A program made the position numbers and the translations under genes. Positions 1 through 62,855 of a stretch of 62,855 nucleotides of DNA are shown in pieces (the first letter of the stretch is position 1; every line of letters begins with the position of its first letter). This stretch comes from a virus, in IMG/VR virus record IMGVR_UViG_3300009537_000008, positions 1 through 62,855 of that record. One strand, written 5' to 3'. The notes under the pieces were generated by a model. It was not told the DNA's origin, did not search any database, and saw only the letters and a list, made by a program, of their open reading frames with translations.

Positions 1-42
1 GTTTTTGCCTATTGGTCTTTCGCTTTGTGTTATTACTTTCAT
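1..42 (-). CDS. 5' end of a truncated minus-strand gene
   Basis: An ATG at 42 reads leftwards and stays open to the window edge, giving 14 residues beginning MKVITQSERPIGKN. The product cannot be recognised from so little. The start is supported by context: it is preceded by the same leader (AAAGATAAAGGTT before the ATG) and the same promoter as the VWA gene starting at 59636 and, with one base fewer, the AAA+ gene starting at 60845. That makes it likely to be a co-regulated early-type gene. Confidence 0.6.
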   Translation of the reverse strand, partial: MKVITQSERPIGKN

Positions 43-66
43 AACCTTTATCTTTTTAATTATACA

Positions 67-98
67 TAAATATAATGAAAATTTCTGAGACTACCAAA
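67..98 (-). promoter_or_regulatory. Bacteroidota-type promoter TTTG-N20-TATATTTA
   Basis: Read on the minus strand, TTTG (98-95) and TATATTTA (74-67) are separated by exactly 20 nt. The spacer contains the GGTAGTCTCAGAAATTTTCAT block shared with other copies in this window. It points at the truncated gene starting at 42. The layout matches the known Bacteroidota housekeeping consensus (TTTG, about 19-20 nt, TAnnTTTG) except for the last base of the -7 box. Confidence 0.75.
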
Positions 99-125
99 TT
101 TTTGTCGCAGAAAGCATGAAAAATA

Positions 126-141
126 GGATGGGAGACCATCC
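126..141 (-). terminator. hairpin, distal copy of the capsid-gene terminator
   Basis: GGATGG (126-131) pairs with CCATCC (136-141) around a GAGA loop. On the minus strand it is followed by TATTTTTC. It is the weaker twin of the hairpin at 1971-1996 and lies just beyond a remnant of the capsid gene 3' end, so it is probably the ancestral capsid terminator displaced by the endonuclease insertion. Confidence 0.55.
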
Positions 142-183
142 CTTTCTTAATAAATACTATTTAAATTACACTGCGGTTAATCC
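126..183 (-). repeat. distal copy of the capsid gene 3' end plus terminator
   Basis: On the minus strand 183-166 reads GGA TTA ACC GCA GTG TAA, which is Gly-Leu-Thr-Ala-Val-stop. This is identical in protein to the last five codons and stop of the major capsid gene (2035-2018); the only difference is a silent GCA/GCC change. A similar AT-rich spacer and an AGGATGG hairpin follow in both copies. Upstream of the Gly codon (beyond 183) similarity to the capsid gene ends and the frame is closed. The two copies bracket the endonuclease gene. Confidence 0.8.
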
Positions 184-237
184 ATGGTTTTTATTTTATA
201 TCATATTTATTGTCATATTACCAACCTAAGGTGTAAA

Positions 238-1974
238 ATGCATAAATGTAAAATCTGTAGTTCCCCTACTAAAAAGGATACCCAAACATACTGTTCAAAT
301 CATTGTAAATTTTCAGATAAGGGATACAATCAACCCAAGACTCCACGAATAAAAAATGATATAACAAAGAGATTAATATGTAAGTGTTGTGGGTGGACAT
401 CTAAAGATATAAACAATTTATCAGGCAATCCTACTATACACTTATCTCACCAACATCACATAATTGATAAAAATTATTTATCACATTTTACTATCATAAA
501 AATACCACCCCCAGTTAAATTCTCCTGTAAAATTTGTAAACACTGGGACACAGTAGATGTGCATAATAAATCAGGAAGATACACCAAACATTTAAAAGAC
601 TCCCACAATTTATCAATTGACTCCTACTGCAAACTGCATCCAGAAGACAAATATTTGTGGCAGCAGCATTTTAAACAAAATAAATATACAGAATTTTTAC
701 AAACCAATCCCCAAAATAGGATTCAGTGTTTAGCTTGTTTGGAAGAGGGTAAAACTTTTGTATGTAAAAAAATAAGTAATAGTCATCTTAAACATAAACA
801 TAATATCACCCCATCAGAATATAAAAATACATATGGAGTAATTAAAACAACCTCGGATACTACTACCCATAAACAGTCCAGACTCGGGTTAGATAGAATG
901 ATAGATATATTATTCAATGATCCTACTCGATTGGGGACAATAGTTCCACTTTTTAAAAGAGAAGATTATACTGGAACTGACAGAGATATGAAATACGAGT
1001 TTCAATGCTCACAATGTGAACTGGTCTTCTTAGATCATTTGGCTAGCCAAACACCAATTTGTAGAAACTGCACACCTAAAATTCCTTTTAAAACTAACAG
1101 AAAATTACAATTGGATGTATATGATTTTATAAAATCTATATACCCAAATCCAATTTTAGCAAATGATAGAAAAGAATTAGGCGGAAAAGAATTGGATATA
1201 TTTATTCCAGATTTAAAAATTGGTATTGAAATTAATGGTGTATATTGGCACACTGATCAATATAAAGATAAATTTTATCATTATGAAAAATCTAAGATTG
1301 CAACAACAAAGGGAATAAAATTATATCATATATTTGAAGATGAGTGGGAGGATAAAACTGAATTAGTTAAAGCAAAAATTAAACATCTATTGAATAGATC
1401 TGACTCTGAAATAATATATGCTCGACTTTGTACTATTTCTATAATAACTTCAAAAGAAAAGAATGAGTTTTTAAATAGATATCATATTCAAGGAGCAGAT
1501 AATTCTTCACATTATTTGGGGGCGTATTATAATAATAAATTAATAGCAGTAATGACATTTGGTAAAGGTAGAATTATTTATGGGAATAAAAATGCTTCCA
1601 CTGAATTAATTAGATTTGCTACAGATTTTAATTATAGAATACCAGGTATAGGAGGAAAATTATTACAATTTTATATACAAAACTTCACACCAACAGAGAT
1701 AACTACACATGCGGACAAACGGTGGACTCCTTCAGCTGATACGTCGTTATATTCTAAACTGGGATTTCAGTTAATAACTGAGAGCTCCCCAAATTATTGG
1801 TATTCTGTAAAGGGTAAAAGAGTGCATAGGTTTAAGTATAGAAAATCCGAACTCATAAAACAGGGACATGATCCACTATTATCTGAACGAGAAATTATGC
1901 GAAAATTAAATATTTATAGAATATGGGATTGTGGAACCTATACATTTAAAATGGTTATAACAAAAAAAAAATAG
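238..1974 (+). CDS. homing-type endonuclease, Zn-finger plus Vsr-like PD-(D/E)XK domain
   Basis: The only plus-strand gene. The ATG at 238 is preferred because it opens directly on a Cys cluster (MHKCKICSSP...YCSNHC) and has AAGGTG about 8 nt upstream; an in-frame ATG at 184 would add 18 unlike residues. The N-terminal half has repeated CxxC...H zinc-finger-like modules. The middle (about residues 310-380) has the Vsr/MutH-like core: ELDIFIPDLKIGIEINGVYWH, with the D...E pattern and the GVYWH signature of phage free-standing homing nucleases. The C-terminal part resembles the extra domain found beside such nucleases. The gene lies convergent to the major capsid gene and is flanked by duplicated capsid 3' ends, as expected for a mobile endonuclease that inserts into a conserved phage gene. 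The family is confident; its target site is inferred. Confidence 0.82.
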   Translation: MHKCKICSSPTKKDTQTYCSNHCKFSDKGYNQPKTPRIKNDITKRLICKCCGWTSKDINNLSGNPTIHLSHQHHIIDKNYLSHFTIIKIPPPVKFSCKICKHWDTVDVHNKSGRYTKHLKDSHNLSIDSYCKLHPEDKYLWQQHFKQNKYTEFLQTNPQNRIQCLACLEEGKTFVCKKISNSHLKHKHNITPSEYKNTYGVIKTTSDTTTHKQSRLGLDRMIDILFNDPTRLGTIVPLFKREDYTGTDRDMKYEFQCSQCELVFLDHLASQTPICRNCTPKIPFKTNRKLQLDVYDFIKSIYPNPILANDRKELGGKELDIFIPDLKIGIEINGVYWHTDQYKDKFYHYEKSKIATTKGIKLYHIFEDEWEDKTELVKAKIKHLLNRSDSEIIYARLCTISIITSKEKNEFLNRYHIQGADNSSHYLGAYYNNKLIAVMTFGKGRIIYGNKNASTELIRFATDFNYRIPGIGGKLLQFYIQNFTPTEITTHADKRWTPSADTSLYSKLGFQLITESSPNYWYSVKGKRVHRFKYRKSELIKQGHDPLLSEREIMRKLNIYRIWDCGTYTFKMVITKKK

Positions 1975-1996
1975 GATGGAATTACTCCCATCCTAT
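1961..1996 (-). terminator. intrinsic terminator of the major capsid gene
   Basis: A 9-bp perfect stem, ATAGGATGG (1971-1979) with CCATCCTAT (1988-1996), has an 8-nt loop. On the minus strand it is followed by nine T residues (1970-1962). The T tract and stem overlap the last codons and the stop (1972-1974) of the convergent endonuclease gene, so the C-terminal KKK of that protein is encoded by the terminator tract. Confidence 0.85.
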
Positions 1997-2035
1997 TTCT
2001 TATAAATATTAAATAAATTACACGGCGGTTAATCC
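1971..2035 (-). repeat. proximal copy of the capsid gene 3' end plus terminator
   Basis: This is the functional 3' end of the capsid gene: codons Gly-Leu-Thr-Ala-Val-stop (2035-2018), an AT-rich spacer and the AGGATGG hairpin. It is duplicated at 126-183 on the far side of the endonuclease gene. The hairpin here has a longer stem than in the distal copy. Confidence 0.8.
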
Positions 2036-3652
2036 TGTTACCAAGATTTTACCATAAAATTCTGGGCGAACCACCTTCTTAGCATATCTGGTCATCACAC
2101 CCCTACGCGGAGTAAAGTTTAAAGGATCATACACCAATGGTGTCATCATTAATGGTACATACGGGGCGTAAACCGCTCCAGTCTCCAAAAACTGACTACC
2201 ACGATATCCAAGTAGGATTGTATTTTCCTTCATATAAGGGTTCTTATAAACTGTCCAACGGTTAGCCATTGTACCAGCTTTGGTAACACCCATTGCAAAG
2301 TTGCTTACATCCTGTCCAGGATCTGAACTATATCCAGGTATGGATTCAATTATTGTTGCAACATCAGGAGAACAAACGACGAAATTAGCACCTCCCCTCA
2401 TCGTCTTCTGGTGAATCTTGTTAGACACCTTTTGGATTTTAGTACCGAGGGTTTGGAACCAGTCTTGTTGATTATATTGAGCAGCTCCGGCGGCTACATT
2501 AGGAGTAAATCCTGATCCAGTCCATTGTTCACCAATATTAGCTGACCAGTAATCTGTAGTTTGAGCATTCTGAATAAGCATATCCAATATTTCCAGGTCA
2601 ATCTCCATTGAGATATATTCTGATAACATTGATGTCAATTCAGCTTCTGCGTCGATTGAATGGTAAGCATTTAAATCCTGAGCCATTTCTGGAGTCCATA
2701 TTGCTTTCAACTTACGAGTCTTAGCAACAATAGGCTCACTTCTTAATTCAAGATTCAATTCTGGTATGCCAACATCTGCGGCTGTGCGAGCTTCAAAATC
2801 ACCTCTAACAACATCCGTTGGTTGGTGGTGATAATCAACTGTTAATGATCCACCTGCGGCTGATGCTGAAACTACAAATGTAATTTGAGTTTTCGCGGCG
2901 TTAATAGTAGTGAATGCTGGATATACACCTTCAATGCCTGCACCACGGGGTACATAAGCTCTGATACCTTCAAGATCTGGGCGAACTAAATCCGCAGTAA
3001 GAATAGTGAAAGTTCTAACTGTGCTAGTAGCTGTACCAAATAATCCTGCAATAGATGCACTAAATGCTGTATCGTAATTTAATGAGCCAAATGTAGCCGA
3101 ACCTGAAGTATAATTACCTGCTGTTAATGAGGCGTTATAAGTTAGAGGATTACTACCAGTTTCATTAATAGTGTATCCGAATCTACCAGCACCATATAGG
3201 CCTTGAGAAGCATCTACACCTACGGCAGCTGCACCAGTTACACCATACACTGAGTCTGATTGGCTAGTAAGACCTGAACCTGTAGTAAATCCAGGCTGAG
3301 CTGTACCATACTTAAAGTCAAGGTAAAATACCAGACCTGATGGGAGATTCATTGGTTGAACCGAAACAAATTCTTTTGCTGCGATTTCTGAGAATATCCT
3401 GCGAACCAAGGGAAGAGCAACACCTGACCATTGTTCTGCAGATGCTGCATTACCTGTGGCGGTTGCTTCCCGAATAAGCTGGCGAGCTTGGTTCTCAAGA
3501 AGAATAGATGTATGAGCGATGTCATACTCATTTGTGATTCCTTCAAGCAGACCAGTTTTTTGCCATTTCTTGGTAAGCCCGATGGATTTTTGCCTTAGTT
3601 CCGAGTTATATCCTGCGGAGTCTGAAAGCACATTTCCTAAAATGTTTTCCAT
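2018..3652 (-). CDS. gp23: major capsid protein (gp23-like)
   Basis: 544 residues, the usual size for T4-type gp23. It forms the hexameric shell of the head. The N-terminal part (residues 1-90) is helical and polar and would act as the scaffold-interacting region; candidate gp21 sites of the LxE type are LLE37-G and LLE53-N. From about residue 93 the sequence KEFVSVQPMNLPSGLVFYLDFKYG matches the conserved QPM-P-G-F segment at the start of mature gp23 proteins. It lies directly downstream of the scaffold gene (19-nt gap), the normal T4 order 22-23 when read on the minus strand. No Shine-Dalgarno sequence precedes the ATG. Its 3' end is duplicated beyond the adjacent endonuclease gene. Confidence 0.93.
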   Translation of the reverse strand: MENILGNVLSDSAGYNSELRQKSIGLTKKWQKTGLLEGITNEYDIAHTSILLENQARQLIREATATGNAASAEQWSGVALPLVRRIFSEIAAKEFVSVQPMNLPSGLVFYLDFKYGTAQPGFTTGSGLTSQSDSVYGVTGAAAVGVDASQGLYGAGRFGYTINETGSNPLTYNASLTAGNYTSGSATFGSLNYDTAFSASIAGLFGTATSTVRTFTILTADLVRPDLEGIRAYVPRGAGIEGVYPAFTTINAAKTQITFVVSASAAGGSLTVDYHHQPTDVVRGDFEARTAADVGIPELNLELRSEPIVAKTRKLKAIWTPEMAQDLNAYHSIDAEAELTSMLSEYISMEIDLEILDMLIQNAQTTDYWSANIGEQWTGSGFTPNVAAGAAQYNQQDWFQTLGTKIQKVSNKIHQKTMRGGANFVVCSPDVATIIESIPGYSSDPGQDVSNFAMGVTKAGTMANRWTVYKNPYMKENTILLGYRGSQFLETGAVYAPYVPLMMTPLVYDPLNFTPRRGVMTRYAKKVVRPEFYGKILVTGLTAV

Positions 3653-3671
3653 AGTTAGTTATTAGTTTAAG

Positions 3672-4520
3672 TTATTTTTTAATTTTAGCTAATTGCTGGA
3701 ACCTGGATACTTGTGAATTAACTTCAGTTATAATCTTGCTCTTCGGCTTTGAAGAACCTGATTGCTTGCTTGCCAAACCTTCTGTGATCTTTTTAACTTT
3801 ATTTTTCTTAGCAACTGTTGCTTTTGATGGTAACGATTGTTTCATTGCAGCATACACAAGATTTACTTCATTTTGAGTATTTGCTTTGTCAAACGTTTCG
3901 ATGATGCGCATTTTAGTAGTACTGGAATAGTTGCCTTTCCCAAATAGTTTTGAAATTGCAGCCATTTTGGTATTAACCAAATTAACTTCATTCAATCTGC
4001 TTTGAAGAATTTTAACTGTCTTCCTGTATTCCCTTAATTGCTTCATTAGGTTGCGAACAACTAATTTTGATTCTGTAGGCATTTCTTCCTCGTCCTCATA
4101 ATCCATTTCTTCTTCACCTTCATAATCCATTTCTTCATCGAATACGATTTCTTCCTCGTCTTCTGTCGGGGCTTCATCTTCATCCTCGAAATCAAAATCT
4201 ATTTCTTCGTCTTCAGTAACTTCTTCGTCTTCTGCTGGGACTTCATCTTCATCCTCGAGATCGAATTCTTCTTCTTCTGTAACTTCTTCCTCGTCTTCGA
4301 AAGGAATTTCTTCTGCATTCAATTCTTCATCTTCTGCATACATTGTTTCGTCTTCCAATTCCTCGTCCTCTTCTCCTTCCACTTCCTGGCGGAGTTTGTT
4401 TGAGAGCATTGATTGTAGACGTGGCCTAAAAGCCTCTTCTAGCGCTAGCTTTGCATTCGTCAATGCGGTTTCACGCACTGCTTTTGCATCTGCAATTGCA
4501 TCTTTTAATAGTTTGTCCAT
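3672..4520 (-). CDS. gp22: prohead core scaffold protein (gp22-like), very acidic
   Basis: 282 residues. The N-terminus is a helix (KLLKDAIADAKAVRETALTNAKLALEEAF), followed by a long Glu/Asp tract (about residues 48-155, made of repeated EDEE/YEDEEE blocks) and a basic, helical C-terminal third rich in Lys and Gln. Position immediately upstream of the capsid gene and this acidic core plus coiled ends fit the internal scaffold that the prohead protease destroys during maturation. Unlike most genes here it has a good Shine-Dalgarno sequence (AGGAG, 9 nt before the ATG) and a 110-nt leader with a hairpin. Assignment rests on position and composition rather than on conserved residues. Confidence 0.8.
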   Translation of the reverse strand: MDKLLKDAIADAKAVRETALTNAKLALEEAFRPRLQSMLSNKLRQEVEGEEDEELEDETMYAEDEELNAEEIPFEDEEEVTEEEEFDLEDEDEVPAEDEEVTEDEEIDFDFEDEDEAPTEDEEEIVFDEEMDYEGEEEMDYEDEEEMPTESKLVVRNLMKQLREYRKTVKILQSRLNEVNLVNTKMAAISKLFGKGNYSSTTKMRIIETFDKANTQNEVNLVYAAMKQSLPSKATVAKKNKVKKITEGLASKQSGSSKPKSKIITEVNSQVSRFQQLAKIKK

Positions 4521-4594
4521 GATAATTTCTCCTATTTGGATTTTTGTTTAATACGTATAGTTATTAAGAACTATAATAGTCTAAATAAAAAGTG

Positions 4595-4614
4595 ATACCA
4601 TATAGCGATGGTAT
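4595..4614 (-). promoter_or_regulatory. leader hairpin upstream of the scaffold gene
   Basis: ATACCAT (4595-4601) pairs with ATGGTAT (4608-4614) around a 6-nt loop. On the minus strand it is followed by CACTTTTTATTT, so it could act as an attenuator-like terminator between the promoter (4631-4662) and the scaffold gene, or simply stabilise the leader. Confidence 0.4.
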
Positions 4615-4630
4615 ATTCGGTTCTCCCTTA

Positions 4631-4662
4631 TAAATATAGGGCAATAAAAAAAACCAAGCAAA
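4631..4662 (-). promoter_or_regulatory. TTTG-N20-TATATTTA promoter for scaffold and capsid genes
   Basis: TTTG (4662-4659) and TATATTTA (4638-4631) on the minus strand have the same exact 20-nt spacing as the other promoters of this class, but the spacer sequence differs. The TTTG lies in the loop of the terminator hairpin of the preceding gene set, so terminator and promoter overlap. The predicted leader is about 105 nt. Confidence 0.55.
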
Positions 4663-4675
4663 AACTGCTTGGTTT
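4646..4675 (-). terminator. intrinsic terminator after the small head-gene block
   Basis: A 10-bp perfect stem, AAACCAAGCA (4651-4660) with TGCTTGGTTT (4666-4675), has a 5-nt loop and is followed on the minus strand by a run of T (4653-4646). It ends the transcript of the genes from 4695 upward. Confidence 0.85.
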
Positions 4676-4694
4676 TACAAAAAATATTTTATTT

Positions 4695-4964
4695 TCACAG
4701 CTTTTTCAGCAATAAATTCACTAATTCAGTGTTGGTAAGGGTAAATTCTAACTCATTTTTACTATAGAATCCTGGGTGGATCTTTTGCTTAAGCAATTTT
4801 AATATTTCATTCGACACTCCAACCTTATTAATTTTATCTAAATCCTTAGTTGTACTGGGGATAAATTTAATAGTAAAGGAACTATAGCTACCATCACTGG
4901 TTATAGTATAGTTAATTCCGTTAAGATTAATCTTTTCTTCAATTAATAATTGTTTCAGTTTCAT
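4695..4964 (-). CDS. small head-targeted protein, unknown function
   Basis: About 89 residues. The ATG at 4964 is chosen over one at 4976 because it overlaps the stop of the preceding gene as ATGA and gives the N-terminus MKLKQLLIEE. That is a short form of the helix ending in LxE that recurs in this block (LIE followed by E). The rest is a small beta-rich domain with no family that I recognise. Head packaging with gp21 cleavage after LIE is inferred from the N-terminus and location, not shown. Confidence 0.6.
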   Translation of the reverse strand: MKLKQLLIEEKINLNGINYTITSDGSYSSFTIKFIPSTTKDLDKINKVGVSNEILKLLKQKIHPGFYSKNELEFTLTNTELVNLLLKKL

Positions 4965-5188
4965 ACTCCATACCAATGATCACGAATATGTCCAGCAGTA
5001 ACTTTTGATGGGAATCTATTCTGGTTTGTTGTTATCATTTTATCATATTTTCCATCAGAGAATGCTTTAAGAAGCTTATCTCCTGGGTCTAATGCAATCA
5101 AAGCTGTTAGAACATCTTCTTTATATTCTTCCTTAAGTAAGGACAAGATTTGTTCTCTTATAATCTGTTTTAATTCTGATTTTTTCAT
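4961..5188 (-). CDS. small internal head protein candidate with MKKSEL leader
   Basis: 75 residues starting MKKSELKQIIREQILSLLKE, the shared leader of this module, with a predicted cleavage after LLKE. The remaining 55 residues (helical, ending HIRDHWYGV) match nothing I know. It overlaps both neighbours by 4 nt. By analogy with T4 IPI-IPIII, the leader would direct it into the prohead core and the mature part would be injected with DNA. Confidence 0.65.
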   Translation of the reverse strand: MKKSELKQIIREQILSLLKEEYKEDVLTALIALDPGDKLLKAFSDGKYDKMITTNQNRFPSKVTAGHIRDHWYGV

Positions 5189-5709
5189 TTTATTTTTTTG
5201 GCTAATAAATTAAATTTAGTAACAACATTCTTTGCGGCGGTTAATGCTTTGTTTTCAATTGTTTTCATTGCAGAGCGAACTTCACCTTTATCTTTTACAA
5301 GGATAGTTTCACTCTTACCTTCAACGTTGAAGTCTATTGCCGCACTGCCACCTTTGGCTATATAATCATTCATAAATGATCCTGGGTAGATGTATATTGA
5401 CTGAGTAGATTTTAATGCCTTAAATAAATCATTAAGAATAACTTTATTTTCAGGTGTTCTCAGTCTATCATTAAAAGATAGCTTCCAGTCATATTTTAGT
5501 TCATGCCCCTTATTATATGATTCAATATACGATTTCACATTCTCTATTACTCCTAATGATTCTGCTTGCTTAACCATTGGGTCAAGAATTTTCTTCACTT
5601 TGAATAATATTGCTTTAGACGCATCGCCAACGATTAGAGTTTCATTCTCTTCTTTAAGAAGTTTAATTATTTCTTCTCTTATGATATGTTTTAATTCTGA
5701 TTTTTTCAT
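5185..5709 (-). CDS. internal head protein candidate with MKKSEL leader
   Basis: 174 residues starting MKKSELKHIIREEIIKLLKE, then ENETLIVGDASKA... The predicted cleavage is after LKE20. The mature part is a mixed alpha/beta domain with no recognised motif, ending in a basic helix (KNVVTKFNLLAKKIK). It overlaps the next gene by 4 nt and lies in the run of small head genes between scaffold and protease. Confidence 0.65.
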   Translation of the reverse strand: MKKSELKHIIREEIIKLLKEENETLIVGDASKAILFKVKKILDPMVKQAESLGVIENVKSYIESYNKGHELKYDWKLSFNDRLRTPENKVILNDLFKALKSTQSIYIYPGSFMNDYIAKGGSAAIDFNVEGKSETILVKDKGEVRSAMKTIENKALTAAKNVVTKFNLLAKKIK

Positions 5710-5721
5710 TTGTTTATTTGT

Positions 5722-6009
5722 TTAGCGATTTAACGCATTAAATATATAAGTGGCGGCAAACTGTTTTAATTCTATTTTATTCATCTGCCCAATCTTACCA
5801 TATACTGCACGGCGAGCTAATTCTGATATACCTTGTGGAATGGCTTTATTTTTTTCCAAAGATTCTTCCCATTTTACTATAGCAATTAATGGTTTATACT
5901 TGTATAATAATCTATATAATAATTCTGCCATTTTATTAGATATGTCTCTATTATTCTCCGCTAAGATTAGCTCTTCTTTTATAATTTGTTTTAGCTCTGA
6001 TTTTTTCAT
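5722..6009 (-). CDS. small internal head protein candidate with MKKSEL leader
   Basis: 95 residues starting MKKSELKQIIKEELILAENN, with a likely cleavage after LAE17. The mature part is helical (AELLYRLLYKYKPLIAIVKWEE...) and ends in a Met/Lys/Asn-rich helix, MNKIELKQFAATYIFNALNR. The function is unknown. The start overlaps the end of the preceding gene by 4 nt. Confidence 0.65.
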   Translation of the reverse strand: MKKSELKQIIKEELILAENNRDISNKMAELLYRLLYKYKPLIAIVKWEESLEKNKAIPQGISELARRAVYGKIGQMNKIELKQFAATYIFNALNR

Positions 6010-6512
6010 GATATATAAAATGTTAATTCGTAGTTGCCACTATCCATACCGTATACTTGCATCTGTAGATTTTTTTTACTGGGCTTACCATTTTTTATTA
6101 GTTCTATGGACGCTTTAAATGTTTTACCAACCCCAGGTTTACCCCGCCCTAGCGTAATTTGTTGAGCCCAATCGTCTTCATCTATTTCATACCCCTTTTT
6201 CTTCGTATAGGATTCGGCATATTGTACGGCAGCAGTGAAGGTTTTGAAATAAGTTTCTTCCCTTTCTTTAATTAATGGTGCCAATTTAATCATTTTATTT
6301 TCATTAACTTCTCCAATTAACTTTTTATAAATAGAAGTTGGAGCTGGGTGTTTCCGGTGCAACTGAGTGACAATCCCTCTCCAGGCTAAATCTCTTTTAT
6401 CCTTATCTATAGGAGGGGTTTGTTTCTTTAGCCAATAAACAAAAGATAGAATCTCATCTGGGGATTCTAACCACCATTTGGCCATATTAGGGAAATCTTC
6501 TTGTAGGTTCAT
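6006..6512 (-). CDS. head-module protein of unknown function
   Basis: 168 residues. It lacks the MKKSEL start (MNLQEDFPNMAKWWLESPDEI) but carries an internal LIKE-R site near residue 86. The C-terminal half (YFKTFTAAVQYAESY...GYEIDEDDW...ITLGRGKPGVGKTFKASIEL) looks like a small globular domain that ends in beta strands (LQMQVYGMDSGNYELTFYIS). The GKPGVGKT string fits a Walker A pattern, but without other P-loop features I do not read it as an ATPase. It overlaps both neighbours by 4 nt, so it is co-translated with the internal-protein set. Confidence 0.55.
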   Translation of the reverse strand: MNLQEDFPNMAKWWLESPDEILSFVYWLKKQTPPIDKDKRDLAWRGIVTQLHRKHPAPTSIYKKLIGEVNENKMIKLAPLIKEREETYFKTFTAAVQYAESYTKKKGYEIDEDDWAQQITLGRGKPGVGKTFKASIELIKNGKPSKKNLQMQVYGMDSGNYELTFYIS

Positions 6513-6826
6513 TTATTTACTTCTATCGCTCTTAATTGTGCCAATGCTTTTTCTTTTGTAGTGTGTGTTCCTAACACTTTACCTTTTTTTGAATATACAA
6601 GCCATTTATTACCAACTTTACGAATGACTTCTGTTAGTAAGTTTGCTAATTTTATTATTGATTCATTCTTCTTATATAATTTTGGTATCCTTATATTCAT
6701 TATAGATCTACCATTAACAGTAATAGCTCCATACTCATCCATCCCGATATCTTTAACAACAACTTTTTTGTTTTTAAACTTACCAGTTAGAATAGTATCT
6801 CCAACTTCTATATCTAATTCAATCAT
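6509..6826 (-). CDS. head-module protein, SH3-like N-terminus, unknown function
   Basis: 105 residues. The first 45 look like a small beta-barrel (DIEVGDTILTGKFKNKKVVVKDIG). The middle has PKLYKKNESIIKLANLLTEVIRKVGNKW, with an internal LLTE that could be a protease site. The end, VYSKKGKVLGTHTTKEKALAQLRAIE, is a short motif often seen in small phage proteins of unknown role. It follows the 6830-7507 gene after a 3-nt gap. Confidence 0.55.
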   Translation of the reverse strand: MIELDIEVGDTILTGKFKNKKVVVKDIGMDEYGAITVNGRSIMNIRIPKLYKKNESIIKLANLLTEVIRKVGNKWLVYSKKGKVLGTHTTKEKALAQLRAIEVNK

Positions 6827-6829
6827 AAA

Positions 6830-7507
6830 TTAATCTAATGATCCATATTTACCACTACTTATTTCTTTACCAAATTGCTGCGCCCCATCCGATATTAATG
6901 CTATAGCAATATATGTTGGATCATTGACCCAGATATAAAATTTAACACTTTCGTTTCTTTTTTTATAAAACGCGTCTAATTCTTTTAATCCCTTTATAGC
7001 ATCATTATAAGACCCCCGCTTACTACTGGACCCAGTATAAGATGTTGGATATGATATTTTAGCATTAGGATGTTGCTGGTATTGTTTTTTAAAAATAGGT
7101 AAAAATTGATTAAAAGGTAGAGCTTTAGATTTTTCAAATCCAGGGGCTTCGGATAAAATTTTGATTAACTCTTCCCGAATCATTTTTTGTAAATCTGTTT
7201 TTTTCATTTTATGATCTAATTTAATATTCATCCACGCACTACCCTCTTTTGGTCTTATTTTTATTTTAGACCAACCGGTATGAGGTTCGGTAGTAATTTT
7301 GTATCTCTTTCCTAATACTTTGCTTATAATGGATATTATTGGTAAAGTCCTGGCGGTCCAAACATCAATATCCATGCTATTCTTACCAATTGTATTTGTA
7401 GTAAATTTAATCCCAGATTTGCGCACTAATGGGACTACCTGGTTTGAAATGGAGGCAAGTTCCAGTAATGTTTCTTTAATTAAAGATTGTAATTCTGAGA
7501 TTAACAT
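6830..7507 (-). CDS. fused double internal-head-protein with two leader-like peptides
   Basis: 225 residues that look like two head-targeted proteins joined in frame. Residues 1-15 (MLISELQSLIKETLL) are a variant of the shared leader. At about residue 101 a second, almost canonical leader begins (MKKTDLQKMIREELIKILSE-A). The first part is an alpha/beta domain (VWTARTLPIISIISKVLGKRYKITTEPHTGWSKIKIRPKEG). The second, from about residue 121, contains SYPTSYTGSSSKRGSYNDAIKGLKELDAFYKKR. Protease cleavage after LSE would split the product. Alternatively the second unit is translated from its own internal ATG at about 7207. Confidence 0.6.
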   Translation of the reverse strand: MLISELQSLIKETLLELASISNQVVPLVRKSGIKFTTNTIGKNSMDIDVWTARTLPIISIISKVLGKRYKITTEPHTGWSKIKIRPKEGSAWMNIKLDHKMKKTDLQKMIREELIKILSEAPGFEKSKALPFNQFLPIFKKQYQQHPNAKISYPTSYTGSSSKRGSYNDAIKGLKELDAFYKKRNESVKFYIWVNDPTYIAIALISDGAQQFGKEISSGKYGSLD

Positions 7508-7722
7508 TATTGCTCTTCTAAATTATTTAGTTGTTGATTTCTAATTGCTTTTTGTTTTTTCAACCGTTTCTCAACACTTGGTTTATTAAATTGCATTCTG
7601 TTTTGTAATGCTCTTACAATCCCAGCTTTTTTAAATTTCTTTTTTAATATACCCAACGCCTGCTCAATATTACCATCTTTAACAATAACACCAATGGTAG
7701 TAATTTTATTTTCTTTTTTCAT
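7507..7722 (-). CDS. rpsU: phage-encoded ribosomal protein bS21
   Basis: 71 residues. The core NIEQALGILKKKFKKAGIV, then QNRMQFNKPSVEKRLKKQKA, follows bS21 from end to end: the N-terminal acidic VKDG/NIE segment, the helix with KFKKAG, the R..F.KPS turn and the basic second helix. The KPSV..KR version is that of Bacteroidota. In these bacteria bS21 sits at the mRNA exit of the 30S subunit and helps hide the anti-Shine-Dalgarno sequence. A phage copy could replace host bS21 and change which mRNAs are translated; that is inference. It lies one base downstream of the prohead protease gene inside the late head operon, with no leader peptide. Confidence 0.88.
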   Translation of the reverse strand: MKKENKITTIGVIVKDGNIEQALGILKKKFKKAGIVRALQNRMQFNKPSVEKRLKKQKAIRNQQLNNLEEQ

Positions 7723-7723
7723 A

Positions 7724-8320
7724 TTATTTGCAAGATAAAATATCTGTTATTATTTGATTAGCTCTTTGATATTGATTAGGTAATAAACTCATTAGGCTAT
7801 TAGCGGATTCGTGTAAGAATGCTCCGTGGGTAGATGGATTGGAAACTAAGTCGAATGCCACGAGCTCAAAATCATCCTGAACTTCTACTGCGCCTTCTCC
7901 TAATGGTTTTACAGAACCTAATCCTCTTGAAGATATTCCCAATGATACACCAGATTTAAATAATTCTCTGGCAATCTTACCTGCAGGAGTATCTAATATT
8001 TCTAATTTACCCATTAAATTATCACCATCCCAATTCATTTCTATAATTATATGTGACACATTGGAAAGGTTCACAATAGGAGATTCAGGATGATCTAATT
8101 CACCCATGGCGCGTCGTGTACCAACTAAATTCTTTTGATATTTTTCTACTTCTCTGAGTAGAATATTTTTAGGATAATTTCTTTTATTTTGGTTTAATGA
8201 ATTGGCTCTTTGAATTACACCTGATACAATTAACTTTCCACCATTGCGCTCAATAGATTCATTGATAGCCTCAGCGGAGAAATTAAATGGTATATAGTCA
8301 ACTAATATATTCTTAGTCAT
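7724..8320 (-). CDS. gp21: prohead core protease (gp21-like)
   Basis: 198 residues. This maturation protease digests the scaffold and removes N-terminal leaders from capsid and internal proteins at (L/I)xE sites. The expected serine-protease landmarks are present: MGELDHPES with His77, and LGISSRGLG with Ser130/Ser131, in a domain with the strand order of T4 gp21 (NYP...REVEKY, then SHIIIEMNWDGDNLMGKLEILDTPAG). Its place among the leader-bearing small genes fits its role in processing them. The start overlaps the previous gene by 8 nt. Confidence 0.9.
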   Translation of the reverse strand: MTKNILVDYIPFNFSAEAINESIERNGGKLIVSGVIQRANSLNQNKRNYPKNILLREVEKYQKNLVGTRRAMGELDHPESPIVNLSNVSHIIIEMNWDGDNLMGKLEILDTPAGKIARELFKSGVSLGISSRGLGSVKPLGEGAVEVQDDFELVAFDLVSNPSTHGAFLHESANSLMSLLPNQYQRANQIITDILSCK

Positions 8321-8540
8321 TTTTTTTATGTTTTTTTCTATAAGTTATTATCTTTATGACAACTTTATCTGCATTTAATATTCCTGGATTAATACCCAAT
8401 ACTCTGGCTAATAATCTATATTTAAATTTTAATGTTTTATTCCAAAAATAAGCTAACTCATATTTAGACACAGTGTATTCTTCAGAAAATATTGTTTCCT
8501 TTATACTGAATAAAGATTTTATCCAAGTACCTACACCCAT
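8313..8540 (-). CDS. small basic head-module protein with second-type leader
   Basis: 75 residues starting MGVGTWIKSLFSIKE-T. This resembles the start of the 680-residue enzyme at 16165-18207 (MSLGTWLASQLLIE-S): both have GTW followed by a hydrophobic helix ending in IxE. The mature part is basic and aromatic, ending ITYRKKHKKND. A GGAAGGAG purine tract lies directly against the ATG, too close to be an ideal Shine-Dalgarno. Function unknown. Confidence 0.55.
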   Translation of the reverse strand: MGVGTWIKSLFSIKETIFSEEYTVSKYELAYFWNKTLKFKYRLLARVLGINPGILNADKVVIKIITYRKKHKKND

Positions 8541-8551
8541 CTCCTTCCATA

Positions 8552-8947
8552 TTAATCGTTTATTTTATAGTATTGATTTAATCCTGATCCTATGGCATCG
8601 TAAGCGTGTTCTAATTTTTGTTGAAGAACATACATTTCACCAGCGGCCTTTTCAAACAATTTATAATTTTCATTAATTGCTTTCATTGACTTTTCTACCA
8701 TACCTCTATCAAACCAATCATCAGTTTCTTGTAAGGCTAATTTACTGGCCCCCTCGATCATCTTAGCCATGTTTTCTGTTACCTGTTTAATATTACTGGT
8801 TCTGGAAATTGCTTCCCCAATTTTATTATATTCAGATACCATTTTTAATACAGCTTTTTTTTCTTCTGTAGTTAAGGGAACAACCTCTTCTTCTTTTTTC
8901 ACAAAAGAATTTTCCGATAAACGTTTAACATATTTTGATAGTTTCAT
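8552..8947 (-). CDS. head-module protein with LSE leader, helical
   Basis: 131 residues starting MKLSKYVKRLSE-N, again a short basic helix ending in LxE. The remainder is mostly helical with heptad-like spacing (EKKAVLKMVSEYNKIGEAISR, then EKSMKAINENYKLFEKAAGEMYVLQQKLEHAYDAIG), suggesting a coiled-coil or helical bundle. Function unknown; probable component of the prohead core or an internal protein. Confidence 0.6.
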   Translation of the reverse strand: MKLSKYVKRLSENSFVKKEEEVVPLTTEEKKAVLKMVSEYNKIGEAISRTSNIKQVTENMAKMIEGASKLALQETDDWFDRGMVEKSMKAINENYKLFEKAAGEMYVLQQKLEHAYDAIGSGLNQYYKIND

Positions 8948-8948
8948 A

Positions 8949-9716
8949 TTATTCAGATAATCTTTTAATTTTATTAGACATTGCTATAAACCTTTCGCTT
9001 ATTTTATTAAGATTTTTATGGGTACGCTTCCAATAAGAACCTGATTGAACTCCCATCTCAGTTTTTAATCTTATATTGCGGTCAATGGACTTTTCCATTT
9101 CATTAACCATATTTTTTACTTCGCCAATGGCTTTGTTTATTTTTTGTTGGGGTGTTAAAGATTCATCCTTTTTATAAGTGTTATAATTCTCAGTCATTTC
9201 TTTTCTTTCGACCACACTATCCAATTCAGCTTGTATATCTGAAACACCGTGTTTTGTTTTTAATAGTTTTGCAATTGCAATTGCGGCCAACCTATAATCA
9301 TTTTTTGGAAAAGTATAAGCTCCATTAGAATAGCGCTTATATGCAGTAGCAGCATCACTATACATTCTTAAAAGATGTGTTTTATCGATAATAGGTAATA
9401 CAACGAATGGCCCAAAAATACTTATCTCATTAATAGGCTTTTTAGATTCTGACAATTTGGCTAATACCCTTCTCATTATTCTTTCTGCCATACCACCTGG
9501 TACCGTAGAGGGTTCTACTTCCGAATCTTTCTTTTTCTTTTTTACTTTTTTGTATCCGAATACTTCCAAATCAGCGGAAGACCCATCAGCATCTTCGTCT
9601 GTATTAAACGCGTTTGGAGTTTCAAATCCAGCAACATCTCCTGTAGTCGACATTTCTTTTTGGAGAGCTTTTTTAAGTTCTTCCTTAATGATTTGTTTAA
9701 GTTCTGATTTTTTCAT
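8949..9716 (-). CDS. large internal head protein candidate with MKKSEL leader
   Basis: 255 residues starting MKKSELKQIIKEELKKALQKE. An acidic/low-complexity stretch follows, then KKVKKKKKDSEVE and a second possible protease site in RVLAKLSE-S near residue 92. The rest (ISIFGPFVVLPIIDKTHLLRMYSDAATAYKRYSNG...FPKNDYRLAAIAIAKLLK) is alpha-helical and ends ...SNKIKRLSE. It could yield a propeptide plus a mature domain starting SKKPINEISIFG. The 48 nt ending at its start codon are identical to those of the gene at 18209-18442. Confidence 0.65.
   Translation of the reverse strand: MKKSELKQIIKEELKKALQKEMSTTGDVAGFETPNAFNTDEDADGSSADLEVFGYKKVKKKKKDSEVEPSTVPGGMAERIMRRVLAKLSESKKPINEISIFGPFVVLPIIDKTHLLRMYSDAATAYKRYSNGAYTFPKNDYRLAAIAIAKLLKTKHGVSDIQAELDSVVERKEMTENYNTYKKDESLTPQQKINKAIGEVKNMVNEMEKSIDRNIRLKTEMGVQSGSYWKRTHKNLNKISERFIAMSNKIKRLSE
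9669..9716 (-). repeat. direct repeat: 5' module of MKKSEL genes (copy 1)
   Basis: This 48-nt stretch encodes MKKSELKQIIKEELKK. It is identical base for base to 18395-18442, and its last 41 nt are identical to 18677-18717. Other family members encode a similar peptide with diverged codons. Confidence 0.85.
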
Positions 9717-10174
9717 TATATATTTTTATTAACAAATAATTTTTTAAGGTTGGAAGTATAATCCTTAAATTTTCTAGACGCTATATCCATATCCGCCTGA
9801 GCAGAGTCGACTTGATCTTCGTACTTCTTTAATGATAATCTAATAGCACTCATTTTATCATATAACTTATTTAATTTGTCACCGTATTGTTGGGCAACTT
9901 TACCATCTAAATTTTTAATTACATCTGGGTCATTCTCCATATCATTGACGGTATCATTAATATCGGATTGCACTTCTTTATTTTTTACTCTATAAGAATC
10001 GACGGCCGCATTATATTGATCTACCTTAGCCCAGTATTTATCAGTTGCAGTGGATAATTTTTTACGTAAATCCTTTTCTATACTGAATACCGCTGCGGAT
10101 GAAAATCTATCGGCTTCAATTAGAATCCGGTTTAGTTCTTCCTTAATGAGTTGGATTAATTCTGATTTTTTCAT
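9716..10174 (-). CDS. internal head protein candidate with MKKSEL leader, coiled coil
   Basis: 152 residues starting MKKSELIQLIKEELNRILIE-A, with a predicted cut after LIE20. The mature part is almost entirely helical (SIEKDLRKKLSTATDKYWAKVDQYNAAVDSY..., MSAIRLSLKKYEDQVDSAQADMDIASRKF) and likely forms a coiled coil. Start and stop overlap neighbours by one base (TAATG arrangement), indicating translational coupling. Confidence 0.65.
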   Translation of the reverse strand: MKKSELIQLIKEELNRILIEADRFSSAAVFSIEKDLRKKLSTATDKYWAKVDQYNAAVDSYRVKNKEVQSDINDTVNDMENDPDVIKNLDGKVAQQYGDKLNKLYDKMSAIRLSLKKYEDQVDSAQADMDIASRKFKDYTSNLKKLFVNKNI

Positions 10175-10554
10175 TATTCTATTACTTTTCCATTATGAAC
10201 TTTGTATCTTATAGTGTAACCATTAGAACCCCGTGGATGTGTCCAACTGAAATCTAATGTAATGTGCAGCGCCCCATCCCGGTGGTTTATACCAATTCGA
10301 GTATCAACAACAACTGTAGTAAATATTGATTGTAGCCCACCTTTATCTTTAATGGATGCTGTCGGAAGATCCAACCAAGAACCATTGGCTGGAATCTTAT
10401 CAATGCTGGGCAGATTAATAGGTAGTTTATTAGCGGCTAGCCATCTTAATAAAGTAGTGTAATCCTTTGGATTGACATCTACTTTACCACCATCTTCTTT
10501 AAGAGCTTTCCTTAGTTCTTCTTTTACAAGTTGTTGTAGTTCGGATTTTTTCAT
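10174..10554 (-). CDS. internal head protein candidate with MKKSEL leader
   Basis: 126 residues starting MKKSELQQLVKEELRKALKE-D. The mature part is a compact domain (DYTTLLRWLAANKLPINLPSIDKIPANGSWLDLPT...) ending in beta strands (GALHITLDFSWTHPRGSNGYTIRYKVHNGKVIE). It matches no family I can name. It overlaps the upstream gene by 4 nt. Confidence 0.65.
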   Translation of the reverse strand: MKKSELQQLVKEELRKALKEDGGKVDVNPKDYTTLLRWLAANKLPINLPSIDKIPANGSWLDLPTASIKDKGGLQSIFTTVVVDTRIGINHRDGALHITLDFSWTHPRGSNGYTIRYKVHNGKVIE

Positions 10555-11405
10555 TTGGTTACATATTTTAATTCTTTAATTAATTCATAATAATTCAACA
10601 GTTTAACAATATCATTATCATTAACTCTCTTTGCAGTTGCTAATGTTTCTGTTAAATGTATTACTTCTTTTAGTTTAATTTTAGTAACCTTATCTGTGAC
10701 TTTCTTAAATAATTTAATTAGATTAGATTTTATATCTATTGCTTTAGCATTAACAAATTCCCTGAGTTTTGGTGAATTTGAAATAGAATTAATATATTCG
10801 CTTAATACTGCTTTTTGATTAGTATCTAAATTTTTATATTTATCATTAAATCTTTCAATAATAATTTTATAAGCTAATAATCTCACATCCTTATCCTGGG
10901 AAGTCAGTACTGTATCGATAGATGATTTAGCTTCCTGTTTAATAGGTTTATTATTAATATGTTCTAAAATGGTAAATCTGGATTCGACTACTGTTTTAGG
11001 TTCTAATTTTTCATTTGCATTTTCAAACAACATACAAATAGAAGCTAATGTTTTATAATTGTCGATCTTTGCTTTTACAAAATCATTTATATCATAGTGA
11101 CTTCTTATTTCCTTTATCAGATTATATTTTTGTTTGTTTAATACTTCAGTTTTAATCTTTTTCCTGGCGTTAAGTACTGTGTCTAAAAAATGAACAGTCT
11201 TCTCTGGATTATTAAACTTTTCTTTCATTAAAGTTTGATACAATGTATATTCTTTAAATAATGCCGTATTTTTACGAAAATATTTTTTAAGAATATTAAC
11301 TGCCACAGAGCCTTTATTTGCTAACGTATCGGATGTTATTTGACGCACCAATAGTTCGAATAGTATACCAGTATTTTTGAATTTCTGGTGTTTAGTTTTG
11401 CTCAT
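10551..11405 (-). CDS. head-module protein of unknown function (FKNTGILFELLVRQ type)
   Basis: 284 residues, Lys/Asn-rich and all-helical. The N-terminus MSKTKHQKFKNTGILFELLVRQITSDTL is a recognisable conserved block seen next to portal genes in T4-like phages of marine and Bacteroidota hosts; its role is not known to me. It has no MKKSEL leader. It lies just downstream of the portal gene (49-nt gap) and begins the run of small head genes, so a structural or assembly role is likely. Confidence 0.6.
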   Translation of the reverse strand: MSKTKHQKFKNTGILFELLVRQITSDTLANKGSVAVNILKKYFRKNTALFKEYTLYQTLMKEKFNNPEKTVHFLDTVLNARKKIKTEVLNKQKYNLIKEIRSHYDINDFVKAKIDNYKTLASICMLFENANEKLEPKTVVESRFTILEHINNKPIKQEAKSSIDTVLTSQDKDVRLLAYKIIIERFNDKYKNLDTNQKAVLSEYINSISNSPKLREFVNAKAIDIKSNLIKLFKKVTDKVTKIKLKEVIHLTETLATAKRVNDNDIVKLLNYYELIKELKYVTK

Positions 11406-11454
11406 TTGGTTGTATTTCTTTACTACTATAATTATAATTTTATTAAAAAAACAA

Positions 11455-13104
11455 TTACTTCTGACTTAATGGACTACCACCTTTAAATCTATGCCCGAAG
11501 GGTGATTTAGGTTGTTGTAACGGCTTATCATCTACCATATCTTTAGTTCCTGGGTACCAACCCGCGGCACCTGGATTGTCGTCTTCCGTAGAATTATCAT
11601 TTTCATCCTCTGGGCTTTGATCTCCAATTGGATCTGGATCTGGTGATCTGGGATCTGCTGGATCGGAACCTTCCTCATTTATCTTTGTTAATCTATAATT
11701 GCGTTTAGATGTTTCAACCAATTTTGCTCTTTCATCTTCAATCTCATCTTCATTCATATCAAATACGTTTTCATATATCCAATCATCAGAAAATAATTTT
11801 GAGTCCTGTAAATCTTTAGCTAATTCTATTTGGCTTTTCCATAACTCTACTTTTTGCTGTTTATGGACTGTAGATGGATTAGTTAATTCTAAATCAAATT
11901 CAATTAATTCTTCATCTTCAAACCCTTGGGCCGCCAAATGTATTACTCCTATTTTATATAATTCAGAAACAACAATTCTTTGTAAGCGTTCTATAGTTCT
12001 GGTAAATCTAATATCTTCAGCAGCCAAAGTAGCTTTCGCTCCGTATGCGTCTGAGTAATTTAAAAATGCTTTTGGTACTTGTAACGCAGCAAACAACTTA
12101 TCTCTTAAATATTCTATATCATTAATATTATCAAATGCTAATCCATTTAAATTAGTGACCTGAGAAGTTGATAATCCACCTCTGGTTGGAATATAAATAT
12201 CTTCTAACATATTCTCCAAATTAAATTTCAAATTGTAATCCCCAGTATTAGGATCTACAAATGGAATTTTCTTCATTCTGGAAATGGTTTGCTCCATATG
12301 AGTGTCAATTTCATTAGGAGGTAAATTGCCAACTTCAATATTGAATATTCTTTTTTCAGGTGAGCGCATTATTCTATGGATAAGCATTGCATCCTCCATA
12401 AGATTTAATTGCTTCCAGACTCTCCTCGCCCCTTCCAACATACTCTTACCGTAAGGTAAAAAGTTTGTATCTGATAATAATCTAAAATGAGCTACTTCAT
12501 AATTTTCTAATAATGCTCGACCAGCAATTGTTTCGTTTTTAAATTGAACTAAATGGGGGTTATCAGGATCTTCTCCTTCTACCCTTTCTGTTTCATAAGC
12601 TGACAATGGAGTTGCAAAAGTTACACCGAATTCTTCTGAAATAGTTAATAAAAGAAAATGATCACCATACTTAACTAAATTTCTAATCCACGGCCAGAGA
12701 TTAAATTCAATATTTAAAACATCATAGTATAAATTATTTAAAATATCTTTAACATCTTCATTATCTGTTTTAATTTGAAGGACATCATTATATTCATCTC
12801 GGGTTGTACATTCATCTGATAGGACATTTAATGCCGTTGAGATAATACTATCAGTATCCATTATTTCATAGTCACCATATAATAATCTCCTGTTGGCTAT
12901 AAATGATGCTTGCTGGCCAACCATTGAATACCCACTCATTCCACCAGTTTTGAAGACTTTATTAAATCTATCAATAGGTCTACTAGACTGAGACTGCCGA
13001 CTGTCTAAATCTACCAGTTTGAGTTTCTTACCTCCCTTATTTCTTACAATAACAGAGGTAGAGAATAGTTTTTTAAGTCTACTAAAAAAGGATTTATCAG
13101 CCAT
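11455..13104 (-). CDS. gp20: portal vertex protein (gp20-like)
   Basis: 549 residues, typical of T4-type portals. Twelve copies form the DNA entry ring and nucleate head assembly. Recognisable blocks are DYEIMDTDSIISTALNVLSDECTTRDEYN (about residues 77-105), LFNLWPWIRNLVKYGDHFLLL-like text near 135-155, LMEDAMLIHRIMRSPEKRIFNIEVGNLPP (about 231-260) and DKLFAALQVPKAFLNY (about 335-350). The C-terminus is a Pro/Asp-rich tail (ADPRSPDPDPIGDQSPEDE). The gene sits directly after the terminase gene, as in T4. Confidence 0.93.
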   Translation of the reverse strand: MADKSFFSRLKKLFSTSVIVRNKGGKKLKLVDLDSRQSQSSRPIDRFNKVFKTGGMSGYSMVGQQASFIANRRLLYGDYEIMDTDSIISTALNVLSDECTTRDEYNDVLQIKTDNEDVKDILNNLYYDVLNIEFNLWPWIRNLVKYGDHFLLLTISEEFGVTFATPLSAYETERVEGEDPDNPHLVQFKNETIAGRALLENYEVAHFRLLSDTNFLPYGKSMLEGARRVWKQLNLMEDAMLIHRIMRSPEKRIFNIEVGNLPPNEIDTHMEQTISRMKKIPFVDPNTGDYNLKFNLENMLEDIYIPTRGGLSTSQVTNLNGLAFDNINDIEYLRDKLFAALQVPKAFLNYSDAYGAKATLAAEDIRFTRTIERLQRIVVSELYKIGVIHLAAQGFEDEELIEFDLELTNPSTVHKQQKVELWKSQIELAKDLQDSKLFSDDWIYENVFDMNEDEIEDERAKLVETSKRNYRLTKINEEGSDPADPRSPDPDPIGDQSPEDENDNSTEDDNPGAAGWYPGTKDMVDDKPLQQPKSPFGHRFKGGSPLSQK

Positions 13105-13141
13105 TCATAATATTTTATTATAATTATATATCTTTAGTATT

Positions 13142-14752
13142 TCATAGTAACCAGGTTAAGTCTTCTGACTCACCCTGCCCACCAGGCATCTTCCAAGTTT
13201 CTGATCCAGGTCCTTGCCTCTGGCCATTAGAATTGTATATTTGGTTATTCCTTTGAACAGAAATATTCTTTAATATAGATCTTTGTAAATCCATACCATC
13301 AGACCTTAATTTAATGGCAGTGTCCCTTGTCCATAATCCAATGCTATATGATAATACTAAGTCATCATTATAACTTTGTCTGGCTTGCGCTTTTCCATTA
13401 TGCCAAATAAATACAAATAATTCGTCTATTAATCTTTTAGATTTTATTAGGACTTCTTTTTCTCTAGTATATTCACAAAGTTTTTCAATTAGCAATGGTC
13501 TAGTTTTGCTTGAATTAGTAAACCCAGGAGTCATATCCATTTGCAATTTCAAATCTAATCCTTTATATAATTGTGTATGTTGATCTTGGAATTGATTTGT
13601 CTTTTGAGAATAATAAATATTTTGATAACCTCTATCAATTACAGTTTGAATAACCGCCCAACCAATACTGGCGTTTTCAATTACTAATAGTGCATTATTA
13701 TATTCAGTGGCAGTATTAACTAACATATGACCTAAATCTGTCGTGGTGATATGAGCTTTAAATTCAGCTATTTGTCTTAAGGAGTCTATTTCTAAAATAT
13801 GGAATGCAGAATAGTCAGTAGCATCTCCCCTTGCTACGTCAACCGAAATCATGTATGATTTAGTATAATCTGGTTTCTCCCATACCCATAAACCATTTTC
13901 AGGGCCACGTTTCTCAATAGGTTCTTCTACAATATTATCTAAATACCATTTTAGTATGCTGGGATGAACTACAGTGTTTCCAGATGATATAAAATCAGCA
14001 TCACATTCTGCCGCAGCGCCGTCAGCCCCTAATAGCTCTGTTTGTTTATCCCGCCAAGATTGATCTCGATCTGGGTGTAAGTTCCATTTAAGTTTTATGG
14101 TATTAAAATCATTATCACCTGCTTCAGAGTCGACCCATGTTTTGTGAAACCAATTACCAACTCCATTGGGGGTTGATAATACAATTGCTTCTCCTCCTGT
14201 TGCTAAGGTTTGTTGTGACGCTATCCAAATGGATTCAATATTAGAAATAAAGGCCGCCTCATCAATCACAAGCAAACTTAGGGACTCTGATCGGCCGGCG
14301 CTCTCTGTTGCTGCAATGGCTTTAATTTGTGAACCATTAGGAAAGCGCAATGACATCTTATTATCTTCAATAGTTTTAGATCTAATCCAGCCAGGTAACA
14401 TATCATGCATCACCCTAACTTTGGTAACTAAATTCTTAGCAACCATTTGATTAATGGCAATTACTAATACATTTTTATCTTCATGAAATAACATTAACCA
14501 CAAAGCGTACCCAGCAACTAATGTAGATATACCTAATTGTCGGGATTTTAGCACCATATTATATCGGTGCTTCTTAAATTGAACTAATGTTTTATCCTGG
14601 AAAGGATATAATTTAAATAAAATCTTTCCTTTTTGTGGGTGTTGGATGTAACAGTAATTTTTCATAAAGTGCACTGGGTCAGTAGCACACTTTAAGTATT
14701 CATCTGATAAGAATTGTTTTATCTGAGCTGTTGTCAGCTTTGGAGTAGACAT
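13142..14752 (-). CDS. gp17: terminase large subunit (gp17-like)
   Basis: 536 residues. This packaging motor couples ATP hydrolysis to DNA translocation and cuts concatemers. The Walker A-like SRQLGIST is at 70-77 and Walker B plus catalytic Glu LLVIDEAAF at 161-169. The coupling motif region is STPNGVGNWF (193-202). The C-terminal RNase H-fold nuclease has its acidic residues in ISVDVARGDATDYS (Asp305, Asp310, Asp313), LVIENAS (Glu359) and NDDLVLSYS (Asp463/464). It lies upstream of the portal gene with a 37-nt gap. No small terminase (gp16) could be assigned nearby. Confidence 0.95.
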   Translation of the reverse strand: MSTPKLTTAQIKQFLSDEYLKCATDPVHFMKNYCYIQHPQKGKILFKLYPFQDKTLVQFKKHRYNMVLKSRQLGISTLVAGYALWLMLFHEDKNVLVIAINQMVAKNLVTKVRVMHDMLPGWIRSKTIEDNKMSLRFPNGSQIKAIAATESAGRSESLSLLVIDEAAFISNIESIWIASQQTLATGGEAIVLSTPNGVGNWFHKTWVDSEAGDNDFNTIKLKWNLHPDRDQSWRDKQTELLGADGAAAECDADFISSGNTVVHPSILKWYLDNIVEEPIEKRGPENGLWVWEKPDYTKSYMISVDVARGDATDYSAFHILEIDSLRQIAEFKAHITTTDLGHMLVNTATEYNNALLVIENASIGWAVIQTVIDRGYQNIYYSQKTNQFQDQHTQLYKGLDLKLQMDMTPGFTNSSKTRPLLIEKLCEYTREKEVLIKSKRLIDELFVFIWHNGKAQARQSYNDDLVLSYSIGLWTRDTAIKLRSDGMDLQRSILKNISVQRNNQIYNSNGQRQGPGSETWKMPGGQGESEDLTWLL

Positions 14753-14753
14753 A

Positions 14754-15158
14754 TCAATATAGGAGCGTGGCTAAAATACCAGCCGATAAAATCATCCCCC
14801 CGGTTATTATACCATTAATAAACGAATGTTTAACTTTCTTTTTATATGCCTGCTCTAAGCCCTTTTTACTAGACTCACAGGCATCCACTTTTGCTTGGGT
14901 TGCTTTGGTGATTTGTTTTTGGGAATATAGGATTTCTTTATTCACTTCAACAGTTTGTTCTAATATTACAACCTGTGCGGATAATTCTAATATAAGAGCA
15001 TTTTGAAGACTATCTCTTTCCTGTAGGCGGGTGATACCTTTATATAAATTAATTACTTCAGGTTTAGTAAAATAATATCCACCATCCTTTGCAGGAGCTT
15101 GACTCATACCGACAATTGGTAATAGAATTATTGCTATGTATAATATTATATGTTTCAT
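14754..15158 (-). CDS. exported coiled-coil protein with C-terminal membrane segment
   Basis: 134 residues. Residues 1-20 (MKHIILYIAIILLPIVGMSQA) form a Bacteroidota-style signal peptide with a cut after SQA. The middle (about 40-105) is a coiled coil (LQERDSLQNALILELSAQVVILEQTVEVNKEIL). A Gly-rich hydrophobic segment (FINGIITGGMILSAGILATLLY) ends the protein. It overlaps the next upstream gene by 4 nt. The pair could be a spanin-like lysis unit that bridges the membranes, but no endolysin or holin lies beside it, so the role is tentative. Confidence 0.55.
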   Translation of the reverse strand: MKHIILYIAIILLPIVGMSQAPAKDGGYYFTKPEVINLYKGITRLQERDSLQNALILELSAQVVILEQTVEVNKEILYSQKQITKATQAKVDACESSKKGLEQAYKKKVKHSFINGIITGGMILSAGILATLLY

Positions 15159-15541
15159 TGTATTCTACCCTCATCTTCTGCAAACTTCTTAAGAAATTTA
15201 ACTGCGCTATCTACTGGTGGATCTGGTTTAGGAGTAACTCTATTATTAATTATCTTATATTTAATTACTCCTGATTTTGATTTTGAATCATATAAATCCT
15301 GTGCTAATTGCTCGGCGATAATTGTTAGACTATCAATTTTATGTTCATTGACTGTTATAGTACCATTTAATCCATTAACAATGTCATTATAATAAGTATA
15401 ATTGCTATCATGGTTAGATTTACAATTCTTAAGATTATGATAAGTTCCAAATAAACCTAACGATAATAATAAAATTATAGCTCCCATAATATACTCCCTA
15501 TACTTAAATGTTATTTTCAGTATGTTCGTTATCTTTTCCAT
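15155..15541 (-). CDS. single-pass membrane protein, possible inner-membrane spanin
   Basis: 128 residues. One transmembrane segment (YIMGAIILLLSLGLFGTY, about 17-34) follows a short basic N-terminus. The outside part is a helix/coil (INEHKIDSLTIIAEQLAQDLYDSK-like) followed by a Pro-rich stretch (VTPKPDPPVD) and a terminal helix. This layout is that of i-spanins (Rz type). It is translationally coupled to the signal-peptide protein at 14754-15158, which would be the partner. No sequence motif proves this. Confidence 0.5.
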   Translation of the reverse strand: MEKITNILKITFKYREYIMGAIILLLSLGLFGTYHNLKNCKSNHDSNYTYYNDIVNGLNGTITVNEHKIDSLTIIAEQLAQDLYDSKSKSGVIKYKIINNRVTPKPDPPVDSAVKFLKKFAEDEGRIQ

Positions 15542-16130
15542 GCGCTTCTAATTTTTTACCAAATATTTTTTGTTCAATATCTTCCATAATAGGATCAATC
15601 AATGCACTTAGCTCTTCATAAGATTGTGGGTCTTCCCAAAAGTCTTCAATCTTCCCATTACCATCGACAAACTTTTGTTTTAAAGAATCTCTCTTACCTT
15701 CTTCAATCATTTGTTTAAAATCTTTGAACCAGGCTTCCATATTATTTTGAACCTTATTCCTTTCATATTCATTATATGTACCATCGATCTTCATCTGATG
15801 TTCCATTGCGATTACACATTCAAAACACATTTTATGAATAAACCACATTTTTTTATCCAATTTCTTTTTCATTGGATTATTACATTTCGGGCAGGAATGA
15901 GGAAGATAAATATGGTCTGCGACGGCTTCATTAATGACATCTAATAATTTGGAAGTTTTCCATTTAATACCATTTCTTATTTCCCATTCTTTCCCATCAG
16001 AGTCTGTCCAAACTTCCCCTTCTTTTCTTTCGACTTTGTCAGGAGTCCATCCATGCGATCTTTTTTGGTGATTACCACTTATAACATTTTGTAGATACGC
16101 AATACGTTTGCCAGGTTGACTGTTTTTCAT
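15504..16130 (-). CDS. zinc-finger protein of unknown function
   Basis: 208 residues. The N-terminus is basic (KNSQPGKRIAYLQNVISGNHQKRSHGWTPD). A treble-clef-like zinc site is formed by CPKCNNPMKKK...CFECV (two CxxC pairs about 25 residues apart, residues 79-107). The C-terminal part is acidic and helical. It overlaps the downstream membrane gene by 38 nt. The position upstream of the terminase genes and the possible DNA-binding finger make a packaging or head role conceivable; I cannot identify the family. Confidence 0.55.
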   Translation of the reverse strand: MKNSQPGKRIAYLQNVISGNHQKRSHGWTPDKVERKEGEVWTDSDGKEWEIRNGIKWKTSKLLDVINEAVADHIYLPHSCPKCNNPMKKKLDKKMWFIHKMCFECVIAMEHQMKIDGTYNEYERNKVQNNMEAWFKDFKQMIEEGKRDSLKQKFVDGNGKIEDFWEDPQSYEELSALIDPIMEDIEQKIFGKKLEAHGKDNEHTENNI

Positions 16131-16148
16131 AGACTATTTCTTTAATAA

Positions 16149-16156
16149 TAAATATT
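16149..16156 (-). promoter_or_regulatory. candidate late promoter box (AATATTTATTA)
   Basis: On the minus strand AATATTTA followed by TTA lies 18 nt before the ATG at 16130. It resembles boxes at similar distances before the genes starting at 42078, 48974 and 53397, and has no TTTG at 20 nt upstream. It is a candidate site for the gp55-like late sigma factor. Confidence 0.35.
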
Positions 16157-16164
16157 GTTAATTT

Positions 16165-18207
16165 TTAATTTCCAAATTTTAAAATACCCAATAAAGCATT
16201 GACACTAGCAAAGGCCCCTGTAAATTTATAAATCTTTCCTTTATACATAAATACTATTCCCTCAGTTGGCACTATGGCATCAAACCCACCAATAGCATTT
16301 AATCTGGTTAATTGTGTTTTAAGTTTTTCAATCTTAGTTATGTCATTGGACGATTCTAATGTTTTAATATCTGCTTCTACAGACTGCCGTATTCTATGAG
16401 CAGCAGAAGATGGATTAACAGATAATACATCACTGACATTTTTTAATATCTCTGCACCAACGTGTAAGAATAATATATCAAATGGCTGCATATTAATTTT
16501 TACCTGTCCAGCATGATCTTTTTTATCAAATGTTGTCGCCCATTCTAAAAATTCTGTATTGTCTATTTCTTTTTTCATATTAGCTATTGAATAGCTCTTA
16601 TCAAAAAATGCCCATCTGTTAACTAATGAACCTAATACATGATTTGGTATCGGATAGTTATTTTTTTGTGCCTGTTTAGAAATAAAATCCGCCCACCAGG
16701 CCTGATGATATTTAGATACTTTATCTGAGGACTTTAAATTAAATTTAGATTGTAATTGTTTTAACTTATTTTGGAACATTGCTTGCTTAGAAGAAAAATC
16801 TGTTACTGGAGATAATTTAACAAACGATGGCCCTTGTATGGTGAATTTATTTTGAATATGCTGATTAACCTTTTGAATTAATTTAGCTAATGTGCTGGCA
16901 TCTTTTGGATTAGCATCTACTACATTCCCTGCATCATCATACTCAGTGCTACCATGAAATATTAATAAACTGGTATCGTATGGAATTACATTCTGTGTGT
17001 CTGGCCATATAATTTCTGTATGCATAAATTTATAACCATTTTTAAATATAGAATCTTTATCTTTTTGTGATAATGATTTAACTGCATTTTGTAAGTCTTG
17101 CACTGCAAATACAAACGCATCTGTTAGTGCCCCTCTGCCACTAAATTGTTGTAACACCCCATTAACATCCATCGCACCAGCTCCACCATTTTTGTAATGT
17201 CCTTTATTTCTGGCAGCAATTAATTTACCATCTTTCCAGGAGAATGAAATGGCCTGACCATCCAATTTCTCACTAACATGTTTACTTAGTTTTCCTTGTA
17301 ATCCCAGCCCAATTATTTTACTTAAGTCTCCAAAAGTTAAATTCATATCATCAATCACATGGGCCATGTGTCCTGCAGCCCCACCTTCCGATAATATATT
17401 ACTCGGAGTCATATACTCAATAAACTTATTTCCTAATGCTATAACTCCTTCTGTTTTTATTTGCAATGAATTATTCCCAACAATATATTCAATAAGATCT
17501 TTACCCAATGATTTAGCAATTGAATTAGATGTTGCATTTATTTTTTTACTAGTTTTAAGAACATCATGTATATTAATTGTTTGCAAAAATGATTCCATCA
17601 TAGAATTTATTGCTCCCAATTTATTTACAATCATATCTTCTATTTTTTCATCTGATATACCAATAACTTGATTATAAAATTGATGTCTTTTTTTCCAGGA
17701 AATGTTATTATCACCAAGAATTTTTCTTATTTCGGTGCCACTCATTCCACCCCTCATTGTAGGAGCATTCATTGTATAAGCGTGAACTTTATAACCATAT
17801 TCTGCGGTACCTTTCCACGGTAAAAAGAATTTACCACCTAATCTTTCTTGATCTTTTTCGCCTACGATAAATACAACTGCAGTAGTTTCTGGGTCAAACT
17901 TAGCAACTATTTCTTCTGCTCTATATGGATTTTTAACATTAACAACATTTTTTATTCCGTGAGCCTTAGCAATTATTGACTTTTCTTTAAATGAAAAGGG
18001 GGATTTAGGTAAAGATACTACATTTGATGTGGCAAGAAAAGTATTATTAGCACCAAATATTCGTCGTACAAATTTATAAACATCTGCGTGATGCTTACCC
18101 ATTGGTTGAAATCTGCCTGGATAGATTGCTATAACTTTTTTAATCTTACCAGTAAGTACAGGAGATTCAATTAATAATTGACTGGCCAACCAGGTTCCTA
18201 ATGACAT
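16165..18207 (-). CDS. NMNAT-like nucleotidyltransferase fused to RNA-ligase-like domain, head-targeted
   Basis: 680 residues. Residues 1-14 (MSLGTWLASQLLIE-S) form a leader ending in a gp21-type LIE site. Residues 24-190 are a Rossmann nucleotidyltransferase: AIYPGRFQPMGKHHADV (28-43, the GxFxP..GHH signature) and MSGTEIRK (155-162, the SxTxxR signature). A second LSE-G site at 272-274 precedes GGAAGHMAH. Residues 300-665 read as a nucleotidyltransferase ligase: EKLDGQ (motif I, Lys314), AARNKG (Ia-like), FMHTEIIWPD (III-like), SLLIFHG (IIIa-like), TEGIVF (motif IV, Glu649) and KGKIYKF (motif V). Cleavage at LSE274 would separate the two enzymes. Substrates are unknown: NAD synthesis or RNA repair are the obvious options. 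The P-loop kinase gene nearby supports a repair set. Confidence 0.75.
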   Translation of the reverse strand: MSLGTWLASQLLIESPVLTGKIKKVIAIYPGRFQPMGKHHADVYKFVRRIFGANNTFLATSNVVSLPKSPFSFKEKSIIAKAHGIKNVVNVKNPYRAEEIVAKFDPETTAVVFIVGEKDQERLGGKFFLPWKGTAEYGYKVHAYTMNAPTMRGGMSGTEIRKILGDNNISWKKRHQFYNQVIGISDEKIEDMIVNKLGAINSMMESFLQTINIHDVLKTSKKINATSNSIAKSLGKDLIEYIVGNNSLQIKTEGVIALGNKFIEYMTPSNILSEGGAAGHMAHVIDDMNLTFGDLSKIIGLGLQGKLSKHVSEKLDGQAISFSWKDGKLIAARNKGHYKNGGAGAMDVNGVLQQFSGRGALTDAFVFAVQDLQNAVKSLSQKDKDSIFKNGYKFMHTEIIWPDTQNVIPYDTSLLIFHGSTEYDDAGNVVDANPKDASTLAKLIQKVNQHIQNKFTIQGPSFVKLSPVTDFSSKQAMFQNKLKQLQSKFNLKSSDKVSKYHQAWWADFISKQAQKNNYPIPNHVLGSLVNRWAFFDKSYSIANMKKEIDNTEFLEWATTFDKKDHAGQVKINMQPFDILFLHVGAEILKNVSDVLSVNPSSAAHRIRQSVEADIKTLESSNDITKIEKLKTQLTRLNAIGGFDAIVPTEGIVFMYKGKIYKFTGAFASVNALLGILKFGN

Positions 18208-18208
18208 A

Positions 18209-18442
18209 TTAATTGTGTTTGGTAATTTTCTTTTTAACCATATCTAACAAAGTAATAATTCCTTCCAATTTCTCCATATTCATATCTTTCCCAGAATTAA
18301 TTGAAGAAGATAGCGCCATTAGATTTTTGTGGGCCACAAATAAAAAATTTTTTCCTATTTTATCATCTAACCGATAATAAGTTTCATTAAGAGATTTTTT
18401 AAGTTCTTCCTTAATGATTTGTTTAAGTTCTGATTTTTTCAT
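18209..18442 (-). CDS. small internal head protein candidate with MKKSEL leader
   Basis: 77 residues starting MKKSELKQIIKEELKKSLNE-T, with a predicted cut after LNE20. The mature 57 residues are helical (KIGKNFLFVAHKNLMALSSSINSG...MEKLEGIITLLDMVKKKITKHN). The gene sits one base upstream of the large nucleotidyltransferase/ligase gene. The 48 nt ending at its ATG are identical to those of the gene at 8949-9716, implying recent duplication or recombination of the leader. Confidence 0.65.
   Translation of the reverse strand: MKKSELKQIIKEELKKSLNETYYRLDDKIGKNFLFVAHKNLMALSSSINSGKDMNMEKLEGIITLLDMVKKKITKHN
18395..18442 (-). repeat. direct repeat: 5' module of MKKSEL genes (copy 2)
   Basis: 48 nt identical to 9669-9716. 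The last 41 nt are also identical to 18677-18717, about 275 nt away. The repeat spans only the leader-coding part; the genes differ completely after it. Confidence 0.85.
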
Positions 18443-18444
18443 TA

Positions 18445-18717
18445 TTATTTATAACTTTTATGAGTTAATAGATACCGATGATTTTTAGAAACCCAAAAAT
18501 TGCCTTTTGAAGTATAAATAATCATTATCCCTTGCATCGGGTAGCTTTTAAAATCTTTAATGGTGGCACCAACCCACTTCCTGGGGTTGGTTACTACACC
18601 CCGAATTCGTGTTTGACTGTGCTCTGGATCGTCCTCCCAGTCGTAGTAATGAATGCCTTCAGAAAGCATGTTTTGTAGTTCTTCCTTAATGATTTGTTTA
18701 AGTTCTGATTTTTTCAT
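18445..18717 (-). CDS. small internal head protein candidate with MKKSEL leader
   Basis: 90 residues starting MKKSELKQIIKEELQNMLSE-G, with a predicted cut after LSE20. The mature 70 residues form a small basic beta-rich domain (RIRGVVTNPRKWVGATIKDFKSYPMQGIMIIYTSKGNFWVSKNHRYLL) that could bind nucleic acid; I do not recognise it. It lies between the kinase gene and another leader gene with 2-nt gaps. Confidence 0.65.
   Translation of the reverse strand: MKKSELKQIIKEELQNMLSEGIHYYDWEDDPEHSQTRIRGVVTNPRKWVGATIKDFKSYPMQGIMIIYTSKGNFWVSKNHRYLLTHKSYK
18677..18717 (-). repeat. direct repeat: 5' module of MKKSEL genes (copy 3)
   Basis: 41 nt identical to the ends of copies 1 (9676-9716) and 2 (18402-18442). 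It encodes MKKSELKQIIKEEL minus the last base context. Confidence 0.85.
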
Positions 18718-18719
18718 TT

Positions 18720-19421
18720 TTATATAGCTTTTTTAAGAGTTAACATATTTTGAATCCATCGTTGTCCTAATGGATTCTGTATTGGTCTATTAATAAATTT
18801 AGTCACGGCTTTGATAATATCAGGTTGGAGCGCCCCTGTATTGGAATTATCAATTTCTATAAAATTTTTTCCAAACATTTGTTTATATACTTTTATATTT
18901 TGTTGTGTTTGGTTCCATATATCAGTTACTACATTATCAGGTAATGATCTTTCTCTTTTTGCATTTCGAGCTAGCGCTATGTCAAGCGATGTATTAACAA
19001 AAATCATATAAGTATCATACCCCAATTCATCCAAATCATTTTTTCTCGACTGGATTTTACCAACAACTTCCCCAGTGCCATCATGTATGATACCTAATCT
19101 TCCATCTTTAAATTTTTCTAATTGATTTTTTGTAATGTCCTGAGCTTTAGATCTTATTAACATAGCCTGTTCAAATTCCTTTGGAGATAATTGATTTAAT
19201 TTTAAACTAATACCAGCTTTATTTAATAAGTGAGTAAAAGCGCCATCGGAATTACTTACCTTAAGGCCGGTGGGTGATAGGTTAATTTTAGCTCCGGCTA
19301 ATCCAAATAACTGACTGGCAACTACTGATTTACCACTTCCAGGCCCGCCAGCTAAAAACACACCAGTTAATATTCCCGGGTCATATACACCCTCTTTAAT
19401 TAATGAAGATAATTTATTCAT
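18720..19421 (-). CDS. P-loop kinase (zeta-toxin/polynucleotide-kinase-like), head-targeted
   Basis: 233 residues from the ATG at 19421 (an upstream in-frame ATG at 19439 adds six). The N-terminus MNKLSSLIKE-G matches the short leaders ending in LxE. The kinase domain follows at once: GVFLAGGPGSGKS (Walker A GGPGSGKS), a lid/substrate region with RNAKRERSLPDN, and HDGTGEVVGK as a probable catalytic strand. This is the fold of zeta toxins and 5'-OH polynucleotide kinases; Walker A is certain, the substrate is not. Its position beside the ligase-like enzyme suggests a repair pair, while a zeta-like activity on sugar nucleotides would suggest a toxin-like role in the infected cell. Confidence 0.72.
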   Translation of the reverse strand: MNKLSSLIKEGVYDPGILTGVFLAGGPGSGKSVVASQLFGLAGAKINLSPTGLKVSNSDGAFTHLLNKAGISLKLNQLSPKEFEQAMLIRSKAQDITKNQLEKFKDGRLGIIHDGTGEVVGKIQSRKNDLDELGYDTYMIFVNTSLDIALARNAKRERSLPDNVVTDIWNQTQQNIKVYKQMFGKNFIEIDNSNTGALQPDIIKAVTKFINRPIQNPLGQRWIQNMLTLKKAI

Positions 19422-19466
19422 ACCAATCTTATGATACATATAATTATATCATAATTATAAAATATC

Positions 19467-20171
19467 TTAATTTCTTGGTCGGGAATCTTGTGGTGATGGC
19501 ACCCCAGGTCTATTGTCTCTTGGAGATGTATTAGGTTGGTTTTTAGGACCTGGATCTAAAATGGTAGGGTGGCCAGGTTTATGAATATCATCCCTGGGTC
19601 TAATATCTCTATTAATAGGTTTAGTAATTACTCTATCTTCTCGGTCTAAGTGGATAGGTTTGCTGACTCTATCTTCATTATAAACTTTATTAACTTTTGG
19701 TTGAACCTTATTAGGGGCATTATTTGAAAATGATTTTCTTGGAGAATAAATAACAGTCTCTTTATAATAAGGGGAGTGATAACTGTAATGGGGGTAAAAT
19801 GGTTCTCCCCAATAACAGTAACTATTACAATAATGATTATATCTCCAACTATAATGACAATAATTCCTTACACGATAATATGGATAGTAGTAAGGGTATT
19901 GAGAATAGTAGTAATAGGGGTAGTAATGTACTGGTGGATAATAATAAACTGTATAATAAGAATAAGTTCTGCGATAAGATGATAATGATGCGTACTCAGG
20001 TGACGTAAAGTCTAGGGAGCCTTTTTCAAGAATGGTTGAATTTTCTGTCTCTACAGTAAATGTTTTAGGCTGGGTATAACTCCTGAAGTACGCATCGTCA
20101 TCATATGTTTTTGTTGACCTACAACTAATAAAACTTATTAGTATACAACTTAATATTATTAACCTTTTCAT
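19467..20171 (-). CDS. Tyr/Pro-rich surface lipoprotein
   Basis: 234 residues. A signal peptide ends in a lipobox-like FISC (Cys17), followed by RSTKTYDDDAYF. The acidic DDD soon after the Cys is like the lipoprotein export signal that sends Bacteroidota lipoproteins to the outer surface. Residues 65-135 are a run of Tyr/Pro/His (for example YYYPPVHYYPYYYY), and the last third is a basic, Pro/Asp/Arg-rich disordered tail. Such lipoproteins occur in Bacteroidota chromosomes, so the gene may be of host origin. A surface lipoprotein made by a phage could block superinfection, as known for T5 Llp; that role here is inference. AAAGGGG lies close to the ATG. Confidence 0.7.
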   Translation of the reverse strand: MKRLIILSCILISFISCRSTKTYDDDAYFRSYTQPKTFTVETENSTILEKGSLDFTSPEYASLSSYRRTYSYYTVYYYPPVHYYPYYYYSQYPYYYPYYRVRNYCHYSWRYNHYCNSYCYWGEPFYPHYSYHSPYYKETVIYSPRKSFSNNAPNKVQPKVNKVYNEDRVSKPIHLDREDRVITKPINRDIRPRDDIHKPGHPTILDPGPKNQPNTSPRDNRPGVPSPQDSRPRN

Positions 20172-20195
20172 TTTCCCCTTTATTATAATTATTAA

Positions 20196-22247
20196 CTAAA
20201 TTAGTTTCCCAAGCTCTTTTATTACCATTTCTGGAGAAATTTCTTTTGAGCATTCAAACATTCTATCTGTATTTTTTAATCTGGGGCACCAGTTCCAATC
20301 TCCTTTATCGAATATATGCTTCGGATCATTCCAACAACCATTACAAACTTTATCATTAAATATTCTTATAGTATTGTTATTTGTTTCATTTAACGGTTTA
20401 GTAACCCCAGATATAATAACGGTTGGTTTACCTAATGCCCAACTCAACCAGGATAGCCCAGAACTTAATCCAATAAAGAATTCACAATGTATTAAATCAT
20501 TAATCCTATCTTCAATTGAAAGGTCCCCAGTTTTATTAATTATATTTTTGAGATCTGTATATTCCTTTTGAATTACAATCACCTTATATCCCTTATCGTT
20601 TAAATAATCAATTACAGTTTGCCACCCAGTAGGATTATTCCAAAATTTACTTTGAGCAGTAGACGCTGTGGCAATACATACATATTTATCAGATATTAAT
20701 CTATCTTTCTTCTCAACAGATATCCTGGACTTTATTTCCTTATATTCCAAGCCTAGTATATCACAGCAGGTTTTTTGCAATGGTGCAGTTAAACAATGAA
20801 CTGGGCTATTGTTTTTATTATCATCCATATAATATCCAACCACATACTGTGCGATTAAATCATGTGCTGTGGCACCTGGTACAATGAATTCAATATTCGG
20901 ATATTCTTTTTCAAATAGATTATTCCAAAAAGTAGATAATACAACTTTACATTTATGTTTCTGTTGGAACTCTTCGACATAAGGCATCCACGCAATAGTG
21001 TCACCCAATGATTTACTATCTAATCCTATTAAGACTCGTTTGTCTTTTAAATCCATATAGTAAATATCATCGTTAATTTGTATTCTCCAGTTAACAAAAT
21101 ATTTCCTGCTACATCTTACCCAATGATTGGTTGTGATAGTCTCGCTATAAATTACTTCATCAGTATCATCATCAATAAAGGATACTTTATAAGTTTCTTC
21201 AACCGGGCCTGTTATTTCAACATAAGGGCCATTAATATAATGTACTATGGTATTATTGGTTGGTTTCTTAGGAATCATTGGATTCATAAACGCTCCTTCA
21301 TATTCGGAAATTAATATTGTCCGCATAAAATTATAATGATTTAGTAATTGTTTTGTGATATTAATATAGGAATGATCTTTGGCAGTTTGTAAAGCTAATT
21401 CCTTATAGGTATCAATATTTTTAATGCATTGATTGGTACCTATGATCATAGCATTTACATTCCTTTCACAAGTAATAATTCCTGGTAATTCTTTTTCCAT
21501 TGTACCTACAACTGGTAGTCCGCTGGCCATCGCTTCTAATAAAGTTAAGTTAGGATGCCCCGCTTCCATTTCCGACGGATGTAGAAATATAGTATGTTGG
21601 TGATATTCCTGTTTTAATTCTTCTTCTGTTAAATTATATTTAATTGTTAACTTATCATAAGTTGGTGGAAAGGCATTAAAGTAATTTTTATTATTATCAG
21701 GGCCAACAATAGTAATAGGTAGATTTAAATTTTTAGCCACTTCTATTGCAATACCAAATCCTTTTCGGTCAATCGTCTGATCATAAGCATAGCCATTATT
21801 TGCTACACATAATAAACTTTGATTGGGATTAAGGCTACCTGGTGTAAATTCATTTAGATTTACTCCGTGTGATAAGTATCTTAATTTTTTATTGTTATTA
21901 AAATATCCAATTAAGTATTGCGCTGGAACAAAACTTAAGATGGATTTTTCAATAGCTTCTAAATTTTCTTTATAGGTATGAGATTCTTTACCATTTATTA
22001 CACTGTGATGATCATGCATTGTAAAGATATATGGAATATTCCTCTCATAAGCCAATAGAGCCAAATTAGCTACATGGATATGTACTATATCATACTGCCC
22101 ATGTTGGACTTCATCCAAATATTTAATTTTGGATTGATGACCTTCTGCAATGGATTGTAAATGATATTCCCAGATAATCTTTTCTACAGCCCCCCAACCA
22201 TTAGGTGGGATAGGTAAAAGACCTGGGGTAACCTGGGCTATTTTCAT
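20196..22247 (-). CDS. two-domain glycosyltransferase (GT4-like plus GT9/heptosyltransferase-like)
   Basis: 683 residues. Residues 1-315 are a GT-B enzyme of the GT4 type: QVTPGLLPIPPNGWGAVEKII at the start, HMHDHHSV-like segment, and PSEMEAGHPNLTLLEAMASGLPVVGT (the E-x7-E region). After a beta-rich linker, residues about 395-683 resemble heptosyltransferases (GT9): LIGLDSKSLGDTIAWMPYVEEF, ATASTAQSKFWNNPTGWQTVIDYL, and IGLSSGLSWLSWALGKPTVIISG. The C-terminal half has the layout of autotransporter O-heptosyltransferases, which modify Ser/Thr of repetitive surface proteins. The adjacent Ser/Thr/Gly-repeat fibre is an obvious substrate candidate. Confidence 0.8.
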   Translation of the reverse strand: MKIAQVTPGLLPIPPNGWGAVEKIIWEYHLQSIAEGHQSKIKYLDEVQHGQYDIVHIHVANLALLAYERNIPYIFTMHDHHSVINGKESHTYKENLEAIEKSILSFVPAQYLIGYFNNNKKLRYLSHGVNLNEFTPGSLNPNQSLLCVANNGYAYDQTIDRKGFGIAIEVAKNLNLPITIVGPDNNKNYFNAFPPTYDKLTIKYNLTEEELKQEYHQHTIFLHPSEMEAGHPNLTLLEAMASGLPVVGTMEKELPGIITCERNVNAMIIGTNQCIKNIDTYKELALQTAKDHSYINITKQLLNHYNFMRTILISEYEGAFMNPMIPKKPTNNTIVHYINGPYVEITGPVEETYKVSFIDDDTDEVIYSETITTNHWVRCSRKYFVNWRIQINDDIYYMDLKDKRVLIGLDSKSLGDTIAWMPYVEEFQQKHKCKVVLSTFWNNLFEKEYPNIEFIVPGATAHDLIAQYVVGYYMDDNKNNSPVHCLTAPLQKTCCDILGLEYKEIKSRISVEKKDRLISDKYVCIATASTAQSKFWNNPTGWQTVIDYLNDKGYKVIVIQKEYTDLKNIINKTGDLSIEDRINDLIHCEFFIGLSSGLSWLSWALGKPTVIISGVTKPLNETNNNTIRIFNDKVCNGCWNDPKHIFDKGDWNWCPRLKNTDRMFECSKEISPEMVIKELGKLI

Positions 22248-23043
22248 TAAAGTATTTTATATATTTTTGTGATTCATTTTTATTTTTTATCCCATGAAAT
22301 AATAATATTGTATTTACATTATCATAAACGTAATAATCAGTGAAGTTATTATATTCATCTAATGTTTTTTCTTTTTCCTCATATTCTTTAAATGTGTCAA
22401 AATCATCAGTATTTAAAAATAAGAATCCTAAATTCATATTATATTTATGTTTCCATAATAATACATTTAATGCAGTTTCATCCTGAAAAGGGAAGTATTC
22501 TAAATGGGATTCTAAAAAATATTTGTTATTTACTATTGACTCCCACTCTTTAATAAAATCTAAACATTCTTTATTAAATAATAAAAAACAACCATAAATA
22601 TAATCCGTTGTTCTATCAGGAATGTTATAATAATCTCTTAATTTAATTTCTGAATAAATATACTCCCACCCTTCCCCCGCATAGTAAGTAAATGGATATG
22701 CCACTGGCCCTCTACTACCCAAAGGATAATTAGTAATATATTCAAAATAAACTTTTAATTTTTCTAATGTAAATGACTTACTAAAAATTATATCAGTATC
22801 AACGTAAATAATTTTATCATCATATTCTAAAGCTCTTTTACAAATTGTAGGTTTATACAATATTAAGTTGGGCAAATCTAAATAAGGATGACCAACAGTA
22901 GTTAATTTGGGAAAAGTTATTTCACTATTAAATCCTATAGTAAAATATAAAATATTACAATCTAATCCAGAATATTTAATTGATTCTAATAGAACCTTTA
23001 CCTGGTATTCATTATTAAATGTAGAATAAAATACAATTGTCAT
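22201..23043 (-). CDS. glycosyltransferase, GT-A fold (GT8-like)
   Basis: 280 residues from the ATG at 23043, which overlaps the stop of the preceding gene as ATGA (an upstream TTG is unlikely). MTIVFYSTFNNEYQVKVLLESIKYSG is a typical GT-A beginning. YDDKIIYVDTDIIF carries the metal-binding DxD (VDTD). FPFQDETALNVLLWKHKYN resembles the acceptor-side motif of GT8-type enzymes. The 3' end overlaps the next glycosyltransferase gene by 47 nt, so the three transferases form one operon. Confidence 0.75.
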   Translation of the reverse strand: MTIVFYSTFNNEYQVKVLLESIKYSGLDCNILYFTIGFNSEITFPKLTTVGHPYLDLPNLILYKPTICKRALEYDDKIIYVDTDIIFSKSFTLEKLKVYFEYITNYPLGSRGPVAYPFTYYAGEGWEYIYSEIKLRDYYNIPDRTTDYIYGCFLLFNKECLDFIKEWESIVNNKYFLESHLEYFPFQDETALNVLLWKHKYNMNLGFLFLNTDDFDTFKEYEEKEKTLDEYNNFTDYYVYDNVNTILLFHGIKNKNESQKYIKYFNENSPGYPRSFTYPT

Positions 23044-26000
23044 TCTCTCCAAAAATTATAAATTCGCAATTCACCATTCCCTAAAAATAATTTAAATCCT
23101 TTAAACCCGGCATTAGTTAATCTATTCCACATTTCATCCGATATTTCTTCACTTAATTGATTTAAATGAAATTCCATAGCGATATTATTTATCTTTGCTA
23201 AATTTTCATCTGATATTCCTTTCAGAATATTATATTCACTTCCTTCAGTATCAATTTTTAAAAAGTCAATTTTATCAAATAGTTTCTGTTCAAATAAATT
23301 ATCAATAGTTGTTGAGAATACAAAATCAGAATTATTATACGTGGGCTTATTAAATATGCTTGCTCCGCCTGTATCACCAAAATCTGGAGTCTTTAATTCT
23401 AATAGACTATTATCATTACCTAATGCCATTTTAAATGCAGTGCAATTAGTTGGTTTATTTTTTAATAATAATTGATAAGCAGTGTCGGTAGGTTCAAAGG
23501 AATATATTTTGGCCGCCCCACGCTCATTTGCATAGTTAGTAAATATCCCGATATTAGCACCAGCATCAACTACAATGTCACCATCTTTAATTCTACACCC
23601 ATATCTTTCATAAGAACATCCAGGTGCATCGTAAGCAAAATCATAATACATTTCCGAATACATCATTTGGTATGTCAGACATTTACCATCATTAAACATT
23701 GCCCAATCAAATTCTTTATTATCTGGATCTAAATTTGCTTTTTCAATAAATATTTGTCCAGGATGAAGTTTGGTTGCTAAATATTTAGGAGACATTGCAT
23801 TATTTACATAATAGCTTTTCTTCCTGCGATTAGCGAAAATATATGTTGCAAAAGGGCATTCATAGATTTTAAATCCATTAGCAATCAAATTATTTTTAAT
23901 TGCAATTAACCTATCTTCTCCATTTTCAACATTACCACAATGTGTTTCAATTAATATTGAATCAATCTTACTTAGGGCTACTTCTGTTAGATTTTCCAAT
24001 ATATCAAACTCAGCACCTTCAATGTCTAATTTTAATAAATCAATCCTTTCAATATTTTCTATTTCCATAAAGTAATCTAATGTTATGGCGTCGACTTCCT
24101 CTGATTGTTCTGTCACTGTATAAATAGAACTTATAAGACTGTTGTCCTTAGGGTCAGTATATAATGTTAGGTTTGTATTTTCCTTATAAAGGGCATTACT
24201 ATACATTACAACATTATTATGTTCTTTAAGATTAATCTTTAATTGCTCAACTGCTTTATTATTAGGTTCAAAACAATATACTTTCTTAGCATTTTTACTT
24301 AAAATAAATTTAGTCCATAATCCAATATTAGCACCAACATCGACCACAATAGATCTACCATCAATATCTAAATCCTCATAAATTTTATCTACAAAAAATT
24401 CCGTGTAATTGTTGAAGATTGGTTCTGAATTTGTAAGATCCATTACTGGTTTATAAAACGGGATTGATTTTATTCTAATTTCATATTTGTACACACAATT
24501 ATTCTTATCATACATTTCAATTAGAAACCCACCAAAATTAATGTCGTTAGCAAAGTCACATACATGTTTTGGTAATGGTACACACCAAAAAGAACTACCT
24601 GGGAATAATTGTCCTGTAGTATAACTATAAATGCAGGCTTTAGAATCTATATCTTTTATGGATATTAATAATGAATTAAATGTTTCTAAACATTCAAAAT
24701 TCAATTGGTTAGAATCACCAGTAAAAGAAATATTAAACGGCTGGGTTACTTCATTAGGAACTGGTTCTGGTATTTCAATATTATCAAAAAGAATAACTCC
24801 ATCTCCCTTATAGATTGATTTGTTTCCCATATTATAATTTAGGTATTTGGTGTCGATTAAAACATCTTTATCAAAGATATTAATTTTAATATCAGATGAT
24901 TCTGTTAATTTAATATATTTAAAATTGCTGAATTGAAATCCACAATTAATTGTGAATGTTTCTATAAATTCATTATTAAAAAATACTTCAAATGTGTATG
25001 GTGTATGATTCTCATTACACACATATAAATATTCAAATCCATTGTTTCCCTGATAAATTTTCGCTGTAATATCTCTATAAGATGAAACATTGATAATACT
25101 ATTATTAAAATAGTGTTTAACATATCCTTCAACTAATACTATTTTATCTATTAAGGGGGCAAATGCTTCGTAAAAGAAATGCTCTAAACAATTTGGAAAT
25201 CTTAATGCAAAACTATTATTATATTCCTCAATAGTATCTGGGAACATATTATTAAATACATTTAAAAACGATTCTAATTTACCTGCAAAGAAACAACTCT
25301 CATAATATTTATCTGGTATATCACCATATACAGCCTCCCCAGGATGAAAGAAAATTAAATCTTTGTTTTCTTTAATTAATTGTTTATCTAATAACTTTAT
25401 TTTATTAATATCATCTTTACTGTAATTATGATCAAACTCTGTAAAATAAAAATAATCATATCCTAATTGTTTAGCAGTATTAAATGCTAATCTCATATTT
25501 CTAATAATAGGATATTCATGTGAGGAATGTACAAATGATCGCACCTCCACACCATTATCTTTTCTAAAGCCATAGACATTATTAATATTAAAAGTATTGT
25601 CCTTATCAAATAAATGATAGTCTACTAATTTTAATATATCAGGTGGGATTGGACAATGTGATACCAGTATAATATCGGTTTCTAATGCTTTGATTGAGTT
25701 AATACAATCTTTAAGTAATATAGCTTTAGTATCGTCAGTTAAATAAGCATCTATAATAGTAACTTTTTTTCTATTTGGTTCCTTAACGGACAATTCTAAT
25801 TTATCTAATATTAAATTTGTATTAACATTTATATCATTTTCTAAATAGTTTATGGCTTCGTATTTATCATACATTCCTAAATACACTGGTAGATTGTATA
25901 TTAAAGATGGTATCTGATGACTTATAGCTTCTCTAATTACTAATGGATTAGTTTCTTTATCATGTGAAGTTCCTTTGGAAGTAAAGATAAATAAATCCAT

Positions 26001-26750
26001 ACAACTATAGAATTTATCTACATCATTTCTTTCATTCCACCATTTACAGTTGCTGGGAAAGTCTTTCATTAATGGTTTCCAATAGTATTCAAAATTTTCA
26101 GCTTGGTTTCCTAAAAAATGAAATTGTATTTTTTCGGCTTTTAATCTTTTAGCATATTCAATTACCTCCGCTTGGTTTTTTCTGGGAGTAAATAATCCTA
26201 CATTTAATACATGTTTATATGTAGGGTCTAACCCCAATTCTAATAAAGTAGCATCCCTATCTAACCTGGGAATGTAATCTATTGGATATTCAACTAATTT
26301 ACAAGGTACACCTAAATCTTTAAAATGATTTATTTGATATTGACTAACTAATAAAAATCCATCTGGTAAAGTTACTTTATTTTTAATATCATAACTGGAG
26401 TCGTGGCTGGTTTCAAATATTTTATATTTCCTATCTGGAGTATAGATTTGTTCACATATCTCTACTGGAATAAAGAATTCAGGTATTTCTTCAAAGTGAA
26501 TAACATCAGGCTGAATGGTTTTTATTAGTTTAACTAATTCAAATTTATTTTCTCCTAATGTAATAAATTTATCCTTATCAATTAAAGATACAATTCTATT
26601 GCGCTGTATAACAAGAATACCCCCAGTAATGTTTGAATATTCTATTACATATATTATATAATCATTTTTTAATAATTCTATTTTTTTTACTAAGTATTGC
26701 GGTAAACCTCCCGTGGATAAGTGTGGAGTAACAAATAATAATATCTTCAT
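23040..26750 (-). CDS. multidomain glycosyltransferase with two FkbM methyltransferase domains
   Basis: 1,236 residues. Residues 1-320 are a GT4-like glycosyltransferase (VTPHLSTGGLPQYLVKKIELL; LNVGLFTPRKNQAEVIEYA; PLVIREAISHQIPSLIYN). Residues about 335-600 resemble a GT-A/GT2-type domain (IDAYLTDDTKAILLKDCINSI; YFTEFDHNYSKDDI), then a beta-sandwich linker (600-790). Two FkbM-family methyltransferase domains follow: DVGANIGLWTKF near 805 with LKLDIEGAEFDIL, and DAGANIGIFTNYA near 1062 with LKIDTEGSEYNIL. It would build and O-methylate a glycan. The first gene of the glycosylation operon, it has its own promoter at 26775-26806. Duplicated FkbM domains in one chain are unusual. Confidence 0.8.
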   Translation of the reverse strand: MKILLFVTPHLSTGGLPQYLVKKIELLKNDYIIYVIEYSNITGGILVIQRNRIVSLIDKDKFITLGENKFELVKLIKTIQPDVIHFEEIPEFFIPVEICEQIYTPDRKYKIFETSHDSSYDIKNKVTLPDGFLLVSQYQINHFKDLGVPCKLVEYPIDYIPRLDRDATLLELGLDPTYKHVLNVGLFTPRKNQAEVIEYAKRLKAEKIQFHFLGNQAENFEYYWKPLMKDFPSNCKWWNERNDVDKFYSCMDLFIFTSKGTSHDKETNPLVIREAISHQIPSLIYNLPVYLGMYDKYEAINYLENDINVNTNLILDKLELSVKEPNRKKVTIIDAYLTDDTKAILLKDCINSIKALETDIILVSHCPIPPDILKLVDYHLFDKDNTFNINNVYGFRKDNGVEVRSFVHSSHEYPIIRNMRLAFNTAKQLGYDYFYFTEFDHNYSKDDINKIKLLDKQLIKENKDLIFFHPGEAVYGDIPDKYYESCFFAGKLESFLNVFNNMFPDTIEEYNNSFALRFPNCLEHFFYEAFAPLIDKIVLVEGYVKHYFNNSIINVSSYRDITAKIYQGNNGFEYLYVCNENHTPYTFEVFFNNEFIETFTINCGFQFSNFKYIKLTESSDIKINIFDKDVLIDTKYLNYNMGNKSIYKGDGVILFDNIEIPEPVPNEVTQPFNISFTGDSNQLNFECLETFNSLLISIKDIDSKACIYSYTTGQLFPGSSFWCVPLPKHVCDFANDINFGGFLIEMYDKNNCVYKYEIRIKSIPFYKPVMDLTNSEPIFNNYTEFFVDKIYEDLDIDGRSIVVDVGANIGLWTKFILSKNAKKVYCFEPNNKAVEQLKINLKEHNNVVMYSNALYKENTNLTLYTDPKDNSLISSIYTVTEQSEEVDAITLDYFMEIENIERIDLLKLDIEGAEFDILENLTEVALSKIDSILIETHCGNVENGEDRLIAIKNNLIANGFKIYECPFATYIFANRRKKSYYVNNAMSPKYLATKLHPGQIFIEKANLDPDNKEFDWAMFNDGKCLTYQMMYSEMYYDFAYDAPGCSYERYGCRIKDGDIVVDAGANIGIFTNYANERGAAKIYSFEPTDTAYQLLLKNKPTNCTAFKMALGNDNSLLELKTPDFGDTGGASIFNKPTYNNSDFVFSTTIDNLFEQKLFDKIDFLKIDTEGSEYNILKGISDENLAKINNIAMEFHLNQLSEEISDEMWNRLTNAGFKGFKLFLGNGELRIYNFWRE

Positions 26751-26774
26751 TTAGTATATAAGTATAACTGGTAT

Positions 26775-26806
26775 TAAAGGTAATGAAAATTTCTGAGATA
26801 AACAAA
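26775..26806 (-). promoter_or_regulatory. TTTG-N20-TACCTTTA promoter of the glycosyltransferase operon
   Basis: Minus-strand TTTG (26806-26803) and TACCTTTA (26782-26775) have the exact 20-nt spacing. The spacer shares CTCAGAAATTTTCAT with the copies at 67-98 and 39304-39335, though the segment after TTTG differs. It lies 25 nt before the ATG at 26750. Confidence 0.65.
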
Positions 26807-26814
26807 TTTTTATG

Positions 26815-27387
26815 CTAAAAAGATGAATTATTTTTTTTAATTGGGCCTGAGTAATCTATTGTAATATCTAACCATAATTGGCTGATATAATAATCGTTAT
26901 TATTTGATTGAGTTTCATATCCAAATCCAGCGCCAGTGGTTGTATTAAAAATATCTACTGGTAATGCTAAGGAAGAAAATGATATATTATGCTCTTGCCA
27001 TACATTGGCATTATTATTACTAATAGTCTGAGTTAGAACTGCGCTAACATCATCTATTATAAATAAATCTAAATCTATATTTTTTCTATTTGTCATTAAT
27101 CTTATATGATAATCGATATTCGTTATTTGAAACGTTTGTATAAGCCCAGGATTTTCTAAAGCAAAATGTGCTAATGGTAATGGAGAAAAGAAAAATAAAT
27201 CAATGTCACCTGATGCATTGTTTATAGATTCATTATACGTATCATCATCAGTAACTGCTTCATTAATAGTAGTGGCGTTATTTAACACCGGTAGCACTGT
27301 GTTTATGTCAACAGGAGTAAACATCGTGGATTGAATATACCCAGTAGATGGTCTGATTCTATAAATCCTAGTAAAACTTCCCGCCAT
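26815..27387 (-). CDS. fibre-module structural protein, unknown fold
   Basis: 190 residues from the ATG at 27387; the frame extends to a TTG at 27411, which is less likely. It begins MAGSFTRIYRIRPSTGYIQS. The sequence is Asn/Thr-rich with predicted beta strands (IDYHIRLMTNRKNIDLDLFIIDD; YYISQLWLDITIDYSG) and no recognised motif. It follows the giant repeat fibre gene by 4 nt, so it may be a fibre tip or chaperone-like subunit. Confidence 0.55.
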   Translation of the reverse strand: MAGSFTRIYRIRPSTGYIQSTMFTPVDINTVLPVLNNATTINEAVTDDDTYNESINNASGDIDLFFFSPLPLAHFALENPGLIQTFQITNIDYHIRLMTNRKNIDLDLFIIDDVSAVLTQTISNNNANVWQEHNISFSSLALPVDIFNTTTGAGFGYETQSNNNDYYISQLWLDITIDYSGPIKKNNSSF

Positions 27388-27391
27388 GTTA

Positions 27392-30300
27392 TTATGGTCT
27401 TTTAACAACAATTGTTACTGATAAACCTAATGGCCCATTTCCTGCGGTAGGCATTCCTGTTGCGGCAGTGTCTAATATTACTGCTACTCTCGTCCCCTCT
27501 AAAATTGTTGGATTAGTTATTGATATACCAGAAAGTACTGCGGATGTATAGTATACTGCCGCAGTCCCCATTGCTAAATCAGATGCTAGTACATATACAC
27601 CATTACCGGTACCACCTTGTCCGTTATATAATACAACATTTACATATATATCACTATTACCTTGTGCGTCTACCGAGGCTATCACATCAATAATTTCATA
27701 ATTATTCAGTTCTGTTGGAATAACAATATATGATCCATCAGTTTCCGGAGTTTGTGCTGCTAATGGTAATGTATCATTTATTTCTTCAAACATTAAATAC
27801 GGATTTAATGAAATATATCTTTCATCAGCCACTTTTGATAGTGTGGCTACCACAACAGTCCCACCCGCACTTAAGTTTGTAAACTCAATATCTGTTAGAA
27901 CTATTGTATATACAGGATTTATATATGAAATGGAATTAATCCTTCCTAAATAAAAATTAGCTGATGCGTATTCATCGAATAATCTAATTCGATCCCCTCT
28001 ATTCATTGAATCGAACCATGTATTAATACCTAATGATTGTATAGAATCCTCATTGAATTCTATAGTAGATATTCCTGCACCAGGAGTATGTGGATCGAAA
28101 AATAATTCTGGAGAGCTCGGGGACACCCCAACGGAATAAAAGGAAAATGAATCACCTCCAAATATTCCATTAGCACCAGTAGCACCAGTAGCACCAGTAG
28201 CACCAGTAGCACCATTATTACCATATCTTGTAAAAGATATTATAATGTTTTCATTATTAGTAAGAGTACCATTGCTACTAATAAATGTAACAGGAATTCT
28301 AGTATATCCTGATGGTAAACTTGATCCACTAGTAATATGATACACAACAAAAATTGTAGGATTATTTTTTGACCATATTGTTAATGCTCCTCTAGGATTA
28401 GTACTGGCTCCAGTTAATGCAGCTATCCAATTAGTTCTTAAATTTACTCCATTAAAATTTAAATCATCGATAAATAATTGGGTGACACTACCTAACGTGG
28501 CATTATTAAATCTTATAAACCCATTTCCAGGATCAGCATCTGTTGTGGTGGTACTAAATTGAAATTCCATAGAATTTCCACCAAAATGCCCAGTAGTTCC
28601 CGATGTTCCACTAGTCCCAGCAGTACCTCCACCTCCTGTTGAACTAGTACCTGATGTTCCGGCCGAACCACTGCTACCAGTACTTCCTGAACTACCACTA
28701 GTACCAGAAGTTCCACTTGTCCCGGATGTTCCAGAAGTACCTGTGCTTCCTGATGAACCAGTAGAACCACTCGACCCAGTTGAGCCACTACTACCTGACG
28801 TTCCACTTGTGCCCGAAGTTCCGCTAGTACCTGTTGACCCACTACTACCAGTACTCCCCGAAGAACCAGTAGATCCCGAGCTACCGCTAGTTCCTGATGT
28901 TCCAGAAGTTCCACTTGTCCCTGATGTGCCAGTACTACCACTTGAGCCAGTGCTGCCGGAACTTCCTGTTGAACCACTACTACCAGTGCTACCGGAACTA
29001 CCACTAGTCCCTGATGTACCTGTACTACCGCTACTTCCCGAAGTTCCACTAGTACCTGAGGTTCCACTGGTTCCAGTACTACCAGAACTACCACGTGTAC
29101 CAGAAGTCCCACTTGATCCTGAAGTCCCACTAGTTCCTGTGGAACCACTTGAACCAGTACTACCAGATGAACCAGAACTACCACTTGTACCTGAAGTCCC
29201 ACTAGTCCCTGAGCTACCACTCGTACCAGATGTTCCAGTACTACCACTAGATCCTGTTGACCCTGAGCTTCCAGTAGAGCCCGAACTTCCTGATGTTCCA
29301 CTAGTACCTGATGTTCCACTAGTTCCAGTACTACCTGATGACCCAGTAGAACCGCTTGAACCAGAACTTCCTGATGTTCCACTAGTACCTGATGTTCCAC
29401 TAGTTCCAGTACTACCTGAGCTTCCTGTACTACCAGATGACCCAGTAGATCCCGAACTTCCACCAGTACCTGACGTTCCAGATGTACCGCTGGTACCAGT
29501 ACTACCACTAGAACCCGTGCTGCCGCTCGAACCAGTACTACCTGAGCTTCCACTAGTACCTGATGTTCCACTTGTACCAGATGTTCCTGTAGATCCAGAA
29601 CTACCTGTTGATCCTGAAGACCCGGTACTACCACTACTTCCACTAGTACCAGATGTGCCAGAGGTTCCTGATGATCCACTTGTTCCAGTACTACCCGAAC
29701 TTCCCGTAGACCCTGAGCTACCACTAGTACCTGATGTTCCTGTACTACCCGAACTTCCCGTAGACCCTGAAGTGCCACTGGTTCCAGATGTTCCACTGGT
29801 ACCGGTTGACCCACTACTACCCGTACTACCAGATGACCCCGTAGATCCGGAACTACCACTACTACCTGTTGTTCCAGAAGTACCTGAACTACCAGCTGTA
29901 CCACTAGTACCTGTGGAACCACTTGAGCCAGAAGTCCCCGAAGTTCCACTAGTACCTGATGTACCTGAACTACCTGAGGTACCACTTGAACCAGTACTAC
30001 CACTACTACCTGACGTCCCAGTGCTCCCACTCGATCCAGTTGAACCTGAACTTCCTGACGTTCCACTACTTCCCGATGTTCCGTTCTGGCCTGATGTACC
30101 ACTTGAACCTGAAGTGCCACTGCTGCCACTGGTACCAGAAGATCCAGATGTACCATTTATTCCACTGGTGCCTGATGTACCTGAACTACCTGAAGTGCCG
30201 CTGGTTCCGGAACTTCCAGCTGATCCGCTGGTACCGGTCGAGCCTGAACTACCACTGGTTCCTGAACTTCCAGATGTTCCACTGGATCCAGTACTACCCG

Positions 30301-32638
30301 AAGAACCAGTACTTCCACTACTTCCTGACGTTCCACTCGTTCCAGCTGTTCCACTTGAACCAGTACTACCAGATGAACCAGAAGTTCCACTAGTACCTGA
30401 TGTGCCGCTGGTTCCAGAAGTCCCTGTACTACCTGATGAGCCAGTGCTTCCACTGCTACCGGTAGAGCCTGAACTACCACTGGTTCCGGAAGTCCCACTC
30501 GTTCCTGACGTACCACTTGTCCCAGTACTTCCAGAACTTCCTGTAGAACCACTACTTCCGCTTGTTCCAGATGTTCCTGTAGAGCCACTAGACCCAGTTG
30601 AACCACTGCTACCACTAGTACCTGATGTTCCAGAAGTTCCTGTGCTACCCGATGATCCAGAACTACCACTAGTTCCAGAAGTTCCTGAAGTGCCACTGGT
30701 TCCAGATGTTCCTGTGCTACCCGATGATCCAGTAGTTCCACTTGTGCCTGATGTACCCGAAGTACCACTAGTACCCGTACTACCTGATGAACCAGTAGAC
30801 CCACTACTACCAGTACTTCCTGAGCTACCACTAGTGCCAGTACTACCACTTGTACCACTAGTTCCTGATGTCCCACTAGTACCAGTACTACCACTTGAAC
30901 CAGTACTACCCGAGCTACCTGTTGAACCACTACTTCCGCTTGTTCCAGAAGTACCACTTGTTCCAGATGTTCCTGTACTACCACTCGATCCTGTGGAGCC
31001 ACTGCTTCCTGTAGACCCCGAGCTTCCCGATGTTCCACTAGTACCTGACGTCCCAGAAGTACCTGTACTACCTGATGAGCCAGTTGATCCACTACTTCCA
31101 CTTGAGCCAGCACTTCCTGAAGTGCCTGAGGTTCCACTTGTGCCACTAGTACCTGACGTCCCAGAAGTACCTGTACTACCACTACTTCCTGAAGTGCCTG
31201 AGGTTCCGCTTGTTCCAGAAGTCCCTGTACTACCACTTGAACCCGAACTACCACTAGTACCAGAAGTCCCGCTGGTTCCTGTAGACCCGGAACTACCGCT
31301 AGTCCCGGATGTACCACTGCTACCAGATGTTCCAGTACTACCACTACTACCTGAAGTGCCACTGGTACCAGATGATCCTGAAGAACCGGATGTTCCACTT
31401 GAACCTGATGTTCCAGACGACCCAGTTGATCCACTACTACCCGAGGTTCCGGTACTACCACTTGTTCCACTTGAACCTGAAGTTCCCGAAGTTCCACTAG
31501 TACCTGATGTGCCGCTGGTTCCAGTACTACCTGAACTTCCACTCGTACCCGATATACCACTTGTACCTGATGTTCCGCTACTTCCTGATGTACCGCTAGA
31601 ACCAGAAGTACCTGTACTACCTGATGAGCCAGTGCTACCACTTGATCCTGTAGATCCACTACTACCTGTTGACCCACTACTACCAGTACTGCCTGATGAA
31701 CCGGTCGTACCACTAGTTCCAGTACTACCGCTTGTTCCAGAAGTGCCTGAAGTCCCTGTACTACCTGATGAACCAGTTGAACCACTGCTACCACTTGTAC
31801 CAGAAGTTCCTGAAGTTCCGCTTGTTCCTGCGGTTCCTGTAGACCCGGAACTACCTGATGAACCTGATGAACCTGTACTACCAGAACTACCACTAGTACC
31901 TGTACTACCACTTGAGCCAGTACTTCCTGACGAGCCTGATGTTCCGCTTGTACCAGAACTACCTGATGTACCGCTAGTAGACACCTGGCCTCCTATAGGG
32001 GTGTGTACATGGGAAGGCCTAAGTGCTCCCTCTACATATGTCCAAATAGTAACCCCCGCACCATGCTCAGTCCAAGCCTTTAACACTACTTTTATTCTAT
32101 CAGTTGTATTTAATAATGTTGTTGTGGGGACTGTAGTTATCCAATCATATGTTTTAATAGTTGTATCAGTTAATAATGGACTCTGTGTATCAAAAATATG
32201 AACTGGATTATTTCCTGCATTATCTGTTACATAAAACGATGCAGAATAAAAAGTATTATTAGGATTATTTGTAGATAATTTAGTAAACGTTCTAAACCTC
32301 CATTCACCACCCGGAATAATCATTACATTTGGCTCTCCAATTGGAGTATAAAAAGTTGCAATGTCCGTTAATACTGAATTAGGTATCGAACCAGTTACTA
32401 CCTGTTCTAAATTTGGTGGGAATAAAGTAGAAGTAAAATCTAATGAATTAGCAATATCACTACTTCCTGAAGTGAAATAGAATACTGTTCCTATTGCTAT
32501 TCCATCCCTACCTGATGTTCCACTAGTTCCTGAACTACCTGATGTTCCAGAAGTTCCCGCAGATCCACTCCCACCAGTAGAACTAGTACCTGAAGTTCCA
32601 CTAGTAGAAAATTGTGCTGTTAAAAATCCCTGACTCAT
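27392..32638 (-). CDS. giant collagen-like Gly-Ser/Thr repeat fibre protein
   Basis: 1,748 residues. Short GTS repeats (about 10-42), then a globular domain (about 45-215, with YVTDNAGNNPVHIFDTQ and TDRIKVVLKAWTEHGAG). Residues about 221-1345 are almost pure G-[ST]-[ST] triplets with a higher-order pattern such as SSGSTGSSGSTGTSGTSGTSGT. A C-terminal region of about 400 residues has a second short collagen-like stretch (GATGATGATGANG). Gly every third residue implies a collagen-like or polyGly-helix fibre, but Pro is virtually absent from the long tract. Head, shaft and tip layout suits a host-binding fibre or decoration. The dense Ser/Thr and the neighbouring glycosyltransferases suggest a glycosylated shaft; this is inference. 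Confidence 0.82.
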   Translation of the reverse strand: MSQGFLTAQFSTSGTSGTSSTGGSGSAGTSGTSGSSGTSGTSGRDGIAIGTVFYFTSGSSDIANSLDFTSTLFPPNLEQVVTGSIPNSVLTDIATFYTPIGEPNVMIIPGGEWRFRTFTKLSTNNPNNTFYSASFYVTDNAGNNPVHIFDTQSPLLTDTTIKTYDWITTVPTTTLLNTTDRIKVVLKAWTEHGAGVTIWTYVEGALRPSHVHTPIGGQVSTSGTSGSSGTSGTSGSSGSTGSSGSTGTSGSSGSTGSSGSSGSSGSTGTAGTSGTSGTSGTSGSSGSTGSSGSTGTSGTSGTSGSTGTSGTTGSSGSTGSSGSTGSSGSTGSSGSTGSSGSTGTSGSSGTSGSSGTSGTSGISGTSGSSGSTGTSGTSGTSGTSGTSGSSGTSGSTGTSGSSGSTGSSGTSGSSGTSGSSGSSGTSGTSGSSGSTGTSGSSGTSGTSGSSGSTGTSGTSGTSGSSGSSGSTGTSGTSGTSGTSGSSGSTGTSGTSGTSGTSGTSGTSGSAGSSGSSGSTGSSGSTGTSGTSGTSGTSGSSGSTGSSGSTGSSGSTGTSGTSGTSGTSGSSGSTGSSGSTGSSGSTGTSGTSGTSGTSGSTGTSGSSGSTGSSGSTGSSGSTGTSGTSGTSGTSGTTGSSGSTGTSGTSGTSGTSGTSGSSGSSGSTGTSGTSGTSGSSGSTGSSGSTGTSGTSGSSGSTGSSGSTGTSGTSGTSGTSGTSGSSGSTGSSGSTGSSGSTGTSGTSGTSGTSGTSGSSGSTGSSGTAGTSGTSGSSGSTGSSGSTGSSGTSGSSGTSGSSGSTGTSGSAGSSGTSGTSGSSGTSGTSGINGTSGSSGTSGSSGTSGSSGTSGQNGTSGSSGTSGSSGSTGSSGSTGTSGSSGSTGSSGTSGSSGTSGTSGTSGTSGSSGSTGTSGTAGSSGTSGTTGSSGSSGSTGSSGSTGSSGSTGTSGTSGTSGTSGSTGSSGSTGTSGTSGSSGSTGSSGSTGTSGSSGTSGTSGTSGSSGSTGSSGSTGSSGSTGTSGTSGTSGTSGSSGSTGSSGSTGSSGSTGTSGTSGTSGTGGSSGSTGSSGSTGSSGSTGTSGTSGTSGTSGSSGSSGSTGSSGSTGTSGTSGTSGTSGSSGSTGSSGSTGSSGSTGTSGTSGSSGTSGTSGTSGSSGSSGSTGSSGSTGTSGTSGSSGTSGTRGSSGSTGTSGTSGTSGTSGSSGSTGTSGTSGSSGSTGSSGSTGSSGSTGSSGSTGTSGTSGTSGTSGTSGSSGSTGSSGSTGSSGSTGTSGTSGTSGTSGSSGSTGSSGSTGSSGSTGTSGTSGTSGTSGTSGSSGSTGSSGSAGTSGTSSTGGGGTAGTSGTSGTTGHFGGNSMEFQFSTTTTDADPGNGFIRFNNATLGSVTQLFIDDLNFNGVNLRTNWIAALTGASTNPRGALTIWSKNNPTIFVVYHITSGSSLPSGYTRIPVTFISSNGTLTNNENIIISFTRYGNNGATGATGATGATGANGIFGGDSFSFYSVGVSPSSPELFFDPHTPGAGISTIEFNEDSIQSLGINTWFDSMNRGDRIRLFDEYASANFYLGRINSISYINPVYTIVLTDIEFTNLSAGGTVVVATLSKVADERYISLNPYLMFEEINDTLPLAAQTPETDGSYIVIPTELNNYEIIDVIASVDAQGNSDIYVNVVLYNGQGGTGNGVYVLASDLAMGTAAVYYTSAVLSGISITNPTILEGTRVAVILDTAATGMPTAGNGPLGLSVTIVVKRP
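28595..31980 (-). repeat. about 3.4 kb of degenerate 9-nt repeats encoding G-[ST]-[ST]
   Basis: The tract consists of triplet codons for Gly, Ser and Thr only, with rare exceptions (Ala, Ile, Asn, Gln, Arg). Codon choice varies freely between units although the peptide pattern is kept, which indicates selection on the protein. Because of this composition the opposite strand and other frames stay open for more than 1,000 codons; those are artefacts. Confidence 0.9.
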
Positions 32639-33057
32639 AATGTTTCAGATAAAAGTAAGGATATAGATGGTATAACTATAGTTCCAGAAGAACCTGATGT
32701 GGTAACAACAAATTGTAGTATGTCCCCAGCATTCACCGGCACTGCAGTTACTAATTCTGAGAATGGCCCTGTGGAATTTTGGCCTATTGGTACTGTGATA
32801 CTTGAACTGGCAGTATTAATATAAATAGTTAAATTATGGCCGCCAGCATTGATAGAATTTGTTAAAATTTCAAACCGCAAATCTTTAATAATACCTTTAA
32901 CGGGGAGTATAAATACACTCTCTACAGGAGCTGCTACCCAATTTGGCACTGGCCCTAAATACAATGTAGTGCTAAATGGCACAACATCATATGACCCAGC
33001 AAATATGGCGTGTTTGCTCAATGTTACAAATCTTTTAACTGTAAATCCTTGTGCCAT
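32635..33057 (-). CDS. fibre-module structural protein (small beta protein)
   Basis: 140 residues, beginning MAQGFTVKRFVTLSKHAIFAGSYDVVPF. It is Val/Thr/Ser-rich with alternating hydrophobic strands (SVFILPVKGIIKDLRFEILTNSI; HNLTIYINTASSSITVPIG), suggesting a beta-sandwich fibre or head-decoration domain. It overlaps the giant fibre gene by 4 nt. Its start (MAQGF) resembles that of the giant fibre (MSQGF), perhaps a shared docking peptide. Confidence 0.55.
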   Translation of the reverse strand: MAQGFTVKRFVTLSKHAIFAGSYDVVPFSTTLYLGPVPNWVAAPVESVFILPVKGIIKDLRFEILTNSINAGGHNLTIYINTASSSITVPIGQNSTGPFSELVTAVPVNAGDILQFVVTTSGSSGTIVIPSISLLLSETL

Positions 33058-33386
33058 TATGTTACCTCTAACCCAAATAAATTAAATGATAATGAGCCGT
33101 CTCTTGAATAAACCCTAACTACATCTGTAGCTTGCAATGTAATTCCTATAGTTGCAACAAATGTATCATTACCAGGAATAATTATATCGTAATAAATATA
33201 TTGTTCATTTGTATCTGCCGCCCCGCCAGGTGCTATAGAAATCCTAAATTTATCTGCGACAGCTGTTCTATTAGCAACTACTATGGAACTGACAGTAGCG
33301 TTTGTGCTAGTAGGTACTGTATACATATCAGTCAAAACTAATAAAGTAGGATTCGACTGCCCCAATACTTTTAAAATTTCTGCCAT
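33057..33386 (-). CDS. fibre-module structural protein (small beta protein)
   Basis: 109 residues, beginning MAEILKVLGQSNPTLLVLTDMYTVPTSTNATVSSIVVANRTA. The pattern (strands, then DKFRISIAPGGAADTNEQYIYYDIIIPGNDTF) is like small phage head/tail decoration domains. It shares a base with the gene at 32635-33057. Function unknown. Confidence 0.55.
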   Translation of the reverse strand: MAEILKVLGQSNPTLLVLTDMYTVPTSTNATVSSIVVANRTAVADKFRISIAPGGAADTNEQYIYYDIIIPGNDTFVATIGITLQATDVVRVYSRDGSLSFNLFGLEVT

Positions 33387-33389
33387 AGT

Positions 33390-34754
33390 TTATGCTCCCA
33401 TAAAGGTTAATGTTCTAACAAATCTCGTATCATTTAATACTTCTCTTGGCGCTCCATTAGTTGGAGTATACCAAACATTTTTACCATCATTTTCAATAGC
33501 CCCCGATAAACTAGTAGTTGTGAGTACCCCTGGTTCTAATCTTATCTGAGGTATTGATGTAGTACCAGCTCTAATATGAACGTAGGCTGTAGGATCAGTC
33601 TTCCCAAATCCAACGGGAGCACCACCAAATTGAGAATTAATTACAAATTTTGTATTTGCTCCCCCACTGTTAAGAGCATCAAATCTTACATTTCCACCCT
33701 GCGCTGCAGTTCTACCAAATGTAAACCATGTATTGTTTCCTGAATTTGGATCATCTGATCCCACCGCAAACGTGTCAAGCAATCTATTTCCTACATCTAC
33801 AAAAAAGGATGAGCTGGGGGTTTTTATTATTAATCCTATAGCAGTATTATCTCGATGCCCAAATATACTGTATGTAAATCCACCATTTGCTTGCAAATTA
33901 ACTAATCTATGAGCCGATTCTAAACCACCTAATATTGATTCGAGATGATTTGCATTTACATTTAATCTGGCAGAATTAATACCATTGCCTAAATTTAAAG
34001 ATCCAGTTGAATCTATAAAAGACATTGTTGCTCCACTACTTGAAATCCACTGAGTTAATTGGTTGACTTGCCCAGTAAGGGCTGTGATTTTTAAAGTTTT
34101 ATTTACTTTATCCCAAAATAAATTTGGATTAGCACCGAATGCTCCTGCATCATTATATTGAATTTCTCCATCATTACCAGCTGGATTACCTGCTCCACCT
34201 CCTGACGTACCTGATGACCCCGAAGACCCTGCCACACCAGCACTACCTGCCGCACCAGCACTACCTGCCTGACCAATAGTCCCTGTTGATATTGTTGATG
34301 TTACTGTAGGGTCTGCAGTTGTAGGAGGTTTTACTTTTCCAGTTGGATCGGTAATTGGATTGACAAATATTGTTTTTTGCCATTTAACTGTTCTACCTCT
34401 GGGAAATTTAGCAGATGATTTTATATTCCCTACAAAAGTTAAAATACCAACTCCTACCGGGGATTCATCACTTATCTCAATATTTAAAGTAGTTCTACCA
34501 CCATTATCAGTAAATGGTTCTATGCTTGTATTTAATACTTGTAAAGCAACGTCTTCAGCCTCAACCTGGATTTCTGATAAATCCTGCAAGGCGAATTTAT
34601 TGGGAATAAATTTAATTGTATTAACACCTAACCAAAGCGTCTCTGGAAATTCTGTTACATAAAAATACTCTGGGGATGCTGTCGAATTATCTACAACATC
34701 CGCTCTAAAAGATTTTAAATGTCTGGGAAGTCTTTTATTCGTTGATCTGGCCAT
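33390..34754 (-). CDS. tail fibre/adhesin-like protein with short collagen-like segment
   Basis: 454 residues. Residues 1-140 are a beta domain (YVTEFPETLWLGVNTIKFIPN...). A short GxY segment follows (GQAGSAGAAGSAGVAGSSGSSG, about 162-184), then GEIQYNDAGAFGANPNLFWDKVNKTLKI, a motif typical of phage fibre and neck-appendage proteins before a C-terminal knob. The last part ends with GAIENDGKNVWYTPTNGAPREVLND. It is the first gene of the fibre block as transcribed. Confidence 0.65.
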   Translation of the reverse strand: MARSTNKRLPRHLKSFRADVVDNSTASPEYFYVTEFPETLWLGVNTIKFIPNKFALQDLSEIQVEAEDVALQVLNTSIEPFTDNGGRTTLNIEISDESPVGVGILTFVGNIKSSAKFPRGRTVKWQKTIFVNPITDPTGKVKPPTTADPTVTSTISTGTIGQAGSAGAAGSAGVAGSSGSSGTSGGGAGNPAGNDGEIQYNDAGAFGANPNLFWDKVNKTLKITALTGQVNQLTQWISSSGATMSFIDSTGSLNLGNGINSARLNVNANHLESILGGLESAHRLVNLQANGGFTYSIFGHRDNTAIGLIIKTPSSSFFVDVGNRLLDTFAVGSDDPNSGNNTWFTFGRTAAQGGNVRFDALNSGGANTKFVINSQFGGAPVGFGKTDPTAYVHIRAGTTSIPQIRLEPGVLTTTSLSGAIENDGKNVWYTPTNGAPREVLNDTRFVRTLTFMGA

Positions 34755-34779
34755 ATAGTATAATTATATGGTCACTAAA

Positions 34780-37700
34780 TTATACTTCTATTTTGGAGAA
34801 ACCATTTATTTTTTTAATATCAAGAAGAGTATCAACAATGTCTTTAGCTTGTTCGATATGTGAAATGATTAAAATAAAATCGAACTGAGTTTTTAAATAA
34901 TCAAATAAATAAAATATCGAATTAAAATTATCAGAATCTAAAACCCCTAGCCCCTCGTCAATTGCTAACATTGTTGTTTTAGATAAGGTTGTAATATGTG
35001 TTAAAGCATTTCTAATTGCTAATGATGCAATGAACTTTTCCATTCCGCTGGCTAAATCTAATAACCAATATCTATCATCCGCATATACAATATATAAATT
35101 TATATCTTTATCTTCTAATTCAAATTTAATTGTAAAATCTGTAATTTGGGACAAAACATTGTTTGTATATGTTTGTATCGTAGGGATTGATTTTTTAATT
35201 AGCGAATATGGAATGCCATTTCTATTAATACATTTTAGCAAGTAATCATATGCTAAATATTGCTGCTCATATTCTTTTGCAGATGATATAGACTCAGTGA
35301 GTGTTTTATTATCAGCCTTCAATACGGCAATGTCACTTAATATTACTTTTATCTCGGCACCTATTAGCCCAATCTGATCTTGTGTGATATTTTTTTGGTG
35401 TGTTTCGGATGAAATCTTTTCATTGATTAGTTTATTCTCCGTAATGTATTGAATATTTTGATAATATAATTCTATACTTTTTATTATAGAATTATATTTT
35501 TCATTTTTTTCAGAAAATAACAATTTTAATTCTTTAGCTTCATTACTAACTGTTAATATATTATTTTTAATTTGATTTTGCTGCTGCTGCAAATTTAGAA
35601 TATCATTGTACACTGTATCATATTTAATATGTTCAGATATATCAGTATTCACAGTATGTAATTGTTCTAGTAAATCTGTAGCCGTTTGTTTATCTTTGTT
35701 TAACGATTCTTTTGCATTAAGAGCGTCCTGAACAAAGGAATTATTTATACAATATTCACATTCGGGATTATATTCATGAGTTTGTAATTTAGAAATTTTA
35801 TCTAATTTATGTTGCACATGAACTTTATGTTTATCAATATTGTTTAGTATATTTTGCCGCTCGGTTTGCTTTTCTTTTAATATATTATATTTAGATTCGA
35901 TCGAATCAATATCATACGTTATTAATTCATCTACAACAATGTTTAATTTTTTCTGCAATTGTTGTAATTCATTATCGTTGTTTTGTATCTGCCTCGATAT
36001 TTGTAATAATAAATTTTTCAATGTCTCCCGCTGAGTCTCGTGGGATTCAATATCAATATCAATATCAATAATTTTATTTAGTTTTTGAGTTAATGTAATA
36101 ATTTCATTATTATATTTTTCAAGGGAAGTAATTAGTATATTTTGTTCCTCCTGTTTAGATTCATAATCAGGCTCCAAGCTTGATAATTTAATATTATTAA
36201 TTGCAAGCTGGGTATTAAAATCTGTTTTCTTAAATTCTTTTAATATCGCAGATATACCTTTACTCTCTTCTAATGCTATTTGATATAGTTGTTCGTACAC
36301 ATCTAAATCTAAGAATTGCGTTAATATATTTTTTCTATCAGCCTGTGACTTATCAATAAACGTTGAAGGATTATTTTGCAGGCTAGCAGCAGTTAATATA
36401 AAATCTTCATATGTGCCAATATATGATCGTATGTTTCTATTCGTACCATGTTTATCATCACCATTTAATATTGTAGTGATGCCATCGGATGATATTGAAT
36501 AAAAATTAACATCAATTTTTACGCGGTCAGAAGATTTTAATATTCGCTTACCTATCCGTTCAATCACATAATCAGTATCACCAATTGTAAATGTTAATTT
36601 GCAATAAAGATTAGATTTAGAATAGTTTAATATATGACCACCCTTTGTCCCTTTAGAAAATCTATCAAATAAACAATATGATATTATATCTAATATGCTA
36701 CTCTTACCACTAGTATTAGGTGCAAAAAGCCCAATAATACCATTCATATCAGAAAAATTAATTTTATTTTTTTCTCCATACGAAAACATATTACTGAATT
36801 CTAATTCTTTTAATTTCCATACAACCCCTCTACTGCTATCAAGGGGGGGTATTTTTGTATTAATGAGCGCATTCAGCGCTTGTATTTTTTCGATCACATC
36901 ATCACTTACAGAAAAATTATCGGATATATATTCTGATATTAATGAATTTTGAACATTGACATCTCGAATATTACCAATAATATTTTCCGTTGATTGGTGG
37001 TTCGCGGTAGAGCTAACATCATTTTTATGTAATGTAATATCATGAATGCCATAATTCTGTTTTAATACACTAGAAATTTCTTTTAATCTGGAGATCGGTG
37101 TATCTGAATATTTTATACGCACCCGAGTATGCTTTGATAAATTTAATGGATCATTATAATTACCATCAATAACAGTTAATGTATAATATCCATATTCATT
37201 TAATAATTCAATATGCTTATATGAATTATCAGTTAAATCCCAAAGAACATAACCGTGATTATTATATGATTCACTATGATTTTGTTGAATCATTGAGCCA
37301 GCATAAACAATTAATGGCGACGATTCATTTATACATTGTAATTTGTGAATATCACCTAACATTACAATATCATGATTATTAAATGAACTGGCAGTAATAC
37401 CTCTAGTGACTTTAAATCCTACGTCCGTTTGTGCATTTACTAATGGCCCATGATATAATGCAATCTTTACTTTATCAGTTTCAATATAAGGTACATCAGT
37501 ATTTTTATTATCCATCGCAGATAGCACAGAAAACATTATATTATTCATTTCATACAACCCAGTATCCCTAAAATAATAAAGATTAGGTTGCCTCATATTA
37601 TGAATGATCGGAGTTAATACATCTAATCTGGATTCATTATTTAGATTACAGTCGTGGTTTCCTAATATAACAATGGTAGGATTAATATTGGCCAATGTTC

Positions 37701-37941
37701 TCAGAAAGGTAGATATCATTGATATCAATTCCGGCGACATTTCTGTTTTTGAATGTGCAATATCTCCTGCTACATAAATAATAAAATTAGGATCTTCTTT
37801 TTTTAATGCTCTTAGTTGCCTATAAAATAATCCGAATACTTTTTTATATTCGGAGTGACGTTTTACATTTCTAATATGAATGTCCGATACATGGACAATT
37901 TTCTTAATCTCAAATCCTACGTCTATCTTTTGTATTTCCAT
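34780..37941 (-). CDS. Mre11-Rad50 fusion (gp47-gp46-like recombination nuclease/ATPase)
   Basis: 1,053 residues joining two enzymes that are separate in T4. Residues 1-340 are the Mre11/SbcD phosphoesterase: HVSDIHIRN (Asp20, His22), AGDIAHS (Asp60), GNHDC (94-98), YHGPL and GDIHKLQ (196-202). Residues about 375-1053 are Rad50/SbcC: Walker A LFAPNTSGKSS (405-415), long coiled-coil arms with a zinc hook CEYC, the signature region LASGMEKFIASLAIRNALT and Walker B MLAIDEGLGVLD (991-1002), followed by a His in IISHIEQ. The complex resects DNA ends for recombination-dependent replication. It overlaps the primase gene by 32 nt and shares its promoter. Confidence 0.92.
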   Translation of the reverse strand: MEIQKIDVGFEIKKIVHVSDIHIRNVKRHSEYKKVFGLFYRQLRALKKEDPNFIIYVAGDIAHSKTEMSPELISMISTFLRTLANINPTIVILGNHDCNLNNESRLDVLTPIIHNMRQPNLYYFRDTGLYEMNNIMFSVLSAMDNKNTDVPYIETDKVKIALYHGPLVNAQTDVGFKVTRGITASSFNNHDIVMLGDIHKLQCINESSPLIVYAGSMIQQNHSESYNNHGYVLWDLTDNSYKHIELLNEYGYYTLTVIDGNYNDPLNLSKHTRVRIKYSDTPISRLKEISSVLKQNYGIHDITLHKNDVSSTANHQSTENIIGNIRDVNVQNSLISEYISDNFSVSDDVIEKIQALNALINTKIPPLDSSRGVVWKLKELEFSNMFSYGEKNKINFSDMNGIIGLFAPNTSGKSSILDIISYCLFDRFSKGTKGGHILNYSKSNLYCKLTFTIGDTDYVIERIGKRILKSSDRVKIDVNFYSISSDGITTILNGDDKHGTNRNIRSYIGTYEDFILTAASLQNNPSTFIDKSQADRKNILTQFLDLDVYEQLYQIALEESKGISAILKEFKKTDFNTQLAINNIKLSSLEPDYESKQEEQNILITSLEKYNNEIITLTQKLNKIIDIDIDIESHETQRETLKNLLLQISRQIQNNDNELQQLQKKLNIVVDELITYDIDSIESKYNILKEKQTERQNILNNIDKHKVHVQHKLDKISKLQTHEYNPECEYCINNSFVQDALNAKESLNKDKQTATDLLEQLHTVNTDISEHIKYDTVYNDILNLQQQQNQIKNNILTVSNEAKELKLLFSEKNEKYNSIIKSIELYYQNIQYITENKLINEKISSETHQKNITQDQIGLIGAEIKVILSDIAVLKADNKTLTESISSAKEYEQQYLAYDYLLKCINRNGIPYSLIKKSIPTIQTYTNNVLSQITDFTIKFELEDKDINLYIVYADDRYWLLDLASGMEKFIASLAIRNALTHITTLSKTTMLAIDEGLGVLDSDNFNSIFYLFDYLKTQFDFILIISHIEQAKDIVDTLLDIKKINGFSKIEV

Positions 37942-38866
37942 CTAATTTTTTTGTTAACATCTCTCGTAATGAAAGCTGCTTTGAGTTATTTTGTAACAAA
38001 GTTTGTACACCATCAAATCCTAATTCTGATGGATCTTTTTCGGTAAGCTCAGTAAAGTATACATTTACTCCTTCATTCTTAAAATAATTAATATGATCTA
38101 AAATTTTATCAGTGGCATCAGTATCCAAAGTAATATATAACTCCTTCACTCTTTGCTCAATAATGGCAGTTCTTAATTTATCTGATATTTCTTTTCCGTA
38201 TAAAGGAATGGCATTTCTTTTAATAGCAATAGCATCAAATGCCCCCTCACATAATGTTATAGGTAGTTCCCAGTTAATTAAATATTCAAAGCCAATTATA
38301 TCTTTTGAAACGGATGGGGAATGATGTTTCCTTTTTATATTAGGAGCAAAAGTTCTTCCAGTAAAAAAGTTTAAATTTCCATCTATATCATAAGATGGAA
38401 TAATAATCATATCGCGGTATTCTCCATTTGTACAGTAACCCATTTTATACCTAATGATATCAAACCCTGTTACACCCCGCCTAATTAGGTACTTTATAGC
38501 CTGTTTATATTGGAAGTCATCTGTAGGTATCCATAATGGAATAAATTCATTAGGTAAAGATAATTTATTAACTCTATTAGGATTATCATAATGGGGTTTC
38601 TTTTTTAATTCTGGCAGTAATTCCTTTAATTGGGTAAATTGATTATCATTAGCATTAGCCTTTTTAAATAAAGACCATAATGATTTTCCTTTAGTATCAG
38701 AACATACCCAACATCTCCATTTCTGAGTTAAGATATTAACTTGGAGTTTTCTTTTATGATGATGGCAAACCGGGCATTTAAAAGATATCTCCCCAGACTT
38801 ACCAGCCACTGCTCGGCCAGAGCCTAATACCAACTCTAAGAGATGGATGATAGATTGACTATTCAT
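37910..38866 (-). CDS. DnaG-type primase
   Basis: 318 residues. A CHC2-type zinc finger is at the N-terminus (CPVCHHHKRK...WRCWVC, Cys31, Cys34, Cys52, Cys55). A TOPRIM core has LCEGAFDAIA (Glu207) and YITLDTDATDK (Asp248, Asp250). The linker contains RDMIIIPSYDIDGNLNFFTGR, typical of the primase RNA-polymerase domain. It synthesises RNA primers for lagging-strand replication; the T4 counterpart is gp61. The start codon lies only 4 nt past the -7 box of its promoter, so the mRNA may be leaderless. Confidence 0.88.
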   Translation of the reverse strand: MNSQSIIHLLELVLGSGRAVAGKSGEISFKCPVCHHHKRKLQVNILTQKWRCWVCSDTKGKSLWSLFKKANANDNQFTQLKELLPELKKKPHYDNPNRVNKLSLPNEFIPLWIPTDDFQYKQAIKYLIRRGVTGFDIIRYKMGYCTNGEYRDMIIIPSYDIDGNLNFFTGRTFAPNIKRKHHSPSVSKDIIGFEYLINWELPITLCEGAFDAIAIKRNAIPLYGKEISDKLRTAIIEQRVKELYITLDTDATDKILDHINYFKNEGVNVYFTELTEKDPSELGFDGVQTLLQNNSKQLSLREMLTKKLDGNTKDRRRI

Positions 38867-38870
38867 TATA

Positions 38871-38902
38871 TAAATATAATGAAAATTATTGTAATAACCA
38901 AA
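38871..38902 (-). promoter_or_regulatory. TTTG-N20-TATATTTA promoter of primase and Mre11-Rad50 genes
   Basis: TTTG (38902-38899) and TATATTTA (38878-38871) on the minus strand are 20 nt apart. The spacer retains the TTTTCAT end of the family. The ATG at 38866 begins 5 nt after the box, leaving essentially no 5' untranslated region. Confidence 0.7.
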
Positions 38903-38903
38903 T

Positions 38904-39290
38904 TTATTTTTCTAAACTTTTCTTATAAATTTCCATAAAAACTTTTAATGGTATAGCAATAAATGGTTCCATGCCATTACGCTTGAATACTACTGTAGGA
39001 GTATGGCCTTTTGCATTTGCCTCACATTGCTCAATTGCTTTGTAGATATTAAGGGATTCTACATTCTTGCATTCAATGGAGAATGGAAATAATTTCCTCG
39101 CCATAGGTGACAATAATACATCTTCACCACTTGCACCCATTGATGTTGACCTAACATCGTCAGGATCTAATTGTTCTTTAAATGATTCCAATATTAAATC
39201 TCTTACAATTTGTTGTAGTTTTCTTCCTTTTGCTTTCCTTGCTGAGGTTGATATACCATTTCTTTTCTTTTTGACTTTTTTAACAGCCAT
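38904..39290 (-). CDS. small PD-(D/E)XK nuclease-like protein
   Basis: 128 residues. The N-terminus is very basic (VKKVKKKRNGISTSARKAKGRK). The catalytic signature is GASGEDVLLSPMARKLFPFSIECKN: Asp57, Glu73 and Lys75 form the D...ExK triad, with a preceding helix (LQQIVRDLILESF). This resembles resolvase-type or small phage nucleases. It is in the replication block and could act as a junction-resolving or debranching nuclease. The fold is likely; the substrate is unknown. Confidence 0.75.
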   Translation of the reverse strand: MAVKKVKKKRNGISTSARKAKGRKLQQIVRDLILESFKEQLDPDDVRSTSMGASGEDVLLSPMARKLFPFSIECKNVESLNIYKAIEQCEANAKGHTPTVVFKRNGMEPFIAIPLKVFMEIYKKSLEK

Positions 39291-39303
39291 ACATAAAATT
39301 TAT

Positions 39304-39335
39304 TAAATATAATGAAAATTATTGAGACTACCAAA
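39304..39335 (-). promoter_or_regulatory. TTTG-N20-TATATTTA promoter of the small nuclease gene
   Basis: TTTG (39335-39332) and TATATTTA (39311-39304) on the minus strand, spaced 20 nt, with the full GGTAGTCTCA...TTTTCAT spacer block. It lies 13 nt before the ATG at 39290. Confidence 0.75.
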
Positions 39336-39338
39336 TAA

Positions 39339-40187
39339 TTAAGTATCTATTCTTAATACAAAAGTCATATCCGATTCTTTTGTTTTCTTAACAGGCCTGG
39401 CAAATTTACCTATCGCCAATAACTCTCCGGCGTTATTATATAAACCAATAGTTGTAATATATGGGCTCCAAAAAGACCCCGATGTAAAATCTGCTTGAAC
39501 ACTGGATGTTAAATTAGCTTCTTTCCTAGCTGATGGATTCAATGTTTGATTAAATTCCCCTTGCTTAATTTCGCAAGTATATTCCCGCTCGTAAATTTTA
39601 TAATTATTCCTAAATACTATTTCAAACACACCAGTAAATACATCATCATACCTGGCACTATCACTGGTAATAACTACATGCCCAGTATTATAAAATATAT
39701 TGCCACAATGACCATTTGCAGGAATACCAGAACCAGTTCCTGTATCTGTTAGGTTACCTTTACCATCATCAATAATATTAAGAGTGTTGCCACCTAATGT
39801 ATTAGTTAATAAAAATGTAGTTGGTTCTATTCCTTCCCCCATTAATCCCTGCGGAATAGCCACAACCTGAATATCATCACTAATAGATCTGGTCATCTCA
39901 GATAGACTTACTCCACCAAAAGTTTCAATCTCAGCATTAGAATTATAATACAGATGTTGTATAGTCCTATATATTACCCTTTGTTCAATATCAAAGGATG
40001 TAGTAGGTTCAGTGGTTAAGGTAAAGTTGCTTAAAAAGAATTGTGCAGGTAATGATCCGCTGTAAAACGATACAGCCAAACTTCCAGTATTAGAAGAATC
40101 AATGATAAATTGTTTATGAACATAAAAAGGTCGTAAGGCAACCTGATTAGATTGAAATTGTGAAAAGACTTTTACATATTCCGCCAT
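39339..40187 (-). CDS. tail/baseplate structural protein (paralogue of next gene)
   Basis: 282 residues. The C-terminal 40 residues (SPYITTIGLYNNAGELLAIGKFARPVKKTKESDMTFVLRIDT) are clearly related to the end of the protein at 40200-41387 (AYVTTVGLYNDSNELLATAKMSQPLLKS). The TTxGLYN...LLAxxKxxxP block occurs in structural proteins of T4-like phages of marine bacteria. The middle is beta-rich (TGVFEIVFRNNYKIYEREYTCEIKQGEFNQTLNPSA). Its place at the end of the baseplate operon suggests a tail or fibre-attachment component. Confidence 0.6.
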   Translation of the reverse strand: MAEYVKVFSQFQSNQVALRPFYVHKQFIIDSSNTGSLAVSFYSGSLPAQFFLSNFTLTTEPTTSFDIEQRVIYRTIQHLYYNSNAEIETFGGVSLSEMTRSISDDIQVVAIPQGLMGEGIEPTTFLLTNTLGGNTLNIIDDGKGNLTDTGTGSGIPANGHCGNIFYNTGHVVITSDSARYDDVFTGVFEIVFRNNYKIYEREYTCEIKQGEFNQTLNPSARKEANLTSSVQADFTSGSFWSPYITTIGLYNNAGELLAIGKFARPVKKTKESDMTFVLRIDT

Positions 40188-40199
40188 TATTCATTTTGA

Positions 40200-41387
40200 T
40201 TAGTAATCTAATTTAACTCTAATCAAAGCTTCCCTGGAAAAAGATTTCAATAATGGCTGACTCATTTTAGCAGTTGCTAATAATTCATTAGAATCATTAT
40301 ATAATCCTACAGTAGTTACATATGCTTTTGGGTCACCTACAAACGATGCATGTCTTATTTGTCCTATTGATCCAGTTACATATGTTGGGTTGTTGCTAAA
40401 ATTATATTCACCATTAAATAATCTCACAAAATAATGGGTTGATGTTATCTCTTCAGAATTAAGTGCTTTAACTGATGGGGTTGGCCCAGCTATTGACCTG
40501 GCCAAAAATAATGCTCTATTATTTTCATCCACAGCTCCTGCCAATGTATTAGGAATAACTGCCCCACCATTAGCAAATGATTGACTTAGCATTGAAGGAT
40601 TAAATACTATAATTCCTAAATCCGGATATACTAAACCATATGCTCTGCTTGCCGCAGCAGTATTAATACCATTTGCTAAGCTACCTGATACCAAATTAAA
40701 TACTCTACCCGCCGCACCTACTGTTGTGGAAGTGCTGGTTGAGCTGTCGTCGATTAATGTATGATATGTTGCTTGAGCTACCTGACTTCCATTTAATTCA
40801 TGCAATCTAACTTCAAAAGACCCTATTGCTAATTTTTGTTTATATCTCGCCCTATCAAAAGTTAGTATATGAATATCATTTGTATTATCACCATTTGCAA
40901 AAGAAAATTGTGTATCTCCAGGAGTTAAAAGTAAATTCCTGTATTGAGAATAAATTGACTTAGTCGGTGTAGCACTAACATCATTACTATTAATACTGGT
41001 TGATCCACTACCAAACCTATGACCATAGGATAATGCGAATTCTGTTGCTGCGGTTGTGGATGTAGTTTGAGCAATATTATAATAATACGACTTAGATCCC
41101 GCGGGCTGCAATGAATGTGTATGCGCTGTTGTTATAGTAGACGCGCCTGCAGTAAATAATCCAGCGGTAACTTCATCTTTGATATTGCTAACAATATCAT
41201 TCCCTTTAAACCTGGAGAACATTCTTCCAGAAGTTACCAATGCATCTACTTCTGCTTGGGCGGATACTATTTGTTGAGCTCTATCTTGAGCAATAGTGTC
41301 TATTGCGGATGCAATTTGTGCAGCTTGAGCAGAATCCTGATCTATGTTCAGGGCATTTAATATTCTATCAAGGTTGTGATTTGGCAT
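40200..41387 (-). CDS. tail/baseplate structural protein
   Basis: 395 residues. An N-terminal helical segment (LDRILNALNIDQDSAQAAQIASAIDTIAQDRAQQIVSAQAEVDALV) is followed by Ser/Thr-rich beta structure. NGEYNFSNNPTYVTG and AYVTTVGLYNDSNELLATAKMSQP sit near the end, the latter shared with the gene at 39339-40187. Probably a baseplate or fibre-network protein; no enzymatic motif is visible. Confidence 0.6.
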   Translation of the reverse strand: MPNHNLDRILNALNIDQDSAQAAQIASAIDTIAQDRAQQIVSAQAEVDALVTSGRMFSRFKGNDIVSNIKDEVTAGLFTAGASTITTAHTHSLQPAGSKSYYYNIAQTTSTTAATEFALSYGHRFGSGSTSINSNDVSATPTKSIYSQYRNLLLTPGDTQFSFANGDNTNDIHILTFDRARYKQKLAIGSFEVRLHELNGSQVAQATYHTLIDDSSTSTSTTVGAAGRVFNLVSGSLANGINTAAASRAYGLVYPDLGIIVFNPSMLSQSFANGGAVIPNTLAGAVDENNRALFLARSIAGPTPSVKALNSEEITSTHYFVRLFNGEYNFSNNPTYVTGSIGQIRHASFVGDPKAYVTTVGLYNDSNELLATAKMSQPLLKSFSREALIRVKLDY

Positions 41388-41406
41388 TTCTTTTTTTATT
41401 TATATA

Positions 41407-42078
41407 TTATGATACTCCACCTGATGGTGCAGCAAAGTCTTGGCGATTAACTGTTAAGTTTATTACTACACTACCACCCGTTTCATTACCTATCAATGTT
41501 ATAGTAGCTGTTTTATCTGTGTGAACATTTGCTTTGGCAGTTATTTTAAATTCCCTACCAATTACTGCTACACTTCTTGCTGCAGCTGAATCTGATAAGA
41601 ATACTGGTATAGTAGGGCTTAGTCCCTGAGTTACATTTGCTCCAGCAATAACTGTTAATGTTGCAATAGAAGAATCACTTAAAATCGCAGTGTATCCTAA
41701 TGTAGCATTGGCATTAGCAAAGTTAAGAGTATTAGGTTTAATAAGAGCTTCCTGACCCAATGATGTTAAAGTAATGATTTGTGACCCAACAGATACAACT
41801 GGGATGTGTGTTGTATTCTTCGCCAGAGTTACTAACTTAAATCTCATACTTTGTGTTTCATCAGGGAATGCTTCCAATAATGGTGTTTGTTCTATTAGCG
41901 CCCCATAATAATTTGAACCGCTTGGATGTGTGATATTCCATAAGGAATAATCTATTTCATCATCTGCCAATGCAAATTGTGTAATTTTAAAGCTACCTTC
42001 TCCTTCACTAAGCAACGCCCTACCTTTTTTTGTAAGTATGGCGTCTACCGTAATTGATGTATTATCTAAATATCCCAT
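41407..42078 (-). CDS. virion structural protein, unknown role
   Basis: 223 residues, beginning MGYLDNTSITVDAILTKKGRALLSEGEGSFKITQFALADDEIDYSLW. This N-terminal block (xTSITVDAxLTKKGR...FKITxFALADDEIDY) is conserved in T4-like marine phages and is usually called structural. The C-terminal part is beta-rich (AVIGREFKITAKANVHTDKTATITLIGNETGGSVVINLTV). It is behind a TATATTTATT box (42097-42104). Function unknown. Confidence 0.6.
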   Translation of the reverse strand: MGYLDNTSITVDAILTKKGRALLSEGEGSFKITQFALADDEIDYSLWNITHPSGSNYYGALIEQTPLLEAFPDETQSMRFKLVTLAKNTTHIPVVSVGSQIITLTSLGQEALIKPNTLNFANANATLGYTAILSDSSIATLTVIAGANVTQGLSPTIPVFLSDSAAARSVAVIGREFKITAKANVHTDKTATITLIGNETGGSVVINLTVNRQDFAAPSGGVS

Positions 42079-42096
42079 TGTTATTTTATTTACTAA

Positions 42097-42104
42097 TAAA
42101 TATA
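42097..42104 (-). promoter_or_regulatory. candidate late promoter box TATATTTATT
   Basis: TATATTTA followed by TT on the minus strand, 18 nt before the ATG at 42078. The TTTG found at -20 spacing in early-type promoters is missing here. The same box and distance occur before the gene at 53397. Confidence 0.4.
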
Positions 42105-42126
42105 GATTTTCTTAAAATTTAAGATT

Positions 42127-42459
42127 TTATACAGTTTCCCTATCCTGTTGAGTAATTTGTCTCTTTGACCCCAATTCAACTCCCAAGTTAGTAGTTGTTC
42201 CTGCTAATAATCCATCTCCAACATTCGACGTAGTGGTTACAATCCTTGGGTCAACCTCAAATGTTTGTACCACGGGCAAACCATCCACCGTATTAACTCG
42301 GAGTATAGGATCATTCCCACCTGAAAAATTATGATATGTTCCAGATGGAGTTGGTCCTACATATCCTCTGATCTCAGATAGATTAGTATGATTACCCTTA
42401 TCTACTGTTGTGAGTTTTATTTTAAATACTACAATTGGTGGGGATGCTGGTGCTGCCAT
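42127..42459 (-). CDS. small tail-module protein, unknown
   Basis: 110 residues, beginning MAAPASPPIVVFKIKLTTVDKGNHTNLSEIRGYVGPTPSGTYHNFSG. Thr/Val-rich and probably all-beta, ending SKRQITQQDRETV. It lies 4 nt after the stop of the 1,369-residue tail protein and 22 nt upstream of the candidate late promoter. No family recognised. Confidence 0.5.
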   Translation of the reverse strand: MAAPASPPIVVFKIKLTTVDKGNHTNLSEIRGYVGPTPSGTYHNFSGGNDPILRVNTVDGLPVVQTFEVDPRIVTTTSNVGDGLLAGTTTNLGVELGSKRQITQQDRETV

Positions 42460-42463
42460 AGTC

Positions 42464-45400
42464 TTATGATATTGGTGGTGGAATAGGTGGTGGAATAGGC
42501 GGAATTGGGGTGACTGGTGGTGGTGGTGTAGTACCTGCTTGCAATTCTATCCCGAATGTGGCAACATATGTTCTTGTAATATCAGTAGTTGCCAATGGAG
42601 GTGGTGTTAGATTAATTGCAGAAGCTAATCTCTTAACATTTCTCTCATTTGCTTCTGCTGGAGAATATACCACTCCCCCAGGAGCTGAGGAATATGCTGT
42701 AGTATCTAATACAAATAACGTAGTACCTTGACCAGGCATATATAATACAGTATTATATAATACTGTTGCAGGTGGATCTGATACTGATGTTGCAGATATG
42801 GCAGTTTCTCTGGCTACAATTACTGCGCCAGTAAAAGAGCTGCTGGCAATAAAACTAGCACTGCTAACAGCTCTATATATCCAGGATTCTGAACTAGGAT
42901 TTATTCTTAATTCCCATTCATCATTAATTGTAGGCACTACATTAATTGATCCTGTCGGAATGGAAGTAAATGCAGAACTAAATCTCAAAGTAAATTCCGA
43001 TGAGTCACCCTCATCATACGCAACATTGAAAGCTGGACCTGTTAGCTTACTACCAAAATATCTATGATTTAATCTTCCTCTGGCTATTTGATCCTGTATA
43101 TCTGAGTCTTCCAATGATTGAGAATAAACAAACTTACCATCAACACTCGGCCATCTAAAGGAAGGAGTGCTGTATAAACCTGTTAATGGCATTGACCCTG
43201 TATAATAAGATTTTAATTTTAATCTTTGCTTACCAGGTCTGGCAGCTATTATTATAGGCATTAATGCATCCGCATCAATAGTAGGACTACCAATATTAAC
43301 AAAAGATCCATTATTTGATACAGTCACTAATGTTTTAAGATAAGATGATGGAACATTAAAATCTTTAACTATTAGTGTCGTAGGAATCTGTAAATCGCTT
43401 CCACCTATTACTTTAGTATAATCAATACTACCAGTATAAGTAATATATGAACTATTAATTTCAAAAGGTTTAACTATATTATCTTCATATGTTAAATTAA
43501 CAACATTAGGTCTTCCTCTCTTTATCTTGGCTCTTTCCAGTGCGTGGGGTTCAAACAATAATCCTACATGAGCATTAACCCTTGCTGGTAATAATTTCTT
43601 TACTTGTTTAAATAAAGTCTTATCATAAAACCCAATCAATCTAATGAATTCAAATATGGTTCCTTTATTTCTATATTTTTTCCAGTACTTTATATTTATA
43701 TCTTTCAATCCTGAATACTCTGGAAGAAATTCATCTAATGGATCGCCAATAGCATCATCCAATCTTTGCGACCCTATTTGATTATAAATGTCTTCATTAA
43801 TGTTATCAGTCGGAGAAAAATAAATTCCAACCTTATTTGAGTCTAATGGTGAAGTATCAAATTGACTCTGCTCAACACGCTTATTATATTGTAACGTACC
43901 AGTTAATACACTACTTTCTAATCTAACTTTATTATTAGTAGGTCTAAATCCGGTACTGGGCAGGGAAATAAAATACTGTTCTTCGAATGATTCATATGGT
44001 GGTGTATCTCCAATGTATCCCGATGCTGTTGCTGGTAATAAATAAGATTGATTTGGAGATTCATCTGCTATTGATTTTGAAACGGCGGATGAATTATTAT
44101 GGCTTTTGGGTACTCTGAATGGATACTTTGCAACAATATTATCAAACGATCCTGACAAGGTATCTCCATTATAGGCGGCCGGATTTAATACATGTTCATC
44201 AAATGTGGATTCTAATAACTTATCATCCCACATTCTAAACTCCTGCATTGTTCCTACATATTGCCCACCAAAATAACTACCATTACCACCTATCCATAAA
44301 TCATCTGGGGTAACATAATTAGCATTTGATGTAGTAGCAAAGCTTCCAGTGTAAGAATAATTAATTCTACCTTGTGTATGTTTCTTAACAGATAGTCTAT
44401 AAGTTTGGCTTGCCCCGACAGTGTCATCTAACACATCTCTTCTTAACATTACTGACCAATGAGAATCTCCGTCAAATATTGGGAACACACTGGATGTTAA
44501 GGAATTAACACCATCTAATACAAATCTAATATCACCCATTATGGAAGAGCCACTTTGATTCAAAGTAATACCCCATCTATTACCAACCTGAACTACTGTT
44601 TTATTGTATGCGCCAATAATAGTAGTATTTTTTGGGGCATTAAGTCTAAACTCAATCGTTGAGGGAACTAATCCACTCGGACCTACTTCCCAATTAGCTC
44701 TTACATTTTGTGTACCATCAAATCTTAATCCATAACTAAAAGTATCTACAATATGTTTTGCTTTAGTATCACCAGGTACTTCTGGACCACCATATTCTTT
44801 TATCCGTAATAGGGTAGTAGGAATGCCATAACAGGCTAGCAATGCTCTTATTGATCTATTAGATCCTTTTGTTTGTAAAAAGAATGGAATATTATTTACT
44901 ATTCTTTTCCATATTTCTTTTGATACATCTTCTCTGGGAACTCTAGGGACAATAGATAATAAAGTAGACCCATCAGGTTGTATATCTCCATCCCCAATGG
45001 CTGTACCTACATTATCAGTTCCTAATAAGAATGACCATAAATTATTCAATTGATGGCTCTCTTCCATATCCCAACCTAAGGATGCTGCAACTTCATGGAT
45101 TAAGTCTCTGGACATTCCTTCGAATATTCCTTCCTCTCTTCCACCTATTTTTCTATGATGATCAATGTATAACCACACGGTGTCAAAAAATTGACCTACC
45201 ATATGAATAAACGCCACATATTGGTCGTTGAATGGATCTATTTGAATATGTTCAGGGACAGTCTTTAATAAAGCATCATAATTATTTCTATCATAAAGAT
45301 TAGCCGTTACCACTCTCTCATTAAACCAATCTTCTACTAGCGACGAGGTGGAAGGAGCTAATATATAAGGCTTAGTAGTATTTGTTTTGGGCCAAGTTAC

Positions 45401-46573
45401 ATCAATAAATTCACCTAATGAACTGGAGTCATATGACCCACTTTCAAAATACATATACTGCTCAAAACTATCGAAGGAATTTATTACCTGGGTCTTTTTG
45501 TTATCCAAACTAATTCTATTATTGGAAACAGCAAACGACCCAGTTATAGATCCAGTAAGTTGTCCTAATTGAGTATCATAAAATTCAACTAACTCAACTT
45601 TATATCTAAAATTCTTAATTCTTTCTTCTGCGGATGAAAAATGAATGAAATTACCAAATTCTCTATAATCAACATTTAATCTGGCGTTGTTAGCGGTGGC
45701 GCTATCAAATATATTACTTACTAATTGTTGAGTTGTAGTTTCATTAGCATTTAATAAATCATCCCAGGCATTAAATCCCGAATCTGTTTTATCTGATTGA
45801 TGAACTGATATATCCCAATTAGGTCCCCGTAAAATTCTACCAGATAATTCTGTAATAGGGATAGTCGAAATGATCGATACAGAATCAATTATAGAATCTA
45901 TAATGGATTGTGTTATCCAGCATTGTTCTTTTTCAATAACATCCAGATCTAATGGTTCGGATAATTTTAATACTATACCAGTAATAGTAGTAGTGGTCGG
46001 ATCAATATCTATATACCAATTAACTATCGACGCTGTTCTATTTTTTCCAAAATTAATAACTAAATCATATAAATAATTTGATATTTTATTATAAACTGGT
46101 GTTATAAATAAAAATGAGGATAATAATTCGGTGGCAGTTTTTATCCCACCAACAGTTTTTAACCTAATCTCAGTTCTGGACGGTGATATATCACTTACAA
46201 ATAAATGTTTAAATGTACTATTTCCAATTACATCTCTGAAGAAATTATAACTAATTTTAAATCTTCCATTAGTTACTGTAGAATTCTTTATTAGATTATA
46301 AATATCAATATTAATACCAGGGGCGCCCTGATTATTATTAATCTTTATAGACTCTTGAGCCCAATAATTTGTTGGGATAACTTGATTGGAAGCTAATATA
46401 TTATTATCAACATCGTATATATGAAATTCGATTACATCTCTATCATCAGATCCAAAATTTGTATATGCAGTAATAGGTTGCAATACACCTAATTGTGTAG
46501 TAGTATAAAGTTCTCCCCTTACAGGAGACTGTATATTATTAAAGTTAGTAGTATTTTTATATTTAGAAATCAT
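42464..46573 (-). CDS. large baseplate/tail protein with LamG-like domain
   Basis: 1,369 residues. The first 600 are beta-rich with an AAAC-type conserved text (EHIQIDPFNDQYVAFIHMVGQFFDTVWLYIDHHRKIGGREEGI; IWKRIVNNIPFFLQTKGSNRSIRALLACYGIP, about 475-610). Residues about 625-800 look like a concanavalin/laminin-G jelly roll (YGLRFDGTQNVRANWEVG...STIEFRLNAP...WIGGNGSYFGGQYVGTMQEFRMWDDKLL). After another conserved block (LPEYSGLKDINIKYWKKYRNKGTIFEFIRLIGFYDKTLFKQVKKLLPARVNAHVGLLFEPH) it ends in a Pro-rich tail (PPPPVTPIPPIPPPIPPPIS). Size and operon position suggest a gp7-like baseplate wedge or fibre-base protein; not proven. Confidence 0.7.
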   Translation of the reverse strand: MISKYKNTTNFNNIQSPVRGELYTTTQLGVLQPITAYTNFGSDDRDVIEFHIYDVDNNILASNQVIPTNYWAQESIKINNNQGAPGINIDIYNLIKNSTVTNGRFKISYNFFRDVIGNSTFKHLFVSDISPSRTEIRLKTVGGIKTATELLSSFLFITPVYNKISNYLYDLVINFGKNRTASIVNWYIDIDPTTTTITGIVLKLSEPLDLDVIEKEQCWITQSIIDSIIDSVSIISTIPITELSGRILRGPNWDISVHQSDKTDSGFNAWDDLLNANETTTQQLVSNIFDSATANNARLNVDYREFGNFIHFSSAEERIKNFRYKVELVEFYDTQLGQLTGSITGSFAVSNNRISLDNKKTQVINSFDSFEQYMYFESGSYDSSSLGEFIDVTWPKTNTTKPYILAPSTSSLVEDWFNERVVTANLYDRNNYDALLKTVPEHIQIDPFNDQYVAFIHMVGQFFDTVWLYIDHHRKIGGREEGIFEGMSRDLIHEVAASLGWDMEESHQLNNLWSFLLGTDNVGTAIGDGDIQPDGSTLLSIVPRVPREDVSKEIWKRIVNNIPFFLQTKGSNRSIRALLACYGIPTTLLRIKEYGGPEVPGDTKAKHIVDTFSYGLRFDGTQNVRANWEVGPSGLVPSTIEFRLNAPKNTTIIGAYNKTVVQVGNRWGITLNQSGSSIMGDIRFVLDGVNSLTSSVFPIFDGDSHWSVMLRRDVLDDTVGASQTYRLSVKKHTQGRINYSYTGSFATTSNANYVTPDDLWIGGNGSYFGGQYVGTMQEFRMWDDKLLESTFDEHVLNPAAYNGDTLSGSFDNIVAKYPFRVPKSHNNSSAVSKSIADESPNQSYLLPATASGYIGDTPPYESFEEQYFISLPSTGFRPTNNKVRLESSVLTGTLQYNKRVEQSQFDTSPLDSNKVGIYFSPTDNINEDIYNQIGSQRLDDAIGDPLDEFLPEYSGLKDINIKYWKKYRNKGTIFEFIRLIGFYDKTLFKQVKKLLPARVNAHVGLLFEPHALERAKIKRGRPNVVNLTYEDNIVKPFEINSSYITYTGSIDYTKVIGGSDLQIPTTLIVKDFNVPSSYLKTLVTVSNNGSFVNIGSPTIDADALMPIIIAARPGKQRLKLKSYYTGSMPLTGLYSTPSFRWPSVDGKFVYSQSLEDSDIQDQIARGRLNHRYFGSKLTGPAFNVAYDEGDSSEFTLRFSSAFTSIPTGSINVVPTINDEWELRINPSSESWIYRAVSSASFIASSSFTGAVIVARETAISATSVSDPPATVLYNTVLYMPGQGTTLFVLDTTAYSSAPGGVVYSPAEANERNVKRLASAINLTPPPLATTDITRTYVATFGIELQAGTTPPPPVTPIPPIPPPIPPPIS

Positions 46574-47880
46574 TTGGCGCTTCGCAATGCTGTTAAATAT
46601 TTATTAGCAGCTAATTTAACATTAACAAAATCAATATTTTGAACTTGATTATTTTGTATTTTGTTTTTAATATTATCTATAGTTTTAATTAATTCATTGA
46701 ATCTTGTATTCGTAATTACTGGCACCGGTTTAATTCTTATGCTTACATCAATTACTTGTTTAATTGACCTCCATAGATTTATATACGTATCAGGTTGGGC
46801 CGCATCGACTATAATAGTATTACCTAATCTGTGACTATTTAAATTATTAATGTCTAAATCAGGTTCCGCTAAAATTAATTTACCTTTCATTATCGCCCAC
46901 TCTGGATCAGGAATAAAAGTGCTATCACTATCACCCCCTATTTCAGGAGAAATAAGATCGATGATAACATTGTTATTAAATAACGTATCAGTTATATCTG
47001 CAATTCTCCAATCAATCTCTATAACAGGATCAATACTAGTATCTATAAAAAATATTCCTGGTTCCCATAGAGGCTCATTTTTATCATTCACCTTCATATT
47101 TTCAGTAAAGAAAATCTGTATTCTTGCTGCGAGATCTTTTCTCTTTTCTTCTAATGCCACAACTTTATCATTTACAATAGATAAATCAACTGAGTTAGCA
47201 AAGTGTTCCGAGTCTAATGCTTCCAACAATGTATTTATTCTTAATATTATTTGATACCGTAAATCCAAAAAATTGGGAAATCTAACACCAGTTACAAGAT
47301 TCTTCGAATCCATAATTTCAGTAAGTTGTTTCTTAATATCAAGGATTACTTCTTTTAAGTTTAAAACATCTTCTTCATCAGAACTATCAAATACTCTATC
47401 TGGTTCCTCTTGAAATATATCCGATAGATCTGGTGGCACAAATTCAGTGAATATAGTATCTATAACTTTATTAAATTGATCGCCTATAAAAATAGTTTTA
47501 ATAGCGGGAATAATATACTTATATTTTTTTGATTCTACATCCTTATCTATAACATCCAGATCAAATATTATACTACCCAACGAATTTCTCGGAACCTTAT
47601 CTAATTTATTTAATTTAGTGTTAATAATTTCTAATCCTAAATTGTATATAGTTTGTTCATATACATTAGTCGAGACACCTTCTTCGCTGGGAGTGGGTAC
47701 TGGTAATTGAGTAGTATGCCCAGTAGTTATTAATTCCCCTCCAGGTAAATTGACACCAGTGGATGGAATAGTGCTAACCAAATTAGATAGTCCTTGACCC
47801 AAAAAAGTTAGTAATTGAGCTAACTTGGTAGGTGTAAGTTCTAATATATCTGCAGTAGGCTTAAATAGTCTGTTTACCAT
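46570..47880 (-). CDS. tail/baseplate protein, unknown
   Basis: 436 residues, mostly helical and polar (VDVIDKDVESKKYKYIIPAIKTIFIG; RYQIILRINTLLEALDSEHFANSVDLSIVNDKVVALEEKRKDLAARIQIFF). There are Leu/Ile-rich ends and no recognised motif. It overlaps its large neighbour by 4 nt and shares a base with the preceding gene. Its place in the gp25-gp6 operon makes a baseplate role likely. Confidence 0.55.
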   Translation of the reverse strand: MVNRLFKPTADILELTPTKLAQLLTFLGQGLSNLVSTIPSTGVNLPGGELITTGHTTQLPVPTPSEEGVSTNVYEQTIYNLGLEIINTKLNKLDKVPRNSLGSIIFDLDVIDKDVESKKYKYIIPAIKTIFIGDQFNKVIDTIFTEFVPPDLSDIFQEEPDRVFDSSDEEDVLNLKEVILDIKKQLTEIMDSKNLVTGVRFPNFLDLRYQIILRINTLLEALDSEHFANSVDLSIVNDKVVALEEKRKDLAARIQIFFTENMKVNDKNEPLWEPGIFFIDTSIDPVIEIDWRIADITDTLFNNNVIIDLISPEIGGDSDSTFIPDPEWAIMKGKLILAEPDLDINNLNSHRLGNTIIVDAAQPDTYINLWRSIKQVIDVSIRIKPVPVITNTRFNELIKTIDNIKNKIQNNQVQNIDFVNVKLAANKYLTALRSAK

Positions 47881-48974
47881 TATCTAACTACTTTAAACAT
47901 AAAATTATTATCAAAATATTCTACTTCTCCATTTGAAGAATCTACCCTCAACACAAATCTATAGAATCTTTCTGGTTCTAATGAATTAGTCCAAATTGTA
48001 AAGTAATTACCATTAGAATCAACGCTTACTCTGGTATAAACATCATCGAATGGAATTACATAATCTTCTGTATAAGCATCTTTAATTGCATAAAAAGAAG
48101 AACTCAAATAAGTTGTTGATAGAAATTTATTTGTTGCTGAAAAGGTCCTTTGAGGGTATCTCTCCCTGGCCGCAACCTTAATATTCACTTTAGAATTTAC
48201 TTTGTATTCTTCCCTTAATTCGGGTAGATAAGCAAATATATTGCTGGCGGTTAATTCTGATAAAGACCCAGTATTAAATGAAAAATCTTCCCATCTTACT
48301 TCAACTCTGGGTTCATAAATAGTATGTGTATTTTCAGAATAGAATTGTAAATTACCATATTCAATAGTATCAGACTCTGCTGTATTTGTTCGCTTAACAA
48401 TTATTCCATTATTAGGCCAAGTATTATCTAACCAATTCTCAACTATATTAGTTATATCAATTATTGCATCCGTTGTTTCATTTAAGAATGTATAAGATGA
48501 AGATGGGGTAATAAACCATACCCCACCACCAGGCCTTGATGGATCTGAAAACGCATCAACATTCGCGGCGAAAGACGCGGTCTCCCAGGTTGTTCCTGCG
48601 TAGCCATCTCTATTCAACCAGCTCACTCCTTTAACATCTTCCACCGCAGTTAATCTTTTACCAATACCACTTATCCAGGAACCACTTATCGCATGCAAAT
48701 CAATACTAAAAGAATCTCCAATCGGAGCATTAAAAGTATTATATAAATTTAATACAAATTTTCTATTACCAACACCAGGAATAACTCCTGCAGATATTAA
48801 ATTATTTACTTCTGTTAAATCAGGTTGTAATAAAAATCTGGAGTTTAGATTTATTAGTGCAGTGCTAACAGTGCTGGTTTTAGATACTTCTAATATTTCA
48901 TCCCCACCAGTATTTTGAAGAAGTGAATCTTCATACAGAGTAGCATCTTTGAAAATATTTATTCTATGGATCAT
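47880..48974 (-). CDS. baseplate/tail protein with DNRLRE-like beta domain
   Basis: 364 residues. MIHRINIFKDATLYEDSLLQNTGGDEILEVSKT followed by STALINLNSRFLL, then DAIIDITNIVENWLDN with GIIVKRTNTAESDTIEYGNLQFYSENT, resembles the DNRLRE-type sandwich (strand-rich, with D-I-T..V..W). The C-terminal half (FAYLPELREEYKVNSKVNIKVAARERYPQRTF) is conserved-looking. It is preceded by AAAGGA about 8 nt before the ATG and a GATATTTATT box. A structural role is inferred from position. Confidence 0.6.
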   Translation of the reverse strand: MIHRINIFKDATLYEDSLLQNTGGDEILEVSKTSTVSTALINLNSRFLLQPDLTEVNNLISAGVIPGVGNRKFVLNLYNTFNAPIGDSFSIDLHAISGSWISGIGKRLTAVEDVKGVSWLNRDGYAGTTWETASFAANVDAFSDPSRPGGGVWFITPSSSYTFLNETTDAIIDITNIVENWLDNTWPNNGIIVKRTNTAESDTIEYGNLQFYSENTHTIYEPRVEVRWEDFSFNTGSLSELTASNIFAYLPELREEYKVNSKVNIKVAARERYPQRTFSATNKFLSTTYLSSSFYAIKDAYTEDYVIPFDDVYTRVSVDSNGNYFTIWTNSLEPERFYRFVLRVDSSNGEVEYFDNNFMFKVVR

Positions 48975-48989
48975 TGTATCCTTTTAAAA

Positions 48990-48997
48990 TAAATATC
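48990..48997 (-). promoter_or_regulatory. candidate late promoter box GATATTTATT
   Basis: On the minus strand GATATTTATTTT lies 15 nt before the ATG at 48974, between it and the gp6-like gene. One mismatch to the TATATTTATT boxes at 42097 and 53418, and no TTTG element. Confidence 0.3.
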
Positions 48998-49009
48998 AGA
49001 TATGTAAAA

Positions 49010-50929
49010 TTATATAGAAAATACTCTACCTCTAATATCTTTATTAGGAAATTTAACTTCGAATATAGATGGATCTAATGATGGATAAATCACGCTATCC
49101 AGGGTAGCTGATTTAATATCATATACATTACCTGAATACCCATTAGTAATATCAAATTTATTAATTATTTCAACATTAGCTATTGATTGAACTCCATGAA
49201 CCCGAGCAATTGCTAATATTACATCGGCCATAACTATAGGTTGATTAATTTGCCAATGGTCAATATTGAAAAAATCTTTTAATACATCAATACACCTTAT
49301 TAACACTTCTTTCTTATTAAAATGTGGCAAAGCAATTATTTCAAATTCAATACCAATATTAATAATGAAAGCATCCTTAATATTAACAGCATCGGTGATC
49401 ATTCTATATTGATCTATATAGGTTTTTAGGTTTTGCTTAACAGCGTCATTTAACTCTGTTAATTGACCTGAATTATTTATTCCTAATGTATATAAATTTA
49501 ATGCTAATGGATTAGCAGTTAACACCGCTTTCTGAATAGGATTAATATTATCTTCTGTGGCATTTTCATCATTAATAAATGTTAAAGAATCATCCTGAAC
49601 GATATATGCTTTTTGTACTGCCCCGAATTTAGATGGTAAGGAATAAGCTCTTACAATATAATCAGGCCCTGTAACAGCTCTATTTTGAGCGTTAAAACTA
49701 GCAATAGCATTTATTTTTATTTCCTCGATAGATTCAGCACCTCTACCACCAACAGCAGCAACAGGATTAATCACCGCGACCGAATTTCTCGCCAGAGCCA
49801 CTTGGGCGGAATCGAGCCCAGCAGCTAATTCTTCAATTTCTATTGTATCAATTATAGTAATATCATTAGATGGTACATTATCAGACGTACCTTTACCCAC
49901 TAAATATCTAACTGTAAGGGTAGTATTAGTTGGTACTTGGCCATAAGTTCTGGTAACCACAAAATTAGATGGGTCAAATGCCCTGGATAAGGTTGAACTA
50001 GTGCCAAATATATTTACATTAGAAGGGTTGGGAATAATTTCTTCATCAGGATTAGAAGTAATACCCGCACCAAATTGTAATTCTAAAGTATTATCTTCTC
50101 TTACTTTTGTAGTAAATCTTCTCGAAGTCTTTTTTAATTTTAATATGTAAGGAGATGATTCTTTATAAGCCGATAACGTTGGTTCATTAGTAATGGTATT
50201 GGCCGTGGCCGCAAAGATTGTATCCTGTGCTAAATGAGGAACTTCGTACCATTGATTTCCATCAGAGTCAAATACATCTATTATTTCAATAATATTATTA
50301 GCATTAATAATAGTTTTAGCAAATTTTCTTGGGTCAGTGAAAGAAAATGTTGTAGTTTTTATTTCTCCAGATTTAGCTTTAATTTGTTTCTTTAAAAGAT
50401 ACAATTCTGGGTAACCAGTGGTAGTATTTTGTTGATAAACTACTACTTCAGTCGGGTCTATAGAACTGGAATATGAAAAATCTATAGGCCTATCAATTTG
50501 AAATACTGTTTTAGTTGACTCCGACGATGCTTCAAATGTATCGTTAATATAAAGAGCATACTGATAATCGGGGGCAGTATTCTGTCCGGTGCCAATAGCA
50601 GGTACTAATTGAAATACATCCAATGTAGTAGTGGATGATGTAACAATTCTTGGTTTGTATCCCAATGCTTGCACTAATGAATATATATTAGCAGTTTCGT
50701 CGGCATGTAGTAATAATGATTCTTTTAAATTCTTATCCATATAAAAAGATAAGACATCGCCCACATACGCGGACATTTCCAGGAACATCATTCCAGGGTC
50801 AGATTCATTAAAATCATTAAAGGTGTTTGGGAAATAGACTTTGGCAAAGTCCATTAAACTTTTTCTAAAGCCATCAAAATCTTTATTAAGATATCTTATT
50901 TCCTTCGATGTTTGTTTTATATGTGGCAT
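49010..50929 (-). CDS. gp6: baseplate wedge protein (gp6/J-like)
   Basis: 639 residues. The N-terminus (IKQTSKEIRYLNKDFDGFRKSLMDFAKVYFPNTFNDFNESDPGMMFLEMSAYVGDVLSFYMD) is the classic start of T4-type gp6. The block GRGAESIEEIKINAIASFNAQNRAVTGPDYIVRAYSLPSKFGAVQKAYIVQDD (about 390-440) is that of the baseplate J family. It forms the wedge ring that joins gp25 to the fibre network. It lies one base downstream of the gp25 gene. Confidence 0.92.
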   Translation of the reverse strand: MPHIKQTSKEIRYLNKDFDGFRKSLMDFAKVYFPNTFNDFNESDPGMMFLEMSAYVGDVLSFYMDKNLKESLLLHADETANIYSLVQALGYKPRIVTSSTTTLDVFQLVPAIGTGQNTAPDYQYALYINDTFEASSESTKTVFQIDRPIDFSYSSSIDPTEVVVYQQNTTTGYPELYLLKKQIKAKSGEIKTTTFSFTDPRKFAKTIINANNIIEIIDVFDSDGNQWYEVPHLAQDTIFAATANTITNEPTLSAYKESSPYILKLKKTSRRFTTKVREDNTLELQFGAGITSNPDEEIIPNPSNVNIFGTSSTLSRAFDPSNFVVTRTYGQVPTNTTLTVRYLVGKGTSDNVPSNDITIIDTIEIEELAAGLDSAQVALARNSVAVINPVAAVGGRGAESIEEIKINAIASFNAQNRAVTGPDYIVRAYSLPSKFGAVQKAYIVQDDSLTFINDENATEDNINPIQKAVLTANPLALNLYTLGINNSGQLTELNDAVKQNLKTYIDQYRMITDAVNIKDAFIINIGIEFEIIALPHFNKKEVLIRCIDVLKDFFNIDHWQINQPIVMADVILAIARVHGVQSIANVEIINKFDITNGYSGNVYDIKSATLDSVIYPSLDPSIFEVKFPNKDIRGRVFSI

Positions 50930-50930
50930 T

Positions 50931-51314
50931 TTAGTTTATTGTTATTACAATTGTATCCAATATGGTAGGTGTTATTGTTAATCCAAATGTAACCCTGATA
51001 TGTATAGTATGCCCGTTAACGCCAGTGTTATCTAATTCACCAGTTATATCTAATGCTTCAATGAGCACATGGGGCAGCCAAAATTCAATCGCCGATCTTA
51101 TTTCTTGATCTATTCTGCTTACTAAGTTAGGAAGATTAGGTTCAAATAAATATCTTTTTAATCGTACGCCAAATGTAGGGTGCATTACTCTTTCTCCCTG
51201 CTCAGTCATAATGAGATTAATCAGATTAGTTTTAGTCTGTTCCATCTTTGAGATGGAAGATTTAAATAATCGACCATTACTGTCAGTAAAGGGAAGTAAT
51301 ATTCCTATATTCAT
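50931..51314 (-). CDS. gp25: baseplate wedge protein (gp25-like)
   Basis: 127 residues. NLINLIMTEQGERVMHPTFGVRLKRYLFEPN is the conserved GPW/gp25 core (the EPxN region), and VSRIDQEIRSAIEFWLPHV follows. It anchors sheath to baseplate. The gene order gp25-gp6 is that of T4-like and Mu-like contractile tails. Confidence 0.92.
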   Translation of the reverse strand: MNIGILLPFTDSNGRLFKSSISKMEQTKTNLINLIMTEQGERVMHPTFGVRLKRYLFEPNLPNLVSRIDQEIRSAIEFWLPHVLIEALDITGELDNTGVNGHTIHIRVTFGLTITPTILDTIVITIN

Positions 51315-51727
51315 TATTTACCTTTCTTTTGATTTATCTTTTTCATTAATTGAGAATAATCTTTAGTTAAGGCTGACTGCACTGCGGGTGGTGCTTGGTT
51401 TGTGTGTTGTAAGACTGAGTCATCCATATCAGTATCTTCTCCAAAATTACCCATGTTAGAAGCTGTGTCGGCAAATATATCCTGCATCATAGTGTTCTTC
51501 ATATTGGATAATAATTGCTGAGCCCCAGGTGGGATAGCTTTAACTGAGTCAGTAGTGTATGTAAATGTTTTTTCTTCTGGATCTAACATTTCATGTAATC
51601 GATTATTATTTTTAATTTTTTTAGACTCAATTAGTATTTCTAATTCTTCGCGAATTATAGATCTAACTTCTTTTCTCATAGTCTTAATAAAATAAGACAT
51701 AACTTTTTTGAATTCTTCTTTTTTCAT
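51314..51727 (-). CDS. tail-module protein with leader-like N-terminal helix
   Basis: 137 residues. The N-terminus MKKEEFKKVMSYFIKTMRKEV followed by RSIIREELEILIE-S contains the IIREEL...LxE pattern of the head leaders, but offset by about 20 residues and in a tail operon. The rest is polar (NMKNTMMQDIFADTASNMGNFGEDTDMDDSVLQHT) with a basic end, MKKINQKKGK. It may be a baseplate or tail-tip factor. Whether it is processed like the head proteins is open. Confidence 0.55.
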   Translation of the reverse strand: MKKEEFKKVMSYFIKTMRKEVRSIIREELEILIESKKIKNNNRLHEMLDPEEKTFTYTTDSVKAIPPGAQQLLSNMKNTMMQDIFADTASNMGNFGEDTDMDDSVLQHTNQAPPAVQSALTKDYSQLMKKINQKKGK

Positions 51728-51730
51728 ACT

Positions 51731-52987
51731 TTATTGTTTTTTAATAAATGCAATGTTACTTAATAATGTATTTGTTGGGTCTGGTAATTTTAATGTTGTT
51801 AGAATTTTATTCAATGTTGGTGTAGCATCTATCGACGGTGTAGTAGGTGCTCCTGGGCTTGGGCCAGTTAAATGTGTATGTGTTAATAATACTTGAACCA
51901 TTTCTGCTAACAAATCAACTAATTTTCTACCTAATACCATCGGTTCTGTAGCATCAACTCCCAATCTGGTTCTTAAGGCGTCAACAATCATTTCCTGTGT
52001 AGAATTAATATGAATATTTTGATCTGATAACACCCCCAAATTACCTTTAGCCGCTAGTATTAAATCTGACCCCTTAGAATTAAATATTAATCTATCTGAA
52101 TTGATGATGATCTGATTACCATCAAACTTTTTAGGAAAGGATTGTTTATATGTTTTTCTTTTAGTGCCACTTAATTTTAAATCTATTGTCTGCCCTTTTG
52201 TTAAATATATAGAACATTCATCTTTATTAATATCCTCAATATAGAATCTCTTATTAATAGAATTAGATCCAATACCGTTTCTTATTATTATAATTGGATC
52301 ACCAGTATTACCAAATAGGGAATATTTATTTGGGTTGGATGTAGTCTTTGCAATACTACCGAATCTAATTGATTGCCCCCATCTTCCCTCTATTGTAACA
52401 TCACCCTCAAATATTCTTAATGGTACAATATCATCTTTCTCTTTAAAAGTATCACCAAATGTATGCTCACGAGTAGTTTTATTTAATACTCCGGTCGATA
52501 TTGTTTTGCTATAAACAGCACCATTATTGTTAATTATATTGTCTCGGTTTTTGGATAAGTCTGGGAGTGAATTTTGATGTACAGATCCCCAAACATTTAA
52601 AGTATCAGAATAATAATAATCTTTAAAATCTGTAGAATCGTATGAATTGAATACTGGTTGTTTGGAAATTAATACTATTTCGCCTTTTATTGGAAACTTT
52701 CTATTATTGCTAATTAGCGGTTTCGCCCAATTACCATCGACATTATTATCACTGTATAAAAATCTAAATTCAATCTGTCCTATTTTCTCAGGATGATAAT
52801 CATTTCCTGAATTGTATTTATGTGAGTCATCCAAAATAACATCCAGAACTTCTGCAGCTTCTATCTCAAAAAAATCTGGGGTTGAAGATTTATGATCTTG
52901 TATCGCTACAGATTGAGGGGAAGATAAACCTCCCTGTTGTTTGGAATAATACCCAACCGCGGACCCCCCACCAGTCTTAAATGCCAT
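51731..52987 (-). CDS. baseplate central spike/hub protein (gp5-like)
   Basis: 418 residues. An OB-like N-terminal half (FRFLYSDNNVDGNWAKPLISNNRKFPIKGEIVLISKQP) is followed by GRWGQSIRFGSIA near 205, a typical segment of T4-like baseplate hub/spike proteins. Strand-rich ILTKGQTIDLKLSG...NQIIINSDRLIFNSKGSDLILAAKGNLGVLSDQNIHINS suggests a beta-helix or VgrG-like stalk. It ends with a helical/Pro region (LTHTHLTGPSPGAPTTPSIDATP). No lysozyme domain is present, unlike T4 gp5. Confidence 0.72.
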   Translation of the reverse strand: MAFKTGGGSAVGYYSKQQGGLSSPQSVAIQDHKSSTPDFFEIEAAEVLDVILDDSHKYNSGNDYHPEKIGQIEFRFLYSDNNVDGNWAKPLISNNRKFPIKGEIVLISKQPVFNSYDSTDFKDYYYSDTLNVWGSVHQNSLPDLSKNRDNIINNNGAVYSKTISTGVLNKTTREHTFGDTFKEKDDIVPLRIFEGDVTIEGRWGQSIRFGSIAKTTSNPNKYSLFGNTGDPIIIIRNGIGSNSINKRFYIEDINKDECSIYLTKGQTIDLKLSGTKRKTYKQSFPKKFDGNQIIINSDRLIFNSKGSDLILAAKGNLGVLSDQNIHINSTQEMIVDALRTRLGVDATEPMVLGRKLVDLLAEMVQVLLTHTHLTGPSPGAPTTPSIDATPTLNKILTTLKLPDPTNTLLSNIAFIKKQ

Positions 52988-53397
52988 TATAGTTCTGCAG
53001 ATTTAATTTTAGTTTCTATATTCGCTATTTCATCTTCCAATTCTTTATCGGAATTTATTATAGAATTACCAGCGTTCCTAATGGATTCTAATAGTCTAAC
53101 TTTTTCTTCCTCTGGTAGCATTAATCCACTACCACCGGGTGAAGCAGAAACGGACACAACTCTTTGCACCACTGCTAACATTTTAACTAACTGCTCGTCG
53201 TTCTTAATACCAGTATTTAAACAATCAGTTACTAATGGCATAATAATGGCCGCATCCGCCGCTGATTTAATCAATGGCGTAAGCAGTTCGATAACAGTTT
53301 TTAATTCTGTATCTTTACTCTTTGAATTTTGATAAATATCCTTTAGAACATCGCTAAAGTTTTTATCATCAAATAATACTATTTCATTTAATTCCAT
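52987..53397 (-). CDS. small helical tail-module protein, unknown
   Basis: 136 residues, almost all helical (NFSDVLKDIYQNSKSKDTELKTVIELLTPLIKSAADAAIIMPLVTD), with a Gly/Ser/Pro hinge (SVSASPGGSGLMLPEEE) and a C-terminal coiled coil (NSDKELEDEIANIETKIKSAEL). It shares a base with the spike gene and is the first gene of the tail operon, behind a TATATTTATT box. Confidence 0.55.
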   Translation of the reverse strand: MELNEIVLFDDKNFSDVLKDIYQNSKSKDTELKTVIELLTPLIKSAADAAIIMPLVTDCLNTGIKNDEQLVKMLAVVQRVVSVSASPGGSGLMLPEEEKVRLLESIRNAGNSIINSDKELEDEIANIETKIKSAEL

Positions 53398-53417
53398 ATC
53401 TATTGCATTATATACAA

Positions 53418-53425
53418 TAAATATA
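53418..53425 (-). promoter_or_regulatory. candidate late promoter box TATATTTATT
   Basis: TATATTTATTG on the minus strand, 20 nt before the ATG at 53397. It lies between the sigma-factor gene and the tail operon. No TTTG at the 20-nt spacing. Confidence 0.4.
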
Positions 53426-53430
53426 AATTT

Positions 53431-54207
53431 TTAAAGTTTAATAGTTCCTGTGGAATAAAACTCTTTTACCATACCAAAATAAAGAGACTTCATTACTTTT
53501 ATTACTTTAGTTATCTCACTAGTCTTAACTCCAGTCATATCCCTAATCATAATGAACAAAGCTTTCTTATTAAATAATTCTATACTCTCCCTTCTTCTAA
53601 ATAGTTCCATTATGGAATCGGCGACCATTATATCATTTTTGTTTGAAAAGTGATTAGTAATATTTGTATCCCAGTATCTAATTAATAAATTAATAAAATC
53701 ATTTTCATCAGATGATTTAAATTCATGGCTGGCTTCTAAGACAACATCTCTATAAGAATCAACGTGATCTAAATCAGTTTTTATTCTTAAGTCACTATTA
53801 GAAGTTTTGGTTTCATTAATTAAATAGTTTTTAACTACAATACTAAAATAAGAAAAGGCCTTTCCCTTATCCTGAGAATACAAAGGTAGTTTTTCTAAAA
53901 CAAAAGCCACTGCCTGTGATTGAACATCTTTATAAGATAATCCTAAATGGTAAAATTTAAAAGTGTGGATAATATTTTCAACTAATTTTTCTAAAGGTTT
54001 TTGAATTCTATCCCTGTAGATTTGATTTCTGAGATAAGAATCTTCTTCAGTGTTATATTCCACAATAGCATTCTCAGTATCTTTTGTGAAATATTGAATA
54101 CCCCGTTTCTTTTTAGGTTTTTTCTTATCAGCCAGATCTTTAATTAATGATTCGATATAATCCGAATCATTACTGTCTCTTTCATTAATATCATTCCTCA
54201 TCTTCAA
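53431..54207 (-). CDS. gp55: late transcription sigma factor (gp55-like)
   Basis: 258 residues. The region about 80-140 (NIIHTFKFYHLGLSYKDVQSQAVAFVLEKLPLYSQDKGKAFSYFSIVVKNYLINETK) is a sigma-70 region 2: the DVQSQ..AF..EKL..Y...KGKAFSYFS..V.N.L pattern is that of T4-type gp55. The N-terminus is basic (KKKPKKKRG). There is little resembling region 4, so, as in T4, a -35 element would not be read. It would direct host polymerase to late genes with a -10-like box only. It overlaps the downstream gene by 17 nt. Confidence 0.85.
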   Translation of the reverse strand: MKMRNDINERDSNDSDYIESLIKDLADKKKPKKKRGIQYFTKDTENAIVEYNTEEDSYLRNQIYRDRIQKPLEKLVENIIHTFKFYHLGLSYKDVQSQAVAFVLEKLPLYSQDKGKAFSYFSIVVKNYLINETKTSNSDLRIKTDLDHVDSYRDVVLEASHEFKSSDENDFINLLIRYWDTNITNHFSNKNDIMVADSIMELFRRRESIELFNKKALFIMIRDMTGVKTSEITKVIKVMKSLYFGMVKEFYSTGTIKL

Positions 54208-54484
54208 CTGCTGTAATTAATGTTTTAATATTATCGATCTGCTTCTTTAATTCTTTAAAGACTTGCCCAACCTCATCATCAGTCTCAAACATTCCCTTTG
54301 AGTCAATATACTTCATATGGTTATAAATATCTAACATACCGTTGTGCATTGCTATCATCATATCCTCACTTTCCCCCGCATCATCTTCTGCAATTTCTAC
54401 ACGTTTAATTAGGTTAATACACGCAAATATTAATATCGTTATGATAATAAATTCAATTCCAATTATTAAATACAATGTTGTCAT
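54191..54484 (-). CDS. small membrane protein, coiled-coil tail
   Basis: 97 residues. An N-terminal transmembrane segment (LYLIIGIEFIIITILIFACINLI, about 4-26) precedes an acidic cytoplasmic or periplasmic helix (RVEIAEDDAGESEDMMIAMHNGML...VFKELKKQIDNIKTLITAVEDEE). It overlaps both neighbours (4 and 17 nt). No family recognised. Confidence 0.5.
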   Translation of the reverse strand: MTTLYLIIGIEFIIITILIFACINLIKRVEIAEDDAGESEDMMIAMHNGMLDIYNHMKYIDSKGMFETDDEVGQVFKELKKQIDNIKTLITAVEDEE

Positions 54485-55254
54485 TTATCAAAAAGTTTAG
54501 CAAAGGTTTCTCTCATATGAGTTACAGTTTCATCCGAAGCAGTGTCCGTAGTGAACCCAGCTTTTGGTTTAAATTTATTATGATTCTCAGTATGACCCTC
54601 AAAGGTTCCTTTAGAATTCTTCCATTGTTCCCATTCAATTCTATATGCCATATAATCCGCTTGTTGAATAATATGCGGGAGATTAGTTCTTAAAGTATTA
54701 TTCTCTGAATATGATATCCAATAAGATTTATTAGCTTCCTCAAATACCCCATCATGGATTCTAATTCCTATGAATTCATTTTGAGTCATGGGAATTTGTG
54801 CATCCTGCAATATAAATAAACTCCTATCAGCTACTTTCATATATGGTAGTTTAGGATTAAACGTATATATCTCACCTCTATTTTTTATATGCCATTCCGA
54901 TGTGTTGGGGATATAATACTCTTGGACTCCGTCACCTACCTTACCCAGGTCGTGATTAAGTGCTACGAACATTAATTCCTCATAAGTATATCCACTCATA
55001 TCAGCTCCTAACCGCTCCCAGAGCTTATATAACATTTGAGTATTAAGTATGACATTATGAATGTGTACTACATACCCGCCTGGATAAGCACTATGAAAAT
55101 GCTCTGTACCAGATGCTGGCATTGTAATCATTGTATCTTCCAGGCTGTTATATAACTTAAGGAGTTTATCCTTTTTGTCACCTGTAAATGTTTGGTCTAT
55201 AAAGCCGATTAGCTTCTCCCAATTTTCCTGTAACTGTTCTGCTGTTAAATTCAT
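54481..55254 (-). CDS. HD-domain phosphohydrolase
   Basis: 257 residues. The metal-binding HD set is visible: GGYVVHIHNVILNTQML (first His, about residue 64), LMFVALNHDLGKVGD (His-Asp, about 95-96), FIGIRIHDG and LPHIIQQADYMAYRIEW (last Asp). This is the layout of HD nucleotidases/phosphohydrolases in T4-like phages, which may act on nucleotides or nucleic-acid ends. The ATG has a strong AAAGGAG 5 nt upstream, which is unusual in this window. It overlaps the preceding gene by 4 nt. Confidence 0.78.
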   Translation of the reverse strand: MNLTAEQLQENWEKLIGFIDQTFTGDKKDKLLKLYNSLEDTMITMPASGTEHFHSAYPGGYVVHIHNVILNTQMLYKLWERLGADMSGYTYEELMFVALNHDLGKVGDGVQEYYIPNTSEWHIKNRGEIYTFNPKLPYMKVADRSLFILQDAQIPMTQNEFIGIRIHDGVFEEANKSYWISYSENNTLRTNLPHIIQQADYMAYRIEWEQWKNSKGTFEGHTENHNKFKPKAGFTTDTASDETVTHMRETFAKLFDK

Positions 55255-55532
55255 GCTTCTCCTTTTGGTCCAAAATAATTTTGTAATAATTCAATAAGTT
55301 TATCGTCATTAGATTCATCCTCAAATGTTTCCTCAATGTCAATAGCCTCTTTTAAGAGGTTCAAATTCTCATCATGCAACTCATTAATATTAATAATATT
55401 GTTTTTTATTAAAATATTAACTAATGCTGTATTTAAAATATACTGGCGCTTAAGCTCCTTTGTCATAATGTCCATACTATGCAACATTGCATCTATAACT
55501 GCCATGGTTTCTTCTTCTGTATGAGGCTTCAT
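55251..55532 (-). CDS. small acidic helical protein, unknown
   Basis: 93 residues, beginning MKPHTEEETMAVIDAMLHSMDIMTKELKRQYILNTALVNILIK. It is helical and acidic (IDIEETFEDESNDDKLIELLQNYFG). The start overlaps the stop of the previous small gene by one base (TAATG) and its 3' end carries the ribosome-binding site of the HD gene. Function unknown. Confidence 0.55.
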   Translation of the reverse strand: MKPHTEEETMAVIDAMLHSMDIMTKELKRQYILNTALVNILIKNNIININELHDENLNLLKEAIDIEETFEDESNDDKLIELLQNYFGPKGEA

Positions 55533-55702
55533 TATTCTAAACTTATTAATTCCTCAACATTAACTAAGTTAAGTCTGATTATTTCTAACCGAGTGACAAA
55601 TTCTTGTGGAGACAGTGTTTGATTATTTAATTCCTTTTGTGCTATTACGATCATTTGCAATGCATTAGCAATTCTGTCTTGTACTATATCTTTGTATTTC
55701 AT
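55532..55702 (-). CDS. small helical protein, unknown
   Basis: 56 residues from the ATG at 55702: MKYKDIVQDRIANALQMIVIAQ, then KELNNQTLSPQEFVTRLEII, ending VNVEELISLE. It is helical throughout. It is first behind the promoter at 55717-55748, ends in a TAATG overlap with the next gene, and so is very likely real despite its size. Confidence 0.65.
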   Translation of the reverse strand: MKYKDIVQDRIANALQMIVIAQKELNNQTLSPQEFVTRLEIIRLNLVNVEELISLE

Positions 55703-55716
55703 ATTTTATAATTTAT

Positions 55717-55748
55717 TAAATATAATGAAAATAATTGAGACTACCAAA
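55717..55748 (-). promoter_or_regulatory. TTTG-N20-TATATTTA promoter
   Basis: TTTG (55748-55745) and TATATTTA (55724-55717) on the minus strand, spaced 20 nt, with the shared GGTAGTCTCA...TTTTCAT block. It drives the 56-residue gene and then probably the HD hydrolase and the late sigma factor genes. Confidence 0.75.
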
Positions 55749-55754
55749 TTTATT

Positions 55755-56801
55755 TCAAGAATATACATTGGATTTTATTTCTCCTGGGTTACTATCGTCA
55801 TCATCCTTTTTTTTATTAATATAGTAATCTACCATATCATCCAGGAAAGCTGTGTTGGATTTAACTGGTTCAGATGGTAGGTGAGTATTATCCTCTTCTA
55901 CAAATTCAGGTGTGGGTGTAACTGTGCTTTGTATTTTAAGATCTTCGGGTTCTGCGGTTACTGACGTAACCTTGTGGTCAATAACTAAATTCATATCTTC
56001 TATTTTTGATTGTTTTACAAATATTGTGTTTGCTCCTATTAATAAAGCTACTGCTAATGGGTCGAATACAAATATCAATATCAGCATTAGCCAATTAGCG
56101 ATTCTATCCATATGTACTCCAGTGATGGAACTGATGTATTTTAATGGTCCTAACTCAGCAATACTATTATCAGAATTTAATGTTAATATTTTTAAATCCA
56201 ATTCTCGGATAGCATCATTCTTATCAGAAATCTTCCCCTGAGAGCTTGTTATCTCAGTTGTAATCGACTTAATCTCATCACCTATGCCTTTTATACTATT
56301 TTCTGTGCGCCTCGCGGAGGCGCTTTGATTTCGATCCATGGCCACATCAATCCTATCTTCCCTCTTATTTCTGGCACTGGAAAGGGAAGTTATCCTCTCT
56401 CTACTGTTATCTATATCTAATTTATATTGGGCAACATCTTGCAGTAGAAACTCCTTCTGGTTAGTTAGCATTTGTACTTGAGAACTAATATGTTCAGACT
56501 GCCTGGATACATTAGAGTATGCACTGGATAAGAAGCCGTATATGCCCGCGCTGGTAATTAGTACCATTACTATTATTCCTACATATAAATAGGTTTTGAG
56601 TATAGTATTAAGGTCCTTCCAAGCCCTATATAATAAGGACACTGCTACTAACTTACCCAGCTCAATGCTGGAAGCCATTATAATAACAGATGTCTTCGCA
56701 CCACTAAATAACTGACTCAATCCCGATATGGAAAAGAACGCAGCAGTTGCCGCTAATATCAGAGCAGTGACCATAGTAACGTATGGTAGCCACTTATTCA
56801 T
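55755..56801 (-). CDS. polytopic membrane protein with central coiled coil
   Basis: 348 residues. Three hydrophobic segments come first (WLPYVTMVTALILAATAAFFSI, about 4-25; SVIIMASSIELGKLVAVSLL, about 38-57; YLYVGIIVMVLITSAGIYGF, about 72-91). A long coiled coil follows (about 95-215), then a fourth segment (WLMLILIFVFDPLAVALLIGANTIF, about 237-261) and an acidic tail. The first residues after the coil (LKYISSITGVHMDRIANWLMLILIFVFDPLAVALL) are typical of a family of phage membrane proteins of unknown function. It may sense or protect the envelope. Confidence 0.6.
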   Translation of the reverse strand: MNKWLPYVTMVTALILAATAAFFSISGLSQLFSGAKTSVIIMASSIELGKLVAVSLLYRAWKDLNTILKTYLYVGIIVMVLITSAGIYGFLSSAYSNVSRQSEHISSQVQMLTNQKEFLLQDVAQYKLDIDNSRERITSLSSARNKREDRIDVAMDRNQSASARRTENSIKGIGDEIKSITTEITSSQGKISDKNDAIRELDLKILTLNSDNSIAELGPLKYISSITGVHMDRIANWLMLILIFVFDPLAVALLIGANTIFVKQSKIEDMNLVIDHKVTSVTAEPEDLKIQSTVTPTPEFVEEDNTHLPSEPVKSNTAFLDDMVDYYINKKKDDDDSNPGEIKSNVYS

Positions 56802-56802
56802 T

Positions 56803-57204
56803 TTAATTCCACAATATTTTTGGTAGTTTATCTTCTATATCAAAATAGTATTGATAGATCATTTTTGTAACTCCATATACCATAACTTCAAATATATCCT
56901 GGCCTACACACCTGAACCCATTAAAAAACAGTACAGATCTATGGTTATTTATCTTACTATAATTACCACAAGTCAATATTAACATTCCAGCATTAGCATC
57001 GGTTTGCATTAAGCAAGGACTATCTTCCTGCGTTAAGAATTCTATTTCTGCATCGTCTAAAGAATGGATTAATCCATCTTCCCAATATTCTGCGTTTCCA
57101 TCTCTGGTTTCAGGTGAGTCATAGTATTCATTAAACCAATCAGTGGCATCCCAATCATCATCTGAGTCGAAGTTATCCCAATCATCATACCCCATAATCT
57201 TCAA
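56803..57204 (-). CDS. acidic protein of unknown function
   Basis: 133 residues. The first 45 are extremely acidic and aromatic (GYDDWDNFDSDDDWDATDWFNEYYDSPETRDG); the rest is a small alpha/beta domain (MLILTCGNYSKINNHRSVLFFNGFRCVGQDIFEVMVYGV). An acidic start of this sort could mimic DNA, but nothing else supports that. It overlaps the preceding gene by 20 nt. Confidence 0.5.
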   Translation of the reverse strand: MKIMGYDDWDNFDSDDDWDATDWFNEYYDSPETRDGNAEYWEDGLIHSLDDAEIEFLTQEDSPCLMQTDANAGMLILTCGNYSKINNHRSVLFFNGFRCVGQDIFEVMVYGVTKMIYQYYFDIEDKLPKILWN

Positions 57205-57541
57205 GTATTATAGTGTTAATTAAGTCTCTTATTTCGGCGCATACCTCGTAATTTTCTATACCCTCAAAGAATTTTAAAGCTCTGGTTAGACTTTCCTCCC
57301 ACGACTTTCTGGGCATTTGCAATTTAATTATCTGATCTATAGGTTCAAATTCTAATACTACTTCAAATAATATTGCTTGTAGGGCATCATTATTAAATGC
57401 ATACTTAATACTATCAACAGTTCTAAACCATAAAAGTTTATCATTTCGTATTACGAAGTCTTTAAACTCATTGAAATCATCGAATGCTAATCTGGGTATG
57501 AATTCCATAGTATAGAATGTTGGTAAATTAAGCAACTTCAT
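57185..57541 (-). CDS. early-region protein of unknown function
   Basis: 118 residues, beginning MKLLNLPTFYTMEFIPRLAFDDFNEFKDFVI. It is helical with conserved-looking acidic pairs (LFEVVLEFEPIDQIIKLQMPRKSWEESLTRALKFFEGIENYEVCAEIRDLI). The last part is reminiscent of small phage regulators with a C-terminal helix (ENYEVCAEIRDL resembles the UVR-like E-x-C-A-x-I-R-D motif), but I cannot assign a function. Confidence 0.5.
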   Translation of the reverse strand: MKLLNLPTFYTMEFIPRLAFDDFNEFKDFVIRNDKLLWFRTVDSIKYAFNNDALQAILFEVVLEFEPIDQIIKLQMPRKSWEESLTRALKFFEGIENYEVCAEIRDLINTIILEDYGV

Positions 57542-57550
57542 ATACTATAA

Positions 57551-57688
57551 TTATCTAATGTTAGAAAATACTTTGTATAAATAAAGGGCTATACTTACAC
57601 ATAACCCTATTATCGTGATGAATAACATATAAGCCCAAATTAAACCTATTGTTAATACTCTCTTAACAATCTTCCGCAAACTTTGCAT
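57551..57688 (-). CDS. 45-residue single-pass membrane peptide
   Basis: An ATG at 57688, inside the last codons of the VWA gene but in another frame, opens 45 residues: MQSLRKIVKRVLTIGLIWAY followed by MLFITIIGLCVSIALYLYKVFSNIR. A basic start, one hydrophobic segment of about 27 residues and a basic end make a plausible small membrane protein. It fills the otherwise empty gap before the gene at 57185-57541. The 26-nt overlap with the upstream gene suggests translational coupling. Confidence 0.5.
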   Translation of the reverse strand: MQSLRKIVKRVLTIGLIWAYMLFITIIGLCVSIALYLYKVFSNIR

Positions 57689-59636
57689 TCAATGATTTTG
57701 CTACCTGGACTACATTATTAACATCAATCATTTGAGCATCCACCCCATACATCTCTCTGAAGTCGTTTAATTGTGAAGTGTAACTCCCAATGAAGTAACT
57801 AATAACTTTAATCCCTTTTGCTTTGATCCGTTTTACTACCCCGGCCGTATGTTGTATTGCTCCGGAGCCACTATACTGAATCTTACCATACCGTCCTTGT
57901 GGCATACCATCTGAGAAATTAAGGAAATACGATTGAACCGAATTTGATCCTGGTGTAAGGTATTTTATCATAGGCTCAATAGCTAATCCTTCCGGAGTCA
58001 GGCTACCTGCGTGTAAATACTTGAATAACGATTGAATCTTTGTGATCTTATCCTTCTTAGAATCATATGCTATTAATACCTGCGGTATACTTGGTCTACC
58101 ACCATCAAACCTATATGAAATACACACTCTAATGTTTTGTATCATTGAGGCGGCTTTCGCTATGGCTATGGCACATATTTGTGACTTCTCCCAGTTGCGG
58201 CCACTCATACTACCCGATGCATCGATTGATATATGTAAATCAACTGGTTGGTGACTATTAATAACTATCTGGTTAAATACATTATAATTATCATACCCTA
58301 ACTGGTTAATTAATCTCCTATCAATTTTACCCTTATCCAACCTGGTGTATTTAAGGTCTCTAGTGTAATTTCTTACTTGCAATTTCCTACCTAATTGTTG
58401 TCCTAATACTAACCCTTTATTAACTATTAGTTGGGATGAATCCAATCTGTAGTTCTGTATAATATGTATACCAGAATCAATTACTTTTTGATTGAATGTT
58501 TTAATTATCACACAATCAATTTTTGTATTTCTATAATTTGCTTGGCCAAGTTCAAAATCTAAATTGGCAATGTTATTAACCTTGGTTGCGGTTTGCTTAG
58601 CCATTTTTTTCTTGGCGACATTACCACTTAATAATTCCCGTTGCTCGTCGAGAAGATTTTCTAATTGCTCACGCTCTTTAGCTGTTAATTCTAATGGAGA
58701 ATTACCATCTGGGGTATTACTATTTTCGCTATCACTACCTTGACCCCCACCAGTTACATCCTGGCTGCCATTATCATTCCCAGCCTGATCCTCGGTATCT
58801 TCGCTATCTTGGTTATTACTATCGGAATCTTCCGTTTTACTATCAGACTTTTGAGATTCTTCACCACCACCCGCACCCGACTCAGTTTGTGGAGCTGAAT
58901 CAATGCTTTCTGGTTGTTTTGGGGTGTTTGCTATTTCAATGCTAATTAAATCATAAATGGCATTTGCAACATCCAACGCATCCTGGGTATTTTTTAATCT
59001 CCCAATATTATTAATATCTATAAGATCTTTAATCTCCTTAAGCTTTGGTAATGCGGTTAAATCAGCATCCTTATGGAATATATTAACAACCCTAAACATA
59101 TAAGACTCCCAATTAACATCTCTACCCTTAGTAGATCTTAATCCCTTACCAATTTGGTCGTTAAAAAAATACTTTGCATATAATGTATGGTAATATCCTT
59201 TATAACCTGGGCTGGATTTAAATACTATATTATCAATCCTGCGGTCTTCGATTAAGTTAAGGAGATTTTTGGAATGACAATTTGTGTTTTTAAGACAACT
59301 AAAATCCGTATAAGCAATATGACTTGCTTCGTGCAATGCTAAACCAATTGTGGTATCAATACTTTTTTTACTTACATCTCCTGCGATTACAATGTGACTA
59401 CCATCAGTATACGAATTATACCCCGAAGAAAACTTCACTGGTATCTCTTTATTACAAACAATCTTCACATAATTGGTAACAGCTTTTTGTAAGGACGCGG
59501 CTTTCCATGCTTTTGATTGATCTTCTTCCGGCATTATGGAGGACTCAGAGCCTAACCACATATCCGAATAACATTTCGGTTTATATTTTTTTGGCATCTT
59601 TGGCATCCGACCTTTTCCTAATTTTAATACCTTCAT
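57663..59636 (-). CDS. VWA-domain protein with HExxH motif, partner of AAA+ ATPase
   Basis: 657 residues. Residues 100-112 (ALHEASHIAYTDF) contain HEASH, a zinc-metallopeptidase-type HExxH. The middle (about 240-320) is Ser/Asp/Gly-rich and disordered. The C-terminal 190 residues are a von Willebrand A domain with an intact MIDAS: DASGSMS (472-478), the Thr in SLTPEGLA (near 547) and the Asp in NFSDGMPQ (near 576). VWA proteins of this layout pair with MoxR/CobS-type AAA+ ATPases (as in CobS-CobT) to remodel or metallate targets. The ATPase gene is immediately upstream and has the same promoter and leader. The target is unknown. Confidence 0.82.
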   Translation of the reverse strand: MKVLKLGKGRMPKMPKKYKPKCYSDMWLGSESSIMPEEDQSKAWKAASLQKAVTNYVKIVCNKEIPVKFSSGYNSYTDGSHIVIAGDVSKKSIDTTIGLALHEASHIAYTDFSCLKNTNCHSKNLLNLIEDRRIDNIVFKSSPGYKGYYHTLYAKYFFNDQIGKGLRSTKGRDVNWESYMFRVVNIFHKDADLTALPKLKEIKDLIDINNIGRLKNTQDALDVANAIYDLISIEIANTPKQPESIDSAPQTESGAGGGEESQKSDSKTEDSDSNNQDSEDTEDQAGNDNGSQDVTGGGQGSDSENSNTPDGNSPLELTAKEREQLENLLDEQRELLSGNVAKKKMAKQTATKVNNIANLDFELGQANYRNTKIDCVIIKTFNQKVIDSGIHIIQNYRLDSSQLIVNKGLVLGQQLGRKLQVRNYTRDLKYTRLDKGKIDRRLINQLGYDNYNVFNQIVINSHQPVDLHISIDASGSMSGRNWEKSQICAIAIAKAASMIQNIRVCISYRFDGGRPSIPQVLIAYDSKKDKITKIQSLFKYLHAGSLTPEGLAIEPMIKYLTPGSNSVQSYFLNFSDGMPQGRYGKIQYSGSGAIQHTAGVVKRIKAKGIKVISYFIGSYTSQLNDFREMYGVDAQMIDVNNVVQVAKSLNAKFAEDC

Positions 59637-59660
59637 AACCTTTATCTTTTTAAGTATACA

Positions 59661-59692
59661 TAAATATAATAAAAATTTTTCAGACTACCAAA
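59661..59692 (-). promoter_or_regulatory. TTTG-N20-TATATTTA promoter of the VWA gene
   Basis: TTTG (59692-59689) and TATATTTA (59668-59661) on the minus strand, 20 nt apart. The downstream leader (TATACTTAAAAAGATAAAGG then TTATG) is nearly identical to those of the genes at 42 and 60845. Confidence 0.8.
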
Positions 59693-59716
59693 TTTATTTT
59701 GAATAAACCAGAAAAA

Positions 59717-59737
59717 TAGCCCCGAAAAATGGGGCTA
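59717..59737 (-). terminator. intrinsic terminator after the AAA+ gene
   Basis: TAGCCCC (59717-59723) pairs with GGGGCTA (59731-59737) around a 7-nt loop; on the minus strand TTTTTC follows. It separates the ATPase and VWA transcription units, so each has its own promoter. Confidence 0.75.
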
Positions 59738-59750
59738 AGGGTTATGTTCC

Positions 59751-60845
59751 TCAAAATTGGTTATCAACTAACGTATCCGAACTCTTATCATCAATAAACT
59801 TTTGAACGATTTGCTTAACGAACACCCTTTCCGAGCTGGTTCCTCCATCTGCGGGATAGAATGGGTAAACTGCGACTTCTGCTGCTTCCATAAGGGAGAA
59901 CCCATCCGATATCAACCCAGCCATCTCAATGGTTAATCTGGTTGAAACTGCCGTCCCAATTTGTGGGCTTTCCGTTCTCATTTCCTCCCTGGTTAAGTGT
60001 GCTATAGATGCTATTGCGGCTATCGACTCATTAGCAACATCTGGATATAATAACTTCAACAAATAAATCTCTTCAGCCAAATTCAATGTTGGCATCTCAA
60101 TCGTTGTGCTAAACCTATCCATTAAGGCCCTATCCATTACCCTGGTTCCAGTATATTCATTACCAATATTTGCAGTGGCTATAAAACAAACACCCTCTGC
60201 AACATTTATCACTGGAGTATCAGGAGCTTCATCAATCCTTAAATATCTCTGGTGGTCATCCAACACTGGCATTAAAATATTACCCGCGTCTGGGTGTGCT
60301 CTGGATAATTCATCCAACACTATCACTGCGTTTGGCGTGGTTATTGCTGTTATAAACTCCGACTTGGAGAAATATGTTCCTGTATCCTTATTAAAATGGG
60401 TGTTACCAATTAAGGATGACCGAGGATCTTGGGTTGCTCCACAATTAAAAATAAACATTTGGCGATTTAAACTCTCCGCTATACATTTAGCGACTTTAGT
60501 TTTACCAGTCCCTGCGGCACCTAACATTATCACATTCTTACCTCTCAATACCGCTCTGGTAAGGTATTTCCATTTAACCTCCTCCAAAATGATATCTTTC
60601 GGTTTATTACTATAAGAGCTGTGGATCATTTGGAGAATGGGTGCTACTTCTTTAGTTTCCATTTTAACTCCATTCAACTTAGCACCAACATCTAATAAGA
60701 TAAATCCACCGTTTGGTAGAACCTCTATTCCAACACCTTCTGAAAATGCGAGGCGCTTAATTTTAGTAGGAATTTTCACTATTTCCCCCTGGGGATTTAC
60801 ACATTTTAATTTTCCTTTTGGAGTTTTTTGAACTTTTAATATCAT
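59751..60845 (-). CDS. MoxR/CobS-like AAA+ ATPase
   Basis: 364 residues. An N-terminal domain (1-85) precedes the AAA+ core: Walker A GAAGTGKT (109-116), Walker B VIVLDELSRA (174-183), sensor 1 FIATANIGNEY (221-231) with TAN, and an arginine-finger region MDRALMDRFS (237-246). The LDELSRAHPDAGNILMPVLDD text is characteristic of the MoxR/CobS branch. It forms hexamers that act with VWA partners, here the product of the next gene. Cyanophages carry related CobS-like genes. It has its own promoter and terminator. Confidence 0.87.
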   Translation of the reverse strand: MILKVQKTPKGKLKCVNPQGEIVKIPTKIKRLAFSEGVGIEVLPNGGFILLDVGAKLNGVKMETKEVAPILQMIHSSYSNKPKDIILEEVKWKYLTRAVLRGKNVIMLGAAGTGKTKVAKCIAESLNRQMFIFNCGATQDPRSSLIGNTHFNKDTGTYFSKSEFITAITTPNAVIVLDELSRAHPDAGNILMPVLDDHQRYLRIDEAPDTPVINVAEGVCFIATANIGNEYTGTRVMDRALMDRFSTTIEMPTLNLAEEIYLLKLLYPDVANESIAAIASIAHLTREEMRTESPQIGTAVSTRLTIEMAGLISDGFSLMEAAEVAVYPFYPADGGTSSERVFVKQIVQKFIDDKSSDTLVDNQF

Positions 60846-60868
60846 AACCTTATCTTTTTAATTATACA

Positions 60869-60900
60869 TAAATATAATGATAATTTTTCAGACTACCAAA
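60869..60900 (-). promoter_or_regulatory. TTTG-N20-TATATTTA promoter of the AAA+ gene
   Basis: TTTG (60900-60897) and TATATTTA (60876-60869) on the minus strand, 20 nt apart, with GGTAGTCTGAAAAATTATCAT as spacer plus one base. The leader matches those of the VWA gene and of the truncated gene at the left edge. Confidence 0.8.
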
Positions 60901-60917
60901 TTTATGCCAAAATATTT

Positions 60918-61154
60918 TTATTTTTCTTCAAATTTCTGTAAGATTATCTGTTTTATAGTATTAATAGCTGAGTTGGGATCAACACTAAAGAACGTTAGAG
61001 ACCCATAAACTTTAGCAATCTCATATAAAGTTATAGTACATTGAGCGCCATCGTCTCTGGTTAATATAGCAATGCTATCAGGCCCGGGGGTTGACATTTG
61101 AATATGTTCCACCTCCAATAATTCTAATAGCATTGCTAATCCTGATGTCATCAT
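60918..61154 (-). CDS. small protein of unknown function
   Basis: 78 residues, beginning MMTSGLAMLLELLEVEHIQM. It is alpha/beta (DSIAILTRDDGAQCTITLYEIAKVYGSLTFFSVDPNSAINTIKQIILQKF). The first ATG (61154) overlaps the stop of the preceding gene as ATGA. No homologue recognised. It ends just before the AAA+ promoter region. Confidence 0.5.
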   Translation of the reverse strand: MMTSGLAMLLELLEVEHIQMSTPGPDSIAILTRDDGAQCTITLYEIAKVYGSLTFFSVDPNSAINTIKQIILQKFEEK

Positions 61155-61606
61155 AATTTCTTTTTAGGTAGAGACTGGCCAACAGTAAATTTAGTTAGCG
61201 TATCTAAATCCTTTTGATTCATAAACCGGTTCCAAAGGAATATACGATTAGGGAAACTTGGATCAGCTTCTAATGTGGCTACCCGCCTATCACCTTCTCT
61301 CATATATTCAAATGGCGTTATTCTGACCCAATTATTTTCCTTTGCATTAAGAATTTCCATCAATATCCTTGTATGATCCTTGGGCACTGATACAAAATAT
61401 GCATAACATACTTCATACTCCTTATCCATAAAATATTTAAAGACCCAGTCTACTTCTTGATCATAATATAATATGTATTCAGTATTATGTTCTAAAAAAG
61501 TTTTAGATGCGTTTTCTTTAATAATCCATTTAGAGGATTGTCCTAATTGAGCGTGAGTGATTGAATATCCCAGCGTCAATACTAAAACTAATAGTAGATT
61601 CTTCAT
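61151..61606 (-). CDS. secreted protein of unknown function
   Basis: 151 residues. MKNLLLVLVLTLGYSITHAQ is a clear signal peptide with a cut near HAQ, as in many Bacteroidota exported proteins. The mature part has aromatic, alternating strands (TEYILYYDQEVDWVFKYFMDKEYEVCYAYFVSVPK) and no lipobox. It would act in the periplasm or outside. Function unknown; perhaps envelope modification. Confidence 0.55.
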   Translation of the reverse strand: MKNLLLVLVLTLGYSITHAQLGQSSKWIIKENASKTFLEHNTEYILYYDQEVDWVFKYFMDKEYEVCYAYFVSVPKDHTRILMEILNAKENNWVRITPFEYMREGDRRVATLEADPSFPNRIFLWNRFMNQKDLDTLTKFTVGQSLPKKKL

Positions 61607-61833
61607 TCGTATATGTTTATACTGGGATCAATAGTAGAATTTGAACTCCAGCCCTTTCGTAAAGCATAATCAAATACCCACCAAGAAAGATATCCAATAA
61701 ACCAGGCAAGTGCAGTCCAGTATTCCGATGGGTATTCAGCAGATAACTTGCCCATCCCAAATAGTAATCCCCACACTGTTAAAAAAATTATAGCCGCTTT
61801 AATTTTGTCTTTTGTTGTTTTGTGTAATGACAT
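61603..61833 (-). CDS. small membrane protein, two transmembrane segments
   Basis: 76 residues. A basic start (MSLHKTTKDKIKA) is followed by IIFLTVWGLLFGMGKLSA and YWTALAWFIGYLSWWVFDYALRKGW. Two hydrophobic segments with a short loop are compatible with a holin-like or immunity-like protein. It overlaps the secreted-protein gene by 4 nt. Confidence 0.5.
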   Translation of the reverse strand: MSLHKTTKDKIKAAIIFLTVWGLLFGMGKLSAEYPSEYWTALAWFIGYLSWWVFDYALRKGWSSNSTIDPSINIYE

Positions 61834-61839
61834 TGTTAA

Positions 61840-62169
61840 TTAATTTTGATTAGTATGATTTTTAAATCCGATAATTGTATTTGTAGGATTATTGACTTTT
61901 GAAGAATCCCCCTGTAACTGTTGGTTTTCATATGCTAATTCATCAGCTTCCTGATTTATTGATTGTAATTGATTTAATGCAGAATGATAATTATTAAGTA
62001 ATTCATTAAAATTAATCACTGCGTCACATAATGTAACTAACGCCACTGTTGAAAACACCCCAGTTAATACTGGATATTCCTGATAGACAATCACTGCGGC
62101 TGTTATATAACAGGCCATATTTACTATAGGCCTTATTCCGAATTTGAAGATGTTGCTTATATTATTCAT
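61840..62169 (-). CDS. small membrane protein with coiled-coil tail
   Basis: 109 residues. Two hydrophobic segments (FGIRPIVNMACYITAAVIVYQ; VLTGVFSTVALVTLCDAVINF) precede a coiled coil (NELLNNYHSALNQLQSINQEADELAYENQQLQ) and a polar end. No family recognised. It overlaps the first gene of the unit by 4 nt. Confidence 0.5.
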   Translation of the reverse strand: MNNISNIFKFGIRPIVNMACYITAAVIVYQEYPVLTGVFSTVALVTLCDAVINFNELLNNYHSALNQLQSINQEADELAYENQQLQGDSSKVNNPTNTIIGFKNHTNQN

Positions 62170-62348
62170 TTTTTTGTATACTCCCCTGATTTTAATTTAT
62201 TAATAAGCTCTGCTCGTTTTGTTATAAGAGCTTCATACACATCATTCTCGATTGGCGATCCAGCATCCATTGATCCGTAATCAGCTTCCATTTGAGCTAT
62301 CTCAGCGCTAGTAACTATTAATTCGTCTAATGTTTCTTGATAATTCAT
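62166..62348 (-). CDS. small helical protein, unknown
   Basis: 60 residues: MNYQETLDELIVTSAEIAQM at the start, ending LINKLKSGEYTKK. It is a short helical pair. It is first behind the promoter at 62437-62468 with an 88-nt leader. Function unknown. Confidence 0.55.
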   Translation of the reverse strand: MNYQETLDELIVTSAEIAQMEADYGSMDAGSPIENDVYEALITKRAELINKLKSGEYTKK

Positions 62349-62436
62349 ATATAATTATTTAAAGTTTAGAAAACGCCCACTGCTACTTGGAGGCAAGTTA
62401 ATATCTCATTCATGAGCATTGGTTAATTTTATTACA

Positions 62437-62468
62437 TAAATATAATGATAATTTTTCAGATTACCAAA
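62437..62468 (-). promoter_or_regulatory. TTTG-N20-TATATTTA promoter of the right-end small genes
   Basis: TTTG (62468-62465) and TATATTTA (62444-62437) on the minus strand, 20 nt apart; the spacer matches the copy at 60869-60900 except for one base. It drives the run of small membrane and secreted genes ending at 60918. Confidence 0.75.
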
Positions 62469-62554
62469 TTTATTTTACTTAAAGCTGAACTTTAATCTCC
62501 CAATATCGGAGTTGTAAAACATTAAAACGATGCCATAACACGGTATATAAAAAA

Positions 62555-62728
62555 TTAATTTACTACCATCCCTAATTGCTTTTTAACTATCTCAATCAAA
62601 CTTGTGGATATACGTTCTGCGATACATTCAATGTGTTCGTGTTCATCAGCCCAAGCGTTCCATTCGAGCATTAGTTTACCACAAGTTTTACACTTTGGTT
62701 GTTCTGATATTATTATTTTTCTTTCCAT
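62555..62728 (-). CDS. small zinc-ribbon-like protein
   Basis: 57 residues from the ATG at 62728: MERKIIISEQPKCKTCGKLM, then LEWNAWADEHEHIECIAERI and a helical end. CxxC plus HEHIEC could bind one zinc. It is the only coding frame seen in the last 500 bases. The sequence beyond it (62729-62855) holds no gene that I can support. Confidence 0.55.
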   Translation of the reverse strand: MERKIIISEQPKCKTCGKLMLEWNAWADEHEHIECIAERISTSLIEIVKKQLGMVVN

Positions 62729-62855
62729 ACTCGTAAATTAACTTCTTATATACCGAAACCGTTAGGCAAAAGTGTGGCAAGAAAGTTTTGTCTATAATTT
62801 GAAATTTTGTAGTTGCCACCCCTTCGCATAACAACGGCTAAAACGACAATATTTA

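Follow-up and report, generated by a model that had tools for sequence, protein, structure and literature searches.

Why do about 16 otherwise unrelated proteins encoded in one stretch of viral DNA carry similar leader peptides? The question is raised by IMGVR_UViG_3300009537_000008 (IMG/VR), an uncultured T4-like virus of bacteria whose 62,855-nt sequence is the window analysed here. Injected phage proteins act before the expression of any phage gene, and to our knowledge they are hard to recognise outside the T-even phages because they share no sequence. We propose, with a probability of about 0.8, that the leaders are T4-type capsid-targeting sequences removed by the prohead protease gp21. 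The first-pass annotation had suggested head targeting and gp21-type cleavage for at least 15 proteins, a count that our survey bears out. The suggestion itself is well supported by comparison because the leader ends abruptly at LxE, the leader genes cluster in the head module, S77 proteases co-occur with them, homologous mature domains start after the glutamate of unrelated leaders, and published virion mass spectrometry (MS) of two related phages fits by homology or cluster.

Eight minus-strand ORFs in the range 4961-18717 start with MKKSEL..I(K/R)E (the long leaders of Table 1). All eight near-identical starts reported earlier are present, but the LxE end at residue 20 is lacking in two of them: the leader of 5722-6009 has ILAE at residue 18 and that of 8949-9716 reads ALQKE. 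The five shorter LxE leaders were recovered as described (4695-4964, 8552-8947, 8313-8540, 16165-18207 and 18720-19421, the last read from an internal ATG at 19421). Overlooked until now were a ninth copy of the long leader, inside 6830-7507, and internal sites in 6006-6512 and 6509-6826. A DNA pattern of the leader (≤2 mismatches) matched the window 6 times, against a mean of 0.00 over 100 dinucleotide shuffles. Minus-strand leader ORFs account for 9 of 25 in the head module versus 0 of 39 elsewhere (P=7e-5), the ninth being 6830-7507 (MLISEL). The leaders cluster around gp21 between the scaffold and kinase genes, as proposed, but they alternate with ordinary head genes (portal, terminase, protease and bS21) and are not on every gene.

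Table 1. Head-region features of the window, with one example from a relative (last line, positions in that phage). A slash marks the predicted cut.
Feature	Positions	Strand	Leader or predicted cut	Basis or remark
Major capsid protein gp23	2018..3652	-	LENQARQLIRE/ATATG
Acidic scaffold/core protein, gp22-like	3672..4520	-	N-terminus LLKDAIADAKAVRETAL	Position and composition; precedes gp23
Short leader, 80-aa mature part	4695..4964	-	MKLKQLLIE/E	Sequence
Long leader, 55 aa	4961..5188	-	MKKSELKQIIREQILSLLKE/E	
Long leader, 154-aa ORFan	5185..5709	-	MKKSELKHIIREEIIKLLKE/E
Long leader, ~77 aa	5722..6009	-	MKKSELKQIIKEELILAE/N
Two-part protein	6006..6512	-	MIKLAPLIKE/R	Internal site, residues 74-83
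KOW-like N-terminal part and phrog_3684-type domain	6509..6826	-	IIKLANLLTE/V	Internal site
Two-cargo protein	6830..7507	-	LISELQSLIKE/T; MKKTDLQKMIREELIKILSE/A	N-terminal leader; internal long leader (Met at 7207)
bS21	7507-7722			Head-module gene without leader
Prohead protease gp21 (Peptidase S77)	7724..8320	-		PF03420 8.5e-30, phrog_207 4e-57
Leader, 60 aa	8313..8540	-	MGVGTWIKSLFSIKE/T	Sequence
Leader, mature domain widespread in relatives	8552..8947	-	MKLSKYVKRLSE/N
Long leader, conserved gp21-adjacent family	8949..9716	-	MKKSELKQIIKEELKKALQKE/MSTTG
Long leader, helical 132 aa	9716..10174	-	MKKSELIQLIKEELNRILIE/A
Long leader, 106-aa ORFan	10174..10554	-	MKKSELQQLVKEELRKALKE/D
Portal protein gp20, without leader	11455..13104	-		Gene order
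Terminase large subunit gp17, without leader	13142..14752	-		Gene order
Nucleotidyltransferase (cytidylyltransferase-like), C-terminal ligase-like half	16165..18207	-	MSLGTWLASQLLIE/S
Long leader, 57 aa	18209..18442	-	MKKSELKQIIKEELKKSLNE/T
Long leader, 70 aa	18445..18717	-	MKKSELKQIIKEELQNMLSE/G
P-loop kinase	18720..19421	-	MNKLSSLIKE/GVYDP
Flavobacterium phage immuto 2-6A	113188-113946		MKKSQLRQIIKEAL	Example at predicted LxE cut

The surrounding genes support a T4-like head module. The window gp23 is 62% identical to the major capsid protein (MCP) of Microcystis phage Mel-JY01 and 53% identical to that of Flavobacterium immuto, and its predicted cleavage site is kept in relatives. The protease carries the motifs GELDHPES and GISSRGLGS. 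The gp17 assignment follows from a gene order that matches Mel-JY01 and immuto, in both of which the terminase is annotated. The gp20 gene of the window, between the terminase and the conserved ~284-aa gene, likewise has the position of the annotated gp20 of immuto. The putative scaffold protein had no match in Pfam or PHROG, and its N-terminus is common in the equivalent gene of relatives.

The leader family could in principle be all that is still recognisable of a single gene family that was duplicated and then changed beyond recognition in its C-terminal parts, with no sorting role. Some 40 identical nucleotides are indeed common to the leaders of 8949, 18209 and 18445, and some contigs, G024 among them, contain tandem arrays of recognisable paralogs. 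However, pairwise comparison of residues 2-13 among the eight leaders revealed 76 synonymous and 58 non-synonymous codon differences, so the family does not stem from a single recent DNA duplication, and the peptide was retained while its codons changed. With 124 unrelated cargo clusters (below) and the same kinase domain placed behind different leaders as well as behind an internal site, duplication without sorting is scarcely credible.

Because the 20-aa leader is too short for BLAST (the bare peptide gave no tblastn match in annotated phages), we adopted DNA patterns for searches beyond the window. The 13-residue leader start occurs 71 times in IMG/VR and a scrambled pattern 0 times. Among 50 distinct matches, 34 have LxE precisely at residues 18-20 (later registers, mean 0.8), a clean test since the pattern constrained residues 1-13 only and left residues 18-20 free. 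No residue dominates from position 21 on in these 50, and a majority consensus built from 107 proteins whose cargoes are unrelated to one another reads MKKSELKQIIKEEIxxxLxE, followed by essentially nothing. In public contigs, 175 long-leader proteins fall into 124 cargo clusters, including 102 singletons. Glutamate occupies P1 in 121 of the 175, a count made partly circular by the profile selection of this set; roughly one in three long leaders lack it or have it in another register. Terminase N-termini (LKxIIREEYKKC) also scored as leader-like; we regarded this as chance resemblance and excluded them from the cargo count. The leader appears to be phage-specific: 58 leader stretches lie in viral contigs versus 1 in 84,980 prokaryote species, and that one sits on a phage-like contig. 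A search of open-licence PMC full text found no printed instance of these leader sequences.

Could the N-terminal helices share a role unrelated to the capsid, such as coiled-coil pairing or membrane or ribosome association? The leaders are charged helices, and a test of their amphipathicity was neither significant nor decisive. A similar charged helix opens a gene of the tail region (51314-51727) that has orthologs in relatives; helices of this kind are therefore not exclusive to the head module. Nevertheless, the leaders cluster at the head module, end sharply at LxE and co-occur with S77, and cargo domain boundaries fall exactly at the glutamate, which makes another role highly unlikely.

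The genomic context of the leader in other records is consistent with head targeting. The 484-kb giant phage LR756508 encodes 24 leader proteins, 19 of which lie within 141-220 kb (P=2e-11), a segment that contains the protease (156-158 kb) and a capsid gene (172 kb). The first-pass annotation expected the leader always to accompany a gp21-type protease. This held for 8 of the 9 leader records in which gp23 was matched. Across all leader records, many of them fragments, S77 was present in 12 of 50, more often than in randomly chosen records (2 of 35; P=0.02). Leader records without S77 are numerous and mostly short, and the single large one inspected at its end (G008) breaks off at the terminase. 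In the 12 records that contain S77, all 14 leader matches are on the S77 strand at a median distance of ~9.5 kb.

Domain boundaries in homologs also fall at the predicted cuts. In HTVC008M and Methylophilales phage Melnitz, the kinase homologs have G(V/L)YDP directly after the glutamate of unrelated leaders, and in Atu_ph07 the kinase domain is internal, following SEVTE/. The mature domain of 8552..8947 occurs in relatives behind other leaders (MKLKKILRE/N in L062) or an internal site, and the mature part of 4695..4964 resembles the segment after SSLLTE/A in L043. Beyond its site, 6006..6512 shares homology with the C-terminal region of a Melnitz protein. Residues 57-105 of 6509..6826 match phrog_3684 (9e-14), and counterparts of its N-terminal part are present in HTVC008M and also within relatives of the cytidylyltransferase. 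Furthermore, the alignment of 16165..18207 with its Mel-JY01 homolog (3e-128) begins at residue 23.

The most regular boundary is that of the gp21-adjacent core family (8949..9716), where 55 of 57 orthologs have the glutamate while the upstream sequence diverges; a core protein of a cultured relative has the predicted cut QEVLEE/MSTTG. Co-variation at P1' between MCP and core protein (P=2e-4) was set aside as confounded by phylogeny. The window member of this family, 8949-9716, is more likely a structural prohead core component. By extension, all leaders might tether structural, scaffold-like core parts (gp67/gp68-like), degraded or retained, with few or no injected effectors. Scaffold components are conserved, however, and most of the cargo consists of unrelated ORFans that differ between phages, while two cargo proteins are enzymes. 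We therefore consider a purely structural role unlikely, despite this conserved family with its boundary motif and the fact that several T4 gp21 substrates are core proteins (PMC9026906).

What the other cargo does can be surmised for a few proteins. The kinase matches Zeta_toxin (PF06414, 1.1e-5) and also AAA_33. For 16165..18207, the phrog_395 match is at E=0.011 for the protein itself and 2.4e-7 for the Mel-JY01 homolog, and a weak match (PF01653, E 0.063) underlies the ligase-like label. AlphaFold predicted an alpha/beta fold of medium confidence (pLDDT 71) for the mature part of 5185..5709, with no match in a fold search; the model for 10174..10554 was unusable, and neither mature domain had relatives in IMG/VR. 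Pfam, PADLOC and PHROG scans of the 107 cargo proteins gave few matches, including weak ones to Tox-ART-HYD1 and Lar below curated cut-offs. The cargo had earlier been cast as probable effectors directed at the host or at host defences. The T4 precedent of Ip1-3, which are anti-restriction proteins (PMC12373910), and two weak domain matches in relatives make effectors against host defences plausible, and some cargo likely serves host takeover or anti-defence, but 8949-9716 is probably a core protein, and enzymes account for two further members.

Under the capsid-targeting reading, the leader would dock each protein on the scaffold core late in infection, before the shell closes. The S77 protease gp21, encoded among the leader genes, would cut after the terminal LxE and the leader would depart, leaving the mature proteins in the head with the DNA for ejection into the next host. 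The long leader reads best as a doubled T4-type heptad (hydrophobic-x-x-hydrophobic-hydrophobic-x-E: LKQIIKE, E, IRKVLNE), whereas T4 IPII and IPIII have one (YQEFIAE). The pattern shared with T4 MKTYQEFIAE is too short to prove descent; in its general form the heptad is enriched in most genomes, but only 1.6-4.9-fold over internal windows. Phages would swap core proteins, enzymes and fast-evolving ORFans behind the leader, and ORFs with an internal leader would yield two cargo domains from a single cut. We give roughly even odds to a broader proposal, in which the doubled heptad is a general address tag across a large uncultured T4-like group and its giant relatives, with well over 100 unrelated and mostly ORFan cargo families, about 15-25 or more different injected proteins per phage, and internal-leader ORFs serving as packaged polyproteins split by one protease into two effectors.

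As a searchable tag, the leader yields 175 proteins that are candidates for packaging, among which 124 mature parts are mutually unrelated; most have no family match. If it is a packaging tag, the protein kit injected with the DNA, here and in relatives up to the 484-kb giant phage, would be much larger than T4's few. Confirmation in one isolate would make a large class of ORFans near phage head genes a defined set of candidates for injection, and T4-like heads could then be loaded with cargo by means of a new peptide.

Other phages offer partial parallels. In phiKZ and SPN3US, too, a gp21-related protease processes many head proteins, among them inner-body and ejection proteins, after a short motif ending in E, but their propeptides are mostly >100 residues, the phiKZ motif is S/A-x-E, and they are phiKZ-like, not T4-like (PMC9026906, PMC5694885). 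Leaders of 9-21 aa, a T4-like MCP, S77 and the gene order led us to reject a phiKZ-type inner-body class. Closer is Atu_ph07, for which the available part of the source reports 29 proteins detected by MS in virion cluster CDS 31-76 and contains no description of a leader (PMC6102473). Within that cluster, CDS 53-62 are tandem genes with a common short leader (M[KR]WxQL[NT]E), a virion link at cluster level; this leader differs in sequence, has a single heptad and precedes mostly one paralogous family. Scanning for the general heptad proved too permissive, with no distinction between the MS clusters and the remainder of the Atu_ph07 genome (13/173 vs 48/730, P=0.38), and the P=2e-4 of the leader-specific motif is post hoc because the motif was written after the array was seen. 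Cyanophage S-SM1 provides a second link, since its cytidylyltransferase T4-GC190 was detected in virions by MS (PMC3037559) and its gene starts MKKFSAFLNE/A. This nucleotidyltransferase family is related to 16165-18207 by profile only; the gene is separate from its DUF6267 partner and has a short T4-like leader.

The nearest system is T4 itself, whose capsid-targeting sequences are 10-19 aa long with targeting at residues 4 and 7 and processing at residues 8 and 10 (PMC9026906). T4 IPI-III and Alt likewise have a short N-terminal leader ending in (L/I)xE before unrelated mature parts, and an S77 protease; in the window, too, a shared leader precedes unrelated cargo, ends in (L/I)xE except in 8949-9716, and is accompanied by an S77 gene. 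T4 packages anti-restriction proteins and an ADP-ribosyltransferase (PMC9026906, PMC12373910), and the cargo families here differ from these. In contrast to T4, the long leader has ~20 aa and two heptads instead of one, the leader genes lie inside the head gene cluster, internal leaders are present, and the candidates number ~16 here and 24 in LR756508, compared with a handful in T4.

In the 62,855-base IMG/VR record, the major capsid protein shares 62% identity with its counterpart in Microcystis phage Mel-JY01, 53% with those of Flavobacterium phage immuto and of LR756508, a phage of 484 kb, and 37% with that of Rhodothermus phage RM378. This places the window in a T4-like phage distant from T4 itself. 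The head module keeps the T4 gene order (terminase, portal, gp21, scaffold-like protein, gp23), and its gp21 is an S77 protease (PF03420, 8.5e-30). As in the window, where a bS21 homolog adjoins gp21, an S21 gene is annotated close to the Mel-JY01 protease.

Window features discussed in the text (↓, predicted cut)
Position	Feature	Remarks
2018-3652	Major capsid protein (gp23)	
6830-7507	ORF holding a complete second leader	MKKTDLQKMIREELIKILSE↓A
7507-7722	bS21 ribosomal protein homolog	Adjoins gp21; PF01165, 3.7e-15
8949-9716	Likely structural core protein	gp21-adjacent family
16165-18207	Nucleotidyltransferase; its other half is possibly ligase-like	
18720-19421	P-loop kinase	Zeta_toxin/AAA_33; MNKLSSLIKE↓GVYDP
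27392-32638	1748-aa protein, mostly SGT/SGS repeats	Overlapped by long spurious ORFs on both strands
51314-51727	Tail-region gene starting with a charged leader-like helix	One similar gene each in immuto and leader records G008, G023 and G024

Eight window ORFs start with MKKSEL, further ORFs carry shorter leaders ending in LxE, and leader-like sites lie inside three ORFs. The leader DNA pattern (up to two mismatches) has six matches in the window versus none in shuffled sequences. Leader ORFs account for 9 of the 25 minus-strand ORFs in the head module but 0 of 39 elsewhere (P = 7e-5). The leader family on many head-module proteins, noticed in the first-pass annotation, is confirmed. Pairwise codon differences among the eight leaders at residues 2-13 (76 synonymous, 58 non-synonymous), together with the near-identical DNA of three of them, point to old conservation at the protein level and some recent exchange.

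The leader behaves as a discrete element across viruses. A pattern fixing residues 1-13 only found 71 matches on 58 stretches among all IMG/VR viral contigs, where its scrambled version found none. Of the 50 distinct matches, 34 have LxE at positions 18-20, compared with an average of 0.8 for registers 25-42; beyond position 20 no single residue prevails. A leader profile gathered 175 distinct proteins whose mature parts form 124 unrelated clusters (102 singletons); the consensus of 107 aligned cargo representatives reads MKKSELKQIIKEEIxxxLxE, followed by essentially nothing. Among 84,980 prokaryote genomes the pattern matched once, and the contig concerned is phage-like and bears two leader genes side by side.

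Leaders and gp21-type proteases tend to occur together in these largely fragmentary records: 12 of 50 leader records contain S77, compared with 2 of 35 records taken at random (P = 0.02), as do 8 of the 9 leader records that have a gp23 match; many leader records, most of them short, lack it. In the 12 records, every leader match lies on the S77 strand (median distance ~9.5 kb). Two large contigs rich in leaders lack S77, and both seem to be cut off close to the head module: G008 stops at the terminase, and near one end of G024 is a gene resembling one that lies ~5 kb from the terminase in G008. At a 12-bit threshold, 24 ORFs of LR756508 pass the profile (0.3 expected), 19 of them within 141-220 kb (P = 2e-11), an interval in which the protease gene lies at 156-158 kb and the capsid gene at 172 kb.

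The LR756508 gp21 (L005:4526-6250) is a 574-aa ORF with an insert of >300 aa, an apparent intein within the active site of the protease. The insert opens with a Cys directly behind GELDHPD, a catalytic-His-like motif, and its last residues, ...WTGN, precede a Ser. Separately, in-frame TGA codons inside the S77 and gp23 matches of G012 (the record behind L097) and in a weak gp23 match of G044 (behind L132) suggest that TGA is recoded in some leader phages.

Domain boundaries also coincide with the predicted cut. In kinase homologs, the mature part begins at the same point behind unrelated leaders (MIPFILKE↓GLYDP in HTVC008M, MKTFAELQE↓GVYDP in Melnitz); in Agrobacterium phage Atu_ph07 the kinase domain is internal, following SEVTE↓. 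The gp21-adjacent family has the boundary E in 55 of 57 orthologs while all upstream sequence diverges, and the capsid protein site LENQ(A/Y)xQ(L/I)(L/I/V)xE↓ is conserved. Post-cut residues of the capsid and core proteins are alike within one phage, a likeness confounded by phylogeny, as if both N-termini docked at one shared place. In one phage, for example, the predicted cuts are E↓GSATTAG in the 2018-3652 ortholog and E↓GSTTAG in the 8949-9716 ortholog.

Published virion data are available for related phages. The cyanophage S-SM1 cytidylyltransferase T4-GC190 was found in virions (PMC3037559). The gene encoding it begins MKKFSAFLNE↓A and is a member of phrog_395, a family also matched, at 2.4e-7, by the Mel-JY01 homolog of the window nucleotidyltransferase. 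Atu_ph07 carries a tandem array of ten genes that start M[KR]WxQL[NT]E (L247:39484-49507). The array includes the kinase homolog (CDS 53) and lies within the CDS 31-76 cluster, from which 29 proteins were detected in virions (PMC6102473). A general heptad scan of Atu_ph07 did not reproduce the virion-cluster enrichment. We infer the S-SM1 link to the window leaders by homology and the Atu_ph07 link at the cluster level. Most mature parts of the tandem genes contain a YRG motif resembling ADP-ribosyltransferases.

Beyond the tabulated enzymes and core protein, the window cargo is mostly ORFans. Cargo in relatives matches the ADP-ribosyltransferase Tox-ART-HYD1 and the restriction-alleviation protein Lar weakly, both below curated cut-offs. 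The type IV restriction enzymes inhibited by T4 Ip1, Ip2 and Ip3 differ, and the leader is all that these three proteins have in common (PMC12373910). This precedent and the weak matches make an anti-defence role reasonable for many cargo proteins, and the proposed effector reading is plausible. Head targeting and gp21 cleavage, also predicted in the first-pass annotation, are well supported by comparison (S77 co-occurrence, head-module clustering and boundaries at E).

T4 leaders have 10-19 residues, with residues 4 and 7 directing core targeting and residues 8 and 10 gp21 processing (PMC9026906). The T4 genome encodes the heptads YQEFIAE (IPII, IPIII), INELLRE (gp24) and FGSFLTE (gp23 site), a hydrophobic-x-x-hydrophobic-hydrophobic-x-E pattern. 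It also fits the starts of T4 gp2 (76061-76885; MAIFQIINES) and 61.1 (NC_000866 18966-19130; MKTFKEFIKED), which makes 61.1 a candidate for a packaged protein that has gone unrecognised. Whereas the T4 capsid-targeting sequence (CTS) has the heptad once, the long leader has it twice (LKQIIKE-E-IRKVLNE), and we read it as a doubled CTS with too few residues to prove descent from that of T4. Multiple cut sites are reported in phiKZ propeptides (PMC9026906), so the second E of the long leader could serve as a reserve cleavage site. The leader set reads as a variant of the T4 CTS/internal-protein system that is distributed among T4-like phages, both uncultured and giant. It stands out from the T4 system in having a doubled leader, internal leaders and so large a set of cargo.
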